36,743 nt of DNA. Source: a virus. The position numbers were made by a program, and so were the translations under genes. The notes beneath the pieces were generated by a model that ran no database searches, was not told the DNA's origin, and saw only the letters and a program-made list of their open reading frames with translations. Within the stretch, counting starts at the first letter, position 1, and each line of letters begins with the position of its first letter. The stretch lies in the IMG/VR virus record IMGVR_UViG_3300042402_006430, positions 1 through 36,743 of that record; one strand, written 5' to 3'. Below, piece by piece: positions 1-36,743 of this stretch.

Positions 1-258
1 GGCAATAGTGAATTAGATAATTTTTTAAAGCAAGCGACAAGTGATAGTGAGCGTTGTGGTCGTAAGCCTATGATGTGTTGGAAAAAGACAAGAAAGCCTT
101 GGTTGGCATTTGTATTAACAGAAGAACTAGCAGGTAATCAATTCAATTATTCAATGAAGTATCGTGAGTGGACAGCAGTTGCGCTTGAACAACTTCTTAA
201 ACTTGATGATTCATTTTTCATTGATAAAGAACAATTGAAATTAGACGAAAATAATTAA
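1..258 (+). CDS. C-terminal fragment of an unknown protein
   Basis: The reading frame is open from base 1 with no start needed, so this is the 3' end of a gene that begins outside the window; 85 codons are visible. The fragment has the segment RKPMMCWKKTRKPWLAFVL followed by a helical, acidic tail ending LKLDENN. The alternation of basic, aromatic and hydrophobic residues would suit the last strands of a small phage nuclease or resolvase, but I see no catalytic motif and do not assign a function. It converges on the minus-strand metallopeptidase/VWA gene, whose stop lies 5 bases away, with no terminator hairpin in between. Confidence 0.75.
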   Translation, partial: GNSELDNFLKQATSDSERCGRKPMMCWKKTRKPWLAFVLTEELAGNQFNYSMKYREWTAVALEQLLKLDDSFFIDKEQLKLDENN

Positions 259-263
259 GTCAA

Positions 264-1586
264 TTATTCAAAATCTTTAAGACTAAAGACATTTGATTTT
301 TCATCAATGTAATTTTTAACTCCACCTTCTGTTAAGAACCAATGCCATTTTTCAGGATGCAATGGTTTCACTTGATTTCCATAACCATCTGTTAAAATCC
401 AAACAGAGTTAGGATATTTAACATCTTCATTTTGCATAGTTCTTTGAATATATTGTTCAATGATGCTGAAAGAAGTGCCTCCGCCTCCATATATCTTTCT
501 TTCTTTTAAGTTGGTTTCTTGCACATTCGTATCAAAGCAAAATAGTCTTACATTGAATCTTGTTTCTGGCAAAGATTCAGCAGCAGCAAAAAACCTATCT
601 TTTAGATTCCAGCATGATCCTGATGTATCTAAAAAGAACCAAACATTGATTTTATGTTCATCGTAAGTGCGATCATCTATTTCCATTTCTGATGGTATGA
701 TCATATTTCTTGGAAGCATGGTCATGCGTCTGTTTATTCTTGCCCATTGTTCAAATTCTTTGTTTTCATCTTTGAAAAACTTTAAGGCCCAACGCTTGAT
801 AACTGTTTCCCATTTTTTAAGCTTCTTTGCTTTTTTATCACCTGCAAAAACCCAAATTCCTCCAGATCCGGAACCTGCTGGTGTATTTTTATCTGATTCT
901 TTAGGTTGACCATCTTGTGGTTTCTTTTTCTGAAAATGCTTGCTAATTGTTGATTTAAGGCCTTCCTTTTCTTCGTCTGAAAGACCTTCGTTTAACTGGT
1001 CAATTACTTTGTCCCAATTAACAGATTGAGATCCAAGTGATTCATGATCATCAACAGTTTGAGGCCCTCCTCCTTCACCATCTCCCATTCCACCGTGACC
1101 ATAGACTTTTTCAAAAAGATTATAATAGAATTCAAACATTTCGTTGCTTGATGGCATAGGATTGCGATCTTTGAAAACAGTATCGACCCAACAATAATCT
1201 TCTGAACCAGTTATTTTATCACGAGAGAAACCAAAATTTTTCGTTAGTGTATGGTTTACCACAATGTCCATAGCAACATTGGTGGCTTGCCTATTGCAGT
1301 CTGCTTCCTTTGCTCTAATGCCATGATTCAAAACAATATGAAGAGCCTCGTGACATATAACAAAAAGCTTATTGTATAAATCTAGGCTGCTCCAAAACTT
1401 TGGATTAAACCTAAAGAGAATAAATTTCCCTTCTTGATCAAATTGAACACATGCAGTGTCAATTGATTCGTCAAATACAGGACGACCCATTTGCCAGACT
1501 TTATAAAAGACGGCATGGTGTGGCTCAAGAGAGTTTGATATTTCAAGCCACTCTTCGTTTCCAATTTTATATTTTGAGGAAATCAT
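264..1586 (-). CDS. Metallopeptidase-like VWA protein (DUF2201-type), partner of a MoxR ATPase
   Basis: 440 aa. The N-terminal half holds HEALH (residues 79-83), an HExxH zinc motif, followed by a conserved-looking NVAMDIVVNH helix. A low-complexity Gly/Asp/Lys linker (about 160-250) leads to a VWA-like C-terminal domain with a DTSGS metal-binding motif (320-324), GGGGTSF (367-373) and LTDG (398-401). This two-part layout is that of DUF2201 putative metallopeptidases, which usually pair with MoxR-family ATPases. The start overlaps the stop of the upstream ATPase gene by 4 bp (ATGA), implying translational coupling. By analogy with MoxR-VWA pairs such as RavA-ViaA, the two may form a chaperone-like or metal-insertion machine. 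The role in a phage is unknown. Confidence 0.8.
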   Translation of the reverse strand: MISSKYKIGNEEWLEISNSLEPHHAVFYKVWQMGRPVFDESIDTACVQFDQEGKFILFRFNPKFWSSLDLYNKLFVICHEALHIVLNHGIRAKEADCNRQATNVAMDIVVNHTLTKNFGFSRDKITGSEDYCWVDTVFKDRNPMPSSNEMFEFYYNLFEKVYGHGGMGDGEGGGPQTVDDHESLGSQSVNWDKVIDQLNEGLSDEEKEGLKSTISKHFQKKKPQDGQPKESDKNTPAGSGSGGIWVFAGDKKAKKLKKWETVIKRWALKFFKDENKEFEQWARINRRMTMLPRNMIIPSEMEIDDRTYDEHKINVWFFLDTSGSCWNLKDRFFAAAESLPETRFNVRLFCFDTNVQETNLKERKIYGGGGTSFSIIEQYIQRTMQNEDVKYPNSVWILTDGYGNQVKPLHPEKWHWFLTEGGVKNYIDEKSNVFSLKDFE

Positions 1587-3223
1587 TTGGCAATTCCTGA
1601 AAAGTCATCAGAAGGAATCTTCCAATTCATGTCAGTTTGAACAATTTTTTTGAAAATTTCATAAGATTTTATATCGTAATTATTCATAATTTCAGTAAGT
1701 GTCAGATTCTTCTCTTTGTGAATTTGAATGAGACAATGATTAATGATTCCAAAAAGCTTATCAAAGCTTGGGTCAAGCATGATTGATGTAAAAAGCCATT
1801 TATCTTTTTGATTGTTTGTAAAAGCATTATCTGTATTGCCAAATATTTCGTTCAGAAGTTTTAGTGTAGCCAAAGCTTCTTCTGCTGTTATTTTTTCTGG
1901 AATAGATTTTACAATTTTTTCGTAAATGGCAATTCTTTGAGGGCCGCTATCGATAGCCATAGAATTCAATTGAATTAGCTCTGCATCCCAATTAATCTTA
2001 CGCTTGTTGAAATAAGGAGCAATAGATTTTTTTGGAATTACAAGAACGTCTTGTGCAAAAGCTTTGGCTAGGTTCTCATCTTCAGTCAAAGCTCTACGAA
2101 TCTTTTTCACTAAGCTAGCATCAAGATTGGCATTCATAACTTGCTTGCTTATCTTATGAAAAGATGGAATTTTATCAATATTTTTGATAATATGATTGCA
2201 TATTTTATCGTCTGTTGCCATGAGACTTGCAATCTTTTCTTGAGGCATCAAGGGAACAAAATATTCAAGAAGAGTTACTGATTGCACAATAAACTTAATT
2301 GATGCTGAAAAATTATTTTCATTTTCAAGAAACTTAGAGGCAGCACTTTGATCTTTGTTTTTGAATAGTTCTTCAATTTGTTCGGTGATTGGTCCGTTTT
2401 TAAGAGATGTAATAAGCTTGCCTACATTACTGGCAGTGGGCAATACATCACGAATGTCACCTTTTTTGGAAAACATATCAAGTGCGTATTGAAGCCTTCT
2501 GGGACTTACAGTGTTTTTCACTTCTTCGCTAAGATCATCCCACCACTGAATTGCTGAGTCAGCAAATCTCTGACCATATTTCTCACGGAACCACTCTGCG
2601 TTGGGCTTATAGGGGATAGGAATGGAGCAATGAAAGCGATCAAGGTGTGCAGGATCACAAACTTCTACATCATATTTCAGTAGTTCGTCGTCATCTGGAT
2701 TAATTGCACACCAAACGAAACGAAGGTTGGGAAACTTGTGACCATTTACGCTGCCGAATTGAATCAATTCCATTACAGCGTTTCTAATCTTTTTGGGGCT
2801 TCTGTTGAACTCATCGAAAAATAAAGCTTCCACTTCTCCTGTGGCAAAGCTGAATGGTCTAATCAATTCAAGATATGTTGTGCTAGCAGGTTTAGATGCG
2901 TGTTGAATAACTTCATTTGCGGAATCAGCGTCAAGTTTCCAGTTTTGCATCACATAAGAAATTGCAATTTGCTGATTAATTTTGGCTAATTCACGGATGG
3001 TCAAGAAGCTCTCTGGCATGACATCTTCTGTCTTTTCACGGGGAACACCAATGAAATCGACCCATGGGTCCATAGTTGATGCAGAGAAATAACGCCATTT
3101 AAGTTGGTGTCGATCAAATGCTTCTTTGATAATTGCTGTTTTGCCAACACCGTGACGACCAACAAACATGATGTTGTAGTTGTTGTTGATCCAAAAATCA
3201 ATCTTGGCTGATGAAACGCTCAT
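1583..3223 (-). CDS. MoxR-like AAA+ ATPase
   Basis: 546 aa. Walker A is GRHGVGKT (residues 22-29). Walker B is EALFFDEFNR (about 132-141), followed by an AAA-type sensor region around FVWCAINPDD and an arginine-containing segment, DPAHLDRFHCSIPIPY. The first 300 residues form the AAA core; the remaining 250 are helical and have no domain I recognise. MoxR ATPases act with VWA-domain partners to remodel or activate client proteins, and the 4-bp overlap with the VWA/metallopeptidase gene fits this. Start is the ATG at 3223; upstream there is only a weak AAGG-type site. Confidence in the ATPase class is high; the client is unknown. Confidence 0.85.
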   Translation of the reverse strand: MSVSSAKIDFWINNNYNIMFVGRHGVGKTAIIKEAFDRHQLKWRYFSASTMDPWVDFIGVPREKTEDVMPESFLTIRELAKINQQIAISYVMQNWKLDADSANEVIQHASKPASTTYLELIRPFSFATGEVEALFFDEFNRSPKKIRNAVMELIQFGSVNGHKFPNLRFVWCAINPDDDELLKYDVEVCDPAHLDRFHCSIPIPYKPNAEWFREKYGQRFADSAIQWWDDLSEEVKNTVSPRRLQYALDMFSKKGDIRDVLPTASNVGKLITSLKNGPITEQIEELFKNKDQSAASKFLENENNFSASIKFIVQSVTLLEYFVPLMPQEKIASLMATDDKICNHIIKNIDKIPSFHKISKQVMNANLDASLVKKIRRALTEDENLAKAFAQDVLVIPKKSIAPYFNKRKINWDAELIQLNSMAIDSGPQRIAIYEKIVKSIPEKITAEEALATLKLLNEIFGNTDNAFTNNQKDKWLFTSIMLDPSFDKLFGIINHCLIQIHKEKNLTLTEIMNNYDIKSYEIFKKIVQTDMNWKIPSDDFSGIAK

Positions 3224-3275
3224 GTCTAATCCTTGTTTAGGTTGCCCTTAGCCAAGGATGATATGGGAAAAATGA

Positions 3276-4016
3276 TTAGGAGTAAATCTGAAGAGCGTAT
3301 TTTTCAGAAATATAGGTGTTTTCGCCAGCAACTGTTTCAAACCAGATGTTGTAAATTCCTTCATCCAATTGAGTTGTGTCTAAAAACCAATAAGCATAGC
3401 TATCTTGCCTATATTCCACAAGGTGCCGATCAACGACGAGTCGGAGATCAGTCTCTGCGGGTACACATTCACCGCAGGATATCTCCATAGATACTCTTAT
3501 GTCGGAGACTATGGCAAGATTATCATAATAAGATACAAGATCAGCACCTTGAGGAACATTAGGAGTCACTTTAATAAGAACATAACGCTTAGATCCCTTT
3601 CTAATTCGATTGGGCCTGAATTGAAAATTGAAGTCATATATTATTGGACTGGAACTTGTAAACCAAAGATCTGGAGCAATTTGGAACGTATTTCTTACTT
3701 CAGCTTCGGCACATTCGCCTGATTCAAATGTAACGCTCCACAAGTCATAATATGTACCAATTCCATAAATTTCTGGATCAAGGTAAACAGAAAGGACATA
3801 TTCTCCTGTTTTAGCCAATTCAACAGAAGAACCAGAAATAGTTTGAACTAAACGTAATCCTTCAGGATTTGATGCGTCTTTAAGAGCGTCATCAATGACA
3901 TAAATTTTAATTTCATTTATTGTTCTAACATTTGTCAAACTATTAGCATTGTATGTGAAAAGACGCAGATTGACTGTGTCGCCACAAACAGGCTTCTGGT
4001 AGCGTTCTTTTGCCAT
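3276..4016 (-). CDS. Beta-rich probable virion structural protein
   Basis: 246 aa, no family recognised. The sequence alternates beta-strand-like segments with few helices, for example YVLSVYLDPEIYGIGTYYDL and SYAYWFLDTTQLDEGIYNIW. These look like two or three Ig-like or fibre-type beta-sandwich repeats. Two Cys pairs are visible (GECAEAE and CGECVP). The start ATG follows a GAGG site, and the stop of the frameshifted gp26 extension lies 3 bases upstream, so the gene is tightly coupled to the tail assembly gene. That context suggests a baseplate or tail accessory protein. This is inference only. Confidence 0.7.
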   Translation of the reverse strand: MAKERYQKPVCGDTVNLRLFTYNANSLTNVRTINEIKIYVIDDALKDASNPEGLRLVQTISGSSVELAKTGEYVLSVYLDPEIYGIGTYYDLWSVTFESGECAEAEVRNTFQIAPDLWFTSSSPIIYDFNFQFRPNRIRKGSKRYVLIKVTPNVPQGADLVSYYDNLAIVSDIRVSMEISCGECVPAETDLRLVVDRHLVEYRQDSYAYWFLDTTQLDEGIYNIWFETVAGENTYISEKYALQIYS

Positions 4017-4019
4017 TCT

Positions 4020-5326
4020 TTACCTCGATCTTTGGTTGGCCTTCTTCTGCTGTGCTTCCATGGACTTATTTTCATTCTCTTTTTGTTGAATGAATCTTTC
4101 GATCATCCATTTTCTGAGATTGATTGGAAGGCTCATGGAGCCTGACATATCCAAGTGCATATGATATTGGAAGAAAAATATTTCTTCCGCCAATTGCTCC
4201 CAAATTGTTATGCTTGGGTCTTGGCCCTCTTGCGACGAGGGAAGAAAAAATTTGCCTCCAATGGCAGATCGAGACTAAACTCTGCCAAGCAGCTTGGGCA
4301 AACAATCTCTACATTTGTATCCACGCCGAATGGTGGCTCGTTGAGAAGGTTGCGAATGTGAGAAACATCATTGATTGGAAGGTTCTTGAGCAATATTTGA
4401 AGTTCTGACTTATCAGTGATTCCATCAATATCGTTCAAAAGTTGAGCAGTGCGATAGGTAAGAGTGTCATCTACGCCACTATCGCCAAATGCCTTGATTC
4501 GTCGATCACGATGGTCCTGAATTTCCTGTTCGTCACGACCTGTTGAAAATCGATAACTGAAAGGAAGCTTGGATGTCGGAAGAACATCACGAAGTTCAGG
4601 ACCATAATCATTCGGAGCGTATTCAACAAAGAGACTGTTCAAATCAATGCTTGTGCTGAACTTTGTTTCACACTCTGGACACTTGATTTCAACATCATAG
4701 CTTGGTCCATAGGAAATACCACGAAGATAAATGAGAAGATAAGTGCGGTCAATTGTAAGAAGATTTTCTGGTCGAATGCCTTCTTTAAGGCACTTTTGGA
4801 AAATCATGTTGATCGCTTGACCCTTCTTGACAAATCTTGGAGTAGCAAGAATTTGTTCTTCTTCTCCAGTCATGGGTCTAATTGAAACAATACCATTTGC
4901 TGGCCCATCTTCGCCATTGTAGAACCTTCCCTTTGATGGAAGCTCAATCTCTTCATAAATGGTTGTCGATCCACGAAGACCCTCAAGAAGCTCTTTCAAG
5001 TGACCAGAAGAAGAGGCAAGCTTGTTGCTTGGAGGAGAATAAGTTGGAGATTCTCCTCCTGCACTCATAGTTCCAAAACCACGCTTGGATTGTTGTGGTT
5101 GAGGCGGATTTTTTGCAGCAGCAAGAGCAGCAGCAAAAGCAGGAGGGATATTGCCTTGAATATCGAGGCCGCTTGGCATGTCGTTAGGACGACCTGAAGT
5201 TTCCTGATTGGCCTGCTGACGAAACTGATTAACTGAATCAAGTGGATTACTCACATTACTCTCCTGATTTGATGCTGGTGCTTCATTAGTGCTTGGTCTT
5301 CTGATACGAAAATTTTCGTCTGTCAT
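4020..5326 (-). CDS. Predicted -1 frameshift product: gp26-like protein plus 74-aa tail chaperone-like extension
   Basis: At minus-strand bases 4250-4244 the message reads T TTT TTC in the zero frame (codons Phe360-Phe361), just after an overlapping A AAT TTT. A -1 slip gives a 435-aa product whose last 74 residues begin LPSSQEGQDPSITIWEQL and include LPINLRKWMIERFIQQ. This extension ORF has no ATG before codon 29, occupies the otherwise unexplained 4020-4207 gap, ends 3 bases before the next start, and reads like real protein. The arrangement copies the G/GT tail assembly chaperone frameshift known in lambda and many other tailed phages. Not seen directly: a downstream stimulatory structure. 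Alternatives are an independent 46-aa ORF from the ATG at codon 29, or a non-ATG start. Confidence 0.65.
4208..5326 (-). CDS. gp26: gp26-like baseplate/tail assembly protein (zero-frame product)
   Basis: 372 aa. After a disordered Gln/Asn/Pro-rich N-terminus (1-120), the core begins IELPSKGRFYNG and runs through VSIRPMTGEEEQIL. This pattern matches the T4 baseplate family (PF12322, T4 gp26). Two CxxC knuckles, CPEC (216-219) and CPSC (343-346), suggest one zinc ribbon per half. The start ATG is preceded by GCGGAGTAAAAA. The last 12 codons after the slippery run encode a basic tail (FPRRKRAKTQA). Near its end the frame crosses a T TTT TTC heptamer that appears to direct -1 frameshifting into the next ORF; see the separate entry. 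T4 gp26 is about 208 aa, so this one has a long N-terminal extension. Confidence 0.8.
   Translation of the reverse strand: MTDENFRIRRPSTNEAPASNQESNVSNPLDSVNQFRQQANQETSGRPNDMPSGLDIQGNIPPAFAAALAAAKNPPQPQQSKRGFGTMSAGGESPTYSPPSNKLASSSGHLKELLEGLRGSTTIYEEIELPSKGRFYNGEDGPANGIVSIRPMTGEEEQILATPRFVKKGQAINMIFQKCLKEGIRPENLLTIDRTYLLIYLRGISYGPSYDVEIKCPECETKFSTSIDLNSLFVEYAPNDYGPELRDVLPTSKLPFSYRFSTGRDEQEIQDHRDRRIKAFGDSGVDDTLTYRTAQLLNDIDGITDKSELQILLKNLPINDVSHIRNLLNEPPFGVDTNVEIVCPSCLAEFSLDLPLEANFFFPRRKRAKTQA
4244..4253 (-). promoter_or_regulatory. Slippery sequence for -1 frameshift
   Basis: Reading the minus strand, AAATTTTTTC contains two overlapping X XXY YYZ heptamers in the gp26 frame: A AAT TTT and T TTT TTC. 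Both allow tandem re-pairing one base back. It lies 12 codons before the zero-frame stop, a usual position for tail assembly chaperone frameshifts. Confidence 0.65.
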
Positions 5327-5365
5327 TTTTTACTCCGCAAAACTATTATAAAATTGGTGATTTAT

Positions 5366-5378
5366 CAACCTAAGGTTG
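5366..5378. repeat. Short inverted repeat between divergent genes
   Basis: CAACC-TAA-GGTTG is a perfect 5-bp palindrome with a 3-base centre. It sits in the 62-bp gap between the minus-strand gp26-like gene and the plus-strand gene at 5389. It is a possible operator, but too short to be sure. Confidence 0.3.
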
Positions 5379-5388
5379 TCATAGTATC

Positions 5389-5748
5389 ATGGAAATAAAT
5401 TTTCAAAATATAGAAGAAACTTTTTTTTTGGATCGCAAGATACAAGAATTGTTGCCGGAATTTCAACAACAATTTGATTCTTGGCGTATCGCACAAATGA
5501 TTCCGGGACTTAAACCTCTTTCTCAAAAAAGCGTTCTGGAAGTCTTGAATAATCTCAATAAATCTCATTTGGAAAAAATAAGCAAACATTTTGGGCAACA
5601 AGTATATGTCAGTAGATTGAATAATAAACTGACAAAGCATTATAATTTTACATTGAATCACCACGAAGATCTTTGTCAGTATAGCGAATTCAGAGAATTT
5701 TGCATTACAGCAAACAAAGATGAAATAGGTGTAACATTTTGGCGATAA
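5389..5748 (+). CDS. Small uncharacterised protein
   Basis: 119 aa, not recognised. It is mostly helical and hydrophilic, with a Gln-rich start (LLPEFQQQFDSW) and a basic middle. The ATG has no convincing ribosome binding site, but a TATA-like box (TAGTAT) ends two bases before it, which fits a leaderless transcript. It opens a run of four closely packed small plus-strand genes (5389-6729), next gene 10 bases on. It lies opposite the gp26-like gene. Confidence 0.65.
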   Translation: MEINFQNIEETFFLDRKIQELLPEFQQQFDSWRIAQMIPGLKPLSQKSVLEVLNNLNKSHLEKISKHFGQQVYVSRLNNKLTKHYNFTLNHHEDLCQYSEFREFCITANKDEIGVTFWR

Positions 5749-5758
5749 AGGAAAAACT

Positions 5759-6094
5759 ATGAGTATTGTTCAGCTTCTTTTGTTTGTTATAAGCACTGTT
5801 GGCATGTGCCATATTGTTGTAGATGGATCAATTCTTCTTTGGTTCAGAGAATTTGTGAAAAAATTCGCTGAAAAAATCAAGGTTCCAAAGCTTGGAGGAG
5901 TCGTCGATTGCTATCTCTGCTGCGGCACATGGTGCGGATTTTTCATGGGATGGGTATGGTTAACACAAAATCCTTGGGAAATATTTGCCTGTGGCTGTGC
6001 AGGTGGCTTCCTTGCTAATTTTGCGGCTGTAATCATGAACTGGCTCGAAGCCGCAACCATCGTTAATCTTCCCTCTGAGGACCACAATGGATGA
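5759..6094 (+). CDS. Small membrane protein, DUF1360-like
   Basis: 111 aa. An N-terminal hydrophobic helix (about 3-28) is followed by a basic amphipathic stretch. The signature DCYLCCGTWCGFFMGWVW comes next, then another hydrophobic segment (FACGCAGGFLANFAAVIMNW). A CxxCxGxWxG motif between two membrane helices is what I recall for the DUF1360 family found in phages and Bacilli, whose function is unknown. A good AAGGA site precedes the ATG. The last 8 bases overlap the next gene. It may be an inner-membrane protein acting in lysis or superinfection control, but this is inference. Confidence 0.65.
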   Translation: MSIVQLLLFVISTVGMCHIVVDGSILLWFREFVKKFAEKIKVPKLGGVVDCYLCCGTWCGFFMGWVWLTQNPWEIFACGCAGGFLANFAAVIMNWLEAATIVNLPSEDHNG

Positions 6095-6365
6095 AACAAA
6101 GCTATATGTACTTCATTGCAACAAATGCAATTATAAAAGATTCTCAAATGGCAAAGATGTAAAAGATTTATTGCCACTGAAGTTAAGCGACATACCAAGA
6201 AATATCCCAAAATTGGATATGATTAAGAAAAAAGCCGTAATGGCTCCTGATAAAAAAAGACTGAAAATGTTCAAGTGTCCTCAGTGTGGCTTTACTGTAA
6301 AGTCATATTTGGTTGACAATAATCCAGAAGAAGAAAAGGAAAATTCTGATGAGCAGACCAATTAA
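6087..6365 (+). CDS. Zinc-ribbon protein
   Basis: 92 aa. Two CxxC knuckles, LHCNKCNYK near residues 9-17 and FKCPQCGF near 64-71, are separated by a basic linker and followed by an acidic tail (NPEEEKENSDEQTN). This makes a single treble-clef or zinc-ribbon unit. The start follows TGAGGACCACA and overlaps the end of the membrane protein gene by 8 bases. It could bind nucleic acid or RNA polymerase; nothing in the sequence decides which. Confidence 0.7.
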   Translation: MDETKLYVLHCNKCNYKRFSNGKDVKDLLPLKLSDIPRNIPKLDMIKKKAVMAPDKKRLKMFKCPQCGFTVKSYLVDNNPEEEKENSDEQTN

Positions 6366-6729
6366 TTTAATGGATGTAAAACAAGCCCTTCGTGATGCAA
6401 GATTTAGAGAAAGTCTTCCTCAGGGATTTAAGGATGATATTCAAAAATATTTGAATAATCCCGGTTGCGCTTGCAATGTTCCTATTTATAAAAAGATAAT
6501 GACTGATGCCAAACCACAATTACAGGAATACTTCCCTAATAGAACAGTTGCCAACCTTGATGAAGAAGCCAAAAAACTAGCAGAAAATCATTGGAGCGTC
6601 ATAAACTGTAAAGCAGAAGACCTTGAAAAAGAACTTCAAAAGTTACCAAGTGGTCGCAAACAACTAGCAGTTGCTCGATATGAAGATATGGTAACAGTAG
6701 TTGTTAATGAACTCGATGTTCTATTTTGA
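6349..6729 (+). CDS. Small uncharacterised protein
   Basis: 126 aa from the ATG at 6349 (MSRPINLMDVKQALRDARF), chosen over an in-frame ATG at 6313 because AGAAAAGGA lies just upstream of it and the overlap with the zinc-ribbon gene is then only 17 bases. The protein is helical, with LPQGFKDDIQKYLNNPGC and two Cys (CACN). It ends with a beta-like segment (MVTVVVNELDVLF). I do not recognise the family. Its stop overlaps the convergent glycosyltransferase gene by 9 bases. Confidence 0.65.
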   Translation: MSRPINLMDVKQALRDARFRESLPQGFKDDIQKYLNNPGCACNVPIYKKIMTDAKPQLQEYFPNRTVANLDEEAKKLAENHWSVINCKAEDLEKELQKLPSGRKQLAVARYEDMVTVVVNELDVLF

Positions 6730-7686
6730 TTCACTAAAATAAATTTTTGTTTGATCTAAAACTTTAAGACAAGAATTCATCATTTTTTCTGGATAATCTT
6801 GATACTTGGAGATTTCCATCGGCCAATCACATTCTTGAAGCCGTCTTGATCCAAGTATCTTTGCATTACTGTAAAAATGATAAGCTTTATCATAAATTTT
6901 TATAGCATAAAAAATATCAGCAAGAAGACACCAAAATTCAGCCATTGTTGGACTTTTAAGGACACACATAGATATTTTTTTTAGAGCATTTTGATAATCT
7001 TTTTTTATATAACAATAAACCATAGCCAAATAATAATTTGTCATATAATATGACATGTTTTGTTTTTTTTGCTGATGTAGATATAAATCAGCATAATTTA
7101 TAAAAGAATCCCAATTTTTAGAAAAAAGTTCATTACAAGCCATGTAATAAATTGGATCTGGCGATAATGGACTTTTATTATGCCATTTTTTAACAATACT
7201 TGTCATGTCGAATTCTGACTTATGATCTGATACTGCAATAAATGCATTCAAAAAATTAGATTCACCTTCAATTGTTTCAAAAACTGGATTTGTAAATTTA
7301 AGTTGCAAGGAATTATGCCAAAGCCTAGTTTGTCTTGTAAGCATATCTCCTTGTATTACGCCTATGTTATAAGAAGCAGGAGGCCCAGAAACAGCTATTT
7401 TTATTGATTCTAATCCTGCCATAATAGTTTCATATGGCTCAATGAATAATATCCACTGATCTTTAGTTTGTGCAATCATTTGATTTCTAACTAATGAAAA
7501 ATCATCGCCAAGACTACATTTAATTATTTTTGCGTCATGAGATATAAGTTTTTCAATAGTATTATCCGAAGATCCAAGATCACCAACAATTAAATTACAG
7601 TTAATTTCTCTGATTGAATAAAGCAAAGAGTCAATCGTTTGAGAATTGTTCTTCGTCAGTATGTGTATCGCTAGTGGACTTTTCAT
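6721..7686 (-). CDS. GT2-like glycosyltransferase with TPR-like C-terminus
   Basis: 321 aa from the ATG at 7686; an upstream TTG at 7698 is possible. The N-terminus (LAIHILTKNN, then NLIVGDLGSSDNT) is the start of a GT-A fold of the family 2 type. WILFIEPYETI sits where the DxD region would be, but a canonical DxD is absent, so activity may be altered. From about residue 165 the sequence becomes a series of helical pairs, for example YYLAMVYCYIKKDYQNALKK, resembling TPR repeats. Such two-part proteins modify surface glycans or phage proteins. The start lies within the 3' end of a small upstream gene, suggesting coupling. Confidence 0.65.
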   Translation of the reverse strand: MKSPLAIHILTKNNSQTIDSLLYSIREINCNLIVGDLGSSDNTIEKLISHDAKIIKCSLGDDFSLVRNQMIAQTKDQWILFIEPYETIMAGLESIKIAVSGPPASYNIGVIQGDMLTRQTRLWHNSLQLKFTNPVFETIEGESNFLNAFIAVSDHKSEFDMTSIVKKWHNKSPLSPDPIYYMACNELFSKNWDSFINYADLYLHQQKKQNMSYYMTNYYLAMVYCYIKKDYQNALKKISMCVLKSPTMAEFWCLLADIFYAIKIYDKAYHFYSNAKILGSRRLQECDWPMEISKYQDYPEKMMNSCLKVLDQTKIYFSESK

Positions 7687-7837
7687 TATTTTTACCAAAT
7701 TTGTTCTCTAATAAGAAACCAATTGCTGAGGCTTCATGTAACATATTTTTTTCTAAATAGTATAACCTTAGTTCACGATAAAATTTTGGAACATCAGGTT
7801 TGTCAAGCAATGAGTGAAAAATTTGTGCTAGATCCAT
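7631..7837 (-). CDS. Small helical protein upstream of the glycosyltransferase
   Basis: 68 aa: amphipathic helices (MDLAQIFHSLLDKP, KFYRELRLYYLEKNMLHEAS) followed by an acidic tail. The helices look like one TPR-type hairpin. The last 56 bases overlap the start of the glycosyltransferase in another frame. There is no ribosome binding site; a TATAAT box ends 6 bases before the ATG, so transcription would begin at or near the ATG. It could alternatively be the first part of the glycosyltransferase reading unit, separated by a frameshift. Confidence 0.5.
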   Translation of the reverse strand: MDLAQIFHSLLDKPDVPKFYRELRLYYLEKNMLHEASAIGFLLENKFGKNNEKSTSDTHTDEEQFSND

Positions 7838-7843
7838 ATAAGC

Positions 7844-7851
7844 ATTATAAG
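7844..7851. promoter_or_regulatory. Bidirectional -10-like box
   Basis: CATTATAAG reads as TATAAG toward the sigma-factor gene at 7867 and as TATAAT toward the small gene at 7837. It is the only promoter-like element in the 29-bp divergent gap. No -35 hexamer is evident, which would suit a late, gp55-type promoter. Confidence 0.4.
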
Positions 7852-7866
7852 TAAAAAAGGATATTA

Positions 7867-8412
7867 ATGGCCACTGAATATTTGAATAACAAAACCTTTG
7901 AGTCCTTGATAGTGCATTTTCAAAAATCTAAAAAAGAGAGAGTTAAATATCAACTTTTTATGGATGATATCAACGAAACACAACATCGAACAATGAAAAG
8001 AGGAAATTTTAACAAGCCAGATTCTTGGCTTTTAACCGAAAAAGAATTCAAGATTATTTCCTCAGAATATGAAGAAGTACAGGAACAACTGGCAATTGCA
8101 TTCTATACCCTTTCAGAAAATATTGTAAGATATGCAAAATTCAATCTAATTGATCAAGATGATGCAGTTCAAGAAGGAGTCATGATATGCTTTGAAAAAA
8201 TCGACCGTTTCGACCCAGATAAAGGCAAGGCATTTAACTACATGACAACATGCATACTTAATCATTTCCGTCAACTTTATCGAACCGCAAGAAACTATAA
8301 TGAACTAAAAAGAAAATATCTTGATTTTATACAAATTCAATTAGATCAGAAACTTCCAGCAGTTAAAAGCAAAAATTTCTATAAAAGACACAACATTGTT
8401 AGCGATCTTTGA
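7867..8412 (+). CDS. gp55: Late-transcription sigma factor, gp55-like
   Basis: 181 aa. Residues about 75-145 form a sigma-70 region 2: IAFYTLSENIVRYAKF, then DDAVQEGVMICFEKIDRFDP, then GKAFNYMTTCILNHFRQLYR. These correspond to the core-binding helices and the aromatic -10-melting helix. There is no region 4, as in T4 gp55 (185 aa), which directs RNA polymerase to TATAAATA late promoters with the help of gp33 and the sliding clamp. AAAAAAGGATATTA provides the ribosome binding site. I infer that it controls expression of the tail and head genes in this window. Confidence 0.8.
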   Translation: MATEYLNNKTFESLIVHFQKSKKERVKYQLFMDDINETQHRTMKRGNFNKPDSWLLTEKEFKIISSEYEEVQEQLAIAFYTLSENIVRYAKFNLIDQDDAVQEGVMICFEKIDRFDPDKGKAFNYMTTCILNHFRQLYRTARNYNELKRKYLDFIQIQLDQKLPAVKSKNFYKRHNIVSDL

Positions 8413-8430
8413 ATTTTAACAAATTGATAA

Positions 8431-8459
8431 TTGAAAAAAGTTAATTGCTCTATTATAAT
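8431..8459 (+). promoter_or_regulatory. Sigma-70-type promoter
   Basis: TTGAAA (8431-8436), a 17-base spacer, then a perfect TATAAT (8454-8459). It lies in the AT-rich 128-bp gap before the small gene at 8541 and predicts a start near 8466. It is a host-type, probably early or middle, promoter. Confidence 0.65.
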
Positions 8460-8540
8460 ATTATGGTTACATTTTAATTGCACAAAAAGTGAAATTAGAA
8501 AAACAAGCAAAATTATATTTATAGTAAAAAGTTGGTTCAT

Positions 8541-8801
8541 ATGATAAAGCAAGGTAGAAGTCTATTTGATCAGATCGAAAATCAAGAACTTATACAAAAA
8601 CTTATTGATAGCGGACACAGCAAACTTGTTGATGCTTTTTTATTGCATGATGCCAAAGTATATACAAAAAAAGGCCGTCTAAACAAAAGCGGGGCTTGCA
8701 GAGTATTAAAATGCAAGCCAAAAGAACTTGAAGATGCAATTAAAGCCTGCCAAGAACTTTTGAAGGCAGAGCTTAAAGTCGAAGATTCAGGCGAAGATTA
8801 A
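8541..8801 (+). CDS. Small helix-turn-helix-like protein, possible gp33-type co-activator
   Basis: 86 aa from ATG 8541; an in-frame TTG nine bases upstream is a less likely start. It is helical throughout. The segment KKGRLNKSGACRVLKCKPKE followed by LEDAIKACQELL has the spacing of a helix-turn-helix. It lies directly after the late sigma factor but has its own strong sigma-70 promoter. In T4-like phages the partner of gp55 is the small protein gp33, so a co-activator role is possible. The sequence itself does not match what I remember of T4 gp33, so this is inference from position. It converges on the tail tube paralogue, with stops overlapping by 4 bases. Confidence 0.6.
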   Translation: MIKQGRSLFDQIENQELIQKLIDSGHSKLVDAFLLHDAKVYTKKGRLNKSGACRVLKCKPKELEDAIKACQELLKAELKVEDSGED

Positions 8802-9301
8802 AATAGATAAGTAGCTCTATCGTATCTTAAAGTAAGATCAACAGTTACGACTTCACTGCTTCCCATGTCCAAGTCTCCAAATGAAATATCTTGACACCAA
8901 ACAGATTCAAGGAACCAAGTTTCAAGTTCCCCACCTATTCCATCATATAAAGTTAATCGAGCTTCAGGTTTTTTGAATCCAACTGAATATTTTAATTCAG
9001 CATTTTCAACATCATAATATGAATAAATCCACTCCCAAAGTTTGTGTTGCGGCTTATAAATGTCATATAATGTCAACGTAACTGATTTCCATTCTGGTTT
9101 TCCCGGATAATAAACGGTTTCAGTCATGTGTTCCATGCTTAATTCTTTGAAAGAAAGAGAAGGTCTAGATGCTTTTGATGGTGGTAAAGCATTGATTCCT
9201 TCTGCGCTTACCTCTGGAATCGTAAAAAGCCAACGGTTTTTTCTTTTGAAACAACCATCCCTTAATCCAAAACTATCACCCCATCCCATTTGCTGACCCA
9301 T
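8798..9301 (-). CDS. gp19-type tail tube paralogue
   Basis: 167 aa. The pattern FKRKNRWLFTIPEV, RPSLSFKEL, YYPGKPEWKSVTLTLYDI, LTLYDGIGGELETWFLESVW and DLDMGSSEVVTVDLTLRYD is that of the T4 gp19 tube family (PF06841). It is clearly related to the neighbouring 9374-9958 product. Because a terminator separates the two genes and the sequences differ strongly, this copy may be a specialised tube ring (initiator, baseplate junction or terminator) instead of the bulk tube subunit. The ribosome binding site is GAGGTGTAA. Confidence 0.8.
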   Translation of the reverse strand: MGQQMGWGDSFGLRDGCFKRKNRWLFTIPEVSAEGINALPPSKASRPSLSFKELSMEHMTETVYYPGKPEWKSVTLTLYDIYKPQHKLWEWIYSYYDVENAELKYSVGFKKPEARLTLYDGIGGELETWFLESVWCQDISFGDLDMGSSEVVTVDLTLRYDRATYLF

Positions 9302-9316
9302 TTACACCTCTACAAA

Positions 9317-9345
9317 TAAAAAAGCCTCGTATTATATACGAGGCT
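9317..9345 (-). terminator. Rho-independent terminator after the major tail tube gene
   Basis: A perfect 9-bp stem (AGCCTCGTA / TACGAGGCT, 9323-9331 and 9337-9345) with a 5-base loop is followed on the minus strand by a run of T residues. It would end transcripts of the 9374-9958 gene before the second tube gene. Confidence 0.85.
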
Positions 9346-9373
9346 CAAAATTGAAATTTTATTTTTAATTTTA

Positions 9374-9958
9374 TTAAGAACAGCCCTTTTGCAGGTTTTG
9401 GCGTATTCCTCCAATACCGCAAGTAGGTGTCCATTTAGCTTCACTAAATCTCAGAGTAAGATCTAGAGTCGCTACGTCTGAAGAACCGTAATCAAGGTCG
9501 CCGAAGTTGATTGCAGCTGGCCAAAGATTCTTAAGACTCCAGTTTTCCATTTCTGCGCCTGTACCATCATACATGGTGAGAACTCCGCTACCAGCCCAAC
9601 CTGTTCCGGTTCCGTCTTCACCTCTGATAGATGTTTGCTTAAGAGTAACCGGATCAGAAAAGTTATAAACTGTAGTGAGCCATTCCCATAGACCTACCAT
9701 ACCAGTAGCGCCTGCTCCGCCCATGTCGTAGTAACTTACAGTCAATGTTTCCCAAGTACCTTTACCGGGAATCCACATTTTCCCATGCAGATAATTAATT
9801 TCAGTCTGCTCGATTGAAAGGTTAGGACGATTTGCAACCTTTACGAATGCGGTAGGAATATCCTTCCCACCCCATCTTACGGCGAAAGTCCATCGGTACT
9901 TTCTTTTGAAAACAATATTGCTTCCGCCGATTGTACCTAATCCCATGTCTAATGCCAT
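9374..9958 (-). CDS. gp19: Tail tube protein gp19
   Basis: 194 aa, gp19 family. FKRKYRWTFAVRWGGK near the N-terminus, IPGKGTWETLTVSYYDMG in the middle, and GDLDYGSSDVATLDLTLRFS near the end are the typical tube-fold segments. It follows the sheath gene by 33 bases, the gp18-gp19 order of T4-like phages, with a strong AAAGGAG site, and is closed by a terminator. This makes it the best candidate for the bulk inner-tube subunit. The inserted loop around GEDGTGTGWAGSG is Gly-rich and absent from the other paralogue. Confidence 0.85.
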   Translation of the reverse strand: MALDMGLGTIGGSNIVFKRKYRWTFAVRWGGKDIPTAFVKVANRPNLSIEQTEINYLHGKMWIPGKGTWETLTVSYYDMGGAGATGMVGLWEWLTTVYNFSDPVTLKQTSIRGEDGTGTGWAGSGVLTMYDGTGAEMENWSLKNLWPAAINFGDLDYGSSDVATLDLTLRFSEAKWTPTCGIGGIRQNLQKGCS

Positions 9959-9991
9959 CTGACTTCTCCTTTGTTAACTTCCTTTAATTTT

Positions 9992-12352
9992 TTAGAATGT
10001 TTCAGCGCCTGTTACGAAGCTGCCAGTTCTGTGAATCGAGAATTCGATGAACATGAATTCAGCAGCACGGGTTGGTTGTACGCCAATTCTTGCACGGAAT
10101 TCATTACGGTCGATCACATCGGCAGTGTTGAGTTCGGCATCGGCTTTGATAATATAAGCAGTCAATCCACGACCAACTTGAACCTGAGTAAGAATATTTT
10201 CTGCAATGCTTATAAACTTCTGTTGGAAAATTCCATCGTTTGGATCGAACAACAAGGTACGACTTGCGGTACGAATTGCCTTCTCGATATAGAACATCAG
10301 ACGGCGAACATTAACACGGTCAAGAGCAGTAGGAGTGCGCTGCAAGGTTTTCTGGCCGAATACCACGAAACCTTGAACATCAGCAAACTGTATAATTGGA
10401 TTTACGCAGTTGCGATTACCATACATTGTGTCTCTTTCTTCCAAAGTTGGACGACTGTAGACATCTGTAATGTTTGGCACAATTCCACGAGTAAGACCTG
10501 CTGGAGCAAACCAAGGAGCTCCCAGAAAATCGCTACGAGCGATAACTGCCATGATTGAACCGCTTGGAGGACACCATACATCAACTTTGTTGTATGGATC
10601 ATAAATCTTAACCCAAGGCCAGTAAAGTGCGCCAAAATCGCTATCAAATCGAGTATTGTTAAGCGGATGAGCACCATTTTGCCATGCAACAACTTCCTTA
10701 ACAGTCAAGCCGAAAGGAGCATCGATGATTGCAAGACAGTCTTGACGATAGTCACGACAGAACAGTAGTAGTTCTTGAACAACTGCTGTGCTTGAGTGAC
10801 CGGGAACTGCAATCAGGTCAATATTTACTTGTTCAGGTTCGCTGAGAGTATAAATACCTGTGTAGCCAAGAGGACTGCCCATTAGAAGCACATCTTGCTC
10901 GTCAGGATCTGCGGGGATACCGTCAGAGCCGCCTACAAGAATGTAAGTACCACTAGCAGGACCAGCGCCAACTAAGGTGTTGTCGATGGGTCTGACATAA
11001 TCAGATACCAAAGCCAAATAGGTTTCAACATAGAATCGGCTTGTTGCATCCTTTGTCAGATTGCCCCAAGATTCAACTTGAACTTCATTTGCATAAACTT
11101 CCAAGTTAAAAGTTGAATCAACAGAACTATTAGTGATAACAACTTGAGTGTAGTTACCATCAATACCGGGTGAATCAGCGTTTATAACAAAGGAAACATC
11201 GCCACCGCTATTTGCGCCACCATAAACCAAACCAAAAGTTTCAATGCTGGTTGAACCAGTTGTACCTTCAGGACTTGTACCAGTTACGGTAAGAGTTGAA
11301 AATCCAAAAACTTCAGTGCTAGCTGGCTTGATGCGAAGACGAGCATCAGCGCCATGATGATTAGTAACGAAGCGAAGCTGTGTTCCAGAGGCTAGTGCTG
11401 TCCAGCCACCGGGAAGAGTTCCACCGTTTTCAGCCTTCTGATCATTAATGTCAGAGACAACATCGTTGATGTTTGTGTAAGCAGCGCCATCAGCGATTGT
11501 AATTGTCTGAACAACTTGATCAATTAAAATGTTATCAGTGCCATCGATCACAAGCTCAATTACCTGATCGGTAAGACCTGTGAATTCATACTGGCCAGAA
11601 ACCTGATAGCCATTGATTGGCCAACGATCATTAGAACCTGTTACTGAAGCACGGGTCATGCCTGTGCCAAGACCAGTAGGGTTATCACGAATGGGGTCAG
11701 AACTTGTTGCACCACCGTAAATTGCATTTTGAATTGAAACCAGTTCAAGGCTGGAACTAGGTCCATAGGCCCAAACGGTTTTTACACCAATTTCATCAGA
11801 GGTATTGGCGTAAAATTCAATACCGTCAAGAATAGTATCAATCTGATCGTTCAAAGCTATGACAAGTTCATCAGTTGTATATGTATCTGCAAGAACAACT
11901 AGTGTTTTTGTTGAAAGCTGACCATTAAGTCTCCAACGAAAGAATGAATCTTCGTCAAAAGTGTAAGGACCAGAGGTTCCATCAGCTTCAATTTCAATAA
12001 TTGATCCAGCTGCTGGGACATCTACTGAAGCGGTCAAAGCCTGTTCGTCAGAAACAGGATCAGTATCTGCAACACGCACAACATAAAGTGTATTTGCAAC
12101 GAGGAGATATTGATCTGCTGCATAAATCAAGAATGGATCACCCATATCAGGATGAGGATTGCCAAAAATTGTATGCAACTGACGTGAAGTAGCAATCGCA
12201 ATAGGAAGATTAACTGGGCCTTTAGAGGCAAATCCAACCAATCCTGCCGTATGCGTTGACTGTTCAGGTGCGATGAAGCTCAAGTCTTTTTCAGCAATTC
12301 TAACACTTGGGCTGATTGTATTAGATGGTGGAAAACCTTTAAGAATCGCCAT
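9992..12352 (-). CDS. gp18: Contractile tail sheath protein gp18
   Basis: 786 aa. The N-terminus (PSNTISPSVRIAEKDLSF, TAGLVGFASKGPVNLP) and the C-terminal domain (FVVFGQKTLQ, RVNVRRLMFYIEKAIR, RAAEFMFIEFSIH) are the conserved parts of phage sheath proteins (PF04984). Residues about 115-480 are a large beta-rich, Thr/Ser/Gly-rich insertion that would project from the sheath surface. T4 gp18 is 659 aa, so the insertion is longer here. GGGAGA precedes the ATG. It is flanked by the gp15-like and gp19-like genes, so tail terminator, sheath and tube would be made from one operon. Confidence 0.92.
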   Translation of the reverse strand: MAILKGFPPSNTISPSVRIAEKDLSFIAPEQSTHTAGLVGFASKGPVNLPIAIATSRQLHTIFGNPHPDMGDPFLIYAADQYLLVANTLYVVRVADTDPVSDEQALTASVDVPAAGSIIEIEADGTSGPYTFDEDSFFRWRLNGQLSTKTLVVLADTYTTDELVIALNDQIDTILDGIEFYANTSDEIGVKTVWAYGPSSSLELVSIQNAIYGGATSSDPIRDNPTGLGTGMTRASVTGSNDRWPINGYQVSGQYEFTGLTDQVIELVIDGTDNILIDQVVQTITIADGAAYTNINDVVSDINDQKAENGGTLPGGWTALASGTQLRFVTNHHGADARLRIKPASTEVFGFSTLTVTGTSPEGTTGSTSIETFGLVYGGANSGGDVSFVINADSPGIDGNYTQVVITNSSVDSTFNLEVYANEVQVESWGNLTKDATSRFYVETYLALVSDYVRPIDNTLVGAGPASGTYILVGGSDGIPADPDEQDVLLMGSPLGYTGIYTLSEPEQVNIDLIAVPGHSSTAVVQELLLFCRDYRQDCLAIIDAPFGLTVKEVVAWQNGAHPLNNTRFDSDFGALYWPWVKIYDPYNKVDVWCPPSGSIMAVIARSDFLGAPWFAPAGLTRGIVPNITDVYSRPTLEERDTMYGNRNCVNPIIQFADVQGFVVFGQKTLQRTPTALDRVNVRRLMFYIEKAIRTASRTLLFDPNDGIFQQKFISIAENILTQVQVGRGLTAYIIKADAELNTADVIDRNEFRARIGVQPTRAAEFMFIEFSIHRTGSFVTGAETF

Positions 12353-12356
12353 AGTC

Positions 12357-12578
12357 TTATTCTCCCTTTCGTAACTTGTTTGTAATATGCCTTATGGAAA
12401 TTAATCCATCTTTTTCTGCTCTATCTATATATGGTGTTGATCTTTCATCTTCCAAAACAAAAATATTTTTCCCTGCTCCAACGCCGGGAAGATTTAGAGT
12501 AGTGAAAGACTTTGTGGCTCTCCTAGACCTGATGATCAATTGCACTGGATGTCTTTTCTTATTCGTTATTTCTAACAT
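12357..12578 (-). CDS. Small protein between tail-completion and sheath genes
   Basis: 73 aa, basic, with beta-like LNLPGVGAGKNIFVLED and a helical C-terminus. I do not recognise it. It overlaps the end of the gp15-like gene by 7 bases and ends 4 bases before the sheath start, with an AAGGAATTGG site, so it is translated as part of the tail operon. A small tail or connector component is likely, judged by position only. Confidence 0.7.
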   Translation of the reverse strand: MLEITNKKRHPVQLIIRSRRATKSFTTLNLPGVGAGKNIFVLEDERSTPYIDRAEKDGLISIRHITNKLRKGE

Positions 12579-13555
12579 TCCAATTCCTTTACTGTCTGTT
12601 CAATTCTGCCTAAAACCTCTGTAATTTCCTGATCTGTAATCCCGTCAACAAAGTCAACTTTCATTTTCAGAACAGCTTTCTTTCGTTCAATTGGCTGCGG
12701 TATATATGTCTGTACTGTCATATTAAATTCGTATTTTATAATTCTAATTTGCTGATCACCCGGCTCATTATTCAGGTTGTTAGCAATTGAATCCAATTTA
12801 ACTATTACTTCCCACGGAACACCATTCACTCGTATGTATGCGACTTGACTAAATTTTGTCAGTATTTGCTCTACTATTTGATTCATATCTTCTCTGTACA
12901 TAGTCCAAGCAGTTAGACCATATCCAATATTAACAGGAATTCCTTTTGCAAATCCCAAAATAGTATCTTTTTTGTATTTTTCACTTATTGTCGATCCCGG
13001 TTTTCCATCAGACTGTTGTAGAAAATTCAATGCTTTATGATAAGTATATCTGCTTAAATCATATTCAATACTTCCTTGTGTTAAAGCCATCATTGGCAAT
13101 CGAATTCTATTCACAACAAGTGTTTCGTCTTTGCGAATATTTTCTTGGATCATCGCTGCAACAGCTTTTTCAGGTGGCCCAAGCATAATCGGAATTGGCC
13201 ATCCTTTTCCATCCTCATCAATCACAATTAAATTGCGGAAAAGATCAAGCATTGCTTCATCAGAACCACGAATTGATTTTGAGTAGCGATAAAGAACAGT
13301 TCGATCAGGATTATCAGGATCATTGATAATCCTACCTTTTTGCATCGCATCGCCATCAGCCCTTGCTCCAAAACCAGTCTTTTGCATGGCCTGATCTTTA
13401 AGCCAATTCATACTTTCGTCATTGATTTTTCTTAGATTATTGCTAAGATCAGGTTCGCAATGTGGTGAAGCAGGATCAAGGATTGGATCTTGTAAGCCGC
13501 CAACATCATTGCATTGATCAAGAGGTCTTTGACCATGATTTCCAATTGGATTCAT
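12572..13555 (-). CDS. Tail sheath stabiliser/terminator, gp15-like
   Basis: 327 aa. After a poorly conserved start the protein contains IVNRIRLPMMALTQGSIEYD-type beta/helix segments and, near the end, FNMTVQTYIPQPIERKKAVL. That is the type of sequence seen in T4-like gp15 tail completion proteins, which cap the tail and bind the neck. It is the first gene of the minus-strand operon leading to sheath and tube, with a GAGGAG site and divergent from the 13585 gene. T4 gp15 is 272 aa; the extra length is at the N-terminus. Confidence 0.6.
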   Translation of the reverse strand: MNPIGNHGQRPLDQCNDVGGLQDPILDPASPHCEPDLSNNLRKINDESMNWLKDQAMQKTGFGARADGDAMQKGRIINDPDNPDRTVLYRYSKSIRGSDEAMLDLFRNLIVIDEDGKGWPIPIMLGPPEKAVAAMIQENIRKDETLVVNRIRLPMMALTQGSIEYDLSRYTYHKALNFLQQSDGKPGSTISEKYKKDTILGFAKGIPVNIGYGLTAWTMYREDMNQIVEQILTKFSQVAYIRVNGVPWEVIVKLDSIANNLNNEPGDQQIRIIKYEFNMTVQTYIPQPIERKKAVLKMKVDFVDGITDQEITEVLGRIEQTVKELEC

Positions 13556-13584
13556 TTTTTCTCCTCATCTATCTAGGTTTGTTT

Positions 13585-14415
13585 ATGGAAAAAATACTGC
13601 TGAAATACAGGTCTTGGTATCAAGGACAGCCTCCTCAGCATATTCGATTGCAGATTCCCGGCTGGTCTGGTGAACCAAATGATCATAAAGATGGAGATAT
13701 ACCTCAGCCTTGGCATTGCACTCCATTTGTCGAAGGATCTACCTATGGACTTGAACTTCTTTATTCTTTTAATACAGAATTTCATGTTAAAACAATTAAC
13801 GGTGAAGTAAAATTTATAGGTGATTTTACAGAAGAAAATAAAATTTTGCCTAATTCCATATTGCCACCATTCTCAACATTCGCACCCGGACATTTTGGAA
13901 TGACATCATGCCTCGATATTGAAGTTCCTGATGGATATGTTCTTCGTATCGAGCCTCACCCAAGATATTATACCGATGAAACTTATACCGTTCCTTTAGT
14001 AATACCGGGTCACATTAATACAATCATGTGGCCAAAAATATTTTTTGTTGTTTTCAAAAATCCAATGCCGGGACAAACTTATATTTTTAGAAAAAATGAA
14101 CCATACGCACAAATACTCATAGTTCCTCGTAAAGTTCTATACGAAATTAAACCAATGACATCAGGAGAACAATCCGCAAGAGGACTTCTAGATGACTCAA
14201 TTCAAACATTCTGCAAAAAATTTACAGAAAATGATTGGCATGATAATAAAGGAAATAACTTTGATGACAAATATAAAATCCTAAACAGAATTTATGTTAA
14301 AAAAGGAAAAGAAGGTGTACACCAATTCCTGCAAAGTATTGCTGATGAAACTTATAGAAAATATAGAAAAATAACGAAAAAGAAAATTTTCTTCCCAAAG
14401 AAAAAGGAAATATGA
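13585..14415 (+). CDS. DUF6065-like protein
   Basis: 276 aa from ATG 13585. The longer frame from 13462 would run antisense into the gp15-like gene and is rejected. Features are a beta-rich core with PPFSTFAPGHFGMTSCLDIE, VLRIEPHPRYYTDE, a conserved-looking TIMWPKIFFVVF, then YAQILIVPRK. The C-terminal 70 residues are basic and helical, ending in a Lys/Phe run. The pattern resembles DUF6065, a family of unknown function; I hold this with moderate confidence. The compact beta fold with a His/Tyr pocket could be cupin-like. The next gene overlaps by ATGA. Confidence 0.6.
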   Translation: MEKILLKYRSWYQGQPPQHIRLQIPGWSGEPNDHKDGDIPQPWHCTPFVEGSTYGLELLYSFNTEFHVKTINGEVKFIGDFTEENKILPNSILPPFSTFAPGHFGMTSCLDIEVPDGYVLRIEPHPRYYTDETYTVPLVIPGHINTIMWPKIFFVVFKNPMPGQTYIFRKNEPYAQILIVPRKVLYEIKPMTSGEQSARGLLDDSIQTFCKKFTENDWHDNKGNNFDDKYKILNRIYVKKGKEGVHQFLQSIADETYRKYRKITKKKIFFPKKKEI

Positions 14416-14600
14416 AAAGCTACAAAATTAAAAAAAGAAGCCACAGATTCATCCCATATATCGCTGGAGAACCTGTGACTTCTTTTGAAAAACCTAAATT
14501 ACCTCTTTGGTACTTCTCAAAAATTCATAAACCAAATATCTTCAAAAGACAAAGTTTTATTTTGGAGCAACAGCAGGAGCAACAGGTGCGCCCGGTTTAG
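14412..14600 (+). CDS. Small coupled ORF, possibly real
   Basis: 62 aa, basic start (MKSYKIKKRSHRFIPYIAG) and a Gln-rich end. It is preceded by a good AAAAAGGAAAT site and overlaps the upstream stop by ATGA, both typical of real genes. Against it, the last 44 bases overlap the 3' end of the convergent Ala/Pro-rich gene, and its tail is simply the antisense of that repeat. No function can be suggested. Confidence 0.4.
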   Translation: MKSYKIKKRSHRFIPYIAGEPVTSFEKPKLPLWYFSKIHKPNIFKRQSFILEQQQEQQVRPV

Positions 14601-15006
14601 CAGGTGCGGCAGGTGCAACAGGAGCGCCCGGTTTAGCAGGTGCAACTGGTGCGCCCGGTTTGGGAGCCGCTTGTGCTGCTTTTTGATTTTCAGCAGCCAT
14701 TCCATTAACCTGTTTTACTATTGCATCTATTGCTTTTCTTGTTTCTGGGTTTGTAATTCCGCTTGTATTAATTTTTTTCATAGCGACTTGTAAGTCTGTA
14801 ACAGCTTTTACTTCACTTGGACTTGGTAGTTTCGCTTGGGGGGCAACAGTCCCAGCACCAGCAGGGGCGGGAGCAGCACCAGCGGCAGGAGCGGCACCAG
14901 CAGCAGGAGCAGCGGCAGGAGCAGCGGCAGGAGCGGCACCCGGAGCCGCAGGAGCAGCAGCATTTTCTCTTTGAATCTGAAGATAAAACTCATAAAAAGA
15001 CTTCAT
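14557..15006 (-). CDS. Ala/Pro-rich protein with capsid-targeting-like N-terminus
   Basis: 149 aa. It starts MKSFYEFYLQIQRE, the same 14 residues as the 15097-16053 product. It continues with about 45 residues of Ala/Pro/Gly repeats, a short helical domain (about 60-110), and three C-terminal repeats of KPGAPVAP. The leader resembles the T4 capsid-targeting sequence; the rest is low complexity and probably unstructured. GAGGTGATAT precedes the ATG. The GC-rich repeat DNA stands out from the AT-rich neighbourhood. It is likely an internal head protein, by inference. Confidence 0.65.
   Translation of the reverse strand: MKSFYEFYLQIQRENAAAPAAPGAAPAAAPAAAPAAGAAPAAGAAPAPAGAGTVAPQAKLPSPSEVKAVTDLQVAMKKINTSGITNPETRKAIDAIVKQVNGMAAENQKAAQAAPKPGAPVAPAKPGAPVAPAAPAKPGAPVAPAVAPK
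14575..14667. repeat. Tandem repeat encoding KPGAPVAP units
   Basis: The unit GGTGCGCCCGGTTTAGCAGG recurs three times with small changes, giving the repeated C-terminal peptide of the minus-strand Ala/Pro-rich protein. A second GC-rich tandem stretch at about 14860-14950 encodes the Ala-Pro-Gly run. Confidence 0.7.
14965..15006 (-). repeat. 42-bp leader repeat, copy 1
   Basis: The first 42 bases of this gene match the first 42 bases of the gene at 16053 with one mismatch (41/42), encoding MKSFYEFYLQIQRE. The sequences downstream are unrelated. Confidence 0.9.
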
Positions 15007-15096
15007 ATATCACCTCGTGAAATTTAATTTCAATGTTATTTTTCGATCAGATCTTTATTAATCATATCTAGTAATTATAAGTTATTGATCGAATTT

Positions 15097-16053
15097 TTAT
15101 TTTCTTGTTCCATATCCAAGCATTCTTACTGCTGTATCGACTACTGAATTTCTTGGTTTTGATGGGGTAGGAATAATTGCTTGATTCCTTTTTGCTGCTA
15201 ATGTTTCTTTTACATTTTGAGTTCTTGCTGCTGATTCTCTTGCAGCTTGCGCTCTTGCCTCTTGTCCAGTTGTTAGTTGTGTGGTTGTTGGTTGTGTAGT
15301 TGTTGGTTGTGTAGAAGAAGCATTAGCTTGTGTTGAAGTGTTAATTGCAGGAGGATATTTTCTTGCTACTGCGGCAAGCATTTGTTTTAATACTACAACT
15401 GCATTGGGATATTTCGCATAAGCATCAGTCCAAGTTTTTTCCATTACTTGTAATCTACCAGACTTAGAATTATCAACTATTGATTGTTGCATCTTAGGTC
15501 CCAATGCATCCCAAAATTCTTTAGGAGTTTTTGCAGATAATGTCTTTTGAGCATTCATTCCTGTTTGTGCTGTTTGCGCTGGTGCTGCTGGTGTCGTTGG
15601 AGTTGTTGTTAATGTATTATCTTTCTTTGCTATTTGAGATAATTTGTCTATTGCGATTGTTGGTAACTTATTTCTTGTAAATAAGTTTTTAATTTTTTGA
15701 AAATTAGTATCATTTAACAATATTTTTTTCATTTCAGGATTCATCATGCTATATGTAACATCGGGTGCAAACTTATTTCTAGTCAACAATGTATTTATTG
15801 TTTTAGCTGTCTCTCTGATTTTGTTATCATCTACTGCTGGCGCTGCTGGCGCTTGTCTTTGTGATTGTGCTGCTTTTATTTGTGCTTCCTTATTAGGGTC
15901 CCAATTTGGGTCTTCCATTCTTTTCATAATATCAAGTTTTCTTTGCATATCTTGATTATTTGTTGGATTTCCTGTGACGATAGAGGAAGAATAATTGGTT
16001 GTCGTCGCTGCTTCTCTTTGAATCTGAAGATAAAACTCATAGAAAGACTTCAT
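15097..16053 (-). CDS. Thr/Ala-rich protein with capsid-targeting-like N-terminus
   Basis: 318 aa. The leader MKSFYEFYLQIQRE is followed by an Ala-Thr-Thr run. Then come two similar helical units with IRETAKTINTLLTRNKFAPD and KIKNLFTRNKLPTIAID, and a low-complexity stretch of Gln-Pro-Thr-Thr repeats (about 245-265). A Glu closes the leader (QRE-AA), as in T4, where the prohead protease cuts after Glu; the residue two before it is Gln instead of the T4 Leu or Ile. The ribosome binding site is AAGGAAATATT. It is probably packaged in the head. Confidence 0.7.
   Translation of the reverse strand: MKSFYEFYLQIQREAATTTNYSSSIVTGNPTNNQDMQRKLDIMKRMEDPNWDPNKEAQIKAAQSQRQAPAAPAVDDNKIRETAKTINTLLTRNKFAPDVTYSMMNPEMKKILLNDTNFQKIKNLFTRNKLPTIAIDKLSQIAKKDNTLTTTPTTPAAPAQTAQTGMNAQKTLSAKTPKEFWDALGPKMQQSIVDNSKSGRLQVMEKTWTDAYAKYPNAVVVLKQMLAAVARKYPPAINTSTQANASSTQPTTTQPTTTQLTTGQEARAQAARESAARTQNVKETLAAKRNQAIIPTPSKPRNSVVDTAVRMLGYGTRK
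16012..16053 (-). repeat. 42-bp leader repeat, copy 2
   Basis: Partner of the 14965-15006 copy, with one base different. Conservation at the DNA level, including third codon positions, points to recent duplication of the leader cassette. Confidence 0.9.
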
Positions 16054-16062
16054 AATATTTCC

Positions 16063-16605
16063 TTAAACAATTTTAATTTTAATATCAGGTTGTTTTTCTG
16101 TAACTTTACCTTCTCCAGTAACAACATCTTCTTGGAATCTCTGACAAATCAATTCCAATCTCAAAGCTCCCCACATCTTGAATTCACCTAAGTTCCTTTG
16201 AACAATAACCCAGTTTTCTCTAAGATGTGGAGTAAACAATCTCGAACCAATTTTAGGAGGATGTCCTACATTTTGCAAAACAGCACGATAATTAAGTTCA
16301 AACTTCATTTCATCTGGAGCATCAATTCCAAACTGATTCAATAAGTTCTGTGAAGGTATAGGCTCATAAGTACACCATAACTCAACAGGATTGTTTGAAA
16401 ATAATTTATTCCTCGCTTCCAAATAAATAGGGTCAATCATATCAGGACTGATTATAACCTCATAATAATAAATCGGAGATCCACCTCTCTTGATCGCCTC
16501 CTGATCCCACAAATTAAAAAGGTCGTGTGTTCGATCCAATGGATCGAACATTTGAGTACTACCTCTTAATTGATATGGAGTCCCATCCAAATTACATATA
16601 GCCAA
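16063..16605 (-). CDS. Probable neck/virion structural protein with TTG start
   Basis: 180 aa. The start is TTG at 16605, because a near-perfect AAGGAGG site lies 4 bases before it and no ATG fits. The segments SPIYYYEVIISPDMIDPIYL and EFKMWGALRLELICQRFQED resemble head-tail connector or neck proteins of T4-like phages (gp14 region), but the length is below T4 gp14 (256 aa). It sits between the very large 1090-aa protein and the Thr/Ala-rich protein, 17 bases after the former. The neck assignment is tentative. Confidence 0.6.
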   Translation of the reverse strand: MAICNLDGTPYQLRGSTQMFDPLDRTHDLFNLWDQEAIKRGGSPIYYYEVIISPDMIDPIYLEARNKLFSNNPVELWCTYEPIPSQNLLNQFGIDAPDEMKFELNYRAVLQNVGHPPKIGSRLFTPHLRENWVIVQRNLGEFKMWGALRLELICQRFQEDVVTGEGKVTEKQPDIKIKIV

Positions 16606-16622
16606 GATCCCTCCTTAAATTT

Positions 16623-19600
16623 TTAGAATGCAAAACGCCTTCTAGCCATATGCTCAGACAAAGAAATCCATCCATTTCCATATGTTGATTCAACTTTGGG
16701 TTTATTCGGTTTACGACCACGCTTTTTAGGACCAACTGGCGCTACTGGCGCTACTGGCTTTATTCTATTTTTATTCCAATTCATGTATTCCCTGCTGCCG
16801 GGAATTTCGGGAGCAAGCCTATTATCGTCAGTTGTACTATCTGGACCTATAACATATCGTGATTTTGGATCTGTTGCAGGATAGGGATAATATTTTTCTC
16901 CGGGAGCCATTCCCTGCATTCCAGTAACATATTTATTCATGAATTCTTTTCCAGCATCAATACCAATTTGACTTGGTCTTAAGCCAGTAAGATAGGCATT
17001 GCTGGTAGGACCATGCATTGTCCAACGACCAACTGGAAGAGATTGAAGCCTTTCTCCGGGCATAGCACGAGGTAAAGGAGCATTAAAGTCTTTCTTTACT
17101 TCTTCGCTGTCCAAACGAGGATCATTTGCTTTGTTCAAAATATCACGCAATGCTTTCAATCTTCCAAGAGGCTTTTTACCTGCCATACCCTTGTTGCTAG
17201 CATATGGACTTGCCTCTGGATCATTATCGTATTTTACAAGGAAAGGTGTTTCTACTGGATCTGTTAATTCAGAACGCTTTATGTTTCCTAGTACGGAAAC
17301 TTCCTTGTCTGTCAACAACTTAAGTTCTTTTATTTCCTTTTCAAGATTAGCTACTTGATTTTTCAGATCATCTCTGCTATTTCGTAAATCACTCAATAGC
17401 TTAACATCTAAATTTCCAGCTTGTTTTTCAAGTTCTCTAATTTTATTTTCATAAGAATCTAGTGTTTGTTTAGCATAAGACAACTCAGATTGTGTTCTCC
17501 ACAATTTTATTGATGCCACACTTGATCTATGCTGTTCACCGGGATCAATTGCGCCCGCCAAGGGCATGTACCAAGTAGAAGAATGATCCTTAGTATACAA
17601 CTTATTGATTGATTCAGCATCAAATCTTCGTGCTCCACCTCCATATTTATAAGGATAATAGCTGCTTGCGAATTGATCAACAACGAATAAAGGCAATTGT
17701 TGTTTTTTTATTCTTTCCTGATCAAGTTTGTAAAGTTTATTTATTTTACGAAGAGTATCATCTGCCATTATTTTCTTTTCTTGATCACTTACTTCTCTCC
17801 TTGCTACTTGTTGAGGAGTTGTTCCCATTCTTTCTTGTGCGAAATCTCCGGGAAGTCTAGAGTATCCTTTACCCTTAATTTTAACGTGTCTAACCAATCT
17901 TTTAAGACGTGGGTCAATTTTGCCAACAGCAAAAGCTTTTTGGAAAGGAGTTAGTGGAATTTTTTCACTTTCTATTTCTTCACTTTCTGAGGGTGGCCAT
18001 TGGCTAAGTTGGATAATTTTTTCATTGTCTGAAGGTTCAGCAAGTCCAAGACCTTTAGGATCAATAGCGACTTCTTTTGCTATTTTTCTTATATCTCCGA
18101 TATATTTGTCGGCACTTTCAACATTAATTCCTAAAAACTCAGCAACTTTTTGCTTGTTCCATCTATGTTCACCATCAATGACATAAAATGCTACTTTCTT
18201 GATTTTTTTCCACTTTTCCTTGATTTGTGCGGAATTGGTCTTAGCGATTTTATCGTCAATAATACTTAAAACATTCTTTTCCAACTTTTCATCAGGTTCT
18301 GGAAATACATATTCTTCTTCTTCCACTCCTCCTTCAGGTGTTGTTTTCCTGACAATAGGCTCTCTGCTTGTACCAATAAGATTACGAGTTAATATTTTTT
18401 GCCGTTCATTTTTGTAAGTTTCTGGTTGTACTTCTGAAAGTTCTTCGACTCTTTTGGCAGTTTCTTGTTTTTGTTTAGCGAATAAATCTTGAGCACTATC
18501 AAGAATAGATTGAAATTCTTTTTGATTGGGTATTTTTGCGCCTCTAGCATCTTTTTTGATTTTATTGAAAAGTTCACGGACATGTTGAAGGAGAGATTTA
18601 TCATCATCTTTATTTCTAAAATATTTAAGTAACTCTTTAGAAAAGTCTTCTTGATCTTTATTAAGACCTAACATTCTCTTAGCTGGAGATCCTACTATTC
18701 CTGATAAAATAACTGATCGATTATCTTTTTCGATATCTATTTGTCTTTTTGTTTTTTCATCTGTAGGAATTGCCTCGAATGTTACTTGTCCAAAGTTTTT
18801 CTTAACTTTTTCAGCGAATTCTTCTGCTTGTTCCTCTTCTTCCGCATCATTTCTAGTCTTCCAGTTTTTCCCAAAAATGGTTGTTTTGTAACCAACATAT
18901 AGTGACCATTTCTTTGCTTGACTGCCAATCATGGCCATTACTTTTGATTGATCTTCTTTTGACAAAGTCCCATCAGGATTTTGCATTGCTTTTACTATAC
19001 GGAATTGTTCGCTTCCCGTTCCCGGAATGATTTCTCCCAATTCTTGACCTTTTTCTGCTTTTTTTCTTCTAGTATAATTGAGTATTCCTGATGGCCATAT
19101 GTGCATTGTGATAATTGTATCATGAGTAAGTTCGTCTAAATCTACAAATTTGCCACGGTTTCCTAATGTTCTTTTAGATTGACGACAAATACTCCTAATC
19201 ATATTAGTAACACTGTCATCTGCCAATACTCTCTTACCATTTTCTATGTTGAAAAGTCCAAGTCGAGGCATAATTTCTTTGTCAATGTCTTTGGAAGATG
19301 CCGCAAAAGGGTTACTAGCTATTTGTTTGCTTTTGATTTTTGAAGCTTGCCTTTTTTCTCTCATTGCAGCTACTTCTTTTGCTCTTGCTTTTGCTCTTGC
19401 TCTTGCTCTTAATTCTTTTATTTTTTCATTTTGTTCTTTTGTTCTATATTTTGACGCTTCCTTTTCTGCTGCATCATATGCTATCTCTTCTGCTGTTTTT
19501 GGCTTCTTTTTCCTTGCAGGAGCAACATATGGAATTTTTTTATATGGATATGGTTTATCGTATTCTCTTCCTAAGCGTGGATCATAATAACTTAATTTAC

Positions 19601-19895
19601 TTCTATCAAGGTTTTTTTCTTCTACTTCTTTATCAAATGCTGCAAGTTCTGCTTCGTAATCTTCTGGATCTTTATCAACCAATCTATAACTACCTGAACC
19701 TTTAGGAACCCTTTCCTCTAGATCGTCAAACCTAACTCTTTTATAGGGGCTTGGCCTTTCACCTTGTCCCAATTTACCAAGCGCTGATTGCTGATAAGTA
19801 TCAAGTTCATCTTTGTAATCTTCTGGATCTTTTTCAATCCATGTGTAATCAGATGGTGCTTCGGTGAATAAAAGCCATGATCTAAAGTCCAACAT
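16623..19895 (-). CDS. Very large protein with capsid-targeting-like start and sigma-factor-like segments
   Basis: 1090 aa. It starts MLDFRSWLLFTEAP, like other leaders here. A KDPEDY motif occurs twice (about 22-27 and 75-80), and residues 150-190 are a basic Arg/Ala/Lys helix. Residues 226-272 (VTNMIRSICRQSKR, DLDELTHDTIITMHIW) read like a sigma region 2. Residues 576-605 (HRWNKQKVAEFLGINVESAD) read like a region 4 helix-turn-helix. A coiled coil follows (about 800-862), and the C-terminus is basic. I infer a packaged protein that may act on host transcription soon after injection. The sigma resemblance is by eye only; a structural core protein is the main alternative. Confidence 0.7.
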   Translation of the reverse strand: MLDFRSWLLFTEAPSDYTWIEKDPEDYKDELDTYQQSALGKLGQGERPSPYKRVRFDDLEERVPKGSGSYRLVDKDPEDYEAELAAFDKEVEEKNLDRSKLSYYDPRLGREYDKPYPYKKIPYVAPARKKKPKTAEEIAYDAAEKEASKYRTKEQNEKIKELRARARAKARAKEVAAMREKRQASKIKSKQIASNPFAASSKDIDKEIMPRLGLFNIENGKRVLADDSVTNMIRSICRQSKRTLGNRGKFVDLDELTHDTIITMHIWPSGILNYTRRKKAEKGQELGEIIPGTGSEQFRIVKAMQNPDGTLSKEDQSKVMAMIGSQAKKWSLYVGYKTTIFGKNWKTRNDAEEEEQAEEFAEKVKKNFGQVTFEAIPTDEKTKRQIDIEKDNRSVILSGIVGSPAKRMLGLNKDQEDFSKELLKYFRNKDDDKSLLQHVRELFNKIKKDARGAKIPNQKEFQSILDSAQDLFAKQKQETAKRVEELSEVQPETYKNERQKILTRNLIGTSREPIVRKTTPEGGVEEEEYVFPEPDEKLEKNVLSIIDDKIAKTNSAQIKEKWKKIKKVAFYVIDGEHRWNKQKVAEFLGINVESADKYIGDIRKIAKEVAIDPKGLGLAEPSDNEKIIQLSQWPPSESEEIESEKIPLTPFQKAFAVGKIDPRLKRLVRHVKIKGKGYSRLPGDFAQERMGTTPQQVARREVSDQEKKIMADDTLRKINKLYKLDQERIKKQQLPLFVVDQFASSYYPYKYGGGARRFDAESINKLYTKDHSSTWYMPLAGAIDPGEQHRSSVASIKLWRTQSELSYAKQTLDSYENKIRELEKQAGNLDVKLLSDLRNSRDDLKNQVANLEKEIKELKLLTDKEVSVLGNIKRSELTDPVETPFLVKYDNDPEASPYASNKGMAGKKPLGRLKALRDILNKANDPRLDSEEVKKDFNAPLPRAMPGERLQSLPVGRWTMHGPTSNAYLTGLRPSQIGIDAGKEFMNKYVTGMQGMAPGEKYYPYPATDPKSRYVIGPDSTTDDNRLAPEIPGSREYMNWNKNRIKPVAPVAPVGPKKRGRKPNKPKVESTYGNGWISLSEHMARRRFAF

Positions 19896-19949
19896 AATTT
19901 CTGCCCCTTTGTTTTATTTACTTGTTAACGCAATTTTTTAATGATATTT

Positions 19950-19994
19950 TATAAAAAAAAACAAAAACCCCAATCCCAAGAGATTAGGGTTTTT
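19950..19994 (-). terminator. Rho-independent terminator
   Basis: AAAAACCCCAATC / GATTAGGGTTTTT (19963-19975 and 19982-19994) forms a 13-bp stem with one mismatch and a 6-base loop. A long T tract follows on the minus strand. It ends the 20015-20437 gene and precedes the 1090-aa gene. Confidence 0.8.
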
Positions 19995-20014
19995 GAAATT
20001 AAATTATATATTTT

Positions 20015-20437
20015 TTAATCAAGAGTAAGTCGTGGGGTAATTGCGATCTCGCCACCACCGGATGGTAAGGTGAACGGAGCCGTGGAAAATCTTTCCACCC
20101 ACAATAAATTAGATGTCAAATCAGTAACATAATAACCGTAAACAGTAACTGCTGCCGAAAAATAGAAACTTTGCTCACTATATGCCGCTGAGTTAGTCCC
20201 AGCAGTAGATGTGGCTACAGTCCAGTTGGCACCATACAAAGTAATAACAGAGTAGCCAGAAGCAGTTGTCTCAGTCAAATCACCTATTGAAGTCGTTTTT
20301 GAAGGTACATAGTTGTTAGTATATAAACGCAAGATTCTTTCGCCCCCTGCGGAGCCAGCAGAACCATCCTGTGCCAACTGATTAACGATATATTGCAACA
20401 TCAAAATGTCGCTCTCGTTAGGAACTACCAATGCCAT
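20015..20437 (-). CDS. Virion surface-type structural protein
   Basis: 140 aa from the ATG at 20437, chosen because GAGGTATTT precedes it; an ATG seven codons upstream lacks a site. It begins MALVVPNESDILMLQYIVNQ, and ILRLYTNNYVPSKTTSIGDL is followed by TLYGANWTVAT and YGYYVTD. This matches a short beta-sandwich protein repeatedly found among virion genes of tailed phages, often as a decoration or fibre-associated protein. It is closed by its own terminator and so is expressed as a single gene. Confidence 0.65.
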   Translation of the reverse strand: MALVVPNESDILMLQYIVNQLAQDGSAGSAGGERILRLYTNNYVPSKTTSIGDLTETTASGYSVITLYGANWTVATSTAGTNSAAYSEQSFYFSAAVTVYGYYVTDLTSNLLWVERFSTAPFTLPSGGGEIAITPRLTLD

Positions 20438-20465
20438 AAATACCTCTTCTTGCGTCATTTTATAT

Positions 20466-20482
20466 ATGACAATCTAATTTTT
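20466..20482. repeat. Inverted repeat in divergent promoter region
   Basis: GTCAT at 20455-20459 and ATGAC at 20466-20470 flank a TTTATAT core in the gap between genes starting at 20437 (minus) and 20501 (plus). TATATAAAA on the minus strand is a candidate late -10 box. An operator role is speculative. Confidence 0.25.
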
Positions 20483-20500
20483 TTTGCACTACTATATTTT

Positions 20501-21109
20501 ATGGCACTCAAAAATAAGGACGGATCTCTCTACACACTCCAGAAACCAAACCCAGTAATGAAACAACAATCATTATGGAATAATGAAAAATTTATACTTC
20601 ATAATATGAAATGTAAACCTGAAATAAAAGAAGATGATAACATCATCACCTCAGTTGAAAACGATACCAATGAATTCATATCAGAACTAAAAGAAACTAA
20701 ACCAGAAGAAAAAAAACCCGAAGAAACAGAAAACACACAAATATTTGAAAGAAAAATAGTCGTACACCAAGATCTAAAAAGAATCGAAGAAGAAAAAAAA
20801 CCAGAAATTGAAAAGGTTTTTGTACACTGCCTTCCAGCAACAGTAAGAACAAAAATCGATGAACTATATGGAGATGTCATAAAAACAGTTCAATACGGAA
20901 ACCCAACTTCATTTGAAGGAGTAATACTAAACAATCGTGATGTTGATTTTGAACTATGGACAGATACCGATAAAATAACAATAGGATCTATACTTTACCC
21001 GAAAACAAACAACAAACGCTGGTGGAAAGTTAAAAACAAAGAACCAAAAGCAGATGGATTCATCCTTTATTGCATACTTTCAGATTATCAACCATCATTC
21101 GACTCTTGA
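20501..21109 (+). CDS. Charged probable structural protein
   Basis: 202 aa from ATG 20501 (MALKNKDGSLYTLQKPNPVM). The longer frame from 20393 lies antisense to the neighbouring gene. There is no ribosome binding site; ACTATATTTT runs straight into the ATG, suggesting a leaderless mRNA. The first 100 residues are a charged, probably disordered Glu/Lys/Thr-rich region. Residues 105-202 form a beta-rich domain (VHCLPATVRTKIDELYGDVI, ILYPKTNNKRWWKVKNKEP). The N-terminal phrase is one I associate with tailed-phage virion genes, but I cannot name the protein. It converges with the next gene by 15 bases. Confidence 0.65.
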   Translation: MALKNKDGSLYTLQKPNPVMKQQSLWNNEKFILHNMKCKPEIKEDDNIITSVENDTNEFISELKETKPEEKKPEETENTQIFERKIVVHQDLKRIEEEKKPEIEKVFVHCLPATVRTKIDELYGDVIKTVQYGNPTSFEGVILNNRDVDFELWTDTDKITIGSILYPKTNNKRWWKVKNKEPKADGFILYCILSDYQPSFDS

Positions 21110-21373
21110 TTTTTTATCAGGAACTATACTAACAGCCAAACCAAGCTTACTTAACTGCTCATGATGATCAGCAACAGCCTTCATATAAGCCAATTCATAT
21201 ATGTCTGTCACAAGATGAAAAAAAGCCTTTAGATCACCTTCTGTCGCCATCGCAACACCTATACGCTCAATAATATTCTCGTTCTGAGCGTATCTCTCTT
21301 TCAAAACCTCAAACATCGTTTTCTTAACATGATGAATCTTTGGGTTTACCATCATGTCCATCCAATTTGTCAT
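21095..21373 (-). CDS. Small helical protein coupled to the 953-aa protein
   Basis: 92 aa, wholly helical (TMFEVLKERYAQNENIIERI, FHLVTDIYELAYMKAVADHH). Its ATG overlaps the stop of the preceding large gene as TAATG, with an AGGGAAG site upstream, so the two are made together. It is not recognised. It could be a chaperone or an internal head protein partner. Confidence 0.65.
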   Translation of the reverse strand: MTNWMDMMVNPKIHHVKKTMFEVLKERYAQNENIIERIGVAMATEGDLKAFFHLVTDIYELAYMKAVADHHEQLSKLGLAVSIVPDKKSRVE

Positions 21374-24231
21374 TAATTATCTTCCCTTTGCATTTTAATT
21401 AATTCTTCAATCTTATTCATCATCATATCATAGTCTTCTTTTCTAAACTTGTCTTTTATAACATTTATTCGACTCTTAATGGCATTAAGAGTTGGTTCAA
21501 ATGCTAACGCAAGTTTCGGATCGAAAACAATATTAAACAAGTTTTCAGGAGTTCTTTCTGCTCTCATCAATTTCATATAATTGACTTTTTCAGGAGAAAG
21601 CCTTCTGATTCTATTGATTTGTGATTGAGGAGTAACAGCAGAAGTAGTAGGAATGGCAGGAGCGGTAGGAGAGGTAGGAGAAACTCCTTCTATAGTTTTA
21701 GTTAATGCATTCTGAACAGCAACCAAAACTTCTTCCAAACCTTCAGAATCTCCCATAAATTGAGGATCAGTTTCTAAATCTTTTCCAATTTCAATAACAT
21801 ATGCACTGAACTTTGATGATCCCTGAGGTAAAAACTTACCACGAATTGCTGCTTCAGGCATACTTGACTTTTCAGCGTTAAGTTCTTCCATAGCATCATT
21901 TATTTGTCTTTGAATCATTGCATTTGGTCTTCTAGCAATAACTCCTGTTGGAGGAACTAATTTGGCTTTTTCTATCACATCCTTAACTACTGGAAGTTCT
22001 TTGAAAGCAATAATCATTCTGTTCAGATCATAACCTTCTTTTTCCCAAGCTTCAATTTGAGATTCTGCATTTTGTTGAGCTATTTTAGGAGGTAATGTAT
22101 TCGCACTTCTGTAAAAACTTGCAAGCATCATTGTCAAATCTTCAACAACAGCAGTTGTGCTGTAAGACATGTTCATGATAAGATTGCCAAGCTCTTCTTT
22201 GCTAATATTTGTATCCTTTCTCTTGTCCTTAGCAGCCTTAGATTTTTCTTCAGCTTCTTTAGCATCTGATTCCAATTTGGCTAAGTCTCTCAAATAGTTT
22301 GACATATTTGCAGGATCATAAGGGAAATCATTGTAATCGCCAGTATGCTGTATTCTAGTGCTGGACAAAGGATTCTCTTCTCTTGTCTGCCTCGTTTCTG
22401 CATCTTGAGATCTTCTTCTTCGTGTTCCACCACCACCAGACCAACTTTTTTGAGAAAGTAAGTTGGTTGCAGTATGTGCCATTCTCTCAATTGCTTTACT
22501 TAATTGTCTTCCAGATTTGTACTCGTTACTTACAGAGCCTTGTTCGCCCTCTTCTGGCTCAAAAAACAAATCATTGTCAAAGTTGTTTTCAATGTACTTT
22601 AATGCAAAACTATAAATAAGAGGAACATTTTGAAGCATCAAATACTTCTCATGATCAGTTTTACCACCACAATTAAGATTGTTGATACACCTAACAACTC
22701 CTTTTAGTATGTAAAAATACATATCACCACTTTGATCAATAACAGCAGAAGCTTCTCCATTTTGGACACTATGGCTTGCCATAGGTTGATTTGAAATGAT
22801 AACTTCAAAGGCCCTCTGATATTGAGCAGTTGCCTTGATAAGAGTCATCTTTTTTGCCGTGTTGTGATTGAGGAATAATCCTCCATCCTTAGATATTTTT
22901 TTGCCACTTGGATCAATATCATCAGTGATTTTGATGAAATCTTTTTTATGACCAACAATCATATTTGGATCATGTCTTTCTCTTTCTCCGGGTTCAATTT
23001 CTCTGTAAAAATGAGATTTTTTAACAAGAGGAACCCATTTTCTACCATCATTTTTGAAAGGAAGGAAAAGTGGAGGACCAATAATATCCTCTCTAATCTC
23101 ACCCTTGACTTTTCTTGTTCCTAAAGTCGCATCAATACCTTTTGGATAATTAGGTGGATATGGAGGACTTTTAATTTCTACTTTTTTATTCTTGAAGTCA
23201 GCCACAAGTCTCTTAATCGCTTCTTTTTCTATTACATCTTCTTTGATGTCTTTTGCACCACTGTGCATAAGCCTATGCTCTTGTCGGACTATTTTTTTAT
23301 ACCTTTCAACTTGTCTAGCCCTTTCAAATGTATCTTCATATCCTGTATCCATCCATTTGATTTTTGGATCAGAATTATCAAAATCTCCTAAAATACGGTG
23401 AGCATTTAATTCCATATATCTTTTAACAGCACGATCTATTTGATTTTCTGTTGGGAATTGCATTCCTCTTACCACATTAGGTTCCCCTAGAGTCCCTCTT
23501 ACAGGATCTCTTAATTCAAAACCATATTTCCCTTTTGTTCCCTCAAGCCCAGAACCACGCAAATGTTCTTGGCCCTTTGTCCTTTCAAGCTTGTGATAAA
23601 GTCTTCTCAAATAAGGATGAGCTTTAACAACAAGATCTTTACCACTTCTTTTGCCTCCTAACTGCTCAGGAGGCTCGCCATTTTCTTTTGGCATATAAAT
23701 CAGATCCTTGACAACAAAATCTACTGAATTAGGGTCGTCAACAACTTGTGCGTTATCTTCATTTTTAGAGTAAAAATGATCATTAGCGTATTTCTCAGCT
23801 AAATTATTAAACTCATCATCAGTTAAATCACGAGTCCAACTAGGATTGGAAGAAGTATTGATAGTTTCTATTTCTTCTTCACTCATTCCAAAAGGCTCTG
23901 GAATATTCATTATTTCTCTTGCCGTTTCTTCCGACCTTTCCTTCAAGAAATTTTTGATTGCGACTATAAGTTCCTTAAAACCTCTCGTTGCCTTGATTTC
24001 ATGCAATTTTTCAATTTGCTTGAAAAGCATTTCATAACGCTGATGAAGAGCCTGACCCCAAAGATTATAATTAAATTGCTTCAAAAAATCGATATCATCT
24101 TGGTCAAATTGCACGGATTTTCTTACAACTTGGCGCTCTTTAGCCATTTCATCTAAACGAAAATCAAAAAATTCATTGTATCGCCCTTTTCCAGTTGTCT
24201 TAAAAATATATTCTTTGAATGATTTTAACAT
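21373..24231 (-). CDS. 953-aa protein with capsid-targeting-like start
   Basis: Start set at ATG 24231 (MLKSFKEYIFKTTGKGRYNE), because GGATTG precedes it and the leader then matches the motif shared by other genes here; an in-frame start 18 codons upstream is possible. The protein is hydrophilic and mostly helical, with no catalytic motif I can name. Notable parts are a charged N-terminal helical region, a central PPYPPNYPKG and FLPFKNDGRKWVPLV beta region, a compact segment with FYILKGVVRCINNLNCGG (about 530-560), an Arg-rich GGGGTRRRRSQ linker, and a Pro/Thr/Ser-rich stretch near 865-890. It is probably a packaged head protein. It is similar in style to the 1090-aa product but not obviously homologous. 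Confidence 0.7.
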   Translation of the reverse strand: MLKSFKEYIFKTTGKGRYNEFFDFRLDEMAKERQVVRKSVQFDQDDIDFLKQFNYNLWGQALHQRYEMLFKQIEKLHEIKATRGFKELIVAIKNFLKERSEETAREIMNIPEPFGMSEEEIETINTSSNPSWTRDLTDDEFNNLAEKYANDHFYSKNEDNAQVVDDPNSVDFVVKDLIYMPKENGEPPEQLGGKRSGKDLVVKAHPYLRRLYHKLERTKGQEHLRGSGLEGTKGKYGFELRDPVRGTLGEPNVVRGMQFPTENQIDRAVKRYMELNAHRILGDFDNSDPKIKWMDTGYEDTFERARQVERYKKIVRQEHRLMHSGAKDIKEDVIEKEAIKRLVADFKNKKVEIKSPPYPPNYPKGIDATLGTRKVKGEIREDIIGPPLFLPFKNDGRKWVPLVKKSHFYREIEPGERERHDPNMIVGHKKDFIKITDDIDPSGKKISKDGGLFLNHNTAKKMTLIKATAQYQRAFEVIISNQPMASHSVQNGEASAVIDQSGDMYFYILKGVVRCINNLNCGGKTDHEKYLMLQNVPLIYSFALKYIENNFDNDLFFEPEEGEQGSVSNEYKSGRQLSKAIERMAHTATNLLSQKSWSGGGGTRRRRSQDAETRQTREENPLSSTRIQHTGDYNDFPYDPANMSNYLRDLAKLESDAKEAEEKSKAAKDKRKDTNISKEELGNLIMNMSYSTTAVVEDLTMMLASFYRSANTLPPKIAQQNAESQIEAWEKEGYDLNRMIIAFKELPVVKDVIEKAKLVPPTGVIARRPNAMIQRQINDAMEELNAEKSSMPEAAIRGKFLPQGSSKFSAYVIEIGKDLETDPQFMGDSEGLEEVLVAVQNALTKTIEGVSPTSPTAPAIPTTSAVTPQSQINRIRRLSPEKVNYMKLMRAERTPENLFNIVFDPKLALAFEPTLNAIKSRINVIKDKFRKEDYDMMMNKIEELIKMQREDN

Positions 24232-24312
24232 ATCAATCCTTTTAACAATTCCAGTTCTACTTATTCTATATAACAACAGAATCATTCATTTTTTAAGCAA
24301 GGTAGCAAGTAT

Positions 24313-25203
24313 ATGAGTAACACAATTTATATCCCAAGACCAACTCAAGATCAATATAATTCATTATCATGTAAAAGTGGTTGCGGAAATGGAGGAGGAA
24401 GTTGTGGAGGATTAGGGCCAACAGACCCTATTTATAATATCGGACCACGCAAAAATCGTGAAAAAGTTCGTGAACAAATCAAAGATTATGTCCTGACAAT
24501 GCTAGGAGCACCTGTACTACCACTTGAACTAGATGACCAACAACTTGAAAATAGTATAGATTTTTCTTTGCAAATATTTGAAGATTATGCCCCAGCTGAA
24601 TACTTTCAATACTATTCATTTTATACATCACCCGGACAAAGCGTCTACGAACTTCCTCCCGATGTCGGATTCGTTCGCCAAATTTCCTATAAAGAAACTG
24701 CAAACTACGCATTCTCTGCATCAGACCTCGGAGGAGTAATCCCTCTCGAATACATGGGAGCAGGTGCATATGGATCAATTGCAGGTGGCATAAACCCACA
24801 ACAACCAGTCTGGGGAAAAATGAGCGATTGGGTTCTCTATAAACAATACGAAGATATGTATAACCGCATCTCAGGACAACAAGGAGGATGGGAATACCTC
24901 GGCGGATATAGACATGTTAAACTTTATCCAGTTCCATATAGAACATACCCAGTCATCGTCCGATACCTACAAAGAAAACCAGACTTCCAAATCGTAACTC
25001 AAGCAATGCAAGAAGGAGCTCTCGCTTTTGCTAAAATTATTCTTGGAAGAATACGCTCAAGAATCGGAAATCCACCCGGCCCCGGTGGAGGAGTACAACT
25101 AGATGGAGCAGCTATACTCGCCGAAGGAATTCAAGACAAAAAGGATTTTGAAGAAAGATTATTGGTAAGATTTGGAGATTTATTGCCCATAAAAATGATG
25201 TAA
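24313..25203 (+). CDS. Neck protein, gp13-like
   Basis: 296 aa. After a Gly/Cys-rich start (CKSGCGNGGGSCGG) the sequence EQIKDYVLTMLGAPVLPLEL, SIDFSLQIFEDYAPAEYFQY, VWGKMSDWVLYKQYEDMYNR and HVKLYPVPYRTYPVIVRYLQ follows a pattern I associate with gp13 neck proteins of T4-like and cyanobacterial myoviruses (T4 gp13 is 309 aa). gp13 forms the ring joining head and tail. AAGCAAGGTAGCAAGTAT precedes the ATG. It is divergent from the 953-aa gene. The Cys/Gly-rich leader is unusual and similar in style to the small CGCG proteins at 35062 and 35340. Confidence 0.6.
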   Translation: MSNTIYIPRPTQDQYNSLSCKSGCGNGGGSCGGLGPTDPIYNIGPRKNREKVREQIKDYVLTMLGAPVLPLELDDQQLENSIDFSLQIFEDYAPAEYFQYYSFYTSPGQSVYELPPDVGFVRQISYKETANYAFSASDLGGVIPLEYMGAGAYGSIAGGINPQQPVWGKMSDWVLYKQYEDMYNRISGQQGGWEYLGGYRHVKLYPVPYRTYPVIVRYLQRKPDFQIVTQAMQEGALAFAKIILGRIRSRIGNPPGPGGGVQLDGAAILAEGIQDKKDFEERLLVRFGDLLPIKMM

Positions 25204-25219
25204 TATTTTTGGTGAATTG

Positions 25220-25250
25220 ACTACATTATAGCATTTTACTATAATGTAGT
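25220..25250. repeat. Perfect 12-bp inverted repeat abutting a start codon
   Basis: ACTACATTATAG (25220-25231) and CTATAATGTAGT (25239-25250) are exact reverse complements around a 7-base loop. The second arm ends immediately before the ATG at 25251 and contains TATAAT. It lies 17 bases after the neck gene stop and has no following T run. It may be an operator, a bidirectional promoter or an RNA hairpin. Confidence 0.75.
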
Positions 25251-26006
25251 ATGCCTAAATTTGCATATTTTACTGTTGCGAGCGATGACTTTACACCCGG
25301 AGTGTATTGTCTTGCAAAGTCATTACAGAAAATAACACAATATCCGCTTTATGTAATCAGCATTAACATCACTGAAGAAAATAAAAAAAAGCTTGAGTCT
25401 GTTGGTTGCAATATAATTGACACAGAATATCTTGGATCAAAGACTTGTAAGCCACAGCCTTATAGAGAAAATCCAAACTTTGCCAATAATTGTTACAACA
25501 AAATCCATCTATGGAATCAAGATTTTGATAAAATAATTTATTTTGATGCAGACGTTTTGGTAATTAAAAATATTGATCATCTTTTTGAAATAGAAGCAGA
25601 TTTTGCAGCAGGATCAAGTTTTCAAACTATTTTAGATGCAAAAACAGGAAAACCAATTAGAGCAGGATGGAGAGGTGATTATTTTAATTCTGGGGTAATG
25701 ATACTCAGACCTGATAAGAAAAAATTTGAAGAGCTTCTTGTAATGAAAGATACAGTCGAAACACCAGAAGATCCATCTGATCAAGGTCTTCTAAACCATT
25801 ATTTTTTCAAAAAATGGCATAGACTAAAACCAATCTATAATTTCACACGAAGAGTTTTTGATGTAGCTCCAATTAAATGGAAAGAACTAAGGAATGAAAT
25901 TTGTGTCATCCATTACACTCTTGAAAAACCTTGGAAAAAACGTGAGGATACCGATATAAACAAATTATGGTGGGAGGTCAATGACTCTGCCAACATTCTG
26001 AGCTAG
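25251..26006 (+). CDS. GT8-family glycosyltransferase (glycogenin-like)
   Basis: 251 aa. It begins with FAYFTVASDDFTPGVYCLAK and carries the metal-binding DxD motif within DKIIYFDADVLVIKN (DAD at 99-101), then FAAGSSF and FNSGVMILRPDKKKFEEL, then DQGLLNHYF. These are hallmark blocks of GT8 glycosyltransferases such as glycogenin and LgtC, which use UDP-sugars and Mn2+. The late HYTLEKPWKK supplies the conserved C-terminal His. All key residues are present, so activity is likely. Targets may be a host glycan, the phage's own virion or DNA. There is no ribosome binding site; the ATG abuts an inverted repeat containing TATAAT. Confidence 0.85.
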   Translation: MPKFAYFTVASDDFTPGVYCLAKSLQKITQYPLYVISINITEENKKKLESVGCNIIDTEYLGSKTCKPQPYRENPNFANNCYNKIHLWNQDFDKIIYFDADVLVIKNIDHLFEIEADFAAGSSFQTILDAKTGKPIRAGWRGDYFNSGVMILRPDKKKFEELLVMKDTVETPEDPSDQGLLNHYFFKKWHRLKPIYNFTRRVFDVAPIKWKELRNEICVIHYTLEKPWKKREDTDINKLWWEVNDSANILS

Positions 26007-26173
26007 ACCACAACATATTCCAGTCACTGCTCCTAACATCATCCCACTCAAAATTTCCTGAGTATCGAACCAATGTAACAGAAGATGAATTAGAATCAAA
26101 AGAAAATGATCTGCTGTGGCACCAGCTTGTTAACCAATTTTTATTGAAATATTTCTTTTTCATGATTATTTGA
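25981..26173 (+). pseudogene. Possible split or frameshifted small ORF
   Basis: A GGAGG site sits 3 bases before ATG 25981, which gives only MTLPTF and a TGA. One frame over, 26000-26173 is open and codes for protein-like sequence (SKFPEYRTNVTEDELESKEN, LLWHQLVNQFLLKYFF) with no ATG of its own. A single-base change near 25999 would join them into a 64-residue protein. This may be a frameshift mutation, a sequencing error, or recoding. The first codons overlap the end of the GT8 gene. Confidence 0.35.
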
Positions 26174-26360
26174 AATAACATTTATCACCTTTGAAACAAC
26201 TGCTCATAAAACTATTTCTTTTCCAATCATCTTCGCCAATCATCGATACATTCCAATTTAGTTCCCAACAGAAAGAAATGTTTTGACAGATATTACATTG
26301 CATTAACCAACAATTAGAAACAGCAACTGATTTCATCACTTTTAATTATAGATTGAATCA
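26174..26360. other. Gene-free stretch
   Basis: No convincing ORF, repeat or RNA gene is visible between the possible split ORF and the terminator at 26361. Composition is AT-rich and ordinary. It contains a TTGACA at 26283-26288, but no matching -10 box at the right distance. Confidence 0.5.
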
Positions 26361-26394
26361 ACAAAAAAACCGCTCACATTTTTTTGTGAGCGGT
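26361..26394 (-). terminator. Strong rho-independent terminator
   Basis: A perfect 10-bp stem, ACCGCTCACA / TGTGAGCGGT (26369-26378 and 26385-26394), with a T/A loop is followed on the minus strand by TTTTTTT. It closes the 27097-26429 operon. Confidence 0.9.
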
Positions 26395-26428
26395 GAATGA
26401 TTATTTGTTTATCAGCCTATTTAAGACA

Positions 26429-26743
26429 TTAACTATCCATTTCAAATCTACACCATTCCGGCTGATAAATCAGTTCTACAGCATTTAAGCTGATGATAAC
26501 TGAGCTTCCGATTGGATCTTCTGAGTTTGGTTTTTCGCTGTTGCTAGCACCGCTGCTTTCTACGGCCCTAGCTTGGGCTAGGATGACACAATCGTCTGTT
26601 ACCTTACTCAGGATTCCCCGATAATTAAAACGAGCGCAGAGGATAGCCACAGGCTGTCCAATGTACTCTTGCATAATTGCAGCCATATTGCTACCAGTTG
26701 ACTTTTCTGGTGATACACGGGCAAAGTTTCGCTTAACAGCCAT
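26429..26743 (-). CDS. Small Sm-fold-like protein
   Basis: 104 aa. Residues 20-100 contain MQEYIGQPVAILCARFNYRG, ILSKVTDDCVILAQARAVE and VIISLNAVELIYQPEW. The order of strands (a G-x-x-V strand, a Y-x-G-x-L turn, a D-x-x-V-x-L strand, then a late hydrophobic strand) is like that of LSm/Hfq or small SH3-like barrels. The loop between is Ser/Asn/Glu-rich. A strong AAGGAAGGATC site and relatively GC-rich codons suggest high expression. It lies in an operon with 26777-27097, behind a sigma-70 promoter and before a strong terminator. The Sm call is by pattern only. Confidence 0.6.
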   Translation of the reverse strand: MAVKRNFARVSPEKSTGSNMAAIMQEYIGQPVAILCARFNYRGILSKVTDDCVILAQARAVESSGASNSEKPNSEDPIGSSVIISLNAVELIYQPEWCRFEMDS

Positions 26744-26776
26744 GATAGATCCTTCCTTTATGGTGATAGCTATTGA

Positions 26777-27097
26777 TTAATCGGCCACTTGACGTTCACG
26801 ATTTGCCGAAAGGGGATCATATTCCTTTTGGCGAGAAACACAGATCCATTCCCCCATTGGGAGTGTTATGGAATTATGTTCATCGTGAGTGATAGTAACG
26901 TCACATTTTAGTGAGCGGACATAGATGTCGCCCTTTTCGTCTACTACAGATTCCATCTCGCTAATTGATGGAGATGAAATTTTGTGGCTATGACCAGTAA
27001 CCTCGCCATAGGCGAGGATATTGGTTTTGTATGGTTTAGTCTTGGATGGGATCTCCTTGACAGACTTGAAGAAAATGTCACCTTGTCTTGCCTGCAT
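26777..27097 (-). CDS. Conserved small beta-rich protein (GEVTGHSH family)
   Basis: 106 aa. The pattern QGDIFFKSVKEIP, ILAYGEVTGHSHKI, THDEHNSITLPMGEWICVSR and EYDPLSANRERQVAD belongs to a widespread family of unknown function that I recall from phages and Planctomycetes. Three conserved His (two in GHSH, one in HDEH) plus a Glu could form a metal site in a small beta-barrel, cupin-like fold. GGAGAAA is the ribosome binding site. It is the first gene after the promoter at 27160-27132. Confidence 0.65.
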   Translation of the reverse strand: MQARQGDIFFKSVKEIPSKTKPYKTNILAYGEVTGHSHKISSPSISEMESVVDEKGDIYVRSLKCDVTITHDEHNSITLPMGEWICVSRQKEYDPLSANRERQVAD

Positions 27098-27131
27098 GGC
27101 TTTCTCCGTTTGGTTTCATCGTCACATTTTT

Positions 27132-27160
27132 AGTATATGCGGATTTCTTCGTGTTGTAAA
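27132..27160 (-). promoter_or_regulatory. Sigma-70-type promoter
   Basis: On the minus strand TTTACA (27160-27155), an exact 17-base spacer and TATACT (27137-27132). It drives the two-gene unit 27097-26429. The close match to the bacterial consensus implies early transcription by the host polymerase. Confidence 0.7.
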
Positions 27161-27169
27161 TAAAAATCT

Positions 27170-27898
27170 TTACTCGTGTTCGCCGATTTTTAGTAGAGCG
27201 CCAATTGTTATGACCATATAGTAAATGCCAGCAGGGATGAGAAAAATAGGATCTTGAACAAATCCTAGCCAAGGGAATATGATTGCAAAACATATTGTGA
27301 CAAAAGGAAGTACGCCTTTAGCTTCAACTGTGAAGATGTTTTTGGCAATTTTTATGATTACCTTTAATATTTGGAGCAAGATGAATTTAACTGCTTTCCA
27401 TGCAGCCCATAATACTGCCCCTCCAACCATTGCTGCGCCTTTTGCCAGCATTCCCATAATACTTTCTGTTGTGGGAGGGAGATCTCCTTTTAATAGTTGA
27501 GCATCACTTTGTGCTTCTTTTTTAATTTTTTCGGCAGCTTCTGGATATTTTGCTTCAAATTGTCGTTTGAATTCTGCAATTTTGCTTTTTGCTTGTTCGC
27601 CTTTTTGGGATATTTGCGCTGATGACATTCTAGCTATTTCATCTTCTTTGATTGAGTTTTTTAGTTTTCCAAAAAAACTTACGGCAGAAGATTTTTCCTT
27701 TGAAACATCAGCATTTTCTTCTGATTCTTCTGATTCTTTTGATTTTGCTGCATCTTCTAATGCCTCGTTGATATTTTCAATAATTCTATTGATTCTACGG
27801 GTCATTTTTTTAATTGAATTCTTATCATGACCCGCATCATAATAATGATCTTGATTGATTACGCCAGCTAAATATTGCATTTCGTCTAATTTTTTCAT
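27170..27898 (-). CDS. Membrane protein with coiled-coil N-terminus
   Basis: 242 aa. The N-terminal half is charged and helical (INRIIENINEALEDAAKSKE, an acidic Ser/Glu stretch, then FKRQFEAKYPEAAEKIKKEA). The C-terminal half holds hydrophobic segments: about 145-190 (GAAMVGGAVLWAAWKAVKF onward), then FVTICFAIIFPWLGF and LIPAGIYYMVITIGALL. The layout suits a membrane-inserted protein with a cytoplasmic or virion-internal coiled coil. No family is recognised. A CAAGGAG site precedes the ATG. It lies 30 bases after the DUF6745-like gene, behind the same promoter. Confidence 0.65.
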   Translation of the reverse strand: MKKLDEMQYLAGVINQDHYYDAGHDKNSIKKMTRRINRIIENINEALEDAAKSKESEESEENADVSKEKSSAVSFFGKLKNSIKEDEIARMSSAQISQKGEQAKSKIAEFKRQFEAKYPEAAEKIKKEAQSDAQLLKGDLPPTTESIMGMLAKGAAMVGGAVLWAAWKAVKFILLQILKVIIKIAKNIFTVEAKGVLPFVTICFAIIFPWLGFVQDPIFLIPAGIYYMVITIGALLKIGEHE

Positions 27899-27928
27899 AG
27901 TACTCCTTGCAGTATATATTCAAATAGA

Positions 27929-28516
27929 TCAAGTTTCCTGCGCTGGTTGGTATTCATCAGCGTTCATGCCAAATGTCCATGCAACAGCTTCTTTACATTT
28001 TTTTGTTTGAGGTGGAACACAAAGGTAGTAATTTTTATAGCTACCATCTGGTTCTTGAGTGCTGTTTATGACTTTTAGATAGCTTACTGGTTCATCGAAA
28101 ATACCATCGATTTGGAAAAGAACCATTCCTGTGTCATTGCACCGATCAATGATTTTGGTTCTTGAGTCTTCCATGACCTTATCAAAACCAATTATTTTCA
28201 TTCCCACATACCGAACTTCGGCGTTGCTGTGAGAAAAAACCTCATCAATGGTTAAATTTTCTGGCTTGTGGTAAAAATGAGGTGGAATCCTGATGTTTTC
28301 GTAATAAAAGTTGATTGAACCAAATTTATCGGCATCGATTCCATGTTTTCTGCCGTTTTGGTAGTATGTGATTCGGGTTGGGCTAATGAGTGCTGGTCCA
28401 TTGTCACGATGCAATCGTCCATCTTCGTTTGTGAAGCGTTGAATTGGGCCAAATGGGTATTCTTTTGAAAAATAATCTAATCGAGCCTTCCAAGCTTCAA
28501 AACCTTTGTTCTTCAT
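27929..28516 (-). CDS. DUF6745-like protein
   Basis: 195 aa from the second ATG (28516), which has the better spacing from AAGGAG; the ATG at 28522 is too close. The N-terminal part has a MORN-like turn (DGRLHRDNGPALIS, YYQNGRKHG). The C-terminal part has INSTQEPDGSYKNYYLCVPP and CKEAVAWTFGMNADEYQPA, the signature I recall for DUF6745, a family of unknown function common in bacterial genomes with many paralogues. Between them, NAEVRYVGMKIIGFDKVMED also fits that family. Its presence suggests acquisition from a bacterial host. Confidence 0.7.
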   Translation of the reverse strand: MKNKGFEAWKARLDYFSKEYPFGPIQRFTNEDGRLHRDNGPALISPTRITYYQNGRKHGIDADKFGSINFYYENIRIPPHFYHKPENLTIDEVFSHSNAEVRYVGMKIIGFDKVMEDSRTKIIDRCNDTGMVLFQIDGIFDEPVSYLKVINSTQEPDGSYKNYYLCVPPQTKKCKEAVAWTFGMNADEYQPAQET

Positions 28517-28539
28517 AATCATTCTCCTTGATGGTAGTG

Positions 28540-28568
28540 ATTATATGTTGAACATGTTTTTTTGTAAA
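28540..28568 (-). promoter_or_regulatory. Sigma-70-type promoter
   Basis: TTTACA (28568-28563), a 17-base spacer and a perfect TATAAT (28545-28540) on the minus strand. It begins at the stop of the metallopeptidase gene and drives the DUF6745-like and membrane protein genes. Confidence 0.75.
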
Positions 28569-29219
28569 CTAGGAAAAAGGATATGGTCCACTGAATCCAA
28601 ATCTTTGAGATAGCATCTTCCAATTTTGCTTTACCCATGCTTTGAATGATGATTCTGCTTGTTGGACCATAGTTCCGGGTCCATCAAATGTTTCACCTTT
28701 GTCACGATATTCGATTACATGTGTTGCTTCGTGAGCTATCGTGCTAGCAATTTCTATTATTGCAGCAGGACTGTCTCCATATTTCTTGATGTGATCATCA
28801 ACATCGATTCTTATTATTGATGATGCAATGATCTTTTTGGGGTCTATTGTTTTTTTTGCTTCATCTGGAAGATGGTCTAATATTTGTTTCCTTGAAAGTT
28901 TTTGGACTTTTTTATCAATTAATGGGTCGTTCGGATAAATTTTCCTGATTTGATCCATTACATCTTGCCCAATGACATTTGAGTTTTCTGTATTGATGAA
29001 CATTCCAAATGCTTTTCCTGAATGCAGGTCTGCGATTGTTGATATGTTATATAAAAGCTTATGTTCTTGATCTAGATTTTGATCGTACATTCTAACGAGT
29101 TCAATGCTATCTTTTATCTTAGCATATTTTGTAAGAATTTGAGAAGCGTTAACGAATTCAGTTCCTACAGTTGACTGCTCTTCGATTTGTAGCCAGTTGG
29201 AGAAATTAAGATGTATCAT
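28569..29219 (-). CDS. HExxH zinc metallopeptidase with capsid-targeting-like start
   Basis: 216 aa from ATG 29219; a longer frame to 29339 would read antisense through the neighbouring gene. The start MIHLNFSNWLQIEEQ matches the shared leader. Near residues 155-175, IASTIAHEATHVIEYRD carries HEATH, a zincin HExxH motif, with a Glu 5 residues after the second His; a downstream E in VQQAESSFKAW could be a third ligand. The middle is helical, with FGMFINTENSNVIGQ. A packaged or injected protease is plausible. The family is not identified beyond the zincin motif. The divergent gene starts 25 bases away. Confidence 0.7.
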   Translation of the reverse strand: MIHLNFSNWLQIEEQSTVGTEFVNASQILTKYAKIKDSIELVRMYDQNLDQEHKLLYNISTIADLHSGKAFGMFINTENSNVIGQDVMDQIRKIYPNDPLIDKKVQKLSRKQILDHLPDEAKKTIDPKKIIASSIIRIDVDDHIKKYGDSPAAIIEIASTIAHEATHVIEYRDKGETFDGPGTMVQQAESSFKAWVKQNWKMLSQRFGFSGPYPFS

Positions 29220-29243
29220 GCAATATATAAGCATGAGGATCAC

Positions 29244-29837
29244 ATGAAAAAATTTGATGATTGGCGAAAAGAACAAGATCTGGAAGGAACCCAGCTTCAA
29301 ATTGTAAGCAAAAAAGAGTTCCTTGATGAATGCATCCAATATTTTGGATCAGTTTTGCGTGGAAACATGAAAACTGTTAAGGAATATAGGAAAGAAAATT
29401 TGATTGAGGCGGCTGAACTTTCGAGATATTCGGTTGAGGTTAATTACAGAACTAATGCAGATGAGGTTCTTGAGGGTTTTGCGAAGATTTGTTTGGGATA
29501 TATTAGTGCTGCTCTTAAAAATGCTGGTTATCACACCAAGCATGTTTACACACAGAAGCCTTTGAGGCTTTTGGTTTCATCGAGAAATTGGGATGATGGA
29601 GAGTGGGCTGGATGTGTCACATGGCATCCTGACCATAAGTGTTTTGTTTTGAGTAAAGGTAATTATAATCGTGACAGAAACACGATAAGCATATCGAAGT
29701 CTGAGAGATGTACTGGTAAATCTGCATCGGAAATTAGTAAAGAAGTAATCAACACTATGCATCACTTAAAAGACCAACCTGATAAACATCGGGAAAAGCT
29801 TAAGCCTGTTGCTTTGAAGAGAGGCCCTAAGCGATGA
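29244..29837 (+). CDS. Uncharacterised protein with capsid-targeting-like start
   Basis: 197 aa from ATG 29244 (MKKFDDWRKEQDLEG). An in-frame ATG at 29211 lacks a site, whereas ATGAGGATCAC lies directly before 29244. It has a helical N-terminal half (LDECIQYFGSVL, AAELSRYSVEVNYR), a beta-like part (LRLLVSSRNWDDGEWAGCVT, KCFVLSKGNYN) and a basic tail ending KRGPKR. The family is unknown. It overlaps the Nudix gene by ATGA, so the two are co-translated. TATATAA at 29223 is a candidate late -10 box. Confidence 0.65.
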   Translation: MKKFDDWRKEQDLEGTQLQIVSKKEFLDECIQYFGSVLRGNMKTVKEYRKENLIEAAELSRYSVEVNYRTNADEVLEGFAKICLGYISAALKNAGYHTKHVYTQKPLRLLVSSRNWDDGEWAGCVTWHPDHKCFVLSKGNYNRDRNTISISKSERCTGKSASEISKEVINTMHHLKDQPDKHREKLKPVALKRGPKR

Positions 29838-30322
29838 ATTTGTATGAGCAGTATCATCACATTGGCAAAGATGGGAAGAAATATTGGGGTAAGGCAGGCG
29901 CTGGTATCATCTTTACTGATGGGAAAAAAATACTTCTGCTCAAAAGAGCAGAGAAGGGTGACCATTTTGGCAAGTGGAGCATACCCGGAGGAAAAGTTGA
30001 GAATGGCGAAAATATAATTGATGCTGCTCAAAGGGAAGCAAGAGAAGAGTGTGGTAATTTTACGGGTTATCGATTCGGTCATTACGATGATGCTGATGGT
30101 CGTCATCATTTTCATACATTCTTTTACGCAATTGATAAGCCTTTTGACGTGACTTTATCAGATGAACATAGCGATTATAGTTGGGCCAATCTTGATGAAG
30201 TGGAAAAGATGAGTTTGCATCCAAGATTTAAGTCAAATTGGTTTTATTTCAAGAACAAAATAAATAAAAGATTACCTCAAATCAAGTCTTTTAGTGAATG
30301 GATCAAGCAAAGAGGTTATTGA
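29834..30322 (+). CDS. Nudix hydrolase with C-terminal SFSEW tag
   Basis: 162 aa. The Nudix box is complete: GGKVENGENIIDAAQREARE followed by ECG, with both catalytic Glu of REAREE. It is preceded by the usual WSIPGG. Nudix enzymes hydrolyse nucleoside diphosphate-X compounds; in phages they clear NADH, ADP-ribose or mutagenic nucleotides, or decap RNA. FGHYDDADGRHHFHTFFYA lies where substrate specificity is set. The C-terminus QIKSFSEWIKQRGY repeats the motif found at the N-termini of neighbouring proteins. A bidirectional terminator follows. Confidence 0.88.
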   Translation: MNLYEQYHHIGKDGKKYWGKAGAGIIFTDGKKILLLKRAEKGDHFGKWSIPGGKVENGENIIDAAQREAREECGNFTGYRFGHYDDADGRHHFHTFFYAIDKPFDVTLSDEHSDYSWANLDEVEKMSLHPRFKSNWFYFKNKINKRLPQIKSFSEWIKQRGY

Positions 30323-30331
30323 GTTTGTATA

Positions 30332-30362
30332 AAAATAGCCCTGCTAATGGCAGAGCTATTTT
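30332..30362. terminator. Bidirectional rho-independent terminator
   Basis: AAAATAGC-C-CTGC / GCAG-A-GCTATTTT forms a stem with one mismatch around a short loop, with T runs leaving on both strands. It separates the Nudix gene from the convergent gene at 30384. Confidence 0.8.
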
Positions 30363-30383
30363 CGTTTTTAGTAGTATTTTGTA

Positions 30384-30875
30384 TTAGTTCTTGATAATAG
30401 CAACGCCGTCAAGAGGGTTCTCGTTAAGTAGAACATCTCCATGAGGTTTTGCGCCAGAAGAATCATTTAGAGATTGAACTGGGCTGTCGCTTGAGACAAC
30501 ATGTTCAATTTTACCCTTGTTGGTGATAGTATCTGGTTGATCGAGAATCAATTTGTGTTCTGCCATTGTTTTGTCCTCCTTTTTATGAGCGATTTCGTCA
30601 GCAATTTCTTGAGTAGTCTTTTTTGGTGTAATTTCTTCAATCAAGCGAAGAAGGTTCATTGGCGATCCTACCAAACTCATAAAATAACTATCTCCCTGAA
30701 AGCGTTTTCTTGGTCCTATAGACCTAACACCTGTTGGTGTTGACTTGGGCAGCTTCAGGTCGCCGTCCGTGTTATTTTCATATATATAAAGACCTGATCC
30801 GCCAAGATCGCTAGCTAATTTTTCAGCGTGCATCTGACGGCGTTCATGTCTATTGGCTCTTGGTGCATATTTCAT
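30384..30875 (-). CDS. Uncharacterised hydrophilic protein
   Basis: 163 aa. It has a basic start (KYAPRANRHERRQMHAEKL), a central globular-looking part (RFQGDSYFMSLVGSPMNLLR, LIEEITPKKTTQEIADEIAH) and a disordered C-terminus. No family is recognised. A GCGAGGTAGAA site precedes the ATG, and the gene ends at the bidirectional terminator. Upstream, TATAAT at about 30937 on the minus strand overlaps the promoter of the divergent gene. Confidence 0.65.
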   Translation of the reverse strand: MKYAPRANRHERRQMHAEKLASDLGGSGLYIYENNTDGDLKLPKSTPTGVRSIGPRKRFQGDSYFMSLVGSPMNLLRLIEEITPKKTTQEIADEIAHKKEDKTMAEHKLILDQPDTITNKGKIEHVVSSDSPVQSLNDSSGAKPHGDVLLNENPLDGVAIIKN

Positions 30876-30926
30876 TTCTACCTCGCTTGTTCTTGCTTCA
30901 AAAAATTTGGAATTTATCCAGACTTC

Positions 30927-30955
30927 TTGATATTATAGTATGTTGAGAATATAGT
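30927..30955 (+). promoter_or_regulatory. Sigma-70-type promoter
   Basis: TTGATA (30927-30932), a 17-base spacer and TATAGT (30950-30955). It predicts transcription from about 30962 into the winged-helix gene, whose ribosome binding site TAGAGGTAATT follows. Confidence 0.65.
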
Positions 30956-30969
30956 TTTTAGAGGTAATT

Positions 30970-31293
30970 ATGAAAAAACTTCCAAAATGGCCTGATGTCT
31001 ATCCACAAGGATGCAAAGCTGGCGATGAAGAACAAGAGTTTTTTATCGCTCTTGGTCGCAATCCTAAATGGCAATGGCGAAGTGTGGCTGCAATTGCCAA
31101 GGAGTCAGGACTTTCAAAAGAACGAGTTGAAGAACTGCTCAATAAGTATTGGAAAAAAGGAATGGTTTTCCAAAATCCTCAGAACGATGATCAATGGGCT
31201 TATTGGGAAAGAGTTCCACAAATGGTTCCCAATGATGTTCAAAGCATAAACGATGAAGATCAAAAAAAGAGAGTGAAAAAGGCAAAGAACTAA
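30970..31293 (+). CDS. Winged-helix/HTH protein
   Basis: 107 aa. Residues 25-85 form a winged helix: EEQEFFIALGRNPKWQWRSV, IAKESGLSKERVEELLNKYW as the helix-turn-helix, then KKGMVFQNPQNDDQWAYWER as the wing. A basic tail (KKRVKKAKN) follows. It is probably a DNA-binding regulator or adaptor. It has its own host-type promoter and may act early. Its stop TAA shares a base with the ATG of a short downstream ORF. Confidence 0.75.
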   Translation: MKKLPKWPDVYPQGCKAGDEEQEFFIALGRNPKWQWRSVAAIAKESGLSKERVEELLNKYWKKGMVFQNPQNDDQWAYWERVPQMVPNDVQSINDEDQKKRVKKAKN

Positions 31294-31397
31294 TGATGAA
31301 CTTTAGTACTTCTTGGCAATCAGTCCCTACCAAAGAGCAGGACTTTAAGAGGTATTTCCATCCAAACAATGGTTTTTGTCGATGCAAAAATTTTTGA
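31293..31397 (+). CDS. Possible 34-aa ORF coupled to the winged-helix gene
   Basis: It starts at TAATG, overlapping the upstream stop, with a second ATG next to it. It encodes MMNFSTSWQSVPTKEQDFKR and a short tail containing two Cys, and ends 12 bases before the next gene. The coupling and packing favour translation; the length does not. NFSTSW faintly recalls the leader motif seen elsewhere. Confidence 0.35.
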   Translation: MMNFSTSWQSVPTKEQDFKRYFHPNNGFCRCKNF

Positions 31398-31409
31398 AGA
31401 ATATGAATT

Positions 31410-32051
31410 ATGAATAAAATAAATGGTTTTTATCATATTGGTAATATCGGAATATGGCAATCAATATATGAAGACCAAGTTAAATCATTAAAAAGTTCTG
31501 GTTTGCTAGACATCACTGAAAACGTCTATGTTGGTGTTTCTGGATCAATGCCAAAAATCGATTTATTTCCAAAGGCAAAAATTGTTGTGCATAACGAAAA
31601 TCTGAATGAAGGCGAGAACCAGACATTAAAGAAAATGCATGAAATGTGTCAAACAATAGAACCATGTAAAATTTGGTACATTCACACAAAAGGAGCAGTA
31701 AGAAATAATAATAAAAATATAGAAATTTGGAGAAAATATTTAGAATATTTTGTAATTAATAAGCACAAAAACTGTATAGATGCTCTTGATGAATATGATG
31801 TATGTGGAGCAGAATGGATCGAATATTATAATATATCTTTATTTGCTGGAAACTTTTGGTGGGCAAATTCTAATTATATTAAGTCTCTTGAAAACATACT
31901 TGTAGGAGATTTACCAAAAGGATCTCAAGAAAGACATCACGCAGAATATAACTTTATAACAAAAAATAATCCAAAAGTCAAAAACTTCTTTAATTCAAAG
32001 ATGGATCTTTATCATGAAAGAATAGATGCCTCAGTGTATGAAGAAAAATGA
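31410..32051 (+). CDS. Glycosyltransferase-like protein
   Basis: 213 aa. It has GFYHIGNIGIWQSIYEDQVK, WYIHTKGAVRNNNKNIEIWR, YLEYFVINKHKN, YDVCGAEWIEYY and FAGNFWWANSNYIKSL. These match a family of small glycosyltransferase-like proteins found in phages, giant viruses and bacteria, with the HTKG and GNFWWA blocks conserved. The substrate is unknown. A weak GAAG site precedes the ATG. It is followed by a strong AT-rich hairpin. Confidence 0.7.
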   Translation: MNKINGFYHIGNIGIWQSIYEDQVKSLKSSGLLDITENVYVGVSGSMPKIDLFPKAKIVVHNENLNEGENQTLKKMHEMCQTIEPCKIWYIHTKGAVRNNNKNIEIWRKYLEYFVINKHKNCIDALDEYDVCGAEWIEYYNISLFAGNFWWANSNYIKSLENILVGDLPKGSQERHHAEYNFITKNNPKVKNFFNSKMDLYHERIDASVYEEK

Positions 32052-32117
32052 TTAATATTTAAGACCAATAACTATCATATTTATTTTTTATTATCTATGA
32101 AATAGCACAAATTGAAT

Positions 32118-32166
32118 GATTATATTGGAAAAGAAATTTCCAATATAATCCAAATATTTTTTAATT
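32118..32166 (+). terminator. Terminator-like hairpin
   Basis: A perfect 14-bp stem (GATTATATTGGAAA / TTTCCAATATAATC, 32118-32131 and 32137-32150) with a 5-base loop, followed by CAAATATTTTTT. It is AT-rich for a terminator, but its position after the glycosyltransferase gene fits. Confidence 0.65.
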
Positions 32167-32303
32167 GATTGAAGTCTAAGATTTACATCGTTGATCAAAA
32201 AAGCAAGCAATATTCCTATATTCATTTTTCAATCTGTCTCGTAGTCTTTTCCCTTTTCATACTCTAGTTCGCCATTAGTCCCAAGTGCATAATCAGGTGG
32301 AGT

Positions 32304-32534
32304 TTAGTGACTAACATGATGCTTGTGCTTTGTAATAGGAGGTCCGGGTGACATCTTCCATAGTGCATCAGCAGCACGACTCATAAAGTATGCGTCAGGA
32401 TAATGACTTCTTATATATCCATCAGGATAAGCCCAATGAGCAATACCGTTCCTTGCGATACTGCCACCTTCATCTTGTTTGTAAACTGGTAATTCTGCCT
32501 TATTGTCACCAGCCCATTGAATAAAGCTTTTCAT
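32304..32534 (-). CDS. WAYPD small protein B with capsid-targeting-like start
   Basis: 76 aa, starting MKSFIQWAGDNKAELP. It shares with the next upstream gene the block HWAYPDGYIRSHYPDAYF and AADALWK. It ends in a His-rich tail (TKHKHHVSH). An AGGAAAATAATA site precedes the ATG, which follows the stop of the paralogue by 2 bases. After its TAA the same frame stays open for 24 more sense codons to a TGA at 32229-32231. Function unknown; likely a packaged or virion-linked protein, judged from the leader. Confidence 0.7.
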   Translation of the reverse strand: MKSFIQWAGDNKAELPVYKQDEGGSIARNGIAHWAYPDGYIRSHYPDAYFMSRAADALWKMSPGPPITKHKHHVSH

Positions 32535-32536
32535 TA

Positions 32537-32755
32537 TTATTTTCCTGCCTTTGGTCCGCCCTTACCATAACCCAACTTAAATAGTGCATCAGCAGCGTAA
32601 GGAGTGAAATATGCGTCTGGATATTGGTTGCGAACATAAGCGTCAGGATAGGCCCAATATGCGATTCCTGCTCTTCTCTGTGATCCAGCTTCTTCTTGCT
32701 GATAAACAGGAAGTTCTTTCTTGGTTTTTTCAGCCCATTTTACAAATGTATTCAT
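32537..32755 (-). CDS. WAYPD small protein A with capsid-targeting-like start
   Basis: 72 aa: MNTFVKWAEKTKKELPVYQQ, then AYWAYPDAYVRNQYPDAYF, then AADALFKLGYGKGG and a basic tail. It is a tandem paralogue of the 32304-32534 product, with roughly half the positions identical by eye. A GCGAGGAAATTT site precedes the ATG. The YPD repeats within each protein (WAYPD and YPDAYF) may themselves be an internal duplication. Family unknown. Confidence 0.7.
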   Translation of the reverse strand: MNTFVKWAEKTKKELPVYQQEEAGSQRRAGIAYWAYPDAYVRNQYPDAYFTPYAADALFKLGYGKGGPKAGK

Positions 32756-32924
32756 AAATTTCCTCGCTTCATAATTTACATGAATTGACTCACATGTTAA
32801 TATGTATGCAATTTGTGAAATTTATCACATATGAAGCCACAAATTATAGATGCAAGCCAAAACTTGTTTAACTCATCATCAAAAGAGTTATTTAATTTAT
32901 TTATTCTTCGTTTCAAAAAATGAG

Positions 32925-32980
32925 GAAGTAATTTAGAAAAAATGAAAAATTTTAGTTAAATTAAGAAGTAATGTAGAAAA
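32925..32980 (+). repeat. Direct repeats upstream of the histone-tail-like gene
   Basis: GAAGTAATTTAGAAAA (32925-32940) and GAAGTAATGTAGAAAA (32965-32980) match at 15 of 16 positions and are 40 bp apart, about four helical turns. They lie just upstream of the -35 box, where activator sites usually sit. Confidence 0.5.
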
Positions 32981-32985
32981 TATTC

Positions 32986-33012
32986 TTGACTTCACACTAT
33001 GACAATTATAGA
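32986..33012 (+). promoter_or_regulatory. Promoter-like -35/-10 pair
   Basis: TTGACT (32986-32991) and TATAGA (33007-33012) are separated by 15 bases, shorter than the ideal 17. That could make the promoter dependent on an activator bound at the direct repeats upstream. Confidence 0.45.
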
Positions 33013-33020
33013 ATTTTTAG

Positions 33021-33078
33021 TAATCCGTCTACCGTTGACGGGATAACTTTAATAATCCGTCAATTTTTGACGGAATAA
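33021..33078 (+). promoter_or_regulatory. Tandem CCGTC/GACGG hairpins in the leader
   Basis: Two related units 32 bp apart each contain TAATCCGTC, a short loop, and GACGG followed by AT. The first has a 5-bp stem (33025-33029 with 33037-33041). The second is an 8-bp perfect stem TCCGTCAA / TTGACGGA (33056-33063 with 33067-33074) and a 3-base loop. They lie between the promoter and the gene at 33104, so they could be paired operators or an RNA element. Confidence 0.65.
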
Positions 33079-33103
33079 GACGAATGAAAGGTCAAGTTTC
33101 ACA

Positions 33104-33490
33104 ATGAGCAATACTCTACCTGTCCGCATTACCACTCGTAAGATCACAACTGGTGAAATCTACGAAGGAACCGTTAGCATGTGTGGTGGCCGTCCTTTTA
33201 AGCTTGTTCGCAAGTCTGATGACAGCACCCAGTTCCCAACCCGCTCTGCGGTTGTTGGTGCTGCTCGCAACTTCGCCAAGACTTATGGTTTTGCCGATGT
33301 TAATTTCGACGATGCAGCAAAGGCAAAGGTCGCAGCAAAGACCACTGCAACCAAGTCTACTGCGACAAAGGCTACCGCAACAAAGAAGGCTGCAAAGAAG
33401 TCATCTGTTGCCACAAGTCGCACTGCTACTCCAACACAGGCGCAGACACAGACTTCAACTTCTGTTTCTCGTCCAACAAACAGTCGTTGA
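33104..33490 (+). CDS. Small basic protein with histone H1-like tail
   Basis: 128 aa. Residues 1-68 form a small alpha/beta domain (PVRITTRKITTGEIYEGTVS, RSAVVGAARNFAKTYGFADV). Residues 70-128 are an Ala/Lys/Thr-rich tail with repeated TKATATKKAAKK-type units, like histone H1 and bacterial Hc1/AlgP tails that bind DNA. Codons are richer in C and G at third positions than in its neighbours, consistent with high expression. It is a monocistronic unit with an elaborate leader and a perfect terminator. I infer nucleoid- or virion-DNA binding. Confidence 0.7.
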   Translation: MSNTLPVRITTRKITTGEIYEGTVSMCGGRPFKLVRKSDDSTQFPTRSAVVGAARNFAKTYGFADVNFDDAAKAKVAAKTTATKSTATKATATKKAAKKSSVATSRTATPTQAQTQTSTSVSRPTNSR

Positions 33491-33514
33491 TTAAAATAGA
33501 AGTAAATTCTTCTG

Positions 33515-33544
33515 AAGGGTATGTCGATTGACATACCCTTTTTT
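33515..33544 (+). terminator. Strong rho-independent terminator
   Basis: AAGGGTATGTC / GACATACCCTT (33515-33525 and 33530-33540), a perfect 11-bp stem with loop GATT, followed by TTTT. It ends the histone-tail-like gene and abuts the convergent gene. Confidence 0.9.
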
Positions 33545-35048
33545 AATTAAAATATTTTTCCACAATGTCTTTAGCTTCAGAAAAGACTGAGTCCCATTCA
33601 CCTTTTTCTTTTTGCCTTACAATACTCATTGATCCGTACCAAATACTAAATTCACCATCAATCTCCCAACGCCAATCTGGATTCCATGGCAATAATAAAA
33701 CACATGTTTTGCCCATGGAGGCAGCAAGATGCATAACTGCGGTATCAACTCCGATTATCAAATCAAGTGAATTTATAATCGAAGCCGTGTCTCCAAAATC
33801 ATTGATGTGACTTGACAAATCAACAACTCCCATTTCTTCGCATCCCTCAGTCAAGTCGATTATCTTGCCATCATGAGAATAAGCTCTGGGCCTTGTGTCT
33901 TTCATAAGACTGAAAAGCTTAACATTCTCAATTTTGGCTATTTCTTTGAAATTACTAAGTTTACAACTTCTTTGTTTGTCATTAGGATGTTGAGGATTGC
34001 CTGCCCAAACAATTCCAATTTTGTTGAATTCTTTGTATTCACTTAAATCGAAAGAATTGGGATGATTAATGTAAGATCTATATGTGATTATCGAATGCAA
34101 TAAATTGGGAAGACTCATTACAGAACAATGATAATCATGCAAAGGGACATCGCTTTTCGGATCTTCCCAAGAAGAAATTAAATTTGGGTCTTTGATGAAA
34201 ACTTCATCAGCTAGCTCAGCGAAAATAGGCTTTAGGATTTCAGAGCAATGCAAAATAACATAAGCTTCCATTTCCCTTAACTTTTGCAAATATCTTACAA
34301 AATGAATTGCGTCTCCATGTCCTTGTTCAGTATGAACCAAAATTCTTTTGCCCTTTACCTCTTGCCCATGCCACTTTTTCTCAGGATTGTATATTTTTTT
34401 CCATACTTTCAGTTGATCGTAAACATCATATCGCCATTCATATTCGATAAATCCTTCGTGCCATTTTCCTTTAAGTTTTAGCACTGAAGCAAGATCAACA
34501 TGGGCTGCGGCGAAATCTGGCTTCATCTCAATTGCTTGAAGGATATATTTTTCTGCTTCATCCAGATTTTTCAATTCACCATAACATCCACCAATCATCG
34601 CAAGTGTTGGTGATTCTCTTTTAATCTCCAATGCCTTTTGAAAACAAGAAAGTGCTTCTTCATGGTTTAGTTTATGTCGATATTGCAATCCAAGATTGCT
34701 ATGAAAGCAACTCGTGTCAGGATTAATCTCAATTGCCTTGTTCAAAAGTTTTATTGCTTCATCGTAATCACCTTTGTTTGAATACGCTAAAGCCAAATCG
34801 TTTATTGTTTCAGAATTTTCTGGATAATATTCTAAACACTTTTTAAGTATTATTAAGGCGTCTTCATGCCTTCCAAGTTGGCTATATGAAAGTCCAAGAA
34901 GTTGAAATGCATTGCAATTCTTAGGACTAATCTTTAATATTTGTTCTGTTAAAACAGAAACAATCTCAAATTTTTTCTCATGGAATTTTTGATAAGCCTT
35001 CTCTAATGCTTGGCTTATAAGTTCTTCAGTTTCTTTTTCTGTATACAT
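33543..35048 (-). CDS. TPR protein with glycosyltransferase-like C-terminal domain
   Basis: 501 aa from ATG 35048 (MYTEKETEELISQALEKAYQ). The longer frame runs into the divergent gene. Residues about 15-235 are six or so TPR units, for example AFQLLGLSYSQLGRHEDALI and LNKAIEINPDTSCFHSNLGL. Residues about 250-500 are a glycosyltransferase-type domain with ILVHTEQGHGDAIHFVRYLQ, KIGIVWAGNPQHPND and IIGVDTAVMHLAASMGKTCV, like GT9/TPR-O-glycosyltransferase proteins of bacteria. There is no ribosome binding site; its start is 14 bases from a divergent start. Modification of host or virion glycans is likely. Confidence 0.8.
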   Translation of the reverse strand: MYTEKETEELISQALEKAYQKFHEKKFEIVSVLTEQILKISPKNCNAFQLLGLSYSQLGRHEDALIILKKCLEYYPENSETINDLALAYSNKGDYDEAIKLLNKAIEINPDTSCFHSNLGLQYRHKLNHEEALSCFQKALEIKRESPTLAMIGGCYGELKNLDEAEKYILQAIEMKPDFAAAHVDLASVLKLKGKWHEGFIEYEWRYDVYDQLKVWKKIYNPEKKWHGQEVKGKRILVHTEQGHGDAIHFVRYLQKLREMEAYVILHCSEILKPIFAELADEVFIKDPNLISSWEDPKSDVPLHDYHCSVMSLPNLLHSIITYRSYINHPNSFDLSEYKEFNKIGIVWAGNPQHPNDKQRSCKLSNFKEIAKIENVKLFSLMKDTRPRAYSHDGKIIDLTEGCEEMGVVDLSSHINDFGDTASIINSLDLIIGVDTAVMHLAASMGKTCVLLLPWNPDWRWEIDGEFSIWYGSMSIVRQKEKGEWDSVFSEAKDIVEKYFN

Positions 35049-35061
35049 GGATAAATAGAGT

Positions 35062-35277
35062 ATGGACCCACAACAAAAAACAGGTTGCGGTTGCGGCGGG
35101 AATCGCATGGCCAATGATTCTGTAGTGCCGCCACATAATTTTAACGAAAGCAATAGTCGTGCAAGTATGACTAGGCAACCATTAAATAAGAGTCAAATGG
35201 ATTTGGCAGCATTGATAAATGCTGTTCATATAAGAAAATCTAAAATATCAAAAATTAACTCAAAAGAAAAATCTTAA
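35062..35277 (+). CDS. Small CGCG-motif protein A
   Basis: 71 aa: MDPQQKTGCGCGGNRMANDS, then a hydrophilic region and a helix (SQMDLAALINAVHIRK) with a basic tail. The start is only 14 bases from the divergent TPR-glycosyltransferase start; ATAAATA lies 4 bases before the ATG and there is no ribosome binding site, suggesting a leaderless late transcript. The CGCG knot near the N-terminus is shared with the next gene and could bind metal. Confidence 0.6.
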   Translation: MDPQQKTGCGCGGNRMANDSVVPPHNFNESNSRASMTRQPLNKSQMDLAALINAVHIRKSKISKINSKEKS

Positions 35278-35339
35278 ATATACAGATATATAATTCAGTT
35301 ATAATTGCACAAGTTAAAAATTTGTGGAAAGCAGGCAAA

Positions 35340-35573
35340 ATGGCTTGTGGTTGTGGTAAAGGCAGTGCCGCTAGAGGAAGATCTCCTGTTATTAGGCCAG
35401 TTATATCAGCTAGGTCTGTGACTGGTGGAATTGCATCAGCCAGAACTCCAACTGAGGTCATGAATCAATCTATTACTCCTCAGCCTCCAATAAATGCTGG
35501 TGGCATCAATGCCGAAAAAAGAAAAGTTCAGGCTTTGCGTAGAGATGCGATTAAAAAATCACTAGGCAAATAA
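35340..35573 (+). CDS. Small CGCG-motif protein B
   Basis: 77 aa: MACGCGKGSAARGRSPVIRP, then RSVTGGIASARTPTEVMNQS and a basic helical C-terminus (KRKVQALRRDAIKKSLGK). It is Arg/Ser/Thr-rich and probably flexible. The N-terminal CGCG resembles protein A, 62 bases upstream, and the Cys/Gly-rich start of the gp13-like protein. AAAGCAGGCAAA precedes the ATG. Function unknown. Confidence 0.65.
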   Translation: MACGCGKGSAARGRSPVIRPVISARSVTGGIASARTPTEVMNQSITPQPPINAGGINAEKRKVQALRRDAIKKSLGK

Positions 35574-36368
35574 CTATTCGCCTATATTAACTTTGTTTTT
35601 ATATTCTGGTAAATTCCATAATGAATCAGGCAAATGAACATTGATTTGTTTGCCTTTTACATCCCATTCCATGCTTGCTTTTTCATCTTTCCAGTCAATG
35701 AAAATAATATTATCTTTGTATATTGTGCTGACAATAACATTTGAATTCATATCCATAAGTTTTCTAGACTGAACTTCTTCGGATTTTTTGTTGATAACTG
35801 TCATAAAAACACAATCTTCTCCACTTGCTGTTATTCTTTTCTCGTAAAGATAAAGGTATACATCGTCTTCTTTTGAGGCATAAATTTTACTTTGATCTAT
35901 TACGCCAACATTCAATGATTCTATCATCCAAGCAGGATTCAGAGGTGTTTTTAAGTTGGTTTTATAAAGATCCTCATGTTTAGCAAAATATAGTGAAGGA
36001 GGATTCACTCTCTTTGACCAAAACCAGAAAATATTTTGGTTTGATCCAAGGTCCATTTCTCTTCCAGTTATCTTACTTGTGACTATAAAACGGAAGAATT
36101 TATCTTTTTTATGAGCCAGATCACCACTTAACCTAAAAGAAAAACCATTGCTTTTCACTTTTACAGGCATTGAATGAACAACAACCGAATCTATCTTTCT
36201 GTTCTTTTCATTGATTTTATCGACTAATGGTAGTTTTTTTCTATATTCTTGTTCGATTATCGGTTCTTCTAAAGGAATATCTTGGAATTTATTTGTTTTT
36301 TTCAGATATAATGAAAAAATGATTAGGAAGCCACATAGAATTACTGTGAAATTCAGTAATTTTACCAT
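35574..36368 (-). CDS. Membrane-anchored protein resembling a planctomycete family
   Basis: 264 aa. A single hydrophobic segment at residues 4-22 (LLNFTVILCGFLIIFSLYL) is an uncleaved anchor or signal. The rest is periplasmic-type and beta-rich: GFSFRLSGDLAHKKDKFFRF, REMDLGSNQNIFWFWSKRV, NPPSLYFAKHEDL and TPLNPAWMIESLNV. The order 'dLGS-x-FWFW / PPxLYxxxHxdl / P-x-P-x-W-x-IExL' is what I remember from conserved Planctomycetes envelope proteins. TTAATTAGGATTAATC contains the ribosome binding site. It abuts the convergent small gene. A host-derived envelope protein is my best reading. Confidence 0.65.
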   Translation of the reverse strand: MVKLLNFTVILCGFLIIFSLYLKKTNKFQDIPLEEPIIEQEYRKKLPLVDKINEKNRKIDSVVVHSMPVKVKSNGFSFRLSGDLAHKKDKFFRFIVTSKITGREMDLGSNQNIFWFWSKRVNPPSLYFAKHEDLYKTNLKTPLNPAWMIESLNVGVIDQSKIYASKEDDVYLYLYEKRITASGEDCVFMTVINKKSEEVQSRKLMDMNSNVIVSTIYKDNIIFIDWKDEKASMEWDVKGKQINVHLPDSLWNLPEYKNKVNIGE

Positions 36369-36446
36369 GATTAATCCTAATTAAAAAAGCAAATGTTCCA
36401 CATATATAGTTTCATCAGTTGTGTTTAATCTTTCAAAAGGAACAAC

Positions 36447-36743
36447 ATGCTATCTTATAAAAACTGGAAGATTATGAATGAATCTATTCTTCCAAGCTTC
36501 AATCTTGGTTTGGGCAGACATTCTAATCTTGGTATCCAGTCACAGTTTGGTTTTGAAGAATCTGGCGCTATGTACAAGAAGAATAAAAAAAAGAAAATGG
36601 TTGACGATGAACTTGTTCGACCCGGAAAAAAACGTGATGTTGCTGGTGATGAGCCAGAAGTAGATGTCGATGTAGATGTTGAAACAGGTAAAAAGAAAAA
36701 ACACAAGAAAAACAAAAAACTTTCAATTTGTTCTAAGTGTGGA
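36447..36743 (+). CDS. N-terminal part of a gene cut by the window edge
   Basis: 99 codons are visible, with no stop. The start MLSYKNWKIMNESILP has the shared leader pattern, and AAAAGGAACAAC supplies a ribosome binding site. It continues with FNLGLGRHSNLGIQSQFGFE, then Lys-rich and Asp/Val-rich low complexity (PEVDVDVDVETGKKKKHKKN) and a possible zinc knuckle, CSKC, at the edge. Probably another packaged protein. Confidence 0.65.
   Translation, partial: MLSYKNWKIMNESILPSFNLGLGRHSNLGIQSQFGFEESGAMYKKNKKKKMVDDELVRPGKKRDVAGDEPEVDVDVDVETGKKKKHKKNKKLSICSKCG

Follow-up and report, generated by a model that had tools for sequence, protein, structure and literature searches.

A phage gene labelled as a baseplate component is almost certainly a tail-assembly chaperone with two reading modes at one slippery site

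We conclude that a gp26-like gene, a member of a family long labelled as part of the baseplate, is almost certainly a tail-building chaperone with two reading modes at a single slippery spot. The gene lies in a 36,743-nucleotide stretch of viral DNA (IMG/VR record IMGVR_UViG_3300042402_006430), which is referred to here as the window. We put at roughly 0.9 the probability that a -1 slip on T_TTT_TTC yields a 372-aa short form from most ribosomes and a 435-aa long form of the chaperone from a minority, with roles like those of the lambda G and GT proteins. Comparison of sequences establishes the site, its exceptional codon conservation, a conserved and homologous extension that lacks a separate start, a predicted fold like that of a chaperone, and the position of the gene in relatives; we infer the slippage itself, its rate, the binding partners of the two forms and their absence from the virion. 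The features of the locus are as follows.

5326-4208, minus strand: gp26-like gene (PF12322 T4_baseplate / phrog_150) for the putative short form, TAC-N (G-like), 372 aa; Pfam E 2e-19, PHROG E 2e-23, 59 IMG/VR relatives
4603-4334, minus strand: predicted tail-assembly-chaperone-like fold, residues 242-331 (AlphaFold2 and VIA-align)
4253-4247, minus strand: upstream overlapping heptamer A_AAT_TTT, in phase; present in 33 of 39 distinct relatives
4250-4244, minus strand: core slippery heptamer T_TTT_TTC, in phase; kept throughout the window clade
4243-4208, minus strand: zero-frame tail, read only without a shift; 11 sense codons and TAA (4210-4208)
4244-4020, minus strand: -1 frame extension, T-like domain; 74 codons (4244-4023) and TAA (4022-4020); kept in 39 of 39 distinct relatives
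4016-3276, minus strand: next gene, 246 aa, without a family match; its ATG, at 4016, lies three bases past the TAA of the extension

The gp26-like protein scores 70.6 bits against the PF12322 profile, above the family cut-off of 24.5. At the slip site the codons of the minus strand read GCA AAT TTT TTC TTC CCT, and when C4244 is read twice the 74-codon -1 frame (LPSSQEG...QRSR) is entered, giving a fusion of 435 aa. The first ATG of the extension is its codon 29, and a TTG is found at about codon 18. The initial annotation had placed both heptamers in phase ahead of the gp26-like stop, followed by a 74-codon -1 frame with no ATG before codon 29, a stop three bases before the next gene and a 435-aa product; all of these numbers hold, with the positions confirmed on the minus strand. 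The chance that a random 62-codon frame of this composition is open is p ~0.014, and there are 36 in-phase occurrences of X_XXY_YYZ in the 8,419 codons of the window. The window sequence alone is therefore suggestive, and it is the comparison with relatives that decides. Elsewhere in the window, two tail tube paralogues (phrog_4542) lie side by side at 8798-9958. Downstream of the locus, at 264-3223, is a P-loop ATPase paired with a putative metallopeptidase of the DUF2201 type; the pair is conserved in some relatives and has no known tail role.

Relatives were collected by scanning IMG/VR with the zero-frame protein only, the extension forming no part of the query, and 59 loci were recovered. 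TTTTTTC is in phase 40-52 nt 5' of the stop, together with a -1 extension, in all of these loci except L031, which is cut off, and L060, which is distant. The 595-kb phage LR756511 likewise keeps TTTTTTC and the -1 extension, with GGGTTTTTTC. Across 41 distinct proteins the slip codons do not vary (TTT 41/41, TTC 41/41). Among 116 conserved amino-acid columns only the heptamer's own pair, TTT and TTC, is encoded by one codon in every sequence, the eight other conserved Phe columns showing 51-74% of one codon. T_TTT_TTC is taken as the core of the signal because A_AAT_TTT is present in only 33/39. The heptamer and the -1 frame described for the window in the initial annotation are present in all 39 distinct extensions of the window clade, each open in -1 for at least 51 codons beyond the stop, and in most of the clade the next gene starts 2-6 bases 3' of the extension stop. 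Within the extensions most differences (55%) sit at third codon positions of the -1 frame, a coding-like pattern. The sequence evidence shows that selection acts on both the slip signal and the extension. A downstream stem was also considered as a stimulator in this clade. The structure is weak (mean z ~-1.6 in three windows), and the covariation of one 8-bp long-range stem was reached by 52 of 500 shuffles; since the shuffles match it this often, the stem is not claimed as a stimulator, and the window clade shows no clear one.

The same arrangement is found outside the window clade. A further search with PF12322 proteins of the SP-15, cyanophage and Microcystis-phage types gave 240 more loci. 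All 77 distinct extensions of the cyanophage type lie in the -1 frame behind T_TTT_TTC, where the sequence is usually TTT TTC GCN TAG. Fifteen bases 5' of the TTT codon, the cyanophage genes encode a Glu-Gly pair that is written GAG GGN or GAA GGG in 79 of 79 cases, where codon use predicts 36%; that is, a Shine-Dalgarno-like GAGGG or GAAGGG stands ~10 nt upstream of T_TTT_TTC in every one of these gp26 genes (79/79; L104:4637-4690, L189-L268). A Shine-Dalgarno-like element at such a spacing helps -1 slippage. The jumbo phages Atu_ph07, 121Q, PA5oct and XacN1 carry TTTTTTC or TTTTTTT and a -1 extension. The gene annotated as 'gp51' in cyanophages is probably a truncated -1 extension. We suggest that, in many genomes, the small 'gp51' and hypothetical genes that follow gp26 (SynMITS9220M01, 121Q, SP-15 gp46, immuto gp38, Atu_ph07) are fragments of frameshift products. 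In a Deltaproteobacteria MAG (L350:3965-4893) a gp26-like gene with a -1 extension lies directly before a likely tape measure gene; its Phe-Phe site, AAC TTC TTC CTG, has no classic slippery run.

Of the alternatives to a ribosomal frameshift, the one that survives best, although we regard it as very unlikely, is that the extension is a small gene in its own right, translated through re-initiation or coupling downstream of the gp26-like stop (the 'gp51 baseplate hub assembly catalyst' of some cyanophages). It is annotated as free-standing in SynMITS9220M01 and 121Q, and a start codon lies near the beginning of the extension in 74 of the 77 cyanophage sequences. In the window clade, however, there is no conserved start: the first possible one falls at a median of codon 27, inside or after conserved residues. 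A Shine-Dalgarno-like 4-mer accompanies it in just 1/39 extensions of the window clade, and in 0/77 of the cyanophage extensions, compared with 49/58 at the gp26-like gene's own start. These observations indicate that a separate extension gene is unlikely, and such a gene would in addition leave the 100% use of TTT TTC unexplained. The initial annotation had named a free-standing extension with its own start as the arrangement that would count against a frameshift, and no such conserved start is found in the window clade. The other such arrangement it had named, relatives in which the slippery run or the -1 frame is not kept, is likewise not seen there.

We also addressed the identity of the protein itself. 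The AlphaFold2 model of the short form has a pLDDT of 81.7. When Foldseek candidates were re-aligned with VIA-align, the best PDB matches to the subdomain spanning residues 242-331 were YqbN (3klu, Z 6.8), the HK97 tail assembly chaperone (2ob9, Z 5.7) and 5ir0 (Z 4.8), with unrelated chains following from rank 4 onward at Z 2.7 and below. Foldseek alone gave no significant match with the short-form model, and since the Z scores are moderate the chaperone fold is regarded as support, not proof. In phages LIS04 and immuto the PF12322 gene is flanked directly by the annotated genes for tail tube and tape measure, and SP-15 has it between the tube gene and that of a long 'putative tail protein'. 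In the window the gp26-like gene is downstream of the sheath and tube genes; no adjacent tape measure gene was identified there, and none was seen beside the gene in the window clade. The chaperone-like fold and the tube/tape-measure position in relatives therefore argue for a chaperone of the G/GT type (TAC-N/TAC-NC). Two CPxC pairs (residues ~217 and ~345; window 4281-4678, residues 217-348) flank the chaperone-like subdomain and resemble the two halves of a split zinc ribbon. In the fold search these pairs match the zinc ribbon of NrdR, so the chaperone domain may be an insert in a zinc ribbon.

In the lambda model, the short form attaches along the length of the tape measure protein, and the less abundant long form has an added domain that recruits the tail tube protein (PMC5009743). 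For the window gene, we propose that most ribosomes would follow the gp26-like frame to its stop and produce the 372-aa short form, and that a minority would move one base back on T_TTT_TTC, where tRNA-Phe could re-pair in both sites, perhaps assisted by the overlapping A_AAT_TTT. The shifted ribosomes would make the 435-aa long form with its predicted three-helix C-terminal domain, and the slip would thereby set the ratio of short to long. If the two forms behave like lambda G and GT, the short one would serve as a coat on the tape measure protein, the long one would draw in subunits of the tail tube, and both would leave before the tail is complete. The window gene resembles lambda G/GT (Xu et al. 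2004; PMC5009743) in pairing a short with a C-terminally extended protein, in a slip shortly before the first frame ends, in a tube/tape-measure neighbourhood (here in relatives) and in a chaperone-like fold (here predicted). It differs in that its N-terminal protein is of the PF12322 family, is larger and has an apparent split zinc ribbon, and in that the tape measure gene is not adjacent in the window clade. The TAC locus of the Vandenendeviridae (PMC12846349), which shifts by -1 at GTTTTT, is similar in using a run of T and in having its extension in an apparently intergenic gap.

The connection between the gp26 family and tail chaperones, which the initial annotation had put forward as a possibility, is supported by the predicted fold and by the gene position in relatives, but the link itself has a precedent. 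Vladimirov, Gautam and Davidson (2022) are cited as identifying the tail assembly chaperones of T4-like phages, and also for some separate short and long genes and for poly-T -1 signals in these phages (PMC10885494, PMC12846349); as so cited, their work had already proposed the link for T4-like phages. T4 gp26 and gp51, which are hub assembly chaperones (PMC3004832), are both PF12322 proteins and can be aligned to each other (L100:7803-9229). Residues 1-201 of T4 gp51 match PF12322 (E 4e-52); beyond them lies an additional C-terminal tail, which resembles the cyanophage extension (hhalign score 28, against a shuffled maximum of 15). Given this match, the extra tail and the alignment of the two proteins, T4 looks like a case where the short and long forms became two genes, whereas the window has one gene with a frameshift. 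The end of T4 gp26 reads TTC TTT and has no slippery run.

In the SP-15-type and Mel-JY01-type PF12322 groups (129 distinct sequences, among L095-L188 and L269-L348) the extension lies in the opposite frame. At least 45 codons are open in +1 in 64/65 SP-15-type and 64/64 Mel-JY01-type sequences; the corresponding counts for -1 are 1/65 and 2/64. The slip position in these groups was set by rule as the last Phe/Leu pair 5' of the stop, and the sites read TTT TTT TGG CCT, TTC TTT TGG, TTT TTT CGT CCN, TTT CTT TGG and similar, with TTT CGN and CTT TGG also found. The P-site codon and the next base are TTT-T, TTT-C or CTT-T at 128 of the 129 sites, which indicates that the tRNA can re-pair one base forward; the sole exception is LIS04 (TTT AGT). 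For comparison, the base after TTT elsewhere in these genes is T or C about one time in four. A -2 shift is disfavoured in these groups because the upstream codons do not permit re-pairing. In annotated cases, the tape measure gene lies directly downstream of these +1 genes (L095, L096, L098, L099 and L106 among them).

The slip residues align as NFFFP in the window, SFFWP in the Mel type and EFFHA in SP-15, with both Phe invariant in a 38-member alignment. Comparison of the window extensions with those of the SP-15 type by hhalign gave a probability of 98.6, E 1.4e-15 and a score of 78.8 against a shuffled-column maximum of 12.0, and comparison with the Mel type gave E 1.5e-10 and a score of 56.6 against 15.4 for shuffled columns. 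Judged by these profiles, the -1 extension of the window and the +1 extensions of the SP-15 and Mel-JY01 types are homologous. In a tree of the zero-frame domain the groups fall in separate clades, and the AU test (p 0.725) does not reject a topology that unites all +1 rows, so that one change of direction suffices. It is likely that this is one chaperone family with one Phe-Phe position, at which lineages have gone from one direction of shift to the other (-1 or +1) without losing a homologous C-terminal domain, that a few bases appear to determine which direction is taken (-1 for TTT TTC, +1 for TTT followed by TGG or CGN), and that the short/long pair became two genes in T4.

Frameshifting by +1 is known from RF2, at CUU-U. 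A 'very likely +1' frameshift has been reported for the haloarchaeal myovirus HSTV-2 (PMC5009743). The SP-15/Mel-JY01-type sites, with UUU-U, UUU-C or CUU-U, resemble these; unlike in RF2 or HSTV-2, the +1 extension is homologous to the -1 extension of the window clade. The literature searched, with most subscription papers outside its scope, contained no description of the +1 lineages or of a change of direction at one homologous site. The contrast offers a naturally occurring test of what decides which way the ribosome slips.

The broken runs among these sites bear on another alternative, about as unlikely as a free-standing gene, namely that RNA polymerase joins the two frames by slipping on the run of T. 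Most sites do have T6-T7 runs. However, runs of only 6-7 are short for RNA polymerase slippage, and they are kept in codon phase; moreover, 11 of 65 SP-15-type sites read TTC TTT and others CTT TTT or TTT CTT, so that the run is broken yet the extension is the same. That the frame is open by chance, or that an assembly error shifted it, is barely credible: a lone 62-codon open frame has p ~0.014, but the same arrangement recurs, with coding-like substitution, in dozens of distinct contigs (50-99% identity), which already refutes both.

The extension is modelled as a three-helix domain (pLDDT 86.7), and a fold search with this model returned nothing beyond weak hits to viral proteins (E of 1 and above), two of which carry the name tail assembly chaperone. 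By hhalign, the window extension has no significant direct match to the tails of cyanophages, jumbo phages or T4 gp51; the cyanophage and jumbo extensions link to it only via the SP-15 and Mel groups, and the T4 gp51 tail only through the cyanophages. Sequence searches of the PDB returned chance matches only, and no relative was found in plasmid records. A possible cellular relative is DUF6760 (PF20546): no genome bearing it was present among the small genome sets searched, and 14 of 41 extensions match the family at E up to 0.1, the best at 1.2e-4.

Follow-up and report, generated by a model that had tools for sequence, protein, structure and literature searches.

Nine genes within the window, by which we mean the whole stretch of 36,743 nt analysed here (positions 1 to 36,743 of IMG/VR record IMGVR_UViG_3300042402_006430), begin with similar short peptides. 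A sequence-only reading of this DNA had proposed that these peptides form a shared leader, which directs unrelated proteins to the capsid in the manner of the T4 internal head proteins. This raises the questions of whether such a leader exceeds chance, whether it is independent of the proteins that carry it, and what it would do.

The leader genes of the window

All nine leaders were found as described when they were read from open reading frames at the proposed starts. Two profiles were used to score N-termini. The first, broad profile was made with a training fraction of 0.25, and the window and its near-twin, record G001, were left out of its training; the sharp profile was made later and was trained without T4. 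For the window genes, the threshold under the left-out profile was the 99.9th percentile of internal windows. The leader genes, and a NUDIX gene with a similar motif at its other end, are as follows.

14557..15006, minus strand: 149-aa Pro/Ala-rich protein; leader MKSFYEFYLQIQRE at 14965-15006; above profile threshold
15097..16053, minus strand: 318-aa protein; leader MKSFYEFYLQIQRE at 16012-16053; above profile threshold
16623..19895, minus strand: 1090-aa protein; leader MLDFRSWLLFTE at 19860-19895; above profile threshold
21373..24231, minus strand: 952-aa protein; leader MLKSFKEYIF at 24202-24231; above profile threshold
28569..29219, minus strand: 216-aa HExxH protein; leader MIHLNFSNWLQIEE at 29178-29219; above profile threshold
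29244..29837, plus strand: 197-aa conserved protein; leader MKKFDDWRKEQ at 29244-29276
29834..30322, plus strand: NUDIX hydrolase (Pfam NUDIX for the G004 homolog); leader-like C-terminal motif KSFSEWIKQRGY at 30284-30319
32304..32534, minus strand: 76-aa protein; leader MKSFIQWAGDNKAE at 32493-32534; above profile threshold
32537..32755, minus strand: 72-aa protein, paralog of 32304; leader MNTFVKWAEKTKKE at 32714-32755; above profile threshold
36447..36743, plus strand: N-terminal 99 aa of a protein that runs past the window end; leader MLSYKNWKIMNE at 36447-36482

The claim that the bodies are unrelated held for all but one pair: the nine leaders stand on eight body families, 32304 and 32537 being paralogs. 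Searches of Pfam and PHROGs with eight of the nine proteins (the cut 36447 protein was left out) returned sub-threshold matches only. At the 14557 slot, a flagged leader is kept in G001, G003 and G004 on proteins of different BLAST families, and the G001 DNA still aligns in part (82%). The 15097 protein is absent at that place in G001, and its leader is kept in 3/3 related loci. For the 1090-aa protein, the leader is kept in the G001 homolog; tblastn against 50,697 phage records gave no match at E <= 0.01, and a viral_contigs scan found one relative. Family 29, to which the 952-aa protein belongs, has 9 members from 9 records, and 3 of the members are above threshold. In family 3, that of the 76-aa protein, 13 of 15 members from 11 records are above it, and in family 41, that of the 36447 protein (415 aa long in G001), 7 of 8 members are.

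The 28569 protein contains HEATH (HExxH), which makes it a candidate zinc metallopeptidase, and its leader could be cut after IEE. Its predicted fold is of low confidence (pLDDT 64, and ~30 over the leader) and had no PDB match at E <= 0.001. The 29244 gene was not flagged in the profile scan because the gene caller took an upstream start at 29211. Its family search kept 80 of 131 relatives, which collapsed to 57 distinct bodies, and 51 of these 57 homologs begin with the leader pattern, 13-63 residues from the core, versus 3 of 230 later Met positions; this supports the start at 29244. The predicted fold of this family (moderate, pLDDT 76) had no match at E <= 0.001 in the PDB or the viral library, and searches of Pfam and of PDB sequences with the family gave nothing notable.

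The 14557 and 15097 leaders agree at 41 of 42 nt and have unlike flanks, so these two leaders have a recent common origin. The same pair could be taken to mean that the leader is a nucleic-acid feature, such as a translation enhancer or a recombination site, that is translated incidentally. We regard this as very improbable, since the leaders vary widely while their aromatics stay at fixed spacing, and since similar residues occur at the C-terminus in the NUDIX family.

Frequency of the leader and its independence of the body

With the left-out profile, 8 of the 45 called window genes scored above threshold, where 0.04 were expected, and none of the 196 internal Met positions in the window reached it. 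The sequence-only reading had pointed to a profile scan, with random ORFs and replication enzymes for comparison, as a check on the leader. Across 11 related records, the sharp profile found the leader on 238 of 2748 called genes versus 13 of 10214 uncalled ORFs, so the motif is not equally frequent in random ORFs. Three records with 263, 434 and 1042 genes carried 18, 17 and 37 leader genes, respectively, by the left-out profile, and 25, 32 and 53 by the sharp one.

It is scarcely credible that the leaders arise from chance or composition, as F-x-x-W-like short N-termini frequent in AT-rich phages. Loose patterns do match 3-5% of internal Met positions, and the control phage SPO1 gave one match in 185 genes, but the counts for called and uncalled frames, together with those within the 29244 family, refute this explanation for the whole set. 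Single members of the set may still be chance matches, and some profile matches (families 2, 37 and 76 and two terminases) look like domain starts or chance. Phages without a match to Peptidase_S77, the Pfam family of the gp21-type prohead protease, were at background (phiKZ 0/355, and SPO1 as above); phiM12 and Mel-JY01 have the protease, yet gave only 1/333 and 0/222 leader matches.

When the first 18 residues were masked, 210 leader matches fell into 131 body families (3 of the 131 representatives had no usable reference and were dropped), and the leader stays where bodies or linkers differ between relatives. The leader is independent of the body and is carried by unrelated, fast-changing proteins. 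For the comparison with replication enzymes, we picked 44 T4 genes, 18 of which had homologs in the clade. The leader was present on none of the 37 replication or nucleotide-metabolism homologs and on 2 of 61 other homologs, both of them terminase large subunits on which it is probably a chance match. This result is suggestive, as 0/37 differs from the overall leader rate at p = 0.07 only and T4 DNA polymerase had no clade homolog in that search.

Likeness to T4, cleavage-type motif and head genes

In T4, residues 4 and 7 of the leader are described as directing capsid targeting and residues 8 and 10 as directing processing, at an L/I-X-E site (PMC9026906). The proposed likeness in aromatic spacing was borne out: like the T4 IPI, IPII and IPIII signals, the clade leaders are short N-terminal peptides with two aromatics three apart, on bodies unlike one another, and the spacing matches the targeting residues of that description. 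Of 196 core matches at residues 3-8, 104 have the first aromatic at residue 4, the commonest position and the one used in T4. The sharp profile ranked ipI, ipII and ipIII 2nd, 5th and 6th among 260 T4 N-termini, and three ip proteins in the top six would be expected by chance at ~7e-6; a broader profile ranked them 2nd, 32nd and 11th. These three remained below the threshold, which gp61.1, the N-terminus with the highest score in T4, alone of the T4 genes exceeded, and T4 Alt, gp67 and gp68 gave no score with the leader profile. The clade also differs from T4, in which there are three internal proteins versus many more leader genes per clade record: Trp is favoured at the second aromatic, Asn-Glu is frequent at the site, and one NUDIX family has the motif at its C-terminus.

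A trailing Glu had also been noted. In its strict form, [LIM]xE directly following the core, it was present in only two of the nine window leaders (28569 and 36447). After redundant N-termini were removed, [LIM]xE followed 73 of 186 core-defined leaders (39%), versus 11/186, 7/186, 6/186 and 7/175 when the position was shifted by 15-45 residues, and 240/2403 in non-leader proteins. The narrower [LIM]NE followed 20 of 186, versus 0 at shifted positions and 18/2403 in non-leader proteins. Across the set, though in few of the window leaders, the leader is often followed by [L/I]xE, which matches the processing site described for T4.

The gp21-type protease, which the sequence-only reading had also suggested looking for, passed the Peptidase_S77 cut-off in the 595-kb relative LR756511 and, among 18 related IMG/VR records, in 9. 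Because all 18 of these records are linear and possibly fragments, nothing firm follows from the nine that lack the protease; the window fragment itself has no head genes, protease included. Two of the nine protease-bearing records (G007 and G015) look near-identical. Peptidase_S78 in place of S77 was found in 0 of 14 records. The gene order in relatives is T4-like, with a 634-aa-type protein, the protease, a ~300-aa protein and the gp23-type capsid protein; the ~300-aa protein would by its position be gp22, and T4 gp22 as query gave no clade homolog. Eight capsid proteins were examined, and each has FLNE close to its start and L[MIF]NE directly before the highly conserved region. Of the eight proteases, seven have LNES close to the start and one has LKES. 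The capsid protein and the protease share these Asn-Glu sites with many leaders.

With a probability of roughly 0.85, we infer that the leader is a capsid-targeting sequence of the T4 type. The two aromatics of the short N-terminal peptide would bind the leader protein to the prohead core, and the protein would be enclosed as the gp23-type shell forms. The leader would often be removed by the gp21-type protease, cutting after [L/I/M]-x-E and in this clade often after Leu/Met-Asn-Glu, and the freed cargo would remain in the DNA-filled head and be delivered together with the genome. The results support the capsid-targeting interpretation; binding to the core, packaging, cleavage and injection are taken from T4.

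In an unlikely alternative, the leader would act as an N-terminal docking helix for a different phage-made assembly, such as the tail or baseplate, a replication compartment or a membrane site. Most leader proteins (113 of 186) do lack the strict downstream [LIM]xE, and several window leader genes are located among tail genes. Against this stand the resemblance to the T4 internal-protein leaders, the Asn-Glu sites common to capsid protein and protease, the T4-like head gene order, and the absence of the leader from the 9 sheath, 8 portal and 10 adaptor homologs found.

Capsid targeting by a T4-type leader may also be compared with two other systems. In P1, DarB is described as having an N-terminal signal that packages a reporter, and its cargo serves defence against restriction; the signal lies within the first 30 residues, and the authors report no consensus among the Dar N-termini (PMC9024508). 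In SPN3US and phiKZ, head proteins are reported to be cut after Glu by gp21-related proteases, and there are ejected proteins (PMC5694885, PMC9026906). Several SPN3US propeptides exceed 100 residues (PMC5694885), and phiKZ lacks leader matches.

Putative cargo and the NUDIX C-terminal motif

In this lineage of very large T4-like bacterial viruses, dozens of unrelated proteins begin with what appears to be a T4-type head-loading peptide, and the genome itself seems to list proteins that ride inside the virus particle. Relative to T4, the new features are a far larger putative cargo list, leaders kept despite changes of body and linker, and the NUDIX C-terminal motif. More tentatively, and with odds slightly short of even, these could amount to a general virion address code, a portable tag at either protein end that loads many proteins into the head for co-delivery with the genome. 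Its cargo would include candidate proteases, a NUDIX hydrolase, RNA- and DNA-acting enzymes and many unknowns. If the capsid-targeting reading is right, sequence alone would suffice to list which proteins uncultured huge phages package and probably inject. T4 internal proteins include anti-defence factors: IPI is reported to act against a restriction enzyme, and on strain ECOR17 T4 clones are reported to need IPIII (PMC9391042). A readable leader would thus allow candidate first-strike proteins to be catalogued and tested; according to a 2026 review, no anti-defence protein other than Tad1 has yet been described in jumbo phages (PMC13282480).

Among C-termini generally, 17 proteins scored >10 versus 6.2 expected, and five of the 17 were NUDIX proteins; the excess outside this family was weak, and the claim of a C-terminal tag is limited to NUDIX. 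Of 38 loci of that family, 10 were dropped as duplicates (one was also cut), leaving 28 distinct complete loci. F-x-x-W is found at the C-terminus in 23 of these, neither motif is present in 3, and the remaining 2 have the N-terminal leader and no C-terminal copy, as if the tag could move between protein ends.

Excess of leaders in the window and its relatives

A sequence-only reading had proposed that at least nine window proteins share a short N-terminal leader, with two aromatic residues three apart, resembling the T4 capsid-targeting sequence (CTS). Each of the nine leaders it listed is found at its assigned start (9/9). Genes were predicted by a simple caller based on hexamers and start sites, and a first, broad profile was seeded with eight window leaders. 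When the window and its near-twin G001 were excluded from training, 8 of the 45 window genes scored above the 99.9th percentile of internal windows, versus 0.04 expected. Left-out counts were also obtained for related IMG/VR records and for LR756511, a 595,163-base uncultured phage record.

Left-out leader counts (leaders/genes)
G001: 18/263
G003: 20/281
G009: 17/434
G002: 12/111
G004: 18/133
G007: 9/100
G011: 5/99
G012: 16/106
G018: 15/134
LR756511: 37/1042

A sharper profile, with the core [S/T/N]-F-x-[E/Q]-[W/F/Y]-[L/I], was trained on all 11 records, hence was not left-out; T4 was absent from training. It matched 238 of 2748 genes in these records versus 13 of 10214 uncalled ORFs. A suggestive further comparison concerns replication enzymes: with 44 selected T4 genes as queries, 18 of which had clade homologs, leaders were found on 0/37 replication or nucleotide-metabolism homologs versus 2/61 others. 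Overall, we consider the leader to be real and its reading as a T4-type CTS, which in a lineage of huge phages has spread to tens of genes, to be well supported (probability roughly 0.85).

The window (36,743 bases) encodes a T4-type contractile tail, comprising a sheath, two gp19-like tubes, a gp15 sheath stabiliser, a T4-baseplate-family protein and a head-tail adaptor (PHROG 211). The closest relative found, G001, is a 225,527-base IMG/VR contig with an adaptor 97% identical to that of the window; records of 343 and 381 kb are among the other relatives, and the AAA protein of LR756511 is 36% identical to its window counterpart.

Features of the window
264-3223: DUF2201_N (metallopeptidase-like) protein, named HNH endonuclease in PHROGs, adjoining an AAA ATPase
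7867-8412: Sigma-70 region 2 protein inside the tail gene block
14557-16605: two tandem leader genes, 14557 (149 aa) and 15097 (318 aa); loci L315 and L316 also have two, G001 one
16623-19895: 1090-aa leader protein
29834-30322, + strand: NUDIX protein

Leaders on changing bodies

With the first 18 residues masked for comparison, 210 broad-profile matches fell into 131 families, 32 of which have at least two leader members. In the sheath-adaptor stretch, the slot taken in the window by the 1090-aa protein contains, in G002, a 304-aa protein (start MRIPEFKSWF, flagged at a weaker threshold) and, in G011, a 518-aa protein (start MINILFRKWF, unflagged); each belongs to a body family other than that of the window protein. 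G003 and G004 have no protein in this slot. In the slot of the 149-aa protein, a flagged leader is kept in G001, G003 and G004, and the start is related and unflagged in G002 and G011. The leader gene at 15097 has no counterpart at that place in G001, and its leader DNA is identical to that of 14557 at 41 of 42 bases, with unlike flanks. In the family of 29244, the leader pattern (Trp also accepted as first aromatic) occurs at the start of 51/57 distinct homologs versus 3/230 later Met positions, and the start lies 13-63 residues from the conserved core; therefore, the leader is kept while the linker changes.

The window NUDIX protein is without an N-terminal leader and ends in KSFSEWIKQRGY. 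Among the 28 distinct and complete NUDIX loci (38 in all), 23 have F-x-x-W near the C-terminus, scoring above 7 in 20 of them. Two others (L282 and L306) carry the leader at the N-terminus and lack the C-terminal copy, and 3/28 have neither; the probability that chance would place L282 and L306 together in this group of five lacking the C-terminal motif is about 0.026 (hand-computed, 10/378). In L296, which has the C-terminal motif, a leader-like start also lies 55 residues upstream, if translated from there. Outside the NUDIX family, the C-terminal excess is weak.

Putative cleavage sites, head genes and control phages

A review (PMC9026906) states that the first ten residues of T4 IPIII are enough for packaging, that targeting depends chiefly on residues 4 and 7 and processing on residues 8 and 10, and that gp21 cleaves at L/I-X-E. 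The first aromatic of our core matches falls at residue 4 in 104/196 and residue 3 in 47/196. For the trailing Glu of the earlier reading, we looked at [LIM]xE after the core: with leaders defined from the core alone, it was found in 73/186, versus 11/186, 7/186, 6/186 and 7/175 at slid positions and 240/2403 non-leader proteins. Where the site is present, the leader most commonly ends at residue 10-12, with S, A, G or N as the commonest residues after it.

A gp21-type protease, which the earlier reading suggested seeking, exceeded the Pfam cut-off in 9/18 related IMG/VR records and in LR756511, and gp23-type capsid proteins were found in 10/14 relative records; a search of G001 found neither protease nor capsid gene. 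LR756511 has a second Peptidase_S77 match (242621-242989), apart from the main prohead protease. The gene order in G003 and G009 is a 634/645-aa protein, the protease, a ~300-aa protein and the capsid protein; six other records listed share it, G002 with one extra gene between. The ~300-aa protein, taken as gp22-like from gene position, has 12-19 [LI]xE sites versus 6.3-7.2 predicted from composition; T4 gp22 as query found no clade homolog. In each of the eight capsid proteins, FLNE lies close to the N-terminus and L[MIF]NE directly precedes the highly conserved region; the proteases have LNES (7/8) or LKES (1/8) near the start. Capsid proteins, proteases and leaders thus have one kind of site in common, at which, we infer, all three may be cut.

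Among 260 T4 genes, gp61.1, ipI, ipII and ipIII took ranks 1, 2, 5 and 6 with the sharper profile, gp61.1 alone being above threshold (broad-profile ranks 1, 2, 32 and 11, respectively); Alt, gp67 and gp68 had no score in either. That ipI, ipII and ipIII, the internal proteins of T4, score well but stay below threshold slightly lowers our confidence in the CTS reading. T4 gp61.1 (18966-19130), a 54-aa hypothetical protein, is a candidate unrecognised internal protein.

Leader matches in control phages (sharper profile)
P-SSM2: 4/315
KVP40: 2/371
phiM12: 1/333
Mel-JY01: 0/222
SPO1: 1/185
phiKZ: 0/355

These low counts indicate that a gp21-type protease alone is no predictor of a large leader set. 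The sole phiM12 match (NC_027204, 29851-30258) adjoins the gp21-type protease match. The four P-SSM2 leader proteins, one annotated as a cytidyltransferase, lie within NC_006883 99763-100529, 158143-159417 and 164043-164690.

Literature and candidate cargo

PMC3012670 describes diverse internal proteins in T-even phages, with the CTS as sole common feature. The review PMC9026906 notes CTS-like sequences on further T2 and T6 proteins and suggests that the CTS may be a general way in which T4-like phages package varied proteins. Among the titles and abstract openings listed in searches of open-licence PMC text, none reports an extensive set of such leaders in huge phages, or a capsid tag at the C-terminus.

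In single scans, 7 of 20 selected leader proteins had clear Pfam matches: NUDIX, Peptidase_C39, PolyA_pol, Radical_SAM, PfkB with cytidylyltransferase, UvrD-like helicase and tRNA_lig_CPD, the last being a 2H-type phosphodiesterase. A scan of 128 leader-family representatives matched 61 families; among the 25 matches listed is a TPR protein whose family has the leader in 1/16 members, probably a chance match. HExxH occurs in 9/131 leader families versus 22/1477 others (odds ratio 4.9, p = 0.0005, uncorrected for family size and protein length). The window gene at 28569 belongs to one of the nine, in some of which (e.g. families 37 and 70) just a single member carries the leader. A UvrD-like helicase in G012 (24996-27575) has two successive leader-like motifs at its start, and the other two members of its family are unflagged.
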